This document shows positions 1 through 35,043 of a DNA stretch of 35,043 nt, piece by piece. The notes under the pieces were generated by a model. It saw only the letters and a list, made by a program, of their open reading frames with translations, did not search any database and was not told the origin of the DNA. Positions within the stretch are counted from its first letter, which is position 1. Each line of letters starts with the position of its first letter. Source of the DNA: a virus; IMG/VR virus record IMGVR_UViG_3300011116_000846, positions 1 to 35,043 of that record. One strand, given 5' to 3'. A program made the position numbers and the translations under genes.

Positions 1-288
1 CATCTTATCTCTATCTTCGTTAGAGAACCAAAAGTCTACTACTTTGTTTAGATTACCCACAAAAGCACCTAAAAGGATAAGTAGTAACTCTTTCCACGCT
101 TCTTCAATACTTGCTTTGAACATTACTGCCAAAACAATACCGAATACGATAAAAAAGAATGTAAATAAAATTAATAATGTGATTTTCCAACGATTTGATT
201 GCATGGTTTGAAGCATGAAATTAAATCTTTGGTCATTTTCAACCCTTTGAAAATCTTCGTTGTATAATAGTTTGTTGAGAAGTCCCAT
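1..288 (-). CDS. Putative holin-like membrane protein, C-terminus cut by window edge
   Basis: The ATG at 286-288 opens a frame that runs off the left window edge after 96 codons, so the C-terminus is missing. A strong Shine-Dalgarno (GGAGG, 8-12 bases upstream) overlaps the end of the upstream gene and fixes the start. The protein begins MGLLNKLLYNEDFQ. It has a long hydrophobic segment at about residues 34-57 (starting WKITLLILFTFFF) and a second at about 66-80 (LLLILLGAFVGNLNKVV), followed by FWFSNEDRDK. Two membrane segments ending in a polar 'F-W/Y-F-G/S' tail are common in phage holin-like proteins. A lysis role is inferred from this layout and from the second small membrane protein just upstream. 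No enzymatic motif is visible. Confidence 0.6.
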   Translation of the reverse strand, partial: MGLLNKLLYNEDFQRVENDQRFNFMLQTMQSNRWKITLLILFTFFFIVFGIVLAVMFKASIEEAWKELLLILLGAFVGNLNKVVDFWFSNEDRDKM

Positions 289-290
289 AA

Positions 291-542
291 TTATTCCTCC
301 CCTTTGTCGCAGTTACAATCTTTCTTTTTGAAAATCTTATCTGCGGATGCTAAACCTAAAGCTCCAAAAGCAAGTGCGGCAACTGCGTTTACTAATGAAT
401 CAGCTGGAGCGATGTGGGATTCGGTGAATTGATTGTGGTACATTGTAACACATAGTGTCAATGCTGATAAAATACCCACAAATCGTTTGGATGAAAATCC
501 TCCTTTTTCGTCTTGGAAGATTTCAGTAAAAAATCTCTTCAT
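291..542 (-). CDS. Small phage membrane protein, holin-like
   Basis: This is an 83-residue protein with an amphipathic N-terminus (MKRFFTEIFQDEKGGFSSKR) and two hydrophobic segments, at about residues 21-36 and 47-67. The tail is short and charged, with two cysteines (KKKDCNCDKGEE). The pattern 'GxxSSKRFVG...LxNAV..LA.GALGL...DKIF' is familiar from small conserved membrane proteins of tailed phages that are usually annotated as holin-like; that is recollection, not a search result. AAAGGA lies 9-14 bases upstream of the ATG. The stop is 2 bases from the next gene's start, and the end of this gene carries that gene's ribosome-binding site, so the two are probably translated together. Function is inferred only. 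Confidence 0.6.
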   Translation of the reverse strand: MKRFFTEIFQDEKGGFSSKRFVGILSALTLCVTMYHNQFTESHIAPADSLVNAVAALAFGALGLASADKIFKKKDCNCDKGEE

Positions 543-600
543 AGTCTTGTCCTTTCATTGTTTTTAACATAACCGAATTGACAAAACCAAATTTAAAACC

Positions 601-807
601 TTATATAAATAGGTAGTTTTTTGGAATAACCCACTCCATTCCAAACGGGTCTAAAATTTTTATTTCATTTCCCAGAAGTTCTTTTATCTGAACTCTCTCC
701 CCTTCTAACAGGCTTCCCCTGTGGTTGGAGAATGTCATCAACATTCTCACCCTTTCTCCCTTTTTTGGGCTTAAACTTTTCAAATCCTGCGGGTTCTCCA
801 TAATCAT
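601..807 (-). CDS. Small SH3-like protein, possibly frameshifted at its 5' end
   Basis: This 68-residue protein is unrecognised. The part from about residue 14 on (PKKGERVRMLMTF, GERVQIKELLGNEIKILDP, MEWVIPKNYLFI) alternates hydrophobic and polar residues like a small beta-barrel of SH3/KOW type. The start is doubtful: there is no Shine-Dalgarno before the ATG at 807. A second frame opens at an ATG at 832 that overlaps the upstream gene's stop, in the style of its neighbours. That frame reads MPKIDLKNYDYGEPAGFEKF and meets this one at a run of six A residues (minus strand, 761-766). One base fewer in the run would join them into a single 76-residue protein. See the finding on this site. Confidence 0.5.
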   Translation of the reverse strand: MIMENPQDLKSLSPKKGERVRMLMTFSNHRGSLLEGERVQIKELLGNEIKILDPFGMEWVIPKNYLFI

Positions 808-824
808 AATTTTTTAAATCTATT

Positions 825-2039
825 TTAGGCATAATTATTCGCAATTTTTATTAAATCATTTTCGTAATGTCTTACTGAACTAATATGGAATTTAAATATA
901 TCCATTTCATAATAACCAACTGATATTTCATTCTCTGTTAAAATCTCCGATAATCTTTCAATAAATATAAAGTTATTTTGGTTTAACATCGTACCATCAA
1001 ACTCAACAACAATATCATTTTCGCAAATAGGGTCGTGGTGGTTAATTAAACGAATTCTTTTACTCAAATCAAACTTTGTATTTTTTTGTTCTTCTTCAAT
1101 ATAATTAGTGGTTATCACACCCATATCATCCTCAATATATATTTTATCACACCAAGGTTCTAATGCTCTCAATAAATCTAAATTACAATTCTTTACTACT
1201 AACCCAACACCATATTTGTGGGGGATGATTGGTTTCATAAATTCATCGTGCTTTACAAAATGACCCCACTTACGGATAAAGTTTCTTGATGAACGAATAT
1301 TTTGAGCCTCCCATTCGTTTGAATTTTTACCAACTTGTGTTAGCAATGGATTGAATCTACTACCCCTACAAGTCATATGATAAACGCACCCCTTCCAAGT
1401 CTGAATAAAATTAACACCATTTAATTGAAATCTATTAAAAATATCCGAATCCTCTTTTGATTGTGGTGCGTATAAAGAATCATGCCCACCTATTTCTAAA
1501 AAATCTGATTTATAAAATGCCCAAGGAGCAAAAACACCTTCAGTTATTTCATTGTTTTTAAAATTATCAACACTATTGAACCAATTTAAAAAGTCCAATT
1601 CATTAAATTGTTCCGGCTCAACTCCCCAATCAGATAAAACTTTTTCAGGACCATCTGGGTGTAGTGGTGGTTCTATTCTAGTAAGAGAGACAATTGTTTT
1701 TGGTTTTATATACTTTTCTATTTCATCTATTGCGTTTGGACAAAGATACATATCAGCATGATATATCATACATATGTCATATGTAGCTACTTCATTAACT
1801 AAACGATCATATAAAATGGTATGTCCTAATCTAGTGGGGCCTGTATTACGTATGGCTTTGAAATTAGGGTCAAGCTGCATCATATCTAAACACCATTGCC
1901 ATGTAGAGTCTTTATCACTAAAATCGTCAGCTACACAGATTTGCACGGTATGATTTCCCTGATTCTTGCGTATGGCGTCATATGACCATTTAAGATATTT
2001 GAGATTATTTCTACTCGGTTGTATTATTGAAATTTTCAT
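825..2039 (-). CDS. Family 2-type glycosyltransferase with extra C-terminal domain
   Basis: This protein has 404 residues. The N-terminus (MKISIIQPSRNNLKYLKWSY) and the following VADDFSDKDST are the nucleotide-binding start of a GT-A fold, family 2 glycosyltransferase. A DxD-like HADMYL lies near residue 94, and an EDSDIF motif near 196 is in the position of the acceptor/ED motif. After about residue 270 the sequence changes to a segment starting PHKYGVGLVVKNCN that I cannot assign; it may be a second small domain. The enzyme should move a sugar from a nucleotide donor to a glycan or protein acceptor in the cytoplasm. The start overlaps the epimerase gene upstream by 4 bases (ATGA), and no Shine-Dalgarno is visible. 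It is the last gene of the glycan block. Confidence 0.8.
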   Translation of the reverse strand: MKISIIQPSRNNLKYLKWSYDAIRKNQGNHTVQICVADDFSDKDSTWQWCLDMMQLDPNFKAIRNTGPTRLGHTILYDRLVNEVATYDICMIYHADMYLCPNAIDEIEKYIKPKTIVSLTRIEPPLHPDGPEKVLSDWGVEPEQFNELDFLNWFNSVDNFKNNEITEGVFAPWAFYKSDFLEIGGHDSLYAPQSKEDSDIFNRFQLNGVNFIQTWKGCVYHMTCRGSRFNPLLTQVGKNSNEWEAQNIRSSRNFIRKWGHFVKHDEFMKPIIPHKYGVGLVVKNCNLDLLRALEPWCDKIYIEDDMGVITTNYIEEEQKNTKFDLSKRIRLINHHDPICENDIVVEFDGTMLNQNNFIFIERLSEILTENEISVGYYEMDIFKFHISSVRHYENDLIKIANNYA

Positions 2040-2974
2040 TTTCTTGTAAAATAATTTATTGTATTGCGTAACCCGTTAGTTATGTCTACTAACACGTGAT
2101 AATTTAAATACTTATGAGCCTTATCAACTAAAGCTAATGATTTAGGTATATCTCCAACACGTGTTGGGCCATGTATGGCTTGTATATTAGATCCTAACAA
2201 ATTAGATATCAAGTCATATAATTCATTTATGCTAGTAGATGTGCCAGCGCCGATATTAAACGCTTGCCCGAAACATGTTTCATCGCTAGTAGTTAATGCC
2301 AATACATTAGCTAAAACTGCATTATCAACATATGTAAAGTCCCTAGAATATGACCCGTCCCCATTAATTACAGGCACTTCATTGTTTTGTAACTGAACTA
2401 TAAATTTTGGTATTACTGCCGCGTAATCACCATATGGATTTTGTCTAGGCCCGAATATATTAAAATATCGCAATCCTATAGTTTCGATATCATAACACTG
2501 TTTATATACACGAGCATATAATTCATTGATTTGTTTTGTAGCTGCATATGGAGATAGTGCATTACCTGTAGAAGACTCTTCCTTAGATAGAGATACATCG
2601 TCGCCATATACTGATGATGAAGATGCATATACAAATCTCTTAATACCTTTAATACGAGCTAACTCTAAGATATGATAAAACATATCAACATTATTCTTGT
2701 GATATAATTCTGGATTAATAATAGACTTAGGAACCGATCCTGTAGCTGCTTGATGGCATATAGCATCTACATTTAATTCGGCTGACCCATCTGTTAATTC
2801 TAATACATCTAAGTGTACAAACTTAAAATTAGGATGATGAAATATATGCCGTATATTATCAACCGCCCCAGACGATAAGTTGTCTATGCATATAACTGAA
2901 TGTCCTAGATCTAATAATCGATGGCATATATGCGATCCGATAAAGCCGGCACCGCCAGTAACTAAAATTTTCAT
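2036..2974 (-). CDS. NAD-dependent nucleotide-sugar epimerase/dehydratase (GalE/WbpP-like)
   Basis: This 312-residue protein is close to full length for an extended short-chain dehydrogenase acting on nucleotide sugars. It shows the NAD site TGGAGFIGSH at residues 6-15 and CIDNLSSG after beta strand 2. The catalytic serine lies in ASSSSVYG at about 117-124, with Y and K in SPYAATK at about 143-149, then RYFNIFGPRQ. RDFTYVDN and FNIGAG follow in the C-terminal substrate-binding part. The family interconverts C4 epimers of UDP-hexoses or uronic acids, but substrate cannot be read from sequence. The gene overlaps both neighbours by 4 bases. Its base composition (about 37% G+C on a sample line) is higher than that of most of the island. 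Confidence 0.88.
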   Translation of the reverse strand: MKILVTGGAGFIGSHICHRLLDLGHSVICIDNLSSGAVDNIRHIFHHPNFKFVHLDVLELTDGSAELNVDAICHQAATGSVPKSIINPELYHKNNVDMFYHILELARIKGIKRFVYASSSSVYGDDVSLSKEESSTGNALSPYAATKQINELYARVYKQCYDIETIGLRYFNIFGPRQNPYGDYAAVIPKFIVQLQNNEVPVINGDGSYSRDFTYVDNAVLANVLALTTSDETCFGQAFNIGAGTSTSINELYDLISNLLGSNIQAIHGPTRVGDIPKSLALVDKAHKYLNYHVLVDITNGLRNTINYFTRK

Positions 2975-3903
2975 AACGAATTAAATATTTGTTTCATGTT
3001 ATTAATAAATACAGATTCTTGATATAATCTGGTATATAATTCTTTTGTTTCTTCAGCACATGCATTATAAAAAGCAGTATCGCGTTTTAATCGATCAGCT
3101 AATTGTCGTGCTGTATATAAATCACCATCTGCTACTGACAATGATGGATGTAGATATTTTTGTGTATTTACGTTATTATATCCTATACATGGAATACCTA
3201 AATATGAACAATTTAAGTTAAATGTGCCTGCCGCGGCAGTACCTAACTGTACACCGTATTTTCTTTTAGATAATTCATATATCCAATGTGTCCATACAAT
3301 CCATGGCAAGTGATTTATATCTAATTTAGATTCTTCTGGCTTCATTCTGCCAGTTGTCGGGGCGTATATATCATCTGATAACATTTTGCCGATCACATAT
3401 GAATCAATACCACGATAGGCAGTAACCCAATTACCACCAACCATAACACCTGAACGTTCATTCGTATCAGCTTGGCAATAATCTGTGATCATCAAACTCT
3501 GCATTAGTTCGCAACGTACATTAGTAATACCCCTATAATACATTAAATCGTGATCATTATGGCATAATATCAGATTCATCTGTTGTAATAAGGTATAATA
3601 CCAAATTTGTGATTCTATAGAATCTCCTTGCCAATACCAATATGTACTTTCTTGCATTAATGCTATTTTAGAACATATACGCTTCATATGATCAATGACA
3701 GGCATATGAAATAGACGTTGCTTGTTTTTAGGTACTATGATTATGCCGATATCATACAAGCCGTCTGGTACACTATCTAATGATGATATCGGATGGTGAT
3801 ATGCATCTAATGCACATATCCATGCCATATCAGTACGCATATTAGGATTACTACGTGGTACTTTACCTTCATAACCGCCCTCAGTAAAAAATGCTATTTT
3901 CAT
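2971..3903 (-). CDS. Putative GT-B-fold glycosyltransferase
   Basis: This protein has 310 residues. It starts MKIAFFTEGGYEGKVPRSNPN, like the first strand and loop of a GT-B enzyme. A segment near residues 237-250 (GVQLGTAAAGTFNLNCSYLG followed by IPCIGYNN) resembles the donor-binding part of GT-B enzymes, where a small-residue loop precedes 'G.P.I'. No strongly diagnostic EX7E motif is present, so the family is unassigned. Its position between a nucleotide-sugar epimerase and a PIG-L deacetylase, with 4-base overlaps on both sides, supports a role in glycan assembly. It shares the higher G+C of the epimerase gene, so the two may have arrived together. Confidence 0.55.
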   Translation of the reverse strand: MKIAFFTEGGYEGKVPRSNPNMRTDMAWICALDAYHHPISSLDSVPDGLYDIGIIIVPKNKQRLFHMPVIDHMKRICSKIALMQESTYWYWQGDSIESQIWYYTLLQQMNLILCHNDHDLMYYRGITNVRCELMQSLMITDYCQADTNERSGVMVGGNWVTAYRGIDSYVIGKMLSDDIYAPTTGRMKPEESKLDINHLPWIVWTHWIYELSKRKYGVQLGTAAAGTFNLNCSYLGIPCIGYNNVNTQKYLHPSLSVADGDLYTARQLADRLKRDTAFYNACAEETKELYTRLYQESVFINNMKQIFNSL

Positions 3904-4535
3904 AAAAAAATCTGCTTAAATTTAAATTGTTCTACCTTTCCTATTTTTCTCTTAGAACATCTAAAATTAGAATGAAATTCATCTAATGTATTTATAGTAA
4001 AATAACTTCTATGTAATTGCGATTTAAACTCTGTTAGCATGTTTAATTTAGTATTATATACATTACTAATATCTATAAATACATTGGGAATCCATGTCTC
4101 CAACGTACTAGGTGAATAATATTCTATCAATGATAACGGATGTACACGTGTTAATGCATAACCTAAATTACATATGATCCTATGTTCAAAGTGACTATCA
4201 GTATCAGATGTAGTCATAATACAATCATATGATGAATTATTAGTGAAATTATTTTCTATGTAATGTACCCATTCATCCTCACCGAACTCTTTCAATAATT
4301 TTTTCTCTGTAAAATATAAGGTATAATTATTAACGTTTGACCTATTCCAAACATTTTTTACTTCAAGTATACGTCCCAAGCTTGTTGTACTATCACAATC
4401 TCCGCCCTGCGTTAAACATAATATATCAAAATGCGTATCTTGATATTTTAAAATAGTACCAGACATACTATATTCTACATCATCTGGATGTGGAGATAAA
4501 CACAAAACTTTATTAAAATTTAAAAACTTACTCAT
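3900..4535 (-). CDS. PIG-L/LmbE family deacetylase
   Basis: This is a 211-residue protein of typical length for the family. The zinc-binding motif PHPDDVE is at residues 15-21 (SPHPDDVEYSMSGT), followed by LCLTQGGD and later SDTDSHFEHRI at about 120-130, which matches the usual DxHxxHR zinc ligand and active-site motif. PIG-L enzymes are zinc hydrolases that remove N-acetyl groups from GlcNAc-containing substrates. Here the likely substrate is an acetamido sugar within the phage-directed glycan or its precursor, which is inference. It is translated with the downstream gene through a 4-base overlap. The 29-base gap upstream (4536-4564) holds no clear signal. Confidence 0.8.
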   Translation of the reverse strand: MSKFLNFNKVLCLSPHPDDVEYSMSGTILKYQDTHFDILCLTQGGDCDSTTSLGRILEVKNVWNRSNVNNYTLYFTEKKLLKEFGEDEWVHYIENNFTNNSSYDCIMTTSDTDSHFEHRIICNLGYALTRVHPLSLIEYYSPSTLETWIPNVFIDISNVYNTKLNMLTEFKSQLHRSYFTINTLDEFHSNFRCSKRKIGKVEQFKFKQIFL

Positions 4536-4564
4536 TATAACATAACTTTTTATGATTTAAACTA

Positions 4565-5293
4565 CTAACTTCTATATGCCATTTTATTTTCATAATCTAC
4601 TTTTAAATTTGGGTAAAATTTTGGTTGTATATATCTAAAAATATCTTGGTCCTGAGACCCTATCGGGTAATTTTTTGGATAAGAATTTAAATATTCATTA
4701 TACATATCCATTGTACATCCATGAGGAGTAATATACTTACTAGCTTCAGTAAACACTTTTGCTACGAATTCAGTTTCACCAATCCATACCCCAGAATTTA
4801 AGTATTTACCCATATGGATTGAATTTGCCCATGTCAATACATCTGGCATACATTTATATCCATCATAAGAAGTAGATGACATAAATAGCATTTTACATTC
4901 AAATTCATAAAAAATATCTAATACCTTTTTAGGGTCATCAATAAAAATTACATCTATAGCATCACAATATAAAATATATTTTGTATTACACTGTGGTAGG
5001 TAATTTAAAATCATTTCAATTTTAAAAGTATTTCTCCACGGAAGTCTACTACTTTTTAAAACTACCAAATCTTTTATACCCAAATATTCTAAATTACATT
5101 CTAATATTGACTTATTTTGATATCCCGATAATGAATCTATTATACGATCTTGCATTGTGCCGGAATTACGACATGTAATTATTGTAACATCTGATGGTAA
5201 TGAAAATGATGATTTGTGTGTAGAATTAGACATCATATGTTCAAATGTTCTCTTAACAAGATGTCTATCATGTATTATGGGCGTATTTGGCAT
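4565..5293 (-). CDS. Glycosyltransferase of the PLOD/procollagen galactosyltransferase type
   Basis: This protein has 242 residues. It carries the three markers of this GT-A group: a DxD-bearing strand YILYCDAIDVIFIDDP at about residues 108-123, YLNSGVWIGE at about 167-176, and GSQDQDIFRYI near 212-222. The N-terminal half (VTIITCRNSGTMQDRI) is less like the family but fits a nucleotide-binding strand. Related enzymes transfer galactose or glucose to hydroxylated residues or glycans. In a phage island it may act on a virion protein or a growing glycan. A 2-oxoglutarate oxygenase is encoded at 8322-8963, so a hydroxylation-then-glycosylation pair is conceivable but speculative. The start is 1 base from the upstream stop. 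Confidence 0.75.
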   Translation of the reverse strand: MPNTPIIHDRHLVKRTFEHMMSNSTHKSSFSLPSDVTIITCRNSGTMQDRIIDSLSGYQNKSILECNLEYLGIKDLVVLKSSRLPWRNTFKIEMILNYLPQCNTKYILYCDAIDVIFIDDPKKVLDIFYEFECKMLFMSSTSYDGYKCMPDVLTWANSIHMGKYLNSGVWIGETEFVAKVFTEASKYITPHGCTMDMYNEYLNSYPKNYPIGSQDQDIFRYIQPKFYPNLKVDYENKMAYRS

Positions 5294-5294
5294 G

Positions 5295-6158
5295 TTATAA
5301 ACGCATTAAATTTAAAACGGATTGTTCGTAATGATTCTCATTACTATTATTGGAATGAATAAATCCACGCTCACCTTCAATACAATAAGCGCTAACGCGT
5401 TTGGTATTAGACAGCCAACGAGTTTTTTCTACATAACCTTGATACAAAAAATTGCGAAAATTTCCCGCATTAGTATTCCAATTTACAATTTCACTATAGT
5501 TAGGTGAAAATGTTTTATTTTCACGTGTTACATCAATCCCTTCCATTGAAAATTTATTATTAGGTAACTTATCTATTAATTCTCTCATATAAAAACTAAA
5601 CGAGCCACGAGGTGTAAAAGCTTTTGGTATGTATTCTGAATATCCGTTATCTAAAAATAACCAGTCCAAATTATTATTAACTAACTCTGTCTTAAATTGG
5701 TGGTGCAAATTTCCATATCTAGATTCTACTATAGGTTTATACAGTTTAGTATTTTTACTTAATATATCAATAAAAATATCAGTAGATAAGATTAAATTAT
5801 CATCATGTGTGATTAAAAATATATCATATTGTTTATAATCATAATCATCCGACCATTGATTAAATACCTCCATATCACCTATTGTATTAGGTTTTTCCAT
5901 ATATACCCAACCTAATTGACATAATTCATCTTCGGTAATAATATCACGATAAAGTTCTTTATCTAAACACATTAAAAAATTATCACCAGTGTAATTGCGT
6001 ACAACTTCTTTTTCATTAATTACATTTGGATCTGTTGGGTGTCTGTGAGATACTAAAAACAAATCTACATCCAATTCGTTGTGCGTTTTTTGAGCTGCCA
6101 TAGCTCTATAAAATTGAGATGCGTAGTGCCACCCACTAGCAATAACAGCTATTTTCAT
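5295..6158 (-). CDS. Unassigned protein of the glycan island, glycosyltransferase-like
   Basis: This 287-residue protein is not recognised with confidence. It begins MKIAVIASGWHYASQFYRAM, which looks like the first strand and helix of a Rossmann-type domain. YDIFLITHDDNLILSTDIF at about residues 110-128 resembles the DxD strand of GT-A glycosyltransferases. NAGNFRNFLYQG and a final GERGFIHSNNSNENHYEQSV are other conserved-looking blocks. Its place between a PLOD-type glycosyltransferase and a methyltransferase, with a 4-base overlap to the latter, supports a part in glycan assembly. It could also be a sugar-binding or regulatory protein. Confidence 0.45.
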   Translation of the reverse strand: MKIAVIASGWHYASQFYRAMAAQKTHNELDVDLFLVSHRHPTDPNVINEKEVVRNYTGDNFLMCLDKELYRDIITEDELCQLGWVYMEKPNTIGDMEVFNQWSDDYDYKQYDIFLITHDDNLILSTDIFIDILSKNTKLYKPIVESRYGNLHHQFKTELVNNNLDWLFLDNGYSEYIPKAFTPRGSFSFYMRELIDKLPNNKFSMEGIDVTRENKTFSPNYSEIVNWNTNAGNFRNFLYQGYVEKTRWLSNTKRVSAYCIEGERGFIHSNNSNENHYEQSVLNLMRL

Positions 6159-6691
6159 ATTAATAATTTTAATATAGATAAGCTAGTACGTGCACCTGAA
6201 ATATGGTTAAAATCAAAGATTGTACACCCCATATTTTTATGAAATAGAGCTAATGTATCTTTATTAATTCTAGGGTGTGCATCAGCCCCACCTTCTATTA
6301 CGACAATAGATCCTTTTTTAATTGTATTGTTGATAATATCATTTTTTATAACTACATCGTATATAGATTCCCATGTATTGTGTATATCAATTAGAATTAA
6401 ATCAAATTCAAATGGATTTGGTAAAAATAAGTCATAAATATCACCCTGATACAAAGTACAATATTGTAATAAATTACGTTCACTCAATCTAGACAAAGCT
6501 AATTCAGGAGATAAAACATCATATCCATACAGCTTACCATTGTATTGAGATAATGTATATGCCATAGCAACAGTGAGAGCACCAGTACCAAACCCCAATT
6601 CCACTACAGTATGTGGACGTACATCATTAACTAACTTATTTAAAACACGCTCATTATCTTGATACTTATGCTGTCCTACTAAATTTATCAT
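6155..6691 (-). CDS. Class I SAM-dependent methyltransferase, small
   Basis: This protein has 178 residues. Motif I (VVELGFGTGALTVAM) is at about residues 29-43 and an acidic residue ends strand 2 (LYGYDVLS). FDLILIDIHNTWESI forms motif post-I/II, and GSIVVIEGG is strand 5. The fold is that of O-methyltransferases, shortened at the C-terminus. The acceptor cannot be deduced; in this setting it is probably a sugar hydroxyl. It overlaps its neighbours by 4 bases on both sides. G+C is low, as in the rest of this part of the island. Confidence 0.75.
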   Translation of the reverse strand: MINLVGQHKYQDNERVLNKLVNDVRPHTVVELGFGTGALTVAMAYTLSQYNGKLYGYDVLSPELALSRLSERNLLQYCTLYQGDIYDLFLPNPFEFDLILIDIHNTWESIYDVVIKNDIINNTIKKGSIVVIEGGADAHPRINKDTLALFHKNMGCTIFDFNHISGARTSLSILKLLI

Positions 6692-7608
6692 ATATGTTTT
6701 TTTATTTTAGATATTATATATTTGATTTGTTTTTTTGTTAATTCCTCATGAAATGGGATACTAACCGTATTTTTTGAAATCCTATCAGACATGGGACATT
6801 CAAATTTTAATCCATTAGAATAAATTTCGTTTGAGTGTTGCGTATCATAATGAATACCACAAACTATACCAGATTCTTTAATGTGATTTATAAACATATT
6901 ACGATTGTTTACATTAATTCTGTATAAGTGGTCGCTGGTGTTTTCATAACCGAATTCTTTATTATAAATATATTTTATTTCCGCTAAAACTTCTTTTTTA
7001 CGGTCTAATTTCAATAAATTTTTATTAGCAATATATGATTGTATACTGTTCATATAAAATTTATATCCTGGTAAAATTATTTTACGATCCCAATTATTTT
7101 CAGCAAAACTCATACCATTAAATGATAAAGTTCGTAAGTAGTCAATTTTAGATTTATCATTACTAACAATAATACCACCATCACTACTACCCACAGGTTT
7201 GGTTGGATAAAAACTAAAAAACATTAAATCATTATCGTTTGCATCGGTTATAAATTGGTTTCGATCAACACGTTGAGCCGAGTCTATTATTTTATAATCT
7301 TCAAATTGATGCAATATATACGAACTACCAACCCAATGTGTATTATCTACAAAGTTAATTTTATTACCAGAAGTTATGATGGCGTTTAATACTACCGGTG
7401 GTATCATAGATGGTACATCAATTGTGGTATTTTTGTTCAAAAGCATTAAAAATATTGCGTTAGTAGCACTATTAACAGAACAGGCATATTTTGCACCTAC
7501 ATACTCTAAAAAATTATTTTCAAACTCCTCTACAATACTACCATGTAAATAATGAGAAAATTCATTTGTATTGATAGTATAATTTGGTATATTAAATAGT
7601 TGTATCAT
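6688..7608 (-). CDS. DegT/DnrJ/EryC1/StrS sugar aminotransferase, short form
   Basis: This 306-residue protein is shorter than the usual 360-390 residues of the family. The N-terminal part (VEEFENNFLEYVGAKYACSVNSATNAIFL) matches the PLP-phosphate site region 'E..f....g.k.a..v.sgt.al'. IIDSAQ at about residues 107-112 supplies the PLP-ring aspartate. SFYPTKPVGSSDGG at about 132-145 carries the Schiff-base lysine. The C-terminal domain is compact but retains GIHYDTQHSNEIY and VSIPFHEELT. The family transfers amino groups to keto-sugars on nucleotides. With the FdtA-like cupin at 8956-9384 it suggests a 3-amino-3,6-dideoxyhexose product. The gene overlaps the upstream reductase by 17 bases. Confidence 0.85.
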   Translation of the reverse strand: MIQLFNIPNYTINTNEFSHYLHGSIVEEFENNFLEYVGAKYACSVNSATNAIFLMLLNKNTTIDVPSMIPPVVLNAIITSGNKINFVDNTHWVGSSYILHQFEDYKIIDSAQRVDRNQFITDANDNDLMFFSFYPTKPVGSSDGGIIVSNDKSKIDYLRTLSFNGMSFAENNWDRKIILPGYKFYMNSIQSYIANKNLLKLDRKKEVLAEIKYIYNKEFGYENTSDHLYRINVNNRNMFINHIKESGIVCGIHYDTQHSNEIYSNGLKFECPMSDRISKNTVSIPFHEELTKKQIKYIISKIKKHI

Positions 7609-8311
7609 TTATTGTGTTTTTTAATTTATCTATATTCATACTAATATCATTTGGAATATTTTCTGAAATATTATCTTTATATTCTCGTAATATGTTAATA
7701 TTTTTTTGTTTTACAAAATCATAAATACTATTTTTTTCCAATCCAATATTATAAATTCCAGTAGCGTTTACATCAATTAATTTATACAATATTTTAGCTG
7801 CATCGTGGTGCCAAATACAACTTTTAAAACAGTCAACAAACGCTTTAGTATGAGTGAATGGGTATTCTAACATCCCCATACGTAGTATTAGAGAATTATC
7901 ATACATCATAGTAGCACACTCGCCACCCAATTTTGACCACGCATATTTATTTATTGGATACACACCATCTGTTTCTTTATAATTTCCAATAATACCCGAA
8001 TAAACATAATCGGTTGATATATAAACAAATTTAATATTATTATTAATACACGCCATTACACAATTTGATGTACCTATAATATTTAATTGAACGCTCATAA
8101 CTGGGTTTAAGTCGTGTAAGTTCATTGGGCGTGACAATGCTGCTGTGTGTATAAAAATATCCGGTTTATATTTTTTAATAGCACTATCAATGGATGATAC
8201 GTATTTAATATTCATTTCAGTTTTTGATAGTGGTATTATTGTATGAGTAGTATTCTGTTTAATTAATTCTTTAGAAAATCTACCATTACCACCAGAAATA
8301 AGAATTTTCAT
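7592..8311 (-). CDS. Sugar-nucleotide reductase of the RmlD-like SDR type
   Basis: This protein has 239 residues. MKILISGGNGRFSKELIK is the NAD(P)-binding start (GGxGxxS). IHTAALSRPMN follows strand 4, STDYVYSG carries the catalytic threonine/serine region, and YAWSKLGGE holds the Tyr-x3-Lys pair. LILRMGMLEYPF matches 'iiRt...yg' of dTDP-4-dehydrorhamnose reductases. At 239 residues it is shorter than the usual 290-300, with a trimmed C-terminal substrate domain. It may reduce a 4-keto-6-deoxy sugar nucleotide. It sits directly upstream of the aminotransferase and overlaps it by 17 bases, so the two are probably in one pathway. Confidence 0.75.
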   Translation of the reverse strand: MKILISGGNGRFSKELIKQNTTHTIIPLSKTEMNIKYVSSIDSAIKKYKPDIFIHTAALSRPMNLHDLNPVMSVQLNIIGTSNCVMACINNNIKFVYISTDYVYSGIIGNYKETDGVYPINKYAWSKLGGECATMMYDNSLILRMGMLEYPFTHTKAFVDCFKSCIWHHDAAKILYKLIDVNATGIYNIGLEKNSIYDFVKQKNINILREYKDNISENIPNDISMNIDKLKNTINDTTI

Positions 8312-8321
8312 TAGAATACTA

Positions 8322-8963
8322 TTAAAATTGTAAATTATTATTAAATCTGGCCTTTATTTTTTCTCTCGCTATATCATCATGATTCATTTTAGACCAAAAC
8401 ATAACTCCCAAAGTTTTACGATTCATTCCGGCTGTTATCTCTGGAAACCCGTGCCACGAGTATTCACTACATTTGAAAACATTTAAACGATTAAACTTAT
8501 ATGGTATACGTGTATGATTTTCACCATCGTGTAATCTAATATCAAAAGATTCATCAAACTCTTCGGATAAACAAAGTATGGCGCTATACTCTCGTTTCCA
8601 ATCGCTATGTAATCCATGAACTTCAGCATCAATATGCATTCCCAAAAACCCCCCCTCATTGTTAGAATTAGGAGTTATCATCATCCCCCCACCATAATGT
8701 GTTAAATCAGGAAAAGCCATTGTGGTTAATCCATTAAATGCCTTATTTGGGTCAAAATTTGTTGCTATATAATCCAAACAAAGCGCCGCAGGTAATGGTA
8801 AGTTTTCTCTACCCAATTTAGAACAATATTGAATCTGATTGTGGCTAGCATCATATTTAACCCAATCCATACCATAATCGAAGCTATTAGCCGCAGCTCG
8901 TACTAACGCTTCGGATGGAATAAAATTATCTATTGATAGATGTGGTATTCTACATTTATTCAT
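8322..8963 (-). CDS. 2-oxoglutarate/Fe(II)-dependent oxygenase, prolyl-hydroxylase-like
   Basis: This protein has 213 residues. The iron-binding HxD is in LGMHIDAEVHG at about residues 107-117. The distal histidine is in EYSWHGFPEI at about 167-176, and the 2-oxoglutarate-binding arginine is in RKTLGVMFW soon after. RLHDGENHTRIPYKFNRLNVFKC between them is the usual major sheet of 2OG-FeII_Oxy_3 proteins. Such enzymes hydroxylate proline, lysine or small molecules. T4-like phages of marine hosts often carry them, and their targets are mostly unknown. Here it lies among sugar-nucleotide genes, so hydroxylation of a sugar or of a protein glycosylation site is possible. Confidence 0.8.
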   Translation of the reverse strand: MNKCRIPHLSIDNFIPSEALVRAAANSFDYGMDWVKYDASHNQIQYCSKLGRENLPLPAALCLDYIATNFDPNKAFNGLTTMAFPDLTHYGGGMMITPNSNNEGGFLGMHIDAEVHGLHSDWKREYSAILCLSEEFDESFDIRLHDGENHTRIPYKFNRLNVFKCSEYSWHGFPEITAGMNRKTLGVMFWSKMNHDDIAREKIKARFNNNLQF

Positions 8964-9384
8964 ATTTTAAATTATTTAGTTGTTGTTTAATTTTTAAAAA
9001 CTCATCAAAGTCATTTATATAATCCTTCTCATCATAATGTGTACTGCACAATGATATTAATACAGCATTATTAGAGTGATATATTTGTTCATCCCATATT
9101 AAATTTGGTATGTAAATAGCATCTCCGCTGGATAAAACATAATTATTTTGGTCTCTACCATCATGTAACTTTACTGTTATTTCTCCATTAAGACACACAA
9201 TTAGCTGTTTTGTTTTATAATGTGCGTGCTTTCCACGTATTTGATTATCAGTTACATTACATACAAAAAAGGTGCGTTTGGGTTTAAATGGTATTGTATT
9301 ATCAAATTCTATAGGTAGTAAATTACCATTTGATTCGATAAACTGACGTAGCTTAAATATCAATACATTATTTAGTGTAATCAT
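8956..9384 (-). CDS. FdtA/WxcM-type cupin, dTDP-4-keto-6-deoxyglucose 3,4-ketoisomerase-like
   Basis: This protein has 142 residues, the family's usual length. It is a single cupin domain with the diagnostic RGKHAHYKTKQLIVCLNG at about residues 49-66 (family pattern R-G-x-HAH for the catalytic histidines). VKLHDGRDQNNYVLSSGDAIYIP and WDEQIYHSNNAVLISLCS follow. The C-terminal tail (HYDEKDYINDFDEFL) matches the typical 'yde.dYirdy.eFl' end of FdtA/QdtA enzymes. The reaction moves the keto group from C4 to C3 before transamination. It overlaps the next gene by 8 bases. No RmlA or RmlB homologue is in the window, so the dTDP-4-keto substrate would have to come from the host or from genes elsewhere. 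Confidence 0.87.
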   Translation of the reverse strand: MITLNNVLIFKLRQFIESNGNLLPIEFDNTIPFKPKRTFFVCNVTDNQIRGKHAHYKTKQLIVCLNGEITVKLHDGRDQNNYVLSSGDAIYIPNLIWDEQIYHSNNAVLISLCSTHYDEKDYINDFDEFLKIKQQLNNLKYE

Positions 9385-9387
9385 ATT

Positions 9388-9771
9388 TTATTTATTTATA
9401 GTATTCCAATTTTCATTAAAAGCTCCTACAGACGCACGTATTTCATCGTCTGGATTATATTTTTCAGTTAAATAGTATAGTAAAATTGAATTCGGCTCTA
9501 AAGCTTTATACCCATGATATATACCAGGCGTTATTTCTAATACACGTGGATTTTTATCAGATAAATATTCCCATTTAACCGTACCATCATCATATGCTAA
9601 TCCAACTTTAAAAGATCCTTTTAAGCAAATCCAATAATCGGTTTGTATATAATGTTTGTGCCATGCTACTATATGTTCTGTAGAATTAACATATGATATA
9701 TTAATTTGCCCATTAATATTTTTAAATACATCGAGCAATCTTTGTGCTCTATCATCTTCGTGAAATGTCAT
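9388..9771 (-). CDS. RmlC-like cupin, sugar-nucleotide epimerase-like
   Basis: This protein has 127 residues, shorter than true RmlC (about 180). It shows the cupin strands INISYVNSTEHIVAWHKHYI, TDYWICLKGSFKVGLAYDDG, PRVLEITPGIYHGYKALEP and SILLYYLTEKYNPDDEIR, all close to the RmlC core pattern 'r.lH.q', 'k.v.v..G...dv..D' and 'i..g..HGf...'. The N-terminal strand found in RmlC is missing, so it may be an isomerase or a non-catalytic sugar-binding cupin. It starts by ATGA overlap with a 17-codon reading frame (9768-9821). Confidence 0.7.
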   Translation of the reverse strand: MTFHEDDRAQRLLDVFKNINGQINISYVNSTEHIVAWHKHYIQTDYWICLKGSFKVGLAYDDGTVKWEYLSDKNPRVLEITPGIYHGYKALEPNSILLYYLTEKYNPDDEIRASVGAFNENWNTINK

Positions 9772-9821
9772 ATACTTTTATGTTTATCTAATGAGGATAA
9801 ATCTTTTTTTAAAATTTCCAT
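9768..9821 (-). CDS. Possible 17-residue leader peptide before the RmlC-like cupin
   Basis: A 17-codon frame (MEILKKDLSSLDKHKSI) starts 8 bases after the C-methyltransferase stop and ends in ATGA, overlapping the start of the cupin. This is the same coupling used across the island, so it may be a translated spacer that carries ribosomes to the cupin, or the remnant of a lost gene end. No Shine-Dalgarno is visible. It is too short to identify and could be chance in A/T-rich DNA. Confidence 0.25.
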   Translation of the reverse strand: MEILKKDLSSLDKHKSI

Positions 9822-9828
9822 AATTTTT

Positions 9829-11028
9829 TTAAATAAATTTTACAATTGGTACATGTGTTATAAATTTACCACCTCGATTTATAAATATGTGTTCTTTTTT
9901 CATAATTTCATCAGCAAAATTCCAAGCTCCTAAATAAACTATATTTACATCTTTATCAATACCCGAACTCGATCTGATTGGTATATGAGATCCAGGTGTT
10001 AATTTACCAATTTTTTCCGGCGTAGTATCTATAACATACTCAATTAAATCCGGTGTAATTCCACAATAATTAAATACTGTAGTAGATTTAGATGTAGCTC
10101 CGTAACTAATAACTTTCTTCCCCAAACGTTTACATGTATTTAATAATTCAATCAAATCTAATTTAGATTGTTCAACTTTTGAAGCAAACTTTACAAATGT
10201 TTGAAACTCAGTAAGTCCCAATATTTTTTCAAATTCTATATTTGATTCTACCGATTTATCAATTATTTTTACATCACATGTACGCTGAACCCAAATTCTA
10301 TTTGATCCACCATGTACATTTGTATTATCCACATTAATTATTGTTAAATTATTACGTTCAAGTATATTTTTAAGAGCTATTACCGAAAATATATGTGGGT
10401 GTTCATCATATATTTGATCATATGAATTAGTATTAATCATTTGTGCCAAAGAGGGATCTTCAAAAATAAAAACCCCATTTTCAGATAGTAAATTAAATAC
10501 AGCATTAAATGTTTGGTCTAAATCTGGTATATGACACATACAATTAGCAGCGAATATCAAGTCCATTTTACCGAATTCATTTTTTATTTTATTGGATAAA
10601 TTTAATGTCCAAAACTCTGGGTATGTTTTATATCCCATTGCATTGGTTTCATTGGCAAAATTTAAACATGGTTCAACAGCATATGTCGTTGACTGATTCC
10701 AATTACGTATAAATACCCCATCGTTACTACCAATTTCTAAAACTTTAATATTATTACGTTTATAAAATGGATATTGTGGTAGCTTTAACTTTAAATAGTC
10801 ACTAAATTCACTAAAATGATTTAACATTGTTTTAGACATCGAACCTCGATATGTATAATTTTCATTAAACATCATAGGAGCATCTACATATTCCATGTGC
10901 GTAATCAGTTTGGTATCAATATCAAATCCAACACTTAAATTATAAAAAAACTCCTTTCCAATATCAACACTATCAATAAAACGATTGGCAATTGGTTGTT
11001 TACCCAAATCTAAAAATTTTTTTTTCAT
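9829..11028 (-). CDS. Sugar C-methyltransferase (Methyltransf_13/14 type)
   Basis: This protein has 399 residues. The SAM-binding motif VLEIGSNDGVFIRNW is at about residues 95-109. The family-specific block FEDPSLAQMI, then YDQIYDEHPHIFSV and VHGGSNRIWVQ, matches the 'yhEH..ylS...l' and 'hGGS.R' catalytic region. The C-terminal domain (KKVISYGATSKSTTVFNYCG, DTTPEKIGKLTPGSHIPI, VYLGAWNFADEI) is the C-methyltransferase C-terminal domain. Family members (TylC3/NovU) methylate C3 or C5 of dTDP-4-keto sugars to give branched sugars. The N-terminal zinc-binding region is reduced: it keeps FLDLGKQPIANRF but lacks the usual cysteines. It is translated after an FkbM methyltransferase (4-base overlap). 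Confidence 0.85.
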   Translation of the reverse strand: MKKKFLDLGKQPIANRFIDSVDIGKEFFYNLSVGFDIDTKLITHMEYVDAPMMFNENYTYRGSMSKTMLNHFSEFSDYLKLKLPQYPFYKRNNIKVLEIGSNDGVFIRNWNQSTTYAVEPCLNFANETNAMGYKTYPEFWTLNLSNKIKNEFGKMDLIFAANCMCHIPDLDQTFNAVFNLLSENGVFIFEDPSLAQMINTNSYDQIYDEHPHIFSVIALKNILERNNLTIINVDNTNVHGGSNRIWVQRTCDVKIIDKSVESNIEFEKILGLTEFQTFVKFASKVEQSKLDLIELLNTCKRLGKKVISYGATSKSTTVFNYCGITPDLIEYVIDTTPEKIGKLTPGSHIPIRSSSGIDKDVNIVYLGAWNFADEIMKKEHIFINRGGKFITHVPIVKFI

Positions 11029-11672
11029 AAACTATTTTTTTTAAATACTAAATCTTTTTGAACAATTTCACTTTCTCTATAATGCTCTCCTATTGTAATA
11101 AATTCTTCAAATCCAAAATTTTTCATAAATAAAATTACATCATTATATGAAGGTGCATTTTCGTTTAAATCAACTAACGATACTTCAAGTATTATGTATT
11201 GTGCCTTACTACAAATATGCTTACCACCAATTAAAATGTCTAATTCAGAGCCCTGTGTATCTAACTTAATTAAATCAAATTGTGTAGTATTATCAAAAAT
11301 TTCATCTAATATTTGCAATTTTTTTGGTATTGCTGCTACTAAATTTGGAATATCCCAGTAGGCAAGTTCTTTATAATAAGAAGCTCCTTCGGTATGGGGT
11401 TTGTCTTTACGGGTATAAAATAATACATCTCTAACAGAATTTCCTAAAGTAGCTATTAAATAACCATCATCAGTAAAAGATGTCAAATTTTTTAATATTG
11501 GTTCATGACACTCATTAGCTTCTATCATAAATATAGGAACATCTACCCATACACTTTTAGCCCATTTATAGAACTGTCCTGTATGTGCTCCTATATCTAA
11601 TATTTTATTGGGTTTAAATCCGATTGAATTTAAATCGAACAACCGCATTGATTCACCATTTTTATATGCCAT
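11025..11672 (-). CDS. FkbM-family methyltransferase
   Basis: This protein has 215 residues. ILDIGAHTGQFYKW at about residues 24-37 is the SAM-binding loop, and MIEANECHEPIL ends strand 2. FDLIKLDTQGSELDIL at about 136-151 is the signature KlDtqGsE of FkbM O-methyltransferases. It is followed by AQYIILEVSLVDLNENAP. Family members methylate sugar or polyketide hydroxyls and are common in capsule and O-antigen clusters. It lies between a DUF5672 glycosyltransferase and the C-methyltransferase, so sugar methylation is the likely role. Confidence 0.88.
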   Translation of the reverse strand: MAYKNGESMRLFDLNSIGFKPNKILDIGAHTGQFYKWAKSVWVDVPIFMIEANECHEPILKNLTSFTDDGYLIATLGNSVRDVLFYTRKDKPHTEGASYYKELAYWDIPNLVAAIPKKLQILDEIFDNTTQFDLIKLDTQGSELDILIGGKHICSKAQYIILEVSLVDLNENAPSYNDVILFMKNFGFEEFITIGEHYRESEIVQKDLVFKKNSL

Positions 11673-11682
11673 ATATTTAAAT

Positions 11683-12414
11683 TTATTGTAAGTTTTTTAA
11701 AATTTCTACTTCTGGACAAACATTTTTGATATCTTCAAAATATTTTCCCTGTCCCTTATTAACATTCATAACCCATGGTTTATGAAAACCAAATGGTTTC
11801 TCCATATTTAATGGCGCTTGATACCCACAATCAATAGAAAATGTAATAACATCTTTTACTGTGGGTATATTAGTAATGCACGAGCTAAAAAAATAATCTT
11901 CGCATGGATTACCACCATTATCTAAATATTTTTGCAACTTATTTTTAATAATATTTAACATAAATTCTTTTTTTCTTAGTGACAGTCCACCATTCATTAC
12001 CCAGTTATATTTTGACTCCATCGGATATAAATTTTTTCCCCAATAACCACCAATATAATCAAATTGCTCAAAGTCTGAAATTTTATATTTTGAATTTATA
12101 CATAATATTGAATCGCATTGAAATGTTAGAATTAAATCTCCACACACTCTATTCCAATAATTTTCTGAAAGTAAAAGCTTACTGCTATCTTGTTGTGTTA
12201 TGCTTTCAAAATTTAAATTTGTTAATATTATACGGTTTTTATTATTAAACAATAGTTCATTACTATCAATAGTACTTAAAATATAATCTTTATTCAATGT
12301 CCCATGCATTATTTGTATCCTCCAATCAATCGGAAGAACTGTAATAGCGTTACATAAAACATATTCTAATGCATTATGTTTTCTGGTTTCTAAAATTACT
12401 GCAACTTTATTCAT
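11683..12414 (-). CDS. DUF5672-type glycosyltransferase
   Basis: This protein has 243 residues. The core ILTFQCDSILCINSKYKISDFEQFDYIGGYW, then MNGGLSLRKKEFML and CEDYFFSSCI, matches DUF5672 proteins. These have a GT-A-like donor site ('fQ.Dsil' in place of DxD), a 'GNGGlSLR' acceptor loop and an 'EDvff' catalytic region. They are found in capsule, O-antigen and viral glycan clusters. Donor and acceptor are unknown. It abuts the methyltransferase upstream (no gap) and lies 10 bases from the FkbM gene downstream. Confidence 0.78.
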   Translation of the reverse strand: MNKVAVILETRKHNALEYVLCNAITVLPIDWRIQIMHGTLNKDYILSTIDSNELLFNNKNRIILTNLNFESITQQDSSKLLLSENYWNRVCGDLILTFQCDSILCINSKYKISDFEQFDYIGGYWGKNLYPMESKYNWVMNGGLSLRKKEFMLNIIKNKLQKYLDNGGNPCEDYFFSSCITNIPTVKDVITFSIDCGYQAPLNMEKPFGFHKPWVMNVNKGQGKYFEDIKNVCPEVEILKNLQ

Positions 12415-13119
12415 TTATTTTTTTTTTATGAAAGATATTAAACTAGGCCATATAAAATTTTTATATCCACTAACGCCTATTTCAGTAACACACGATTCAA
12501 TATTTCTTTTTATATTATCTATATCACTTTTATATAAATATTTAGTTTCTAAAATTTTGTTATTATTATTAGAAAATTCGTTCAATAAATCAGTAGTTAA
12601 TGTATCTCCCGGTTCAATTACTTCATAGCCATATAACGTTTTCCATTGACCGCTACATGAATGTAAATCTTCAATAACATAATATCCGTTAGGTTTAACT
12701 AAACTAAACAAATGTTTTAGAGAAATTTGTTGTTGCTTCATAGTATGTCCCCCATCATCTATAATAATATCAAAATTTTCTCCATACAATTCTTTAAATT
12801 TATTCAAATCGTTTGAATTTTCTTGACTACCCTTAAATAATACAGATCTATTTAAATTATTACATTTTTTTTGCAGCTCTTTGAATTCGGATACATAGTT
12901 TGACCGATCTAATTCATTAAATACATCTATCCCATATACAGTTGCATTTGGAAAATATTCTAACCACATTCTATGAGATTTACCAGTTTCTACACCTATT
13001 TCTAAAATTTTTGTTACATTTAAACGAATCGAATCAAACCTACTTTCGTAATGTTTAATATATCCTAAATCAAATTTATCAGCTTTATATTCAATAGATA
13101 ATTCTTGTAATGTTTTCAT
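12415..13119 (-). CDS. Macrocin/mycinamicin O-methyltransferase-like SAM methyltransferase
   Basis: This protein has 234 residues. The start (ELSIEYKADKFDLGYIKHYESRFD) and ILEIGVETGKSHRMWLEYFPNATVYGIDV at about residues 38-66 match macrolide-sugar O-methyltransferases of the MycE/TylF group ('YeADK...h.Y...y', 'iLEiGv..G.S..mW..yfp.a.i.GiD'). FDIIIDDGGHTMKQQQISL at about 115-133 provides the metal-binding acidic and histidine residues. It probably O-methylates a sugar. The stop of the carbamoyltransferase gene overlaps its ATG (TAATG, 1 base), and its end abuts the DUF5672 gene. Confidence 0.8.
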   Translation of the reverse strand: MKTLQELSIEYKADKFDLGYIKHYESRFDSIRLNVTKILEIGVETGKSHRMWLEYFPNATVYGIDVFNELDRSNYVSEFKELQKKCNNLNRSVLFKGSQENSNDLNKFKELYGENFDIIIDDGGHTMKQQQISLKHLFSLVKPNGYYVIEDLHSCSGQWKTLYGYEVIEPGDTLTTDLLNEFSNNNNKILETKYLYKSDIDNIKRNIESCVTEIGVSGYKNFIWPSLISFIKKK

Positions 13120-14747
13120 TATTTTTTCTTTAAAAGTAAATTAATATCCGTAAAATACAAATAATCTATATTAGTATTTAAAAAACAATTAATAGCATGG
13201 TACGGAGTTTCTACAATTGGTTCTCTATCATTAAAACTCGTATTTAATACAATCGGTACTCCTGTTTTATTTTTAAATTTTTTAATAAAATTGTAATACC
13301 ATTTATTACTTTCTTCAGTAACGGTTTGTAATCTGGCAGTGCCATCAAAATGAACCACCGCTGGCACCAAATGTTTTTTATCTTCATTAAATGGTATTGC
13401 AAAGCTCATATAAGGACTATCAATATCATATTTAAACCATTTATTAACATCTTCACGTAAAATAGAAGGTGCAAACGGTCTGAACCATTGGCGATGTTTT
13501 ATTTTTTTATTAACAATATCTTTTGTTTCAATATATCTGGGATCTGCAATAATACTTCTATTGCCCAATGCCCGACGACCTGATTCCGATTTTCCTCCAA
13601 ATACAGAAACTATTTTTTTATTTATTAAAGCATCTACTACAAAATCATCAGATGCTTTTTCTATATAAATTTTATCTTTAAAAAATTCTATACAATTTAA
13701 TATATCTTTTGTAGAATACAAATATCCTAAATACGGAGTTTGATTTTGAGTATTATTATATATTCTTGGATTATTTAATACATGGTGCCACAAATATCTA
13801 GACGAACCTAATGATAATCCACCATCATATGGCACAGGGTCACAAAATACATTTATACCAGGAAACCAATCAAATATTTTTCCCATAGCAATACAATTTA
13901 AACTAACTCCGCCCGACATACATAGATTTTTTGGATTATATTTATCAATGTATTTTTTTAAAATATTCCTAATTAGAATTTCTGTTTCTTGTTGTAACGA
14001 AGCTGCAATATCAAAACAATTTTGTTCATTACTATCAGCTTCTTTTTTAAGAAATTCATAATCAGTTGGACCCCAATTTATGTGAGTAGTTAAATCATGT
14101 ATATTTTTAAAATATTCCTTATATTTATTAGGATTTCCTAAAGCAGCCATTCCCATTACCGTTCCGGCTTGATCACCTTGAGGAGATCTCCATGTACCTA
14201 AACCGAATATTTTACTTGTAACATTTGCCCAATAAAATCCGATATTAACATAGGTGGATGAAATAAAATCTACTGGTTCAATTTTATTTTCCTTTCCTAT
14301 CCAAATAGTAGTACAAGTTTTAAAGCTACCATTAGCTTCTCGATCTATATGACTTTTATGATGAGGACTGCCATCGGTATAATCTAAGCCCCCACCATCA
14401 ATAGTAACAATTAAAGCTTCATTAAAATTACTAGTAAAAAATGCATTTGCTGCGTGCCCCTGATGGTGGCCGGTTATATATGATATACCTCCTCTATCTT
14501 CTGCAATTTTTTCTAATTTATTATATGAATCCATATAATTATTTAATTGCATACCACCCCCCCTGTGAGTAGTTATATGAGTAAAATTAGAAAAATCCGG
14601 ATCTTTCTCTATAAATGCATCCATTGAATTTTCTGTAGCATTTTTTCGTCTAGTATATCTTTCTAATTCTATATGTACTTTCGGTATTCCGTTTTCTATT
14701 ATTGAATACGATGAATCGTGACCGCTATGGAAACCTGCTATTTTCAT
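13119..14747 (-). CDS. NodU/CmcH-type carbamoyltransferase
   Basis: This 542-residue protein is complete. MKIAGFHSGHDSSYSIIENG, ITGHHQGHAANAF (metal-binding histidines) and LIVTIDGGGLDY form the N-terminal Kae1-like ATPase domain. LCMSGGVSLNCIAMGKI and DPVPYDGGLSLGSSRY complete it. ESGRRALGNRSIIADPR, RPFAPSIL, SPYMSF, DGTARLQTV and VLNTSFNDREPIVETP form the YrdC-like carbamoyl-transfer domain. The enzyme makes carbamoyl-AMP from carbamoyl phosphate and ATP, then carbamoylates a hydroxyl, usually on a sugar. All key blocks look intact, so it is likely active. Its neighbours (glycosyltransferases, methyltransferases) suggest a carbamoylated glycan. Confidence 0.92.
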   Translation of the reverse strand: MKIAGFHSGHDSSYSIIENGIPKVHIELERYTRRKNATENSMDAFIEKDPDFSNFTHITTHRGGGMQLNNYMDSYNKLEKIAEDRGGISYITGHHQGHAANAFFTSNFNEALIVTIDGGGLDYTDGSPHHKSHIDREANGSFKTCTTIWIGKENKIEPVDFISSTYVNIGFYWANVTSKIFGLGTWRSPQGDQAGTVMGMAALGNPNKYKEYFKNIHDLTTHINWGPTDYEFLKKEADSNEQNCFDIAASLQQETEILIRNILKKYIDKYNPKNLCMSGGVSLNCIAMGKIFDWFPGINVFCDPVPYDGGLSLGSSRYLWHHVLNNPRIYNNTQNQTPYLGYLYSTKDILNCIEFFKDKIYIEKASDDFVVDALINKKIVSVFGGKSESGRRALGNRSIIADPRYIETKDIVNKKIKHRQWFRPFAPSILREDVNKWFKYDIDSPYMSFAIPFNEDKKHLVPAVVHFDGTARLQTVTEESNKWYYNFIKKFKNKTGVPIVLNTSFNDREPIVETPYHAINCFLNTNIDYLYFTDINLLLKKK

Positions 14748-14757
14748 ATTGTTATTT

Positions 14758-15501
14758 TTAAAATTCTAAATAATGTTTTTGTACATTTTCGTGTCCTAAA
14801 TGTAAAATAATTTCATTTTTACATCCAACAAATCCATTACCTACACCCCATTGAATAGGCATAGAATATGGGTAAATTCCCGTTTCCCATGCAGCTCTAC
14901 TCATGTGTAATGGCGCCCTCACATGTTTATGTTTATTTGACATTTGGATACTCATTTCTTCTAAATACCTTCGTGCCCTATCATTTGATGTATCAAAACT
15001 AGTCCACCATAAATCATATGTTAAGATATTTCCTAAACTTTCATCTTCGCCTATATGATAATCTCCATTATTACCTCTAGTATATATAGAATCTACTTTT
15101 ACTAATTGCCGTTCATTCGTAGGAACGCAAATACCAAACTTTTTAGTTATGGGTAATAATGTTCGTACTTGATCTCCTGTAAACATTAAATCAGAATCCA
15201 TAGATATTGCAATATCCGCTTTTGAATCAAGTAAACCACGCGTTTGATAATAATCGCAACAAAACCATCCCCAATATTTATGTTTTCGATCAAATGGTGT
15301 GGAATTTTCGCTTACTAAACGTATTTCTATATCAGAATACATATTAGATAAATATGTTTGATCAGTATATAATACTATTTTAGCATCTGGAAAATATTGT
15401 TTAACTGAGCTATATGTAGGGTCTAATCTAGACATATTAAATTCTAAATTATTATTGTTTTTCCTTGGGCCGAATTCGGCAAATATAATTTCAACTTTCA
15501 T
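14758..15501 (-). CDS. Putative GT-A glycosyltransferase
   Basis: This protein has 247 residues. The DxD motif is in IAISMDSDLMFTGD at about residues 97-110, after KYWGWFCCDYYQTRGLL. The C-terminal part (YPYSMPIQWGVGNGFVGCKNE) carries a glycine-rich loop where GT-A enzymes hold the acceptor, and a final HLGHENV supplies a metal-binding histidine. I do not recognise a named family. It overlaps the GT9 gene upstream by 4 bases and the two may act in sequence. Confidence 0.65.
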   Translation of the reverse strand: MKVEIIFAEFGPRKNNNNLEFNMSRLDPTYSSVKQYFPDAKIVLYTDQTYLSNMYSDIEIRLVSENSTPFDRKHKYWGWFCCDYYQTRGLLDSKADIAISMDSDLMFTGDQVRTLLPITKKFGICVPTNERQLVKVDSIYTRGNNGDYHIGEDESLGNILTYDLWWTSFDTSNDRARRYLEEMSIQMSNKHKHVRAPLHMSRAAWETGIYPYSMPIQWGVGNGFVGCKNEIILHLGHENVQKHYLEF

Positions 15502-16622
15502 AATGTAATTAATTTTTTCATTTGACTATAAACATCTTCTGCGGTAATTAAACTCATACATTTTGTATCATAAGGACATTTAAATTGATTATGGCACATT
15601 AAACATTCAAGCTCTTCACGAACCATTTTAATTCCTAACCCAAATAAATCTGTTTCTTTATAAGGTCCCATACCAAAAAATGCAATAATTTTTTTACTCA
15701 ATGAAATTGCTACATGCAAAGCCATAGTATCGCTAGTAACTATAATATCGCATAAGTCTATTAGATGACAAAACTCTTTAATATTATATTCTTCCGTAGT
15801 ATTAATAATTTTATTAGAATTAAATGTATCATATAAATTTTTATTTCTTTCTCGCTCTGATTTAGCTCCTGTTAAAATAATTCTATTATGATTATCTAAT
15901 AATAATAACTCAATTAATTTTTGATAACCTTCATATGTCCATTTTTTACTCGGATATATTGGACCGCAGCCTGTATTTAAAATTATAATACATTCTTTTG
16001 GCTGTATATTATACTTTTCATAAAATTTTTCTTTAAACAATAAACTTTCACTCTTATCTAAAAATAAATTAGGTTTTTCATGTTCATAATTTAATTTCGA
16101 AATATCAAATAGCATTTCAATGTATGTTTTTATATTAGTACGTTTAGCCCCCCAATTGTCCAAACAAATATTATATTGATATTCAGCTTCTTTATTTAAA
16201 GGAACAACCTTACCATCAGCGGACATACCATATCCCAATTTTTCATTAGAATTGAGTAACATTATTATAGAGTTAGCTCTAGCATCTTTATCTAAATTAA
16301 TAATAATATCAAACTTTTGAGGTTGTAATATACGAATATTTTCTTCAGTATATGGTATTATATTATTAATAAATATATTGTTTTCTAAAGACCATTTGTG
16401 CTCAAAATCTACAACCCACGATAGCTCGCAATTTGGATATTTTTTTTTAATACCTTCTGCAATAGGAGTGCTACGAATTACATCACCCAACGCATCCAAT
16501 TTGATTATTAAAATTCTTTTATCGTAGGGATTAAAGTGATTACATATTTTACAATCCCACGATTTATCAATCCAATAGTATTTGCAAGGCCTATCCCCCT
16601 TAAAATAGCGACATGATATCAT
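15498..16622 (-). CDS. GT9 heptosyltransferase-like glycosyltransferase with cysteine-rich ends
   Basis: This protein has 374 residues. An N-terminal cysteine cluster (CRYFKGDRPC, CKICNHF) precedes the GT9 start ILIIKLDALGDVIRSTPIAEGI at about residues 38-59. ILNTGCGPIYPSKKWTYEGYQKL and ILTGAKSERERN lie in the C-terminal Rossmann domain. VTSDTMALHVAISLSKKIIAFFGMGP is the GT9 donor-binding block. A second cysteine group near the C-terminus (CLMCHNQFKCPYDTKC) may pair with the first to bind zinc. GT9 enzymes move ADP-heptose to LPS core. HldE- and HldD-like genes lie just upstream, which fits heptose transfer. It is preceded by the only clear promoter-like site in the island. Confidence 0.87.
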   Translation of the reverse strand: MISCRYFKGDRPCKYYWIDKSWDCKICNHFNPYDKRILIIKLDALGDVIRSTPIAEGIKKKYPNCELSWVVDFEHKWSLENNIFINNIIPYTEENIRILQPQKFDIIINLDKDARANSIIMLLNSNEKLGYGMSADGKVVPLNKEAEYQYNICLDNWGAKRTNIKTYIEMLFDISKLNYEHEKPNLFLDKSESLLFKEKFYEKYNIQPKECIIILNTGCGPIYPSKKWTYEGYQKLIELLLLDNHNRIILTGAKSERERNKNLYDTFNSNKIINTTEEYNIKEFCHLIDLCDIIVTSDTMALHVAISLSKKIIAFFGMGPYKETDLFGLGIKMVREELECLMCHNQFKCPYDTKCMSLITAEDVYSQMKKLITL

Positions 16623-16645
16623 TTTAATTTTATATTTTAATTTAT

Positions 16646-16676
16646 CAAATATACAAAATAATTTTTATATTTCAAA
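16646..16676 (-). promoter_or_regulatory. Bacteroidota-type promoter upstream of the GT9 gene
   Basis: In the 71-base gap between two gene groups (16623-16693), the minus strand reads TTTG (16673-16676), 19 bases, then TATATTTG (16646-16653). This fits the Bacteroidota housekeeping consensus TTTG / 19-ish bases / TAnnTTTG. The predicted transcript would start a few bases downstream, leaving a leader of roughly 20 bases before the ATG at 16622. The gap is almost all A/T, so a chance match is possible, but both elements and the spacing agree. It is not a T4 late promoter (TATAAATA). Confidence 0.55.
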
Positions 16677-16693
16677 ACTTTATATCTTTAATT

Positions 16694-17503
16694 TTAAAAA
16701 TTATTTAAATATTTAATATATTCACTAAGACCATCTTCTAATTTAAATTTTGGTTTCCAATCTGGCATCCATTTTGATTTATTACTAATTGTGTAAAATT
16801 GATATCCAACTGGTATTTTTTTTATATCTGTATATATGTAATTTATTTTCATAAATTCTAAAATTTTTTCAAATGATTTGGATTCACCACTACCAACTTC
16901 AAAATATTTACCACAGCACTTTTCATAGTTATTAAGCGCGTGTAAGTTAGCGTTTACTACATCCTCTATATATACAAAATCTCTAGTTGGTTTTTGTGGA
17001 AATAACTCCACTATTTTATTATTAATATGTTTATTATATGATTGGTATATCATAGATGCCATCAACCCCTTATTTTCTTCACCGGGACCATATACATTAA
17101 AATAACGTAAGGCAACATAATTATTTGAAATTACATATTGCTCTGCTGTATATTTACTCCAACCGTACAAGTTCGATGGATATGATTTATTAATACCATA
17201 ATTTGCGGCTGATGATGAATAAATCAATTTTGAGTTATTAATATTTGACCAGTCAACTAAAATTTTTGTAAATTGGAAATTCATTTCCATAATGTGGTTT
17301 ATATTTGTTTCTAACGTATTAGAACAAGCACCGACATGAAAAATAACAGTTGGTTTAAACTTGTTTAATTTACTAACAAGTTTTTTTTCCCACGTTTTGT
17401 GTAAAAATATATCCTCATTAATTTCTAAAATGTTATAATTTTTAAATTTATTTAGTATGTTTTTACCAATAAATCCATAAGTTCCAGTTATAAGTATCTT
17501 CAT
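16694..17503 (-). CDS. HldD-like nucleotide-sugar 6-epimerase (ADP-heptose epimerase type)
   Basis: This protein has 269 residues; HldD is usually about 310. TGTYGFIGKN at residues 6-15 is the cofactor site. SSSAANYG at about 96-103 and YGWSKYTAE at 113-121 give the catalytic serine, Tyr and Lys. YFNVYGPGEENKGLMAS at 134-150 is the close HldD hallmark ('YFNVYGp.E..Kg.MaS'), and RDFVYIEDVVNANLHAL follows. IPVGYQFYTISNKSKW matches 'p..l.gkYQ.fT.ad...l'. HldD converts ADP-D-glycero-manno-heptose to the L-glycero form. The shorter length suggests a trimmed phage version or a related substrate. It follows the kinase gene with a 4-base overlap. Confidence 0.8.
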   Translation of the reverse strand: MKILITGTYGFIGKNILNKFKNYNILEINEDIFLHKTWEKKLVSKLNKFKPTVIFHVGACSNTLETNINHIMEMNFQFTKILVDWSNINNSKLIYSSSAANYGINKSYPSNLYGWSKYTAEQYVISNNYVALRYFNVYGPGEENKGLMASMIYQSYNKHINNKIVELFPQKPTRDFVYIEDVVNANLHALNNYEKCCGKYFEVGSGESKSFEKILEFMKINYIYTDIKKIPVGYQFYTISNKSKWMPDWKPKFKLEDGLSEYIKYLNNF

Positions 17504-18228
17504 ATTAATGTTACACCCCTATGTTTAACTACTTCAGATGCTTTTTTGTTTGCAAATTTAATCGCATCTTCTATATTGTTAGTATTTAAGTATTCAATTA
17601 CTAAAGCAGCCATAAAAGAATCACCCGCCCCAGACAAATCTTTAACTTCTACTTTTTTTACTGGATATGTTTTTTCTTTATATACCGCTCCCGACGAACC
17701 ATTTGTCATAATTATTTTTTCTTTTAATGCGGTAGTCAAATATTTTTTGGAGTTATTATATTCAAAATTATTAATTTTAATAAACCTCGCATCTAATGCC
17801 CAGTCCCCCAAAATTTTTTTAGTATCAATAAATACATTAGTATGGTTTGAACAAATATATTTAATATCACTCTCAGATAAAAACCCTTTATTATAATCAG
17901 ATACTACAATTAATTTGTAGTTTTTAAAATCAATAGATTGTAAATCAACCACATCGGTGCTATTGGGTGTATCTACTCTAAAAAACATATGATTACTATC
18001 ATTGTGAACATATCGTGTTTTAGTTATATTAACCCAGTCACTATTTGTTATGATATCACAATCTTTATATAATTGAATATTTCTTTGTACATTTTTAGCC
18101 ATTCCACCATTTTCTGATTGATTAACTATACTTAATACCGGTATTGGAACATCGGGCGCTAAGCGTGTTGCATTACAATAGACATATATATCTCTACAAC
18201 TATCTCCTATTACTAATATGCTTTTCAT
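17500..18228 (-). CDS. PfkB-family sugar kinase, HldE kinase-domain-like
   Basis: This protein has 242 residues, short against about 320 for the HldE kinase domain. ILVIGDSCRDIYVY at 4-17, then TRLAPDVPIPVLSI and NGGMAKNV (40-47), matches HldE ('GD...D.y..g...RisPEAPvPv', 'GGAaNVa.N'). SDYNKGFLS and the C-terminal DLSGAGDSFMAALV, with catalytic Asp at residue 203, are the PfkB motifs. HldE phosphorylates D-glycero-manno-heptose 7-phosphate at C1. The cytidylyl/adenylyltransferase domain of bifunctional HldE is absent here, so ADP transfer would need a host enzyme. Its partner is the HldD-like gene downstream. Confidence 0.78.
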   Translation of the reverse strand: MKSILVIGDSCRDIYVYCNATRLAPDVPIPVLSIVNQSENGGMAKNVQRNIQLYKDCDIITNSDWVNITKTRYVHNDSNHMFFRVDTPNSTDVVDLQSIDFKNYKLIVVSDYNKGFLSESDIKYICSNHTNVFIDTKKILGDWALDARFIKINNFEYNNSKKYLTTALKEKIIMTNGSSGAVYKEKTYPVKKVEVKDLSGAGDSFMAALVIEYLNTNNIEDAIKFANKKASEVVKHRGVTLI

Positions 18229-19430
18229 TAATATCTAGATTTTCGTTCAATTATAATTGCAGGTCGCCCACTTTCTTTAGCACCTTTAAAGGCTTTTAAT
18301 ACTTCAACACCAGTTACTGGGTCTATTACTGGGAAGCTAACTAATTCTCGTAATACATTAGTGAAGTCTTGATGATGAGTTGGGCCTGAATAAAATGGTC
18401 CTCCAAATGCTTCAACCGCTCGAATAATTACTGGAACTTTAAATTCTCCGTGTGATATTCGTTCAATTTTATCAATATGGTTTCCAATAGCGTCCATTGC
18501 AACTAACATAAAATCGTGTCGCTCAAAATATAATACTGGAGTAAATCCTTCAAATGACATTCCAATAGCCAATCCAGACATTAAATTTTCAGCAACGGGA
18601 GTTTCTAATTTTTGACTATTATCTACTCCTTTTAAAGTGCCCATTGCATCGCCACGAGCTACGTTATACCCAATAAAGATAGCACCTTGATCACCTAATT
18701 CAGTCATAGCTTGATTCATAGCTTCTTTATAACTAATATCTAAGTTATCCAACTCTTCAAATTTAGGATATTCAAACGGCGTAAGTGATGGAAAATATTC
18801 TTCATCAGTTTTCTTAATGGTTTTTGATAAATCAATCATACCAGGCTTACGAGCATGTGGATATGTAATATCATAGTAATATTTGATTACTGATGGGGAG
18901 CTCCATTGATAGTCGGCTGCTTTACCCCAACGCTCCTCGTTTGTCGATTCAACTGATCTATTATTGTTCTCAATAATAAATTTACATGGAAGATTAAATC
19001 CATCCACATATCTTATAGCTTCATAAAGATGACCAGAGTCTTCTGTCCCATCACCCACGAAACACCAAACTTTTTTATTTAATCCTTTCTTTTTAAGTGC
19101 CCATGCTATACCAGCCGCGATTGCGGGTGTACCCCCTATAATAGCCGAACAAAAGAAATTTCTTTTACGATCGTATATAAACATACTACGACCATTTAAA
19201 ATACGATTTTCAACTACATCGGGCGGAATTCCATGTAAAAGTGCATGATAGTGGCTTCTATGATTTGAAATTACATAGTCTCCCTCTTTGATATCTTTGA
19301 AGATTTCAATTAATTGATCTTCATTTCCTCCTGACAAATGAAATAGGAATGGCAATTTATTATCTAAATAAAGGTCGCCGATTCGGTTTTCAAATGCAAT
19401 TAGTTCTTCTTTAGTCCATTGTTTTTTCAT
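18228..19430 (-). CDS. Fused ThDP-dependent enzyme (2-oxoacid dehydrogenase E1 alpha + beta type)
   Basis: This protein has 400 residues. Residues 1 to about 190 are an E1-alpha-like ThDP-binding domain: SHYHALLHGI, SAIIGGTPAIAAGIAWAL, and GDGTEDSGHLYEAI (126-139), with the closing ENNN at 154-157 (the GDG-to-NN ThDP/Mg motif). Residues from about 225 on are an E1-beta-like pyrimidine domain: ETPVAENLMSGLAIGMSFEG, VPVIIRAVEAFGG and GPTHHQDF. The third domain of E1-beta (transketolase C-terminal) is missing. No E2 or E3 partner is present, so this is probably not a dehydrogenase complex. It may decarboxylate or transfer a two-carbon unit in unusual sugar synthesis, with the two oxidoreductases upstream. 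That role is inference. Confidence 0.82.
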   Translation of the reverse strand: MKKQWTKEELIAFENRIGDLYLDNKLPFLFHLSGGNEDQLIEIFKDIKEGDYVISNHRSHYHALLHGIPPDVVENRILNGRSMFIYDRKRNFFCSAIIGGTPAIAAGIAWALKKKGLNKKVWCFVGDGTEDSGHLYEAIRYVDGFNLPCKFIIENNNRSVESTNEERWGKAADYQWSSPSVIKYYYDITYPHARKPGMIDLSKTIKKTDEEYFPSLTPFEYPKFEELDNLDISYKEAMNQAMTELGDQGAIFIGYNVARGDAMGTLKGVDNSQKLETPVAENLMSGLAIGMSFEGFTPVLYFERHDFMLVAMDAIGNHIDKIERISHGEFKVPVIIRAVEAFGGPFYSGPTHHQDFTNVLRELVSFPVIDPVTGVEVLKAFKGAKESGRPAIIIERKSRY

Positions 19431-19435
19431 ATTAT

Positions 19436-20449
19436 TTATTTATTTATGTTAATTATAATTCTTCCTGCTTTTCCTGAACGCAACAAGTCAAATGCTTTAT
19501 TAATATCATTCAAATCAAAACGATGCGTTATAATTTTTGTAATATCTAATAAACCTGCTTTATACAATTTAATATATCTAGGTATGTCTTCTGTTGGATT
19601 GGTTTTTCCTCCTTGAGTTGCTTTAATTGTTTTTCCAATTCCATCAAATAATTTATTTGCGGTTGGTATTTCTAACTTTTGATCAGGTTTAGGCTGACCT
19701 ACCAAAATTAATCTACCATTGCCTGATAAATATGTTGTTGCGTTTGCAATAACTTCTGGTATTCCTGTTGTGTCAATAATAACATCAAATTTTTGATTAA
19801 TATTTTCTGTCTTAGAGTTAATAAAGTGCGTTGCACCAACTTCTAAACAAATACCACGTTTTTCTTCAACAATATCAACAGCTACAATTGGGAACGCACT
19901 TACTAATTTTGCCCCTTGAATTAAATTAAGACCTACACCCCCAGAACCAATAATCATTACACTTTCTCCAAATTTAATTTCTGCTTCATTTGTAACAACT
20001 CCTAATGCGGTGGTCAATCCACAGCCCAATAAAGCACATAGCTCTTCAGGAGTATCATTAGGTACTGTAGTTAAACGATTTTCTGATACAATTGAATATT
20101 CGCTTAAAGTAGTAACCTTACCGCTTGATATTTCTTTTCCGTTATATATGTATTTTGGAAACGGGGCTTCGATACCTTCGCTTTTTCTCCAATGCATAAC
20201 TACTTTATCCCCGACTTTAACGGTATTCACTCCTAATCCTACTTCTTGAACAATACCACATCCTTCGTGCCCTAATAAATGTGGAAGAAAATTTTCATTT
20301 CCTTTTAATCCTGCAATTTCTTGTAATTGCGCTCCACACAATCCACTAACAATATTTTTAACTAATACTTGTCCGTATTGTAATGGGGTTAGACTAACAT
20401 CTGCAATAGATAAGTCACTATTTAATTTTTCTAATATTACGGCTTTCAT
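19436..20449 (-). CDS. Zinc-type medium-chain alcohol dehydrogenase
   Basis: This protein has 337 residues. The catalytic zinc ligands are visible as C38 (SGLCGAQLQ) and H61-E62 (LGHEGCGIVQEVG). The structural-zinc loop of classical enzymes (four cysteines) is replaced by a stretch around EAPFPKYIYNGKEIS with no cysteines. MIIGSGGVGLNLIQGAKL is the NAD(P)-binding loop and VAVDIVEEKRG holds the acidic residue favouring NAD. It would oxidise or reduce a sugar alcohol or aldehyde. It lies between the fused ThDP enzyme (5 bases downstream) and an SDR (4-base overlap), so the three probably form one pathway step set. Confidence 0.85.
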   Translation of the reverse strand: MKAVILEKLNSDLSIADVSLTPLQYGQVLVKNIVSGLCGAQLQEIAGLKGNENFLPHLLGHEGCGIVQEVGLGVNTVKVGDKVVMHWRKSEGIEAPFPKYIYNGKEISSGKVTTLSEYSIVSENRLTTVPNDTPEELCALLGCGLTTALGVVTNEAEIKFGESVMIIGSGGVGLNLIQGAKLVSAFPIVAVDIVEEKRGICLEVGATHFINSKTENINQKFDVIIDTTGIPEVIANATTYLSGNGRLILVGQPKPDQKLEIPTANKLFDGIGKTIKATQGGKTNPTEDIPRYIKLYKAGLLDITKIITHRFDLNDINKAFDLLRSGKAGRIIININK

Positions 20450-21096
20450 TTTATGTTTCTAATTTCAAATGATGATATATTGTATTTATTTGTATCAAGA
20501 AGTAAATTAAAAATAAAATTAGCTACTTCGTCAGTATCCATAAAATTTTCAAATCCTTCTCGCTCTTTAGTTATATTTGTTTTCATTGCGCCTACATAAC
20601 AATCAACTACTCGAATGTTTGATACTTTTTGATTAATTGACAATGAAGATCCAAAACCTGCTAATCCATATTTTGACGCACAATATATTGATTCTTGATA
20701 GTTTGGATATTTGCCTGCCAACGAATTAACATTTATTAATATACCAAATTTATTTTGTTTAACCAAATTAGAATAAAAGTATTTTGTTAAAATAATTGGA
20801 GCTGTTAAATTTATATTTATCATATCAGAAATTTCTCTATCAGATAGATTAATAAATTCTGTATTTGAATATACAGCAGCGTTATTAATCAAACAGTTAA
20901 TATCATTTTCTTTAAAAAAATTTTCAAAGTTACTAAAATCTAAATCAGCAAAATTCATATTTAATATGGTATCTGAACTTTTTTTTGTCGAATGACCATA
21001 TACAGGTATATTTTTGGATTTTGCTTGTAAATGTAATGAATTTCCTAACCCACCGGTAATACCAGTTATAAATACTTTTGGTTTAAAGGTTTCCAT
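20446..21096 (-). CDS. Short-chain dehydrogenase/reductase
   Basis: This protein has 216 residues, slightly shorter than the usual 240-260. TGITGGLGNS at 11-20 is the TGxxxGxG cofactor motif, and LINNAAVYSN carries NNA. INVNSLAGKYPNYQESIYCASKYGLAGF includes the catalytic Ser, Tyr and Lys (YxxxK as YCASK). VDCYVGAMKTNI is the usual post-catalytic 'PG...T' region. The family reduces or oxidises carbinols and the substrate is unknown. It overlaps the dehydrogenase downstream by 4 bases and the glycosyltransferase upstream by 14 bases. Confidence 0.85.
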   Translation of the reverse strand: METFKPKVFITGITGGLGNSLHLQAKSKNIPVYGHSTKKSSDTILNMNFADLDFSNFENFFKENDINCLINNAAVYSNTEFINLSDREISDMININLTAPIILTKYFYSNLVKQNKFGILINVNSLAGKYPNYQESIYCASKYGLAGFGSSLSINQKVSNIRVVDCYVGAMKTNITKEREGFENFMDTDEVANFIFNLLLDTNKYNISSFEIRNIK

Positions 21097-21895
21097 ATAA
21101 TTCCTTATAAATTCGTTCCATAAAATAATCTCTAGTTCTTCCTAATTCATTTTGAGGTATAGCATTAAATTGATAAACCCACCCCGAATTATATACATTT
21201 GTTAAATCATCTTTCCACCAACAGTGATTTGAAATATAGAGTAAATTTTTTCGTGCTAAATCCATTAAACCAAATTCTCTAGGCATAATATTAAGTTCAA
21301 CTCCAAATTCCTTTCTTAGACAATTCATTAACGATATATCACTTCCAGTTAATAAAATATCATATGATTGAATAACAGCATTTTTATTATCATGATACCA
21401 TTGCATACATTTTGACAAAAATTCTTTGTGAGTTTTATTAACAATAACAAATCCTGTTTGGAAAAATTCATATGTCGGAATGCAATATTCTTTATTAAAA
21501 AACATTTTAGAATATCCATTTAGTGCTCTACCTACCCATTCATAATCTCCATCTGTCAATGGACTAGAAAATTTTCCATTGGTCATATTAAAAAAATTTG
21601 GACAGTTTGGATGTACTATCGAATCAGCATCTACTATCAAGACTTGGTCATATTCTATATCATTGTGTTCTAGAATATCTAACACATACCATCTTTGCCA
21701 AGTTATTAGCATTTCAGATTCAGGCATTAATAGTTGGTTCATAATAACTAATTCGCAATTATTTTTATTACACCAATTACGCCAAGAGTTTATGCCATAA
21801 TCATACCCACGCGTTCTCCCCAATTTTCCCACACCAGATTTGTAAGTGTATGATTCGCTACGTTCTATAAATGGTATAAATACTATATTTTTCAT
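21083..21895 (-). CDS. Putative GT-A glycosyltransferase
   Basis: This protein has 270 residues. The DxD motif is in YDQVLIVDADSIVHPNCPN at about residues 82-100. A later GSDISLMNCL and HCWWKDD resemble the acceptor and metal-binding parts of GT-A enzymes that act on glycans (as in family 8-like proteins). The N-terminus (MKNIVFIPFIERSESY) is a nucleotide-binding strand. It overlaps the deacetylase-like gene upstream by 4 bases. Donor and acceptor are unknown. Confidence 0.68.
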   Translation of the reverse strand: MKNIVFIPFIERSESYTYKSGVGKLGRTRGYDYGINSWRNWCNKNNCELVIMNQLLMPESEMLITWQRWYVLDILEHNDIEYDQVLIVDADSIVHPNCPNFFNMTNGKFSSPLTDGDYEWVGRALNGYSKMFFNKEYCIPTYEFFQTGFVIVNKTHKEFLSKCMQWYHDNKNAVIQSYDILLTGSDISLMNCLRKEFGVELNIMPREFGLMDLARKNLLYISNHCWWKDDLTNVYNSGWVYQFNAIPQNELGRTRDYFMERIYKELYGNL

Positions 21896-22623
21896 AATAA
21901 TTCTATTGGAAATGTTTTTATTTCGTTTGAAATGGAGTTAATTAATTCTAATGTTTTTTCTTCAATTAATAATTTAAAATTTGGAGTATTTTCATACCCT
22001 TTTCGGGTCCATGAAAAAGGATGAAAATTAATTTGCAATTTTGAATGATTTACTGTCGTAGGATATCCGTATTTCCAAGTATGATTTGAATCTGCAATAT
22101 ATTTTATATTTAAATTTTTGGGTGGTTTAGTATCATAAGCATGAAAATATAATTTGCCATATGCATTTATTAAACCATCTATACTCATATCCGACATTAA
22201 CTGTTTTATAGTAGGTCTATGAAAACTAAATACTCGTATATCTATATCTAATACTTTTGATAAAATATTAACATCCGTACATATTAATTCTTCGATAGTA
22301 TTATAATCATCAACTAAACCGCAATGGACATGTAATCCTATATCATGTCCTAATTCATAAATTTTACGTATCTTTTTTACATTTTCTATAGATAATGAAT
22401 TATAAGTATTATTTCTTATTTGAAATAAATACGTTGTAGATATTCCTAATTTATTCTCTAATATAGCTAACTGTAATGCTCTATCAACCGAAAATTCTAC
22501 GTCATGACGAATAATGCAATAGGTATCTGATAGTTCCGTAATACCAGTAAATTTATTAATAGGATAATTTTCTTTAATCCAATTTATGATATATGTATAT
22601 TCTTCGTAACAAAAATTTTTCAT
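21892..22623 (-). CDS. Polysaccharide-deacetylase-fold protein (NodB-like)
   Basis: This protein has 243 residues. CIIRHDVEFSVDRALQLA at about residues 51-68 carries the HD pair of the NodB motif 1. TTYLFQIRNNTYN follows, then ELGHDIGLHVHCG at about 111-123 (motif 2, H-x-H type), and FSFHRPT at about 153-159. The fold is that of carbohydrate esterase 4 / polysaccharide deacetylases, in a variant used in capsule and O-antigen clusters. It would remove acetyl groups from an N-acetylated sugar. It is coupled by 4-base overlaps to an LpxD-like acyltransferase upstream and a glycosyltransferase downstream. Confidence 0.75.
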   Translation of the reverse strand: MKNFCYEEYTYIINWIKENYPINKFTGITELSDTYCIIRHDVEFSVDRALQLAILENKLGISTTYLFQIRNNTYNSLSIENVKKIRKIYELGHDIGLHVHCGLVDDYNTIEELICTDVNILSKVLDIDIRVFSFHRPTIKQLMSDMSIDGLINAYGKLYFHAYDTKPPKNLNIKYIADSNHTWKYGYPTTVNHSKLQINFHPFSWTRKGYENTPNFKLLIEEKTLELINSISNEIKTFPIELL

Positions 22624-23363
22624 TGCTTTCTTAATAACTTTGCCGGATTACCTATCATAACAGAATTAGATTCAACATCTTTTATCACCACCGCTCCTAA
22701 TCCGATTAATACATTATCTCCTATCGTTAATTGATTTTTTATAGAACTTGAGGGAGATATCCAACAATTTTTACCAATCTTAACACTCCCCGCAATCATC
22801 GCATTTGCAATTACTTGGGTATTTTCTCCTATTTCTACATTATGTGCAATATGTACTAAATTATCAACTTTAACCCCTTTTCGTAAAATTGTATTACTTA
22901 ATGCACCTCTAGCTATACATACATTATTTCCAATTTCAACATCATCTTCTAATATGATATTACCAAAATGCGGGAATTTAATTAATTTATTTGTATCCGT
23001 ATCTAAAATATATTGATAACCATCTTGACCAATAGAACAATATTCACCAATAACAACATTATTACCTTTAATTATTTTACATATATTTGGTTTAAAAAAA
23101 CTATTAATACATTTAATAAAACTTAGTTTTGGATTATTAGATATAATAACTAAGTTATTAATTTGTTCGGGATATTTGTTTGCAAATACTACGCCGGCAT
23201 TATTATTTCTCCAACCAGTATCTATAAAAGATATTTGAGTTTTTATAGCTTCATTTATATTCCAAGGAGAATCAATATTATCTTCTGTAGATATATTATT
23301 ACCGAGTTGGTAATCCAAATTATTTTGAATAGCCCAATTTATTATGTTAGATATATAAACCAT
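22620..23363 (-). CDS. LpxD-like left-handed beta-helix N-acyltransferase
   Basis: This protein has 247 residues, shorter than LpxD (about 340). IGEYCSIGQDGYQYILDTDT, FPHFGNIILEDDVEIGNNVC, IARGALSNTILRKG, VDNLVHIAHNVEIGENTQVI and IAGSVKIGKNCWI are hexapeptide-repeat coils matching LpxD block by block. The catalytic histidine of 'HIAHNV' is at 171-174 (by analogy the second histidine). The N-terminal uridine-binding domain is shortened. Family members transfer an acyl chain from acyl carrier protein (LpxD) or an acetyl group from CoA to an amino sugar. With the deacetylase-fold protein next door it suggests a remodelled amide on an amino sugar. Confidence 0.82.
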   Translation of the reverse strand: MVYISNIINWAIQNNLDYQLGNNISTEDNIDSPWNINEAIKTQISFIDTGWRNNNAGVVFANKYPEQINNLVIISNNPKLSFIKCINSFFKPNICKIIKGNNVVIGEYCSIGQDGYQYILDTDTNKLIKFPHFGNIILEDDVEIGNNVCIARGALSNTILRKGVKVDNLVHIAHNVEIGENTQVIANAMIAGSVKIGKNCWISPSSSIKNQLTIGDNVLIGLGAVVIKDVESNSVMIGNPAKLLRKQ

Positions 23364-23366
23364 ACG

Positions 23367-24086
23367 TTATTTTTTATTATCATGTTTTTTGTAACAAAAA
23401 TACTTATTATCTCTAGTTTCGCCAGGAATATAATTAAACTTAAATTGTTGCTTCCATGCTACATAATTAAAACTAAGTTGGTCACGTTTACTAAAGTATT
23501 TTATCTCAGTCCACCATTCCTCCATAGCATTAACGCAATCAAGCTCATTATGCCGACGTAAAATAATACCACCAACAATTAATCCGTTATTTGCTGGATA
23601 TTTTTTTTCCTTATATCGTAATATTTGTCGCTGAATAATATCTGGATTATCTTTAAAGTTTAATTTACCACGCTCCGGCGTACGTTGCATATTTAACATA
23701 CCAGCATTTATAATAAAATCAGCTTCTTCGTATAAACAGTTACGTTTATCGTACGCAGGTTGTTGATTATGATTAAAAAATGCTGCATTACAATCCGCTA
23801 AATACATATCAATTAATATATTAATATCTTCTCTTATTTCAAAATTTCCATCCATATAAATACTAATATCATATTCTGATAAATATCTATGAGGTAATAT
23901 CTTATATTTTTTAGCATTTCTAACAGGATCATTGTATAAATTAGATACTTTTATTATTTTCCAATCAACCGATTGTATATCAGATTCAGTAAAACAAATA
24001 AAATCACAATTTGGTGGTTGATATGTAACTTTAGGTAAGTTATCATAGCTATTAAAAATAGATGTATATATTGCTATTCGTTTCAT
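23367..24086 (-). CDS. DUF616/TOD1-type glycosyltransferase
   Basis: This protein has 239 residues. The family pattern is clear: IAIYTSIFNSYDNLP at the start, CDFICFTESDIQSVDWKII, and DPVRNAKKYKILPHRYLSEY. ISIYMDGNFEI, with the DxN in place of DxD, follows at about 75-85. KRNCLYEEADFI, LIVGGIILRRHNE, then WWTEIKYFSKRDQLSFNYVAW complete it. DUF616 proteins are GT-A-like transferases in capsule clusters and in plants. The gene lies 3 bases from the LpxD-like gene downstream and overlaps the GT9-like gene upstream by 4 bases. Confidence 0.82.
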   Translation of the reverse strand: MKRIAIYTSIFNSYDNLPKVTYQPPNCDFICFTESDIQSVDWKIIKVSNLYNDPVRNAKKYKILPHRYLSEYDISIYMDGNFEIREDINILIDMYLADCNAAFFNHNQQPAYDKRNCLYEEADFIINAGMLNMQRTPERGKLNFKDNPDIIQRQILRYKEKKYPANNGLIVGGIILRRHNELDCVNAMEEWWTEIKYFSKRDQLSFNYVAWKQQFKFNYIPGETRDNKYFCYKKHDNKK

Positions 24087-24970
24087 AAATACTTAATACC
24101 TTTAACAAAATTTAATTCTAATTCAGATTGCCGTTGAACTTCATATACATCAGAATATCTAGCAACTATGTGATTAGTGCCACATTGATTGGATATATTA
24201 ATCAGTGCTTTAGATTTTATGTATAGTTGTATACGTAGTGATATATTACGCATATCTAATGCTTTATTAATAAAATTAAATGGCGTTTCGCAAATTGGTA
24301 GATAAGACCAATAAAAATACGGAAGATTAAATGATTTTAATATTTGTGTCATTTTATTTGTATCATTTGTTAATGATGAAATGTTTTGTTTACCAAATTG
24401 GGTGCCAAATCTATTTGATATTAACAATGCACCAAAGTTATTGTCGCCAGCATATTCACGAATAATAGAATCACCTAAAACAGATTCTGCATGAGACCAA
24501 TACATTTCAGGTTGGGAATCTGATAACTCATCATTCGAAAATTGCCAAAATTTTAAAATTTGCTCAATTAATGGTGTGTTTGGTTTTTTATCAGAATATA
24601 TACGATAGTGGTCGTGAAATACATCTCCATCTACACTATCTATATTACCATCAATGTATGGGTTATTATCAAATAACGATAGTGCGTCTGCATATTTAGT
24701 ATCAAATATATCTAGTTTACCAAATAATTTTTCCAATAATGTTATAGATGGTATATATATTTTACAATGTGGGTATTTTTGTTTAAGAAGTCTTGGCATA
24801 GCTGTTATTATACCCCAATCTCCAATTCCAAAACAAGTTCGTAGAATTACAAATTTTTGTTCTTGTAGATACTTATCAGGTATGAATGAAGGATTATCTA
24901 TTGAAAATCCAAGTTTATTGACGTCATCAACTTTATAAAGTTGATTATTATATATTCTCCAAAAAATCAT
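24083..24970 (-). CDS. GT9-like glycosyltransferase
   Basis: This protein has 295 residues. KFVILRTCFGIGDWGIITAMPRLLKQKYPH at about residues 39-68 matches the start of GT9 heptosyltransferases ('iLiir...lGD.v...P.l..lk..yP'). KALINISNQCGTNHIVARYSD near the C-terminus matches the GT9 donor loop ('i..dtG..HlAa'). The middle is divergent. It may transfer a heptose or related sugar. Its start lies within the overlap with the UDP-sugar dehydrogenase gene, which is where base composition changes from island to phage-like values. Confidence 0.65.
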   Translation of the reverse strand: MIFWRIYNNQLYKVDDVNKLGFSIDNPSFIPDKYLQEQKFVILRTCFGIGDWGIITAMPRLLKQKYPHCKIYIPSITLLEKLFGKLDIFDTKYADALSLFDNNPYIDGNIDSVDGDVFHDHYRIYSDKKPNTPLIEQILKFWQFSNDELSDSQPEMYWSHAESVLGDSIIREYAGDNNFGALLISNRFGTQFGKQNISSLTNDTNKMTQILKSFNLPYFYWSYLPICETPFNFINKALDMRNISLRIQLYIKSKALINISNQCGTNHIVARYSDVYEVQRQSELELNFVKGIKYL

Positions 24971-25791
24971 TTTGAAACCGCCCTTCCTTTCATTTTTTCC
25001 CAGTCCTTGTCAGACCTAACCTCTAAATTTGTTTTCCAACCACCTTCAATAGTGTTTAGTGGTACTCCCAAATCGTTTGCCATTTTAGTTATTGCATTTA
25101 CATCTTTTGGAAAACAAGTTCCACCATATCCTAATTTACCATCTGGACCAGGAACATGCAGATGCGAATCTCCTATCCTACCATCGGATGCAAACCCATA
25201 TAAAGCATCATTCCAATTAGCACCCAATGCTGAAGCTAATCTATAAAACTCATTCATTATAGAAACTTTTGTAGCAAAAAATGAATTGTTCATATACTTT
25301 ATAAGTTCTGCTGTAGTAGAATCGGTATGAATGTAATGTCTATTCATAAACCTAATAGAAAATAATTTTTCTAATTCTTTAGTTAGTTTTATATCACCAC
25401 CAAATATAACTCTGGCTTGAGTCAACATATCCAACTTAGCGGTTCTTTCAGTCAAAAACTCAGGACTAAAAACAATTTTTAAATTTGGATTTTGAGATTG
25501 TAATCTTTTAGTGGTTCCTGGTAAAACTGTAGATTTTAAGATATAAATTGGGTTTGATGTACAATTTTTAAAAACGGATTCTACATAAGATATATCTTGC
25601 TCACCACCCTCTTTCATCGGAGTTGGCACACACACAAAAACAAAATCAGAATCGTTTACCTCATCCAAAGTGTGGGTTGATTTTAATGGGTCTATATCAT
25701 ATATTCTAACATCCGATACAGGACTAAATGCAAAGGCTATAGATTCACCCACAAATCCATTGCCTATAATTCCAACTTTATAGCGAATCAT
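24967..25791 (-). CDS. UDP-glucose/GDP-mannose dehydrogenase, short form lacking C-terminal domain
   Basis: With the start taken at the ATG at 25789-25791 the protein has 274 residues; the frame is open further upstream, but the extra residues fall inside the previous gene and do not fit the family. GIIGNGFVGES at 8-16 is the NAD site and VFSPEFLTERTA at 107-118 is the substrate clamp. AELIKYMNNSF at 161-171 holds the active-site Lys and Asn, and GYGGTCFPKD at 221-230 holds the nucleophilic Cys226. The family oxidises UDP-hexoses to uronic acids in two NAD steps. The usual 120-150-residue C-terminal nucleotide-binding domain is absent, with no frame remnant. All catalytic residues remain, so it may work as a compact form or on another donor. 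Confidence 0.85.
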   Translation of the reverse strand: MIRYKVGIIGNGFVGESIAFAFSPVSDVRIYDIDPLKSTHTLDEVNDSDFVFVCVPTPMKEGGEQDISYVESVFKNCTSNPIYILKSTVLPGTTKRLQSQNPNLKIVFSPEFLTERTAKLDMLTQARVIFGGDIKLTKELEKLFSIRFMNRHYIHTDSTTAELIKYMNNSFFATKVSIMNEFYRLASALGANWNDALYGFASDGRIGDSHLHVPGPDGKLGYGGTCFPKDVNAITKMANDLGVPLNTIEGGWKTNLEVRSDKDWEKMKGRAVSK

Positions 25792-26401
25792 AATAATTAT
25801 TTTGTTTTTCTTGTCTTTCAATTGTTTTGGGATGATACAACGACCACTCTTCTTCCATAGGAAGGTAAGCGAATTGTTTATGCCCATCAAGTCTTTCATG
25901 TACTTTATTTATCCACTTTATTTCAGGAGTGTTTCTATAAATACGAGTTTGAAAATCAGGCCAATTCACCCACCCATTTTCATTTACATTCCACCCCCAC
26001 TTTTGAATGTGCTGAGGTGTTAAACCTTCTACCGTGTTTACTCTCGGAACAGCGTATAAATCAACTGAAGAATTGTTTTCTAAAACCAAAGGTAATTGAG
26101 ATATCAGATTTTCGTGTGGTAATTCATCCGCATCAATCTGAAAGATGTAATCACCACTACAAAGAGAATTTAGATAATTTTTATGGTCTGCAAAATGATT
26201 ATCAAAATCCCTACTATACCACTTATACCAGTCCAATAAGGAGTAGGCTTTGAGTATATCCAAAACTTTAGATGTTCCATTTTTAGAATCAAAAAGAACA
26301 ACAATTTCATCTTCTTCCCTCTTTTTTTCTAAAAGGAATCCAAGCAATCTTTGGATTTCTATTTCTTCATTTTTGACTGTTAATCCGTAACTTAGTTTCA
26401 T
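25778..26401 (-). CDS. Family 2-type glycosyltransferase
   Basis: This protein has 207 residues. MKLSYGLTVKNEEIEIQRLL is the classical GT2 start, and DEIVVLFDSKNGTSKVLDI is the second strand. GDYIFQIDADELPHENL at about residues 83-99 carries DxD. WVNWPDFQTRIYRN and WINKVHERLDG match GT2 enzymes of the WaaE/SunS kind ('w..f..Rl.r.......v.E'). It overlaps the UDP-sugar dehydrogenase downstream by 14 bases and the upstream gene by 35 bases. Its base composition is phage-like rather than island-like. Confidence 0.83.
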   Translation of the reverse strand: MKLSYGLTVKNEEIEIQRLLGFLLEKKREEDEIVVLFDSKNGTSKVLDILKAYSLLDWYKWYSRDFDNHFADHKNYLNSLCSGDYIFQIDADELPHENLISQLPLVLENNSSVDLYAVPRVNTVEGLTPQHIQKWGWNVNENGWVNWPDFQTRIYRNTPEIKWINKVHERLDGHKQFAYLPMEEEWSLYHPKTIERQEKQNNYYDSL

Positions 26402-26885
26402 TTATTTCTTGTTCGTTTGTTTTTTGTTGTGCTTCTCTTACATTCTTTGGTTCTACCATATCAACAGGTTTGTATTTGTAATTGTAAACTACTGCTGATT
26501 TGATGTTTTTCCATATAAAGGTTCTATATCCTTCTTGCAACAATTTGTTTCTAATTTTTGCGGTATATATCCCCTTTGATGCTTCATTGAACTCTAACTT
26601 TGCTAATTGTAATTTTTTAACCCTTGCTGATTCGGATATTATTTCAGGAAATTCTTTTGATAATCTTTCAAATATTTGAGGTCTTAAATAATTCAAGTCT
26701 AAGCAATGAAAGTAGTTTTTGTATCTTGGTTCTAAAACAAGCACCCAATAATAATTTAATTCACCATTTACCTTTTCATACTGAAGCTTTGCTACCATTC
26801 CCCTTTCCAAATACATTTTGTTTAGAGGTTGCGCATCACTCAATCTGAGTAAGTGTTGATTTATGAATTTCTTATCCGTTGACAT
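26367..26885 (-). CDS. Phage protein of unknown function
   Basis: This 172-residue protein is unrecognised. It starts MSTDKKFINQHLLRLSDAQP. A central part (GMVAKLQYEKVNGELNYYWVLVLEP and NYFHCLDLNYLRPQIFERL) looks like a small beta barrel followed by a helix. YRTFIWKNIKSAVVYNYKYKP is a conserved-looking block that reminds me of hypothetical proteins near structural or replication genes in T4-like phages, but I cannot name a family. The tail is polar. It overlaps genes at both ends (14 and 35 bases). No membrane segment, signal peptide or catalytic motif is seen. Confidence 0.7.
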   Translation of the reverse strand: MSTDKKFINQHLLRLSDAQPLNKMYLERGMVAKLQYEKVNGELNYYWVLVLEPRYKNYFHCLDLNYLRPQIFERLSKEFPEIISESARVKKLQLAKLEFNEASKGIYTAKIRNKLLQEGYRTFIWKNIKSAVVYNYKYKPVDMVEPKNVREAQQKTNEQEINETKLRINSQK

Positions 26886-28242
26886 CTACTTTTTTCAATT
26901 CAGGTAGTTTTATTTTTGGTGGTTCGTTTGTTTCACCAACCTTTTTAAGCTTTGGTAATTCAATCTTTTTAAGTGTTGGTAGTTTTAAACCAACCATTTG
27001 AGGAGCGGAGTCTGCCCCATACTTTTCCAAGTATTCAGATAACTTTTGGGTCATTTTATCAAAGGTAAAGTTATCTTTTGCATACTTACGATTCTTTCTG
27101 GATAGTTCTAAATACTTATTGTAATTTTCATACATATCTTTCATATACCCAGCTGCTTCGCTTATATTGATTTTAAACCACTTAGAACCTTTAATCAACC
27201 AATCATTTACTGCTGATTTATGTATTTCTTCTAATTCCCCACTAACTAACACATTAAAACCATTATCCAAAAAGTCCATATGACCACTCCACTTAGGAGC
27301 AATGATTGGTTTACCACTTATCATTGCTTCTAATAGTGGTCTGCCGAATCCTTCACCCTTTGTGAATGATAGATGGGCTTTAACCTTTGTATGGTTGTAT
27401 AGGGAGTTCATTTCAATATCTGATAAATCACCACTCAATAAATAAATATTAGGTAGTTTTGATTCCCCACTTTCTTTTCGGACCTGCTCTTTCAACGATT
27501 CAATTCTTTTCCGTATCTCGTGAGTATCCACATAAGAAGGCGCCATTAAACTTGTTTTTAGAACAAGAGCAGGTGGGGTTTTTTTACCTTTGAATGTTTG
27601 TAAAAAGGTGTATATCATCGCACATACATTCTTACGGTCTTGCCCACATTCGCCAGGCAACCAATGTCCTACGAATAGAAAGCAAAACTCTTCTGAAACA
27701 TCACTCAATACATCTTTTATAGATTGTTCAACAGGCAGCTTATTATCGTATATCTGCTCATCAAACCCTTCAAACAAAACTTCAACAGGCTTCGTTAATC
27801 CTAACTCACCAACCTTTTGCTGAGTTTTTTCATCCTGCATATCATACTTTACCTCCAACCCAGATTTGGCGTGGTTGGATGATACCAAAGTTAGATTCAT
27901 TCTATTACACCCCTCAATAAATTGAGGTGAAGCTTGATTTGTTTCAATCCCCGCAGTTATACCAATATTATAGTTACCCATCGGTTGGAACTCATTTGGT
28001 ATTGTAATTTGTATCCAAACATCAGGCTTTTGATTAATCTGCCCTAAAACCAATCTACTCACCAAATCATCATCTATTGGTGATATCAAAGCGTTTTGAG
28101 GTGTAGCACCCCATCTCTGAGGTAAAATCTTAACATCCCAATCCGGCCTTGCTTTTATCAAACTACGGACAAAGTCACGACTACGCGCACCGTATCCACT
28201 ACGGGTTGCTATTGGGCAACTAACTATACATAACTTCTTCAT
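26872..28242 (-). CDS. GT4-type glycosyltransferase with basic LPxLKK tail
   Basis: This 456-residue GT-B protein has an N-terminal domain with SCPIATRSGYGARSRDFV (acceptor side, residues 8-25). The C-terminal domain has LFVGHWLPGECGQDRKN at about 189-205, LSFTKGEGFGRPLLEAM (291-307, with the EX7E motif E297 to E305) and KPIIAPKWSGHMDFL. These are the usual GT4 donor-binding elements. Residues 418-456 are a low-complexity basic tail with three copies of LPxLKK. The neighbouring glycosyltransferase has a matching motif at its N-terminus. The gene lies between the replication block and the glycan island, with phage-like composition. Target unknown: protein, glycan or modified DNA base are all possible. 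Confidence 0.85.
   Translation of the reverse strand: MKKLCIVSCPIATRSGYGARSRDFVRSLIKARPDWDVKILPQRWGATPQNALISPIDDDLVSRLVLGQINQKPDVWIQITIPNEFQPMGNYNIGITAGIETNQASPQFIEGCNRMNLTLVSSNHAKSGLEVKYDMQDEKTQQKVGELGLTKPVEVLFEGFDEQIYDNKLPVEQSIKDVLSDVSEEFCFLFVGHWLPGECGQDRKNVCAMIYTFLQTFKGKKTPPALVLKTSLMAPSYVDTHEIRKRIESLKEQVRKESGESKLPNIYLLSGDLSDIEMNSLYNHTKVKAHLSFTKGEGFGRPLLEAMISGKPIIAPKWSGHMDFLDNGFNVLVSGELEEIHKSAVNDWLIKGSKWFKINISEAAGYMKDMYENYNKYLELSRKNRKYAKDNFTFDKMTQKLSEYLEKYGADSAPQMVGLKLPTLKKIELPKLKKVGETNEPPKIKLPELKKVDVNG
26875..26991 (-). repeat. Repeated LPxLKK motif in the glycosyltransferase tail
   Basis: The last 39 codons of the glycosyltransferase encode three short copies: LKLPTLKKI, ELPKLKKV and KIKLPELKKV. 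The first codons of the upstream glycosyltransferase (29601-29660) encode MELKLPKLRKI. At DNA level both places contain taagctttggtaatt on the plus strand (around 26945-26960 and 29635-29651), so the shared motif is a sequence duplication, not only a similar composition. Confidence 0.7.
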
Positions 28243-29660
28243 ACTTTTACTATTTCAAACTTTTTACGAGGTTTCCAATTTTCAAATACCGTCTCCATTG
28301 ATTCAATAAAGGTTTCACCCATTTTTTCAGCTGTCATATTACCAACACCATTTACAAATGCGTGCGCTAACATCCCTGCTTTTGCTCTTTCATCTGCTGG
28401 GGTATCATACCATTCCTTAATTGCGTTTCCAAACTCTCTGAAATCACATCTATCATCAAATATATAAGGTGTCAATGGTGAACCTTGTAATGAACGATTT
28501 GATGGCCATACCGGCTTTACCCATTCACCCCAAGTCAATCTACTCAAATAATCGGAACGAACATCATGCAATGAACCCAATTCCAAATAATCATCTTCGG
28601 TTAAGAACTTACCATCCATTTTAAACCCGCATTGGTCTTGCAATCCACCAGTAACATTTACCACAATTGGTAAGCCAGCTCTCATCCCCTCACAAGTACT
28701 CAACCCAAAACCTTCATTGGATGTAAGGTTTACAATTATATCACCTGAGTTGTAGTACAGATTTAATTCTTCAGTTGATATGCCAGGATTTGTAAATACA
28801 TATTTACCGCCACTGGAACAATTCTTAATAACTTCAGGTATATCAGTTCCATTTTCATCTACAGGTTGTGTATGTAAAAACAAACAAACCTTATCACGCT
28901 TCTCCTTTGGTAATTGTTGAACAAAACTATCAAACGCAATAATCAAATCACCTGGTTGTTTTCTACGAATATTTCTATTGTTCCACAACACCACAAATTC
29001 CATATCATCAATTCCATACTTTTTCTTAAACTCCACCAATTTTTCATTATCTTTTGGTAGTGGTTTAAAATGTTCGGATACACCATGTGGTACATACTTA
29101 AATGTCCAATCAGGTAAATCCATACCATACTTTTTCAAACACCTTTTGTTGATACCATATGTTTGTTTTGATATCGCCATCAGCAAATCACAACTTGCGT
29201 AATAAGGTGAATTCCACAATGGGTCGGGTAAATCATCCCAAATATTATAATAAAATATTGGAATCATCTGCCTGATTTCATGCTCCATCTGATACAACCA
29301 TATCCAATATCTTGGGTCGGTAAAGTGTAGAATAGCATCAGGCCTTTCCACATTTATCAATTGACGAACAATATCAGGATTTCCATATCCATTGGTGCAG
29401 TATATTTTTAGATATGCATCCTCAACACCAGTTTCTTTTGCAGCATCCTGCGATACATCCAAAACCTTTCCGTTTTCTGGGTGATTTAATGCAGCACCTA
29501 ATTGAACCCAATCGTATTTGTGTAGGGTTTTTAGAACAAACTCTTTTGATTGAGTTGCTATTCCACTAAATAATCTTAAATCATCTGAAAGAAGGAGTAT
29601 CTTCTTTTTCTTTGGTTTGTTAGGGTCTATTTTCCTAAGCTTTGGTAATTTTAATTCCAT
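28239..29660 (-). CDS. GT4-type glycosyltransferase with basic N-terminal extension
   Basis: This protein has 473 residues. After a lysine- and proline-rich start (MELKLPKLRKIDPNKPKKKK), the GT-B fold begins at ILLLSDDLRLFSGIATQSKEFV (21-42). FKYVPHGVSEHFKPLP at 187-202, VLWNNRNIRRKQPGDLIIAF at 224-243 and IIVNLTSNEGFGLSTCEGMRAG at 308-329 (E316 and E324 of the EX7E motif) are GT4 hallmarks. It is translated with the second GT4 through a 4-base ATGA overlap and shares the LPKLKK-type motif with its tail. The 37-base gap upstream has TATAAT on the minus strand but no matching -35, and no clear Shine-Dalgarno. Confidence 0.86.
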   Translation of the reverse strand: MELKLPKLRKIDPNKPKKKKILLLSDDLRLFSGIATQSKEFVLKTLHKYDWVQLGAALNHPENGKVLDVSQDAAKETGVEDAYLKIYCTNGYGNPDIVRQLINVERPDAILHFTDPRYWIWLYQMEHEIRQMIPIFYYNIWDDLPDPLWNSPYYASCDLLMAISKQTYGINKRCLKKYGMDLPDWTFKYVPHGVSEHFKPLPKDNEKLVEFKKKYGIDDMEFVVLWNNRNIRRKQPGDLIIAFDSFVQQLPKEKRDKVCLFLHTQPVDENGTDIPEVIKNCSSGGKYVFTNPGISTEELNLYYNSGDIIVNLTSNEGFGLSTCEGMRAGLPIVVNVTGGLQDQCGFKMDGKFLTEDDYLELGSLHDVRSDYLSRLTWGEWVKPVWPSNRSLQGSPLTPYIFDDRCDFREFGNAIKEWYDTPADERAKAGMLAHAFVNGVGNMTAEKMGETFIESMETVFENWKPRKKFEIVKV

Positions 29661-29697
29661 AAATTTTCGTAACTAACTTTATTATAAATATTGTTTT

Positions 29698-30096
29698 CTA
29701 CCCAATAAAAGTTACTTTTGAACCAGTTATTTTCAACATTTTTTTGAAATGGGATAATTCCCCATGTGATATTTCTCCAAAATATAGAATCTTATCTGCG
29801 TTCCTAGCAATCAACTCATATTGATGCAGTTTTTGTGTTGCGTGATAAGGTTTTTCATAATACGATTCGGTCATTCCGCTGTATAGGTTCATTGGAGTGG
29901 ATGCTAAGTTGTATTCAATATACTTAACACCCATTTCCAATGCCCATTTCTTAACCCACTTTTCAACACCATTCTGATTACCTCTTGAAATCAGTATTAG
30001 GTTATCACCATATAAATTCTTTAACTTAAAAACCAAATCTTTGATTTCCATTCGGTTTTCATATCGTTCACTACCAATTAATGCTACCCTGATCAT
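29698..30096 (-). CDS. SLOG/DUF2493-like nucleotide-binding protein
   Basis: Taking the ATG at 30094-30096 gives 132 residues starting MIRVALIGSERYENR; an earlier ATG would add 12 residues inside the previous gene. VALIGSERYENR followed later by ILISRGNQNGVEKWVKKWALEMGVKYIEYN is the pattern of Rossmann-like YspA/DUF2493 and DprA-related proteins (first strand 'v.vvGsR', then 'iisGga.GaD..a...A...g'). A C-terminal strand ILYFG and KMLKITGSKVTFIG close the fold. Such proteins bind nucleotides or nucleotide-derived ligands; some bind ADP-ribose-like signals. Role in this phage is unknown. Confidence 0.65.
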   Translation of the reverse strand: MIRVALIGSERYENRMEIKDLVFKLKNLYGDNLILISRGNQNGVEKWVKKWALEMGVKYIEYNLASTPMNLYSGMTESYYEKPYHATQKLHQYELIARNADKILYFGEISHGELSHFKKMLKITGSKVTFIG

Positions 30097-31114
30097 AATC
30101 TTGCTCCTGTAAAATCTCTGTGTTACTTTCATCTTTTCTACGATAAATACTCAATAAAAAATCGGTTTTAATTCTATCAGTTTTTGGGCATAAATCGTAT
30201 CTACTTTTAAAAGGACAAAACTTACATTGCTTATTATTAAATCCAGCAGTTGCTGGGAAATTGTTATCAACCCTATGAGAACCATCTTTGTTGAATCCCT
30301 CTTTTACAAAGTCCTCAAACATTTTGAGAGTTTTCTTTATAGTTCTACCTCCATTTGTTGGTGAAAACTTTTGTAATCGGGTTACATTATACATCATCGC
30401 CTCATTCAACTTTCTTTTCAAGATTAAATATTTTACATCAATCTTTTTGTATTCAATCCCAAATTGTTGTGAGAAAAAGTGTTTGTATAAAATAAGCTGT
30501 GCAGTTTTTGTTTCATCTGCTTTCTGATAACTATTCCAACCATTGGTGGATGTTTTGATATCAACAATCAAAATGTTACCCGTCTCAATTTCTTCAAAAA
30601 CCAAATCTAAGTAACTAATCATTTTTATGTTTTCCATACCCTTCACTATGGGTTGGTACAACTTTGTTTCAATACCAAATAACTTCCACTTTCTGGTTGA
30701 AAATAACTCTGCCCTACTTTTCTTTAGCTCATTCAGTATTTCTATCCCATCCAAATAAAACTCATTCATTTGAGATTTTGTAATCCACTCTTTTAAATCA
30801 GGTCTATTTTCTAAAAGAGATTTATACTCCCGAGCCATTGTATCTCTTAACAAAGCCCCCAAATCCATTTCATCGGATTCTAATGGAGATTTTGTAAAAA
30901 GTGTTTTTAACCACTCCTGAATAGTTTCATGCATACTTGTCCCAAACAGCAGGTGAATAGAAGGCTCATCCTCTTTATGTCCATCCATATAGGTTAATTT
31001 CCATTTTTTAGGACAATTAACCCACATTGTGAACTGAGAGTAAGAAACCTTCACATCGCCTGGAGACTCCGTTGGGGTTGTAAAATCAAGTATACTATTA
31101 AAACTATTTTTCAT
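30071..31114 (-). CDS. Cas4/RecB-like PD-(D/E)XK nuclease with probable Fe-S cluster
   Basis: The first ATG (31112-31114) gives 347 residues; the longer frame begins at TTG. SYSQFTMWVNCPKKWKLTYM (24-43) is the RecB-like start with Cys34. GTSMHETI (58-65) holds the motif I histidine, SYLDLVFE the metal-binding Asp170, VDIKTS (184-189) the DxK pair, and QLILY (206-210) the QxxxY motif. CKFCPFKSRYDLC (297-309) adds three cysteines, giving the four-cysteine 4Fe-4S layout seen in Cas4 and AddB. The enzyme is probably an exonuclease in phage recombination or DNA processing. It overlaps the small gene upstream by 11 bases and the SLOG gene downstream by 26 bases. Confidence 0.85.
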   Translation of the reverse strand: MKNSFNSILDFTTPTESPGDVKVSYSQFTMWVNCPKKWKLTYMDGHKEDEPSIHLLFGTSMHETIQEWLKTLFTKSPLESDEMDLGALLRDTMAREYKSLLENRPDLKEWITKSQMNEFYLDGIEILNELKKSRAELFSTRKWKLFGIETKLYQPIVKGMENIKMISYLDLVFEEIETGNILIVDIKTSTNGWNSYQKADETKTAQLILYKHFFSQQFGIEYKKIDVKYLILKRKLNEAMMYNVTRLQKFSPTNGGRTIKKTLKMFEDFVKEGFNKDGSHRVDNNFPATAGFNNKQCKFCPFKSRYDLCPKTDRIKTDFLLSIYRRKDESNTEILQEQDYDQGSINW

Positions 31115-31358
31115 AATCAATCAAAAAAGCTGGGAATGGTTCTTGTCCATGCAAACCTAAAATATTGTATTCATAAAACTCATAGGCCTCTTCATAACTC
31201 ATACCATCCCTCTCCATAAGTTTTGATAGAATGGCTTTAATTGAATAGAGTATTTTTGTATCACTACCTGCCTGCTCAACCCTACCTAAAATACAATCAT
31301 CAAATCCATCCAATACAATCATACCATCATAAACATCATCTAATATGTTATTTTCCAT
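31104..31358 (-). CDS. Conserved small phage protein
   Basis: This protein has 84 residues. The block MERDGMSYEEAYEFYEYNILGLHGQEPFPAFL is a known conserved pattern of small phage and bacterial proteins ('dGms.eeA.e..eyNi.gay.Ge.tP.f'), recalled rather than searched. The N-terminus (YDGMIVLDGFDDCILGRVEQAG) resembles the 'fdd.i.Gi' that often precedes it. Function is unknown. It overlaps the DUF3310 gene upstream by 11 bases and the nuclease gene downstream by 11 bases. Confidence 0.72.
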   Translation of the reverse strand: MENNILDDVYDGMIVLDGFDDCILGRVEQAGSDTKILYSIKAILSKLMERDGMSYEEAYEFYEYNILGLHGQEPFPAFLIDYEK

Positions 31359-31578
31359 TTTGTAAGTTTTGAATTTTTCTATCTAAATACCACTTTGCTT
31401 TTAATAAATCTTCCAATTCTTTATCTTGATGCTTTTTTCCGGCACGGGATATGTATTTGACTGTATTACCCAAATGAAAATCTAAATCCCATGCTTCTAT
31501 AACCTTAATTGCCTCATAAGGATTATCTACCCCACCATAATGATTGGGGTGGTTTACCATTTCTTTACTTTGCTGCAT
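31348..31578 (-). CDS. DUF3310 family protein
   Basis: Starting at the ATG at 31576-31578 gives 76 residues (MQQSKEMVNHPNHY). VNHPNHYGGVDNPYEAIKVIEAW, LGNTVKYISRAGKKH and LEDLLKAKWYLDRKI match DUF3310, the small protein widespread in tailed phages and sometimes annotated as a nucleotide kinase-like protein. Its biochemical role is not established. An ATG further upstream at 31617 lies within gp62 and adds residues that do not fit the family. Confidence 0.88.
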   Translation of the reverse strand: MQQSKEMVNHPNHYGGVDNPYEAIKVIEAWDLDFHLGNTVKYISRAGKKHQDKELEDLLKAKWYLDRKIQNLQNGK

Positions 31579-32044
31579 CTTTATACATTTTATCAATTTG
31601 AGAATCTTTAACTCCATACTTTTTTATAATACTTCTAACCTCATCCTCTGATAATATCTCTAAATAATCATCAGCTTCTCTGCTTGAGACCTCAAAGTAC
31701 TTACAAATATACGAAATAATTTCTTCAGAAACAACATTTCCGCCAGATTTTTTTATGTATTTATCAAAAGTTTTTTTCTTTGGTAAAAAATCATAATATA
31801 CCTTATATACCTCCCTAGCACCCATTTGACCATTGGTGAATCTTTGAACTTCATTTACTAAATCAATGAATTCAAAATTCATACTCAAATAACGATTGAT
31901 AAGATAAACCGAAAACGATTTTTTATCAACATCCGAAAGGGATTCCCATTTCGTTTTGTTTTCTTTCAAACCACTCAAATGGTCAAAAAGAGTTTTAGCT
32001 TTTATCGTTCCTTCAGAACTATCACTTTTTTTCTTCGGGGGCAT
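31565..32044 (-). CDS. 62: Clamp loader small subunit, gp62-like
   Basis: The ATG at 32042-32044 (MPPKKKSDSS) gives 159 residues and has AAAAGG 8-13 bases upstream. A more upstream ATG at 32092 has no ribosome-binding site and would overlap more of the zinc-ribbon gene. SVYLINRYLSMNFEFIDLVNEVQRF, YKVYYDFLPKKKTFDKYIKKSG, ISYICKYFEVSSREADDYLEIL and IIKKYGV match gp62 of T4-like phages of marine bacteria. With gp44 it loads the gp45 clamp on DNA. T4 gp62 is a little longer (187 residues). The gene order clamp, loader large subunit, loader small subunit on one strand supports the call. Confidence 0.83.
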   Translation of the reverse strand: MPPKKKSDSSEGTIKAKTLFDHLSGLKENKTKWESLSDVDKKSFSVYLINRYLSMNFEFIDLVNEVQRFTNGQMGAREVYKVYYDFLPKKKTFDKYIKKSGGNVVSEEIISYICKYFEVSSREADDYLEILSEDEVRSIIKKYGVKDSQIDKMYKDAAK

Positions 32045-32303
32045 CGAATAAACCTTTTGGTACAAATTTTGGATGAACAGTTCCACACTCATTACAAACT
32101 ACCACTGGGATAGGAATCATTGATGCTTTCCCATTTGGAGATTGAATTGCAGGTAGTTCTTTGAACATCATTTTTTCTTCAAAAAAGATACTATCACAAT
32201 TTGGACAAGTAACTGTTTGAAGCTTCATCGGGTCTACATTGAACTGAATCGGTTGTTCAGGTTGTTGGGGTGCTCCCCCTTTAAAATCTACTAATTTTGC
32301 CAT
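32022..32303 (-). CDS. Zinc-ribbon protein between clamp loader genes
   Basis: This protein has 93 residues. CPNC at 33-36 and CNEC at 70-73 form a zinc ribbon, after a proline- and glutamine-rich N-terminus (GGAPQQPEQPIQF). The segment between (FFEEKMMFKELPAI and ASMIPIPVVV) is long for a simple ribbon, so it may include a dimerisation strand. AAAGGA lies 6-11 bases upstream of the ATG. It sits between gp44 and gp62, so a replication- or transcription-linked role is reasonable, but it is not one of the T4 proteins I know. Confidence 0.8.
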   Translation of the reverse strand: MAKLVDFKGGAPQQPEQPIQFNVDPMKLQTVTCPNCDSIFFEEKMMFKELPAIQSPNGKASMIPIPVVVCNECGTVHPKFVPKGLFDAPEEKK

Positions 32304-32316
32304 TTTTATCCTTTAT

Positions 32317-33234
32317 TTACATTAAAATATTTACAAACATTGCCATTACATTTATTTCTTTATCCACCACCAACGAATCCTTATATTGCGCTTCGGCTAT
32401 ATTAACAATTGTAGTTCCAACCTTATTTCCCGCATACTCATCCACCCTTTCATATAGGGTTGAATACAACTTTGTATAATCTCTTACTTTTGAATCTGCC
32501 AATATTTGACGAATCTGAGTAAACTTACTTTTGGTATCTACTCCACTTTTTAAGATATCCACAATTTTTTCGGAATAGGTTGATTCAATGCTAGATTGTT
32601 TATCAATAACCAACCTACCATTAATAACCTGCCGTTGTGCAGCGTTTATTACCCTGCGAATATCGGGGTATCCACTATTAACAATAACCGCAAGGTCTTG
32701 CATTTCAAATTGAATACCCTCATTAATTAAGATATCATTCAACCTTTTAGCCACATCTTTTTTAGTTGGTGGTATAATTTCAAATGTTTGACATCTACTT
32801 TGAATTGGGTCAATAACCTTTTCAGGATAATTACAAGTCAATATAAACCTCGTACTTTTACTAAATGTTTCCATTAGATTACGAAGAGCTGCTTGTGCAT
32901 CTCTTGTTAGGTAATCTGATTCATCCAATATTACTACTTTCCAAGTCCGAAATCCAACCGATGCTGCAAATCCTCTGATTTTCTCTCTTAAAGTATCAAT
33001 ACCCCTTTCATCGGATGCGTTGATATAAAGATAATCACAATCAATAGCATTTACTATAATTTTTGCTAATGTGGTTTTACCAGTCCCTGCCTCACCATGT
33101 AGTAACAAGTGTGGGACATCGTTGTTTTCTATATAAATATTAACTTTTTGTATGATATGTTCATTACCAACATACCCTTCAAGTCCAGACGGCCTATACC
33201 GTTCTACCCATAAGCTATTTTCACTGTTACTCAT
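32317..33234 (-). CDS. 44: Clamp loader large subunit, gp44-like AAA+ ATPase
   Basis: This protein has 305 residues; T4 gp44 is 319. LWVERYRPSGLEGYVGN at 8-24 is the clamp-loader start. Walker A is GEAGTGKT (47-54), Walker B is VVILDESD (100-107), and sensor 1 lies near LTCNYPEK. The SRC arginine finger is at 146-148 (QSRCQTFEI). GYPDIRRVINAAQ matches sensor 2. The C-terminal part is the collar domain. It loads the gp45 clamp with gp62. The start has GGAAG directly before the ATG and overlaps the DruA-like stop by 4 bases. Confidence 0.95.
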   Translation of the reverse strand: MSNSENSLWVERYRPSGLEGYVGNEHIIQKVNIYIENNDVPHLLLHGEAGTGKTTLAKIIVNAIDCDYLYINASDERGIDTLREKIRGFAASVGFRTWKVVILDESDYLTRDAQAALRNLMETFSKSTRFILTCNYPEKVIDPIQSRCQTFEIIPPTKKDVAKRLNDILINEGIQFEMQDLAVIVNSGYPDIRRVINAAQRQVINGRLVIDKQSSIESTYSEKIVDILKSGVDTKSKFTQIRQILADSKVRDYTKLYSTLYERVDEYAGNKVGTTIVNIAEAQYKDSLVVDKEINVMAMFVNILM

Positions 33235-34448
33235 CTTCCTACTTCTTTTAAATATGTTTCTTTTGCTTGTTCCCAGCTCATTCCTATGATATCTACATAA
33301 AAAAGTGCTTCGGGTTTAATTCTCCCTTCATCAAACAGGGTGGTGTATCTGCGAATTGCTTTAGGTTTCCACCAATTTATAGTATATTCATCACCTTTAA
33401 CAAACTTATCCTTCATAACCAACTTATCTTCTTCTATTTCCCCCTTCAGAAATTCGTTACCATTTTCGTAGAATGGTGCAAGATACACCCCCCGTTTGAA
33501 TCCGTGATCGTAAGTATCAGATTTGATACCAAGCTCTCTATAGATTTGATGTATGATTTTTTGTTTTATCCCACTAACAGGCCCGTTTCTTTCGTAACCC
33601 ATATTCGCACCATTCCTCTCCCTCTCTTCGGTTATCTCCCTCTTATACCAATCTGAATGGTTTTCTTTCAACCATTGATGCCACGGGTCATACACACTAT
33701 CATCGGGCTTAGTACTAATCTTACCCTTACTTTCTCCCAAAGTTTTAAAATGCGGAATACCATTATATTGAGAGTGAATTCCATACAACGAAGTCGTTCC
33801 TAATGCTACCAAAACATCATCATACTTCTTTTTCCAATAATTCCTAACAATTGGTGATGTAGCAAGTGCGGCAATTAACTTACCACCTAAAAAGTTGTAA
33901 CCAAAAGGTTGTGTAGAAACAATCGTAGTTGCGATACTCGTATTGTTTAACTTCCCCTGCTTAAACTTATTATCCTTACTCCACCCAATGTAGGAATCTC
34001 TTACACCCAAAGATGTAATATCAGAACCCAATGAAACCTGTCCTAAAACTTTACCGCTAACTCTATCCTTTATCCATATCTTTACATTTCGGCCAGGATT
34101 AGCAACAAACTCCATTGTATGGATTAGTTTTCGGACTTCTGTCCAGCGAGTAGATTCTTTTGGATTATCATCAACGATTTCTACATAAGGTTCTAATGAT
34201 TCAATTTCTTTTATCGTTAGTTCTTTGTTGTAAATATCCGTTGGAAACCAAAGTGAATCATAGTGGGTAGCGATGGTTGCCTTTTTGGGCATGGTGTTTT
34301 TAAGGTCACCATTCCATTCTTGCCACTTTTTATATAAAGTCTGCTCTTCAACTGACATTGAAGATAGATAGTTCAAATTATCAATGAACTTCTTCTTTTC
34401 AACATCGTAGTTGAATTCAGGCTTCGCTGGTTCAGTATCCCAAAACAT
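33231..34448 (-). CDS. DruA/DUF4338-like protein in the replication operon
   Basis: This protein has 405 residues. The core at about 120-245 reads SGKVLGQVSLGSDITSLGVR, DSYIGWS, NNTSI, TQPFGYNFLGGKLIAALATS, YWKKKYDDVLVALGTTSLYG, then YNGIPHFKTLGESKGK. This matches the DUF4338 pattern found in DruA of the Druantia defence system ('lG...f....l..RD..IGW', 'n...N..fli.p', 'l..w..kyg....l.eT', 'f.GtcY...nw...G.t.G'). The C-terminal part (GVYLAPFYENGNEFLKGE, WWKPKAIRRYTTLFDEG) is less familiar. It lies between gp45 (1 base upstream) and gp44 (4-base overlap), so it is expressed with the replisome and is probably part of DNA replication or recombination. DruA itself has no established enzymatic activity known to me. 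Confidence 0.68.
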   Translation of the reverse strand: MFWDTEPAKPEFNYDVEKKKFIDNLNYLSSMSVEEQTLYKKWQEWNGDLKNTMPKKATIATHYDSLWFPTDIYNKELTIKEIESLEPYVEIVDDNPKESTRWTEVRKLIHTMEFVANPGRNVKIWIKDRVSGKVLGQVSLGSDITSLGVRDSYIGWSKDNKFKQGKLNNTSIATTIVSTQPFGYNFLGGKLIAALATSPIVRNYWKKKYDDVLVALGTTSLYGIHSQYNGIPHFKTLGESKGKISTKPDDSVYDPWHQWLKENHSDWYKREITEERERNGANMGYERNGPVSGIKQKIIHQIYRELGIKSDTYDHGFKRGVYLAPFYENGNEFLKGEIEEDKLVMKDKFVKGDEYTINWWKPKAIRRYTTLFDEGRIKPEALFYVDIIGMSWEQAKETYLKEVGR

Positions 34449-34449
34449 A

Positions 34450-35043
34450 TTATTTCACTTCAACTAAAAAGTATTCTGATTTAAAACCTTCACTCTCAAA
34501 TGTACATTGTGCCAACCCCGCAGTTGCGATTTTTAGATTAGCTGCTTTTGGAGCCCGGTTCGCATTTAGGATTTCTTTCAAATACTTTGCAGAAAATGAA
34601 ATAGGCCCAACCGAATCTTTGGTGCAAGTACAATCAACCTTAATAGAAATTCTATTTGAGTTAATCTTTGAATACCCCAAAATAATCTCACCCTTACCAT
34701 CTTTACATTGGAAGGTAAAAGTATCGGATTCGTTCAAAGCACCTTTTGATTTGATGAACCTACTAATAAATTCATCACTCAAAGTGATTTCAGATTCAAA
34801 ATCAGGCACCTGTTTGATATCCGGCACAGCAGGAATAACTGATAGGTCAGCCATCATATAGTTCACCGTAGTTGAATTATCGGAGAACTCCAATGCTGCA
34901 CTTCCCGCAGTTACATTGATATTAGCATCCAACACACCTAATAGATTTTTGAGTTGGGATGTAGTATAGACACCAAATTCACCATCAGCAAATTCAGCAT
35001 CTTCAGATGTAACAGTTCCCAATAGGGTTTTATCATCTGAAAT
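34450..35043 (-). CDS. 45: Sliding clamp, gp45-like, N-terminus cut by window edge
   Basis: The frame is open to the right window edge (197 codons seen), so the start is outside. T4 gp45 is 228 residues and about 30 residues should be missing. YTTSQLKNLLGVLDANINV, FSDNSTTVNYMMADLSVIPA, and FESEITLSDEFISRFIKSKGAL match gp45 structural blocks. IILGYSKINSNRISIKV, ISFSAKYLKEILNANRAP and a C-terminal SEYFLVEVK complete the match. The clamp encircles DNA and holds the polymerase; in T4 it also activates late transcription. It starts the operon seen here, with the DruA-like gene 1 base downstream. Confidence 0.88.
   Translation of the reverse strand: MSDDKTLLGTVTSEDAEFADGEFGVYTTSQLKNLLGVLDANINVTAGSAALEFSDNSTTVNYMMADLSVIPAVPDIKQVPDFESEITLSDEFISRFIKSKGALNESDTFTFQCKDGKGEIILGYSKINSNRISIKVDCTCTKDSVGPISFSAKYLKEILNANRAPKAANLKIATAGLAQCTFESEGFKSEYFLVEVK

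Follow-up and report, generated by a model that had tools for sequence, protein, structure and literature searches.

A gene block whose layout recalls that of a capsule or O-antigen locus, minus the membrane machinery, occupies positions 825-29660 of the window analysed here (the whole 35,043-nt stretch, IMG/VR record IMGVR_UViG_3300011116_000846, positions 1 to 35,043, to which all coordinates refer), and viral glycosylation is its best explanation. The model favoured here, with a probability of roughly one half, proposes cytoplasmic assembly, on a virion protein, of a core glycan that is decorated differently in each strain, by analogy with chloroviruses and Megavirinae. It draws upon an island in which neither transmembrane segments nor the export families searched for were found, upon conserved and apparently phage-restricted border genes, upon the match of one of these to the chlorovirus protein B736L, and upon exchange of the island between phages.

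The island comprises 34 open reading frames (ORFs), all on the minus strand and densely packed without visible breaks; 30 of the 33 adjacent pairs overlap or lie no more than 12 bases apart, and the largest gap is 71. A Pfam search of all 34 bears out the original prediction of a glycan block of about 30 genes, the content being chiefly sugar tailoring, transfer, and decoration (Table 1). Transferases above the Pfam cut-off are GT2 (825, 25778), GT_PLOD (4565), GT9 (15498), TOD1/MUCI70 (23367), and group 1 (26872, 28239), and ORF 11683 matches DUF5672. Every kind of decoration that had been predicted has its Pfam family: C-methyl (9829) and other methyl transfer (11025, 12415 and, below cut-off, 6155), carbamoyl (13119), hexapeptide acyl (22620), DegT amino (6688), and PIG-L deacetyl (3900); ORF 21892 may be a NodB-like deacetylase, as read from its motif without a database match. 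The predicted donor synthesis holds in part, as tailoring enzymes are present (2036, 7592, 8956, 9388, 16694-21096, 24967) but the pathway looks incomplete, with no match to a sugar-phosphate nucleotidyltransferase family among the 34 ORFs in Pfam. The broad family GDP_Man_Dehyd matches 2036, 7592, and 16694, in each of which Epimerase or RmlD outscores it, and none of ten ORFs tested with NCBIfam rose above a curated cut-off, 4,6-dehydratases included.

Portions of this repertoire recur elsewhere. Part of the amino-sugar cassette (6845-9740) is found again, at 79% nucleotide identity, in another island (L239), and the heptose-like cassette, composed of an epimerase, a PfkB/RfaE-like kinase, a fused E1-type ThDP enzyme, a Zn-ADH, and an SDR, keeps the gene order of its counterparts in P-TIM68 (27, 52, 73, 60, and 33% identity). 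Eight of 19 relatives of 21083 match PF01501 (best E 4e-8), the window copy having no match. ORFs 5295, 14758, 24083, 26367, and 2971 received no family assignment in Pfam; relatives of 24083 gave no useful Pfam match either, and the profiles of 21083 and 24083 gave none in the PDB. The idea that the PLOD-type transferase points generally to hydroxylysine glycosylation was rejected, since the window alone has it (1 of 22 records).

Table 1. Features of the window, with position, strand and basis of assignment.
Feature	Position	Strand	Basis or remark
Distal border transferase, GT2-type	825..2039	-	PF00535; family in 7/8 whole relatives
Exchangeable island interior, 24.9 kb	855..25787	-	Contig G019 has 15.9 kb without nucleotide similarity instead
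Nucleotide-sugar epimerase type	2036..2974	-	PF01370; nearest NCBIfam TviC, below cut-off
Possible GT-B transferase (weak)	2971..3903	-	Profile match to group-1 transferases, E 0.04 only
PIG-L-type deacetylase	3900..4535	-	PF02585
PLOD-type transferase domain	4565..5293	-	PF25342, barely above cut-off
Amino-sugar cassette: DegT, RmlD-like, 2OG oxygenase, two FdtA/cupins	6688..9771	-	Pfam
Sugar C-methyltransferase	9829..11028	-	PF08484
FkbM methyltransferase	11025..11672	-	PF05050
Carbamoyltransferase	13119..14747	-	PF16861, PF02543
GT9 (heptosyltransferase family)	15498..16622	-	PF01075
Heptose-like cassette	16694..21096	-	Pfam, NCBIfam (latter below curated cut-off)
GT8-family transferase	21083..21895	-	Relatives' matches to PF01501
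Hexapeptide acyltransferase	22620..23363	-	PF00132
TOD1/MUCI70-type transferase	23367..24086	-	PF04765
Short nucleotide-sugar dehydrogenase	24967..25899	-	PF00984, PF03721
Border transferase 3, GT2	25778..26401	-	Pfam; 8/8 whole relatives
Conserved small protein between border transferases	26367..26885	-	7/8 whole relatives; barrel-like AF2 model, pLDDT 83
Border transferase 2, group 1	26872..28242	-	Pfam; 142/158 loci, 8/8 whole relatives
Border transferase 1, group 1/GT4-like, GT-B fold model	28239..29660	-	Pfam Glycos_transf_1
Promoter-like octamer ATATTTAT	29684..29691	-	~24 nt before border transferase 1
T4-like backbone	29698..35043	-	Pfam, PHROG

The absence of any membrane step, also claimed originally, is confirmed in the island by hydropathy and extended to relatives by family searches. 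No transmembrane segment was predicted in the 34 ORFs, across which mean hydropathy reached 1.6 or more over 19 residues at only one position, in the dehydrogenase 19436; the E. coli flippase and polymerase, as controls, gave 9 and 6 segments. The Wzx, priming, WecA, Wzy_C, and ABC-2 families were absent from the 19-21 records covered per search (PF01943, 0/19 and 0/20; PF02397, 0/1 for the window and 0/21; PF00953 and PF04932, 0/20 each, the window among the 20; PF01061, the ABC-2 membrane exporter, 0/20 including the window), while bacterial controls were detected in these searches. By families and hydropathy, the flippase, polymerase, and polyprenyl-phosphate priming transferase of a Wzx/Wzy-type O-antigen or capsule locus are thus missing, as is the exporter of an ABC-transporter-dependent polysaccharide locus by family search, and a flippase hidden among the family-less genes is ruled out. 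Two small proteins with hydrophobic segments are encoded directly outside the island (1-542). Among same-strand inner ORFs of 100 aa or more from 51 sources with both borders, 1 of 443 was flagged by hydropathy (G019, 18393-19535); it is 95.5% identical to an ORF of G001 (7729-8874) that, read by eye, is probably a DegT aminotransferase, and a short match to the DegT gene of the window (35% over 65 residues) is consistent with this. At least three hydrophobic segments occur in eight ORFs among 158 loci, namely three in P-TIM68 (two being PsaA and PsaB), two in immuto, and one each in L039 (on the slot's upstream side), L136 and L016 (antisense to slot genes). Elsewhere, the relatives encode two conserved proteins, one of ~375 and one of ~720 aa, each with several hydrophobic segments and neither with an assignment; these are counted against the favoured model.

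The slot has three transferases (25778-29660) at one end and one (825-2039) at the other, with exchangeable contents between. Both flanks of contig G019 are 98-99% identical to the window, and the identity falls at about 25788, at the 3' end of border transferase 3. This is the one pair in which exchange is visible with both flanks; two further contigs lose similarity at the same border. The six-pair count omits contig G025 (96.8%), which starts near the border, and G021, G022, G023, G024, and G026 are 91-92% identical to the window or lower. In its architecture, the slot resembles a capsule-like exchange locus, with conserved border genes and non-homologous interiors swapped between near-identical genomes. 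Since G019 has both flanks, and the same slot occurs in eight whole relatives, a chimera of phage and host, which the original prediction had named as its possible undoing, is ruled out; the whole-island swap between near-identical phages is something that prediction could not see. That T4-like phages can carry sugar islands was known before, and what is new is the serotype-like exchange of whole islands between conserved borders; no description of this exchange locus was found in the literature searched (titles and starts of abstracts, with few subscription journals covered).

Border transferase 1 is present in all eight whole relatives and in 153 of the 158 loci, which were in part fetched using this gene itself. 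Its top solved-structure match, by sequence and by fold, is chlorovirus B736L, whose lead over other GT4 structures is modest and whose own function is described as not established (PMC4691112, PMC5408694). A collection of 84,980 genomes contained 11 loci of the border transferase, 10 of them adjoining the partner transferase; at the search depth used, the gene looks phage-restricted. It had no match in Synechococcus or Prochlorococcus phages. The distal border transferase has 50% identity in Flavobacterium phage immuto, and only 31% in G019. The favoured model is further supported by the small protein 26367, which weakly resembles T4 gp2, a DNA end protector and head protein. The Foldseek and hhalign signals are all weak: against the gp2 profile, P was 1.3e-4 and the score 34, compared with 22.8 for the best of 84 core families, whose alignments were shallower than that of 26367 (A1), and in the reverse direction P was 6e-4 with a probability of 28%, HMM E-values exceeding 0.03. 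In VIA-align, the model of 26367 resembled RimP- and WYL-like barrels (Z 6.1 or less), and Foldseek on the PDB returned nothing significant, so that its identity with gp2 is suggestive only.

Beyond the slot, the backbone encodes a SLOG-like protein (below cut-off), exonuclease/PD-(D/E)XK, DUF3310, the gp44 clamp loader, DruA, and the gp45 clamp, the names PD-(D/E)XK and DUF3310 being assigned by position relative to immuto. Membership in the T4-like phages is indicated in the window by the gp45 clamp (PHROG) and a clamp-loader AAA protein with a weak Gp44 lid match, and in relatives by the major head protein gp23 and terminase gp17 (G005) and the portal gp20 (G003); no phages close to the window at the DNA level were found. 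The octamer ATATTTAT precedes border transferase 1 in 59 of 92 distinct upstreams, compared with 107 of 1290 ORFs (at least 100 aa, eight relatives), and also lies ahead of the portal gene in five of seven cases. It is not enriched in virion-block families (5/36 vs. 3/28 families, p = 1), and late timing inferred from it is therefore unsupported; a second cluster, 11-15 nt before ORFs, is putatively overlapping coding sequence. The T4 late promoter TATAAATA was likewise rejected, with 14 occurrences in the window against 15.1 expected by chance, and 0 in 98 island upstreams.

The favoured model proposes that soluble enzymes turn host sugar nucleotides into unusual sugars, that, within the bacterial cytoplasm, the three conserved transferases would assemble a core on an acceptor, most probably a virion protein, and that enzymes of the exchangeable interior, together with the distal transferase, would lengthen and decorate this core, giving each strain its own type of glycan. 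We infer this order of action, as well as the core glycan, the acceptor, and a diversifying selection exerted by whatever it is that recognises the particle. Autonomous virion glycosylation of the chlorovirus/Megavirinae type would involve a glycan bound covalently to a virion protein, besides transferases and donor enzymes that are soluble and encoded by the virus; the island has both kinds of enzyme, the donor set being seemingly incomplete. No conserved Ser/Thr-rich acceptor candidate was seen among the protein families of the whole relatives, inspected by eye. Genes of the GT9 and heptose type commonly belong to LPS pathways, which counts against this model. Of the interpretation first offered, which left open a cytoplasmic target (virion protein or DNA) or use of the host export path, the cytoplasmic target is favoured, with virion protein preferred over DNA.

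An unlikely, though substantial, alternative is that the sugars are placed onto host lipid-linked or lipid A-core precursors and leave by host export, altering the surface glycan and so hiding the infected cell from grazers or from other phages. The GT9, RfaE-like kinase, and heptose-epimerase-like genes would fit such a role, as would the five-gene cassette that the interior has in common with a cyanophage cluster, and this is the published interpretation of cyanophage and pelagimyophage clusters (PMC2984593, PMC7029224). However, priming, flippase, polymerase, and exporter families number 0 in the records searched, and every one of many island types would have to satisfy the specificity of host flippase and ligase. 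A glycan on phage DNA bases, as a hypermodification against restriction, appears improbable. DNA glucosylation by T4-like phages is established, the island adjoins replication genes, and a DruA-like gene lies nearby; however, some 12 transferases exceed any base glycan known to us. Virus transferases that hypermodify DNA with glycans have been cited (PMC12619734), but the T4 glucosyltransferase family is absent from the window's Pfam matches. Further, of 19 records with the border transferases, 4 lack a gene of the thymidylate-synthase family (PF00303, which does not separate synthase from hydroxymethylase), the other 15 having one; three of the four are possibly fragments, and Mel-JY01 is a complete genome. 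TET/JBP matched 0 of 19 records, a weak argument given a silent control. On these grounds a virion protein is favoured over DNA. Least probable is that the island, unused as a pathway, serves headful packaging as mobile ballast: stuffer DNA has been suggested as a possibility for cyanophage clusters (PMC3037559), but the close packing of the ORFs, the retention of border genes in 8/8 whole relatives, and the recurrent upstream motif ATATTTAT argue otherwise.

If the glycan is indeed on virions, capsule-like type switching would occur in phages, bearing on how hosts are recognised, on phage defence, and on the survival of particles. Somewhat tentatively, such phages may have serotypes of their own, through an autonomous, membrane-free system, a strain-specific virion glycan, and a locus whose entire contents, between conserved borders, are swapped among near-identical phages; this would be a bacteriophage counterpart both of capsule switching in bacteria and of glycosylation in giant viruses. 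In T4-like phages from aquatic habitats, the sugar clusters have been termed LPS genes, with their use described as not known (PMC3037559, PMC2984593). As the conserved slot provides a seemingly phage-restricted marker, with over 200 environmental relatives (223 confirmed stretches) and a cultured relative with both borders, Flavobacterium phage immuto 2-6A, the acceptor question is directly testable.

Among known systems, capsid glycosylation of chloroviruses (PBCV-1, NY-2A) likewise employs virus-encoded transferases that are for the most part soluble, along with some sugar-donor enzymes, with two transferases common to all 43 viruses and virus-specific decorations besides (PMC5408694), and B736L is the closest solved relative of border transferase 1. 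However, the chlorovirus host is eukaryotic, the PBCV-1 transferase genes are dispersed across the genome, two of six having transmembrane domains, and the acceptor (Vp54) is known. The Megavirinae fibril clusters, of 6 to 33 genes, similarly combine nucleotide-sugar pathways, transferases, and clade-specific sugars (PMC10117803), but belong to giant viruses that infect amoebae; the abstract and introduction of that source do not mention exchange among near-identical viruses. The cyanophage LPS clusters (P-SSM2, S-SM2, S-SSM7, P-TIM68) are also large sugar islands of T4-like phages, and the five-gene cassette is common to the window and P-TIM68, and partly to S-SM2. The size of the island, originally called unusual, is not unique, as 24 such genes are divided between two clusters in P-SSM2 (PMC2984593) and S-SM2 has a comparable run. 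Those clusters lie near hli03 and/or phoH, proximal to tRNAs (PMC3037559), whereas the window slot lies beside gp44 and a nuclease, and no tRNA was found in the window. The pelagimyophage host recognition cluster is also a hypervariable island with glycosyltransferases, but is located between VrlC and gp14 with tail fibres (PMC7029224), rather than beside clamp-loader genes. Closest in position are Flavobacterium phage immuto 2-6A and Microcystis phage Mel-JY01, in which this slot likewise follows PD-(D/E)XK and contains these border transferases; immuto shares the distal border gene too, but its interior measures only 6.3 kb, and Mel-JY01 differs in a smaller interior, an extra gene between nuclease and transferase, and a first border transferase annotated as two pieces. 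In mycobacteriophage virion glycosylation we know of no large sugar-synthesis island, unlike in the window. The mycobacteriophages Che8, Corndog, and Myrna nonetheless resemble the system proposed here, in that phage-encoded transferases glycosylate their virion proteins (PMC12363180).

The window, an entire IMG/VR record of 35,043 bp, represents a fragment of a phage genome, with the main ORFs on the minus strand. In transcription order, gp45 is followed by a DruA-family gene, gp44, small genes, a PD-(D/E)XK-type nuclease and a SLOG-like protein, then by the border transferases 28239, 26872 and 25778 (ORFs are named by start coordinate), with 26367, which has no assigned role, between the latter two. 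A further 29 ORFs, sugar enzymes for the most part, come next, followed by a distal transferase and small proteins (Table). The borders recur among relatives: across 158 loci, many of them short, homologs were found of 28239 in 153, of 26872 in 142 (both counts inflated, because most loci were fetched with one or the other) and of 25778 in 114, and genes between 2036 and 25899 have homologs in 0 to 45 of the same loci. All eight whole relatives, drawn from 17 records that measure 105 to 197 kb, have the three border transferases and the nuclease; 26367 is present in 7/8, as is the distal transferase family. The median border-to-border distance is 7.5 kb, and none of the 51 both-border sources exceeds the 25.0 kb of the window; 38 of these sources are loci clipped ~10 kb from the query gene, such that longer distances would be missed. 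The same slot occurs in the cultured Flavobacterium phage immuto 2-6A and in Microcystis phage Mel-JY01. In a collection of 84,980 genomes, the 28239 family was encountered at 11 loci, all on MAG contigs, 10 with the partner transferase adjoining and most with the nuclease; the border transferases thus appear phage-restricted, although the scan used two peptide patterns and distant bacterial relatives could go undetected.

Table. Coordinates of features in the window and in relative contigs (G- and L-handles)
Feature	Coordinates	Remarks
Small proteins beyond distal transferase	within 1-807	
Two small proteins with hydrophobic segments	1-542	Immediately beyond distal border; 100% identity in G019
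Distal border transferase	825-2039	
Various enzymes shorter than bacterial models	6688-8311, 16694-18228, 24967-25899	E.g., dehydrogenase 310 aa vs 413 positions, kinase 242 vs 315
E1-alpha/E1-beta-like fused ThDP enzyme	18228-19430	73% identity to cyanophage P-TIM68; adjoins Zn-ADH and RfaE-like kinase
Small conserved protein	26367-26885	
Octamer ATATTTAT	29684-29691 and relatives	Unlike T4 late promoter
DruA-family gene (PF14236)	33231-34448	~940 bp gone in 98% identical G019; remnant left
Carbamoyltransferase-13119-like gene	G003 49183-51018; G007 137788-139608	Immediately upstream of border transferase 1
Conserved protein, several hydrophobic segments	G005 58268-59392	7/8 whole relatives; in L170 and L176
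Conserved protein, several hydrophobic segments	G005 166772-168937	8/8 whole relatives; in L170 and L176
302-aa ORF, 7 hydrophobic segments	L039 2087-2995	Backbone side of slot; one contig

The original prediction had raised the possibility of a phage/host chimera, which was not borne out, as the 29.5-kb contig G019 carries both flanks around another island. Identity between the two is 98.8% over window 1-854 and 98.4% over 25788-33500, and in place of 855-25787 G019 has 15.9 kb for which blastn gave no match reaching 200 bp. The two junctions, at each of which identity drops in the space of tens of bases, map to the 3' ends of 825 and 25778. Homologs of 2/29 inner window ORFs are found in the G019 island (E up to 1e-10, 60% coverage), none at 70% identity or more. 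No other pair was seen with both flanks. Similarity is lost at the inner border in 6/6 pairs of the four contigs that span it and have backbones 97-99% identical (the window, G018, G019 and G020). Some close relatives do not differ: G021 and G026 have most of their island in common, at 85-95%, G022 and G024 are the same throughout their overlap, and several close pairs retain their island. Cassettes also travel singly, as window 6845-9740 is found again in L239 at 79%. The border-adjoining gene of G019 is 95.5% identical to a gene in the more distant G001, and cassette 16694-21096 matches cyanophage P-TIM68 in gene order, with proteins 27-73% identical. The G+C content of the interior is 29.1%, vs 34.5% and 34.1% on its two sides.

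The claim that the island encodes no membrane protein was upheld by a hydropathy scan, which detected zero transmembrane-like stretches in island proteins, and nine and six segments, respectively, in the E. coli K-12 flippase rfbX and polymerase wbbH. Among same-strand inner ORFs of at least 100 aa from 51 both-border sources (54 minus three whole-record duplicates; identical or nearly identical sources remain, e.g., G005/L099 and L267/L269), the scan flagged 1/443, with two segments; this ORF shares 95.5% identity with a protein read as a DegT aminotransferase and is therefore taken for a false positive. Family searches of records that may be fragments returned no Wzx in 19 records or in 20 other, shorter ones, no priming transferase in 21, and no WecA, Wzy_C or ABC-2 exporter in 20 each, the window included; controls were positive in 11 to 14 of 14 genomes for these searches (for Wzx, the 19-record one). 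Scan and searches together agree with the predicted absence of flippase, polymerase and priming transferase from the island and extend it to the relatives searched. Counting against this, two proteins encoded elsewhere in the relatives, about 375 and 720 aa long and conserved, have several hydrophobic segments.

In the most likely model, donor enzymes tailor sugar nucleotides supplied by the host (no nucleotidyltransferase was found among Pfam matches of the 34 island ORFs). A core would be assembled by the three border transferases and extended with strain-specific sugars by those of the interior, and methylation, carbamoylation, acylation and deacetylation would complete these sugars, the whole pathway taking place in the cytoplasm. 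The acceptor would most likely be a virion protein (probability roughly 0.5). An alternate scenario, in which a host surface glycan is modified and then exported by the host, is less probable. DNA is a doubtful acceptor. In immuto 2-6A a DpdA/queuosine-type DNA modification cluster is annotated, which gives that phage another route to DNA protection. That the island is mere ballast is very improbable. Lying among the transferases, 26367 has a barrel-like model and weak similarity to the T4 DNA end protector gp2; this faint signal is compatible with a link to the head and proves nothing.

Expression of the locus may be directed by ATATTTAT, probably a phage promoter element. Its strand bias toward core genes is strong in 4/8 whole relatives (G005, 32 vs 3; G007, 22 vs 2; G011, 39 vs 3; G008, 25 vs 4) and weaker or lacking in the other four, and its position peaks 25-35 nt upstream of ORFs. 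It precedes 28239 homologs in 59/92 distinct upstreams, vs 107/1290 ORFs generally; ahead of other backbone and border genes it occurs in 0 to 8 of 8 to 96, and ahead of the portal gene in 5/7. From this pattern we propose that the sugar locus has a promoter of its own; late timing is not claimed, because the virion block taken as a whole has no enrichment.

T4-like phages are already known to carry sugar clusters and pelagimyophages a hypervariable island with transferases, and glycosylation of phage virions is likewise known. What appears new is the combination of a single slot, conserved and apparently phage-restricted border transferases, whole-interior exchange between near-identical phages and absence of the export families; no description of such an exchange slot was found in the literature searched. 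In Megavirinae, fibril glycans are made by clusters that comprise 6 to 33 genes (PMC10117803). Chlorovirus NY-2A protein B736L tops the PDB matches of 28239, whether these are ranked by sequence (E 2.5e-13), by profile (1.6e-16) or by fold (rank 1, E 1.3e-14, TM 0.60/0.71), with other GT4 enzymes close behind in the fold ranking. Passages of PMC5408694 report early expression of the PBCV-1 transferases, as well as two transferases common to all chloroviruses and virus-specific decorations on the capsid protein, an arrangement of conserved and variable parts like that of the conserved borders and variable interior observed here.

Follow-up and report, generated by a model that had tools for sequence, protein, structure and literature searches.

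Carbon–carbon bond formation on sugars by ThDP enzymes has so far been tied to O-antigens, as in yersiniose, and to actinobacterial antibiotics. For E1-type pairs and split transketolases, placement of a two-carbon branch on keto-sugars has been described or proposed, and the new ketone may then be reduced or transaminated; for miharamycin, a sugar-oxidising oxidoreductase is proposed to act before the split transketolase (PMC12247030, PMC4753412, PMC10338323). AviB1/AviB2, Pau11/Pau12, EvdU5/EvdS3 and KbDH-alpha/beta are, like the viral enzyme studied here, E1-family (alpha-KADH2) ThDP enzymes of sugar clusters, and the subsequent reduction or transamination of the ketone is a further likeness. 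The AviB1/AviB2 type consists of PDH-like heterodimers encoded by two genes, found in antibiotic clusters of actinobacteria and acting on keto-sugars, whereas the viral enzyme is one 400-aa chain without a third domain, encoded in a phage beside a heptose-type kinase. In the Streptomyces nucleoside antibiotics miharamycin and amipurimycin, the split transketolase, whose function is proposed only, would add hydroxyacetyl to a keto-sugar after the sugar oxidoreductase; compared by description, these clusters resemble phage loci in which a split transketolase-like pair lies beside an alcohol dehydrogenase (ADH). YerE, the yersiniose A synthase of LPS, is comparable in using ThDP to add a C2 branch to a surface-glycan sugar, with a ketoreduction step afterwards, but is an acetolactate-synthase-type flavoprotein from another ThDP superfamily.

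The ADP-L-glycero-D-manno-heptose pathway (GmhA, HldE, GmhB, HldD), together with GT9 enzymes, is the best likeness for the kinase, epimerase and glycosyltransferase near the viral enzyme, and for the nucleotidyltransferase and HAD protein of its relatives. The viral genes differ in scoring below curated cut-offs, in the absence of GmhA from the stretch studied and in an extra ThDP-ADH step. The LPS gene set of the cyanophages P-SSM2, S-SM2 and S-SSM7 (T4-GC 260, 265, 266, 304, 305, 307, 308) was described in 2010 as possible 'stuffer DNA' (PMC3037559). Its kinase, HldE nucleotidyltransferase, cupin and HldD-like proteins belong to the families found here, but in P-SSM2 and S-SSM7 no ADH-ThDP unit lies near it.

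A compact E1-type enzyme and its dehydrogenases

We analyzed a 35,043-nucleotide stretch of a T4-like virus (IMG/VR record IMGVR_UViG_3300011116_000846), referred to as the window, in which all genes described below lie on the minus strand. A preliminary description of this DNA had reported an SDR, a zinc dehydrogenase and a ThDP gene in tight coupling. The three ORFs are indeed present at 20446–21096, 19436–20449 and 18228–19430: the SDR and ADH genes share 4 bases, a 5-base gap separates the ADH gene from the ThDP gene, and 1 base is shared between the ThDP gene and the gene after it.

The ThDP gene encodes a two-domain E1-type enzyme of 400 aa, a proposed C–C ligase. Pfam assigns residues 13–167 to E1_dh (57.7 bits) and 232–400 to Transket_pyr (40.1 bits), both above cut-off, giving a PP domain (~13–167) and a PYR domain (~232–400). 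The E1-alpha part is shortened, covering positions 9–171 of the 300 in the E1_dh profile, and the transketolase C-terminal (third) domain is absent both by Pfam and from an AlphaFold model (mean pLDDT 88.7), in agreement with the earlier reading of a 400-residue E1-alpha/E1-beta fusion without the E1-beta C-terminal domain. In fold comparisons, ~359 of the 400 residues in the model align with transketolase (Z 19.9), and residues 229–400 align with PDH E1-beta (Z 21.7). Pfam finds no Transketolase_N match in the enzyme, which shares the overall fold of transketolases and not their three-domain architecture. No TPP_enzyme_N/M/C match was obtained at E 0.001, indicating that the arrangement is not of the acetolactate-synthase type.

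Aligned to E1-alpha and E1-beta, the enzyme retains the ThDP/metal and catalytic residues in its E1-type PP and PYR domains. These positions (D127, N/D156, E281 and H352) are conserved in the window enzyme and 54 relatives, as are H57, R58, H62 and E303-R304-H305-D306; the last motif, which is invariant, reads M-T-F-N in human E1-beta. Loss of active-site residues in most relatives had been named as a possible objection, and they are kept in all relatives. The gene is under strong purifying selection, with dN of 0.09–0.12 against near-saturated dS of 1.3–2.0. Together, the 57 viral relatives, the invariant active-site residues and the strength of selection exclude chance as an explanation for this enzyme.

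In PDH complexes, the PSBD docks on the E1-beta C-terminal domain; PDB entry 1w85, among our fold comparisons, is an E1-E2 PSBD complex. The absence of this domain from the viral enzyme argues against E2 docking. As previously stated, neither E2 nor E3 was seen among the window ORFs (translations, with Pfam or NCBIfam on about half of them). The enzyme differs from the E1 of PDH and other 2-oxoacid dehydrogenase complexes in both respects, and its sequence suggests that it is most likely a free-standing two-domain carboligase rather than a PDH-complex E1.

The ADH (337 aa; Pfam ADH_zinc_N and ADH_N) is a zinc-dependent member of the MDR family. Its closest PDB chains are class I/III ADHs, and the catalytic zinc-ligand motif C38, H61, E62, C143 is kept in 89/89 sequences. 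The SDR (216 aa; Pfam adh_short, 89.4 bits) is FabG-like, with the S125-Y138-K142 triad in 26/26 sequences.

Heptose-type neighbours and the conserved unit

The gene overlapping the ThDP gene (17500–18228) encodes a short PfkB kinase of the HldE domain I (heptose-7-phosphate kinase) type (Pfam PfkB, 61.7 bits). Its top NCBIfam match is rfaE_dom_I (93 bits, under the cut-off of 345), its top solved relative is the D-beta-D-heptose 7-phosphate kinase 4e84 (E 1.4e-8), and its GAGD motif is invariant in an alignment of relatives. An HldD-like NAD-dependent epimerase (16694–17503; Pfam Epimerase, 100 bits) has heptose_epim as its top NCBIfam match (182.5 bits, under the cut-off of 274.6). A GT9-family glycosyltransferase, of the heptosyltransferase family (15498–16622; Pfam Glyco_transf_9, 65.7 bits, cut-off 22), matches heptosyltransferases II and I best among NCBIfam models, below threshold, and likely transfers the finished sugar. 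A NodU/CmcH-type carbamoyltransferase (13119–14747; Pfam Carbam_trans_C, 209 bits) possibly decorates the sugar, its membership of the pathway being uncertain. Within this 35-kb fragment, no GmhA isomerase or HldE nucleotidyltransferase was seen among the ORFs, nor a HAD protein or cupin isomerase like those of the relatives. At the sequence level the neighbourhood resembles ADP-heptose biosynthesis, and the kinase, epimerase and GT9 enzyme, overlooked in the preliminary description, give the strongest hint of the pathway. Since kinase, nucleotidyltransferase and epimerase all fall below the NCBIfam heptose-model cut-offs, the sugar could be something other than a heptose.

The ADH lies directly upstream of the ThDP gene in 42/42 nonredundant ThDP-anchored loci, and a PfkB/HldE-family protein is present in every one of them. 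Reciprocally, a ThDP enzyme adjoins the ADH in 55/55 nonredundant viral loci anchored on the ADH, 50 of which contain the kinase; four of the five exceptions are near contig ends. At one transketolase-type locus, L153, no PfkB-type kinase was found within 4.5 kb. A pattern-based search using only the kinase returned few loci, as the degenerate patterns were too strict. The SDR is found at 7/42 ThDP-anchored loci and at 8/8 loci whose ThDP enzyme is a split transketolase-like pair. What is conserved is ADH-ThDP-kinase rather than SDR-ADH-ThDP, and the SDR is accessory to this unit; in the three-gene set originally proposed, the ADH-ThDP linkage holds and the third member is the kinase. An HldD-like epimerase is present at 27/42 ThDP-anchored loci. 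Relatives additionally carry HldE nucleotidyltransferase, HAD and cupin genes, the cupin having D-lyxose isomerases as best fold matches, and a GmhA-type SIS gene is mostly missing. Frequent small neighbours of the ADH (SM2_195/199-type) gave no match to GT9 or any other Pfam family.

Three kinds of ThDP enzyme occur beside the ADH at the 55 loci: the fused mini-E1 (41), a split transketolase-like pair (8) and a full-length E1 alpha/beta pair (6). The two-gene alpha/beta architecture with a C-terminal domain, absent from the window, thus occupies the same slot at six nonredundant sister loci. The three kinds are non-orthologous. Because unrelated enzymes fill this slot, it is the step, and not one gene, that is conserved. 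In a kinase tree, the kinases of all ThDP-type loci group together (100/95) to the exclusion of cyanophage kinases from heptose-like sets in which no ThDP gene is seen, and within this clade the ThDP kind was swapped several times. The near-constant presence of the kinase and this split indicate that it probably belongs to the same route as the ThDP enzyme.

Occurrence in phages and cells

The ADH-ThDP-kinase set is common to many environmental phages. The preliminary description knew of no described phage pathway with its layout; in phages the layout is nonetheless on record, as S-SM2 and P-TIM68, both cultured, have the series ADH-ThDP-kinase-HldD-HldE-NTase. Their annotations are generic ('transketolase central region', 'zinc-containing alcohol dehydrogenase', 'putative carbohydrate kinase'), and no pathway assignment for the series was found. 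In the literature consulted, mostly open-access, we found no phage pathway combining ThDP, ADH and heptose genes. In the examined stretches of P-SSM2, S-SSM7, S-CAM3 and Sf-FS3, heptose-like sets occur with neither a ThDP nor an ADH gene. Carbamoyltransferases adjoin or lie near the heptose-like set in these four phages, and one lies downstream in L006.

The fused ThDP gene is very rare in cells. Beside the seed genomes, no further full-length fused gene was found in ~200 Prochlorococcus-family and ~190 Kaiserbacteria-phylum genomes, among which one split PP/PYR form occurs. A plasmid search with the ThDP protein yielded only generic E1 proteins with <60% identity and no annotated bacterial pathway. 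One Prochlorococcus SAG contig, L067, has the ADH-ThDP pair facing GmhB-HldE-HldD, beside which lies GmhA. This contig looks chromosomal, as it is flanked by GmhA-, MutY-, AhcY- and SSB-like genes, read from their sequences. Several matches in bacterial MAGs (L061-L064, L066, L069) could stem from viral or misbinned contigs and did not count as proof of cellular origin. The idea that ADH-ThDP replaces GmhA is weakened by the GmhA of L067 and by the cyanophage heptose-like sets that have no ThDP gene nearby.

Proposed pathway and alternative readings

Based on these observations, we propose, with about even confidence, that the genes form the core of a virus-encoded pathway to an unusual heptose-like nucleotide sugar, to which the ThDP enzyme adds a C2 unit. 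The set lies in a glycan gene cluster, and the branched or chain-extended sugar put forward in the preliminary description is the best-fitting product class. The ThDP enzyme would transfer a two-carbon unit to the carbonyl of a sugar or sugar phosphate, yielding a C2-branched or chain-extended sugar; the unit would be acetyl if pyruvate is the donor, and hydroxyacetyl if the donor is hydroxypyruvate or a ketose. The zinc ADH would oxidise a sugar hydroxyl to create the carbonyl, or reduce the new ketone, with the SDR as an optional extra reductase. The HldE-type kinase would then phosphorylate the anomeric hydroxyl, a nucleotidyltransferase (seen in relatives, none in the window) would activate the sugar, the HldD-like epimerase would adjust a centre and the GT9 enzyme would attach the product, probably an unusual sugar of the surface. 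More tentatively, the unit may be a phage cassette for editing sugar carbon skeletons, with ADH and heptose-type kinase fixed and the ThDP slot interchangeable among three families, in which the small E1-type carboligase leads to branched or higher-carbon heptose-like sugars so far undescribed in viruses.

The constant kinase points to chemistry at the sugar-phosphate level, in tension with the precedent branching enzymes, which use nucleotide-linked 4- or 3-keto sugars. C2 transfer could instead occur on a nucleotide sugar after activation, as with AviB1/AviB2 or YerE; the ADH would be the branch ketoreductase and the kinase would serve a separate pathway in the same cluster. Documented sugar-branching ThDP enzymes do act on keto-sugars, YerE on a CDP-keto-sugar, and RmlB-like dehydratase or epimerase genes are near in 24/42 ThDP-anchored loci. 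However, the kinase accompanies the ThDP gene or the ADH almost without exception and its tree separates ThDP from non-ThDP loci, making this arrangement quite improbable. A somewhat doubtful reading is that the ThDP enzyme acts as a private transketolase or heptulose-phosphate synthase, providing ketose phosphate for a heptose-like pathway continued by a cupin isomerase in place of GmhA, the kinase, HAD, nucleotidyltransferase and HldD-like epimerase, while the ADH makes or removes a ketone. The constancy of the kinase, the replacement of the mini-E1 by split transketolase-like enzymes, and the relatives with a D-lyxose-isomerase-like cupin, HldE nucleotidyltransferase and HAD, mostly without GmhA, are consistent with such a supply. 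Hosts, however, already make sedoheptulose 7-phosphate, E1-type enzymes normally use 2-oxoacids, and the heptose-like sets of the four phages above do without ThDP and ADH genes in the examined stretches; in L067 the supply would be redundant beside a complete GmhA-HldE-GmhB-HldD.

Phosphonopyruvate or sulfopyruvate decarboxylases feed alcohol dehydrogenases, and ThDP decarboxylases are known that consist of two domains and have no third. The viral enzyme could similarly decarboxylate a 2-oxoacid to an aldehyde or acyloin, which the ADH, with or without the SDR, would convert to an alcohol attached to the sugar. The direct adjacency of the ThDP and ADH genes fits this route, but we consider it unlikely: in the known two-domain decarboxylases the domains are arranged in the opposite order, we saw neither a PEP mutase nor a sulfonate gene, a sugar kinase is the constant partner, and the swap for transketolase-like pairs is hard to square with simple decarboxylation. 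Cyanophages also carry central carbon genes such as talC, and the generic database names would suit a remnant or free E1 or transketolase boosting the central carbon metabolism of the infected host. This we regard as very unlikely, given that the ThDP gene is embedded in glycan clusters with ADH and kinase as constant partners, lacks E2/E3 and the E1-beta C-terminal domain, and has an invariant E-R-H-D where human E1-beta has M-T-F-N.

If the C2-adding pathway is correct, part of the cyanophage LPS set called possible 'stuffer DNA' would be explained, and viruses would build new sugar skeletons by C–C bond formation, beyond decorating host glycans. The fused 400-aa enzymes and their interchangeable slot would offer a natural test set for convergence of E1-type and transketolase-type scaffolds, and such compact carboligases could find use in the synthesis of tertiary alcohols or higher sugars. 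Because S-SM2 and P-TIM68 are in culture, the prediction is open to direct testing.

Two further observations concern related loci. At related split mini-E1 loci, DegT aminotransferases are found in 36/49, which speaks for the proposed C2-adding pathway. The database label 'phosphoheptose isomerase' on a ~108-aa ORF was rejected, the SIS domain being absent; one of the two S-SM2 copies of this ORF has a weak HAD match.

A compact ThDP enzyme with an intact active site

The right end of the 35-kb IMG/VR virus fragment holds replication genes of T4-like type, and a minus-strand glycan gene cluster takes up nearly the entire window. Over 2,600 phage records match the clamp loader, the closest named phage being Microcystis phage Mel-JY01 (44%). 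The clamp loader adjoins a 405-residue protein (33231–34448, minus strand) with a DruA domain (PF14236, 76.6 bits), a family named after Druantia defence. Within the cluster, the preliminary description had placed an SDR, a zinc alcohol dehydrogenase (ADH) and a 400-residue ThDP enzyme in tight coupling at 18228–21096. The three ORFs are exact, all on the minus strand (SDR 20446–21096, ADH 19436–20449, ThDP enzyme 18228–19430), and the coupling is tight: SDR and ADH overlap by 4 bases, and 5 bases separate ADH from the ThDP gene. Downstream on the same strand lie a kinase (17500–18228) and an epimerase (16694–17503), with 1- and 4-base overlaps.

Pfam places E1_dh at residues 13–167 of the ThDP enzyme and Transket_pyr at 232–400, with no further domain after. 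The proposed fusion of E1-alpha with an E1-beta that has lost its C-terminal domain is thus confirmed. The E1-alpha part is likewise shortened, leaving a mini-E1 of PP and PYR domains. The AlphaFold model, of good quality (pLDDT 88.7, pTM 0.91), matches E1-beta with a Z of 21.7 across 169 residues and, spanning both domains, transketolase with a Z of 19.9 across 359 residues. Across 54 distinct relatives and the window, the metal ligands D127 and N/D at 156 are kept, as are H57, R58, H62 and H192. The catalytic glutamate E281 and H352 are also kept; they align to E59 and H128 of human E1-beta. The stretch E303-R304-H305-D306 is invariant where human E1-beta has M-T-F-N, and may form a more polar acceptor pocket. 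The gene is under strong purifying selection (dN 0.09–0.12, dS close to saturation). The concern that active-site residues might be lost in most relatives is therefore not borne out. The ThDP-ADH module is real and conserved, with its active-site residues intact.

Conservation of the ADH, ThDP and kinase genes

Relatives of the ThDP enzyme were collected from one viral scan (57) and a genome scan (10). In all 42 nonredundant loci, the ADH lies directly upstream of the ThDP gene and a PfkB/HldE-family protein is present. An HldD-like epimerase occurs in 27/42. Small HAD-like proteins and cupins are each found in 18/42, and the SDR of the originally described three-gene set in just 7/42. In the converse search, anchored on ADH, the best 80 of 129 loci gave 55 nonredundant ones; a ThDP enzyme adjoins ADH in all 55, and a kinase is present in 50. 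At four of the five others the sequence ends less than 2 kb from ADH. The sole clear kinase-less case (L153, 6846–9710) has ADH, a transketolase-like pair and a methyltransferase-like gene at the kinase position. Four loci (L009, L015, L048 and L058) form a subtype with a different ADH (~39% identity) and a still orthologous fused ThDP enzyme; its HldE domain I kinase is full-length and sits upstream. A metagenome-assembled genome labelled Bifidobacterium breve (L063) holds a complete block of HldE nucleotidyltransferase, cupin, ADH, ThDP, kinase, HldD-like and HAD genes; the label appears doubtful given this gene set.

Among the same 55 loci, from the best 80 of 129, the ThDP enzyme is a fused mini-E1 in 41, full-length E1 alpha and beta in six, and a transketolase-like pair of 245 and 160 residues in eight (Transketolase_N 95.6 bits, Transket_pyr 80.2 bits). 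In a maximum-likelihood tree, kinases from all ThDP-bearing loci form one clade (100/95). Kinases of phages P-SSM2, S-SSM7, S-CAM3 and Sf-FS3 fall apart from it; in the stretches covered, the heptose-like sets of these phages show neither an ADH nor a ThDP gene. Within the clade the ThDP kind has switched several times, the starred branches forcing at least five changes for the fused form, three for the transketolase pair and two for the E1 pair. Most simply read, the pathway needs a single ThDP-dependent step, which an enzyme from any of the three families can carry out.

A PP-domain search found relatives encoded on 462 viral stretches. In the best 80 of these, the best matches are split PP (~200 residues) and PYR (~180 residues) forms, cousins of the window enzyme at 28–43% identity. 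The 49 nonredundant split loci from this set carry a DegT aminotransferase (36/49), a B12-type radical SAM protein (33/49), and kinases of mini-PfkB (11/49) or HddA-like GHMP type (8/49). They lie outside the window's unit and show the same pairing of mini-E1 with a heptose-type kinase. The combination of split PP and PYR genes, B12-type radical SAM, HddA-like GHMP kinase and DegT aminotransferase, present on many viral contigs (L158–L237; for example L165, 5494–10282), is a second viral sugar cassette that seems not to have been described. In a 735-kb uncultured phage (LR756503; L074, 7382–9600), a radical SAM gene sits between separate PYR and PP genes.

Predicted reaction and sugar

According to a review of ThDP carboligases, two ThDP families besides YerE put, or are proposed to put, two-carbon branches on keto-sugars (PMC12247030). 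One comprises E1-type pairs, after which the new ketone is reduced, methylated, oxidised or transaminated; the other comprises split-gene transketolases, for which a preceding oxidoreductase is the proposed keto-group maker (PMC12247030). Proposed E1-type examples are AviB1/B2, Pau11/12 and EvdU5/EvdS3 (PMC4753412, PMC10338323). The phage slot beside ADH alternates between exactly these two families, and the split cousins carry aminotransferases. On these grounds of analogy and comparative genomics, we favour C2 transfer by the ThDP enzyme onto a sugar carbonyl, with ADH either generating that carbonyl or reducing the product. The module would then work like known sugar-branching ThDP systems. 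The constancy of the kinase favours a predicted step at the sugar-phosphate level rather than on a nucleotide sugar.

The neighbouring genes point to a heptose-like sugar. The closest solved structure to the kinase is heptose 7-phosphate kinase, and its top NCBIfam model is HldE domain I; a GT9 heptosyltransferase-family gene (15498–16622, minus strand), above its cut-off, follows the HldD-like gene. Sets in cyanophage relatives additionally hold an HldE-type nucleotidyltransferase, a HAD-like protein and a cupin, and on L067, a single-cell contig from Prochlorococcus, the ADH-ThDP pair faces GmhB-HldE-HldD, followed by GmhA. The ADH-ThDP unit would so feed or edit a heptose-like sugar. The sugar need not be heptose itself, because the kinase scores far under the HldE cut-off and the HldD-like gene also falls under its own.

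Phages S-SM2 and P-TIM68 already carry the window's block under generic names. Sullivan et al. (2010) reported that three cyanophages share seven LPS genes, the kinase, nucleotidyltransferase, cupin and HldD-like families among them, whose role those authors left undecided (PMC3037559). In the open-access literature we found no published assignment of the ThDP-ADH unit. By analogy, the module is a free-standing E1-type putative carboligase in phage glycan clusters; that it forms C–C bonds on the way to a heptose-like nucleotide sugar has about an even chance of being right.

The cupin of the cyanophage LPS sets (L003, 23913–24290), labelled 'cysteine dioxygenase', has an HxH...K.E metal-site motif and a structural model closest to D-lyxose isomerases, suggesting a ketol isomerase; it could plausibly substitute for GmhA. 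Cyanophage ORFs of ~108 residues annotated 'phosphoheptose isomerase' (L003, 21983–22294 and 23624–23953; family in L238–L241) are probably misnamed, as they have no SIS domain and one copy weakly matches HAD phosphatases; they may play a GmhB-like role.
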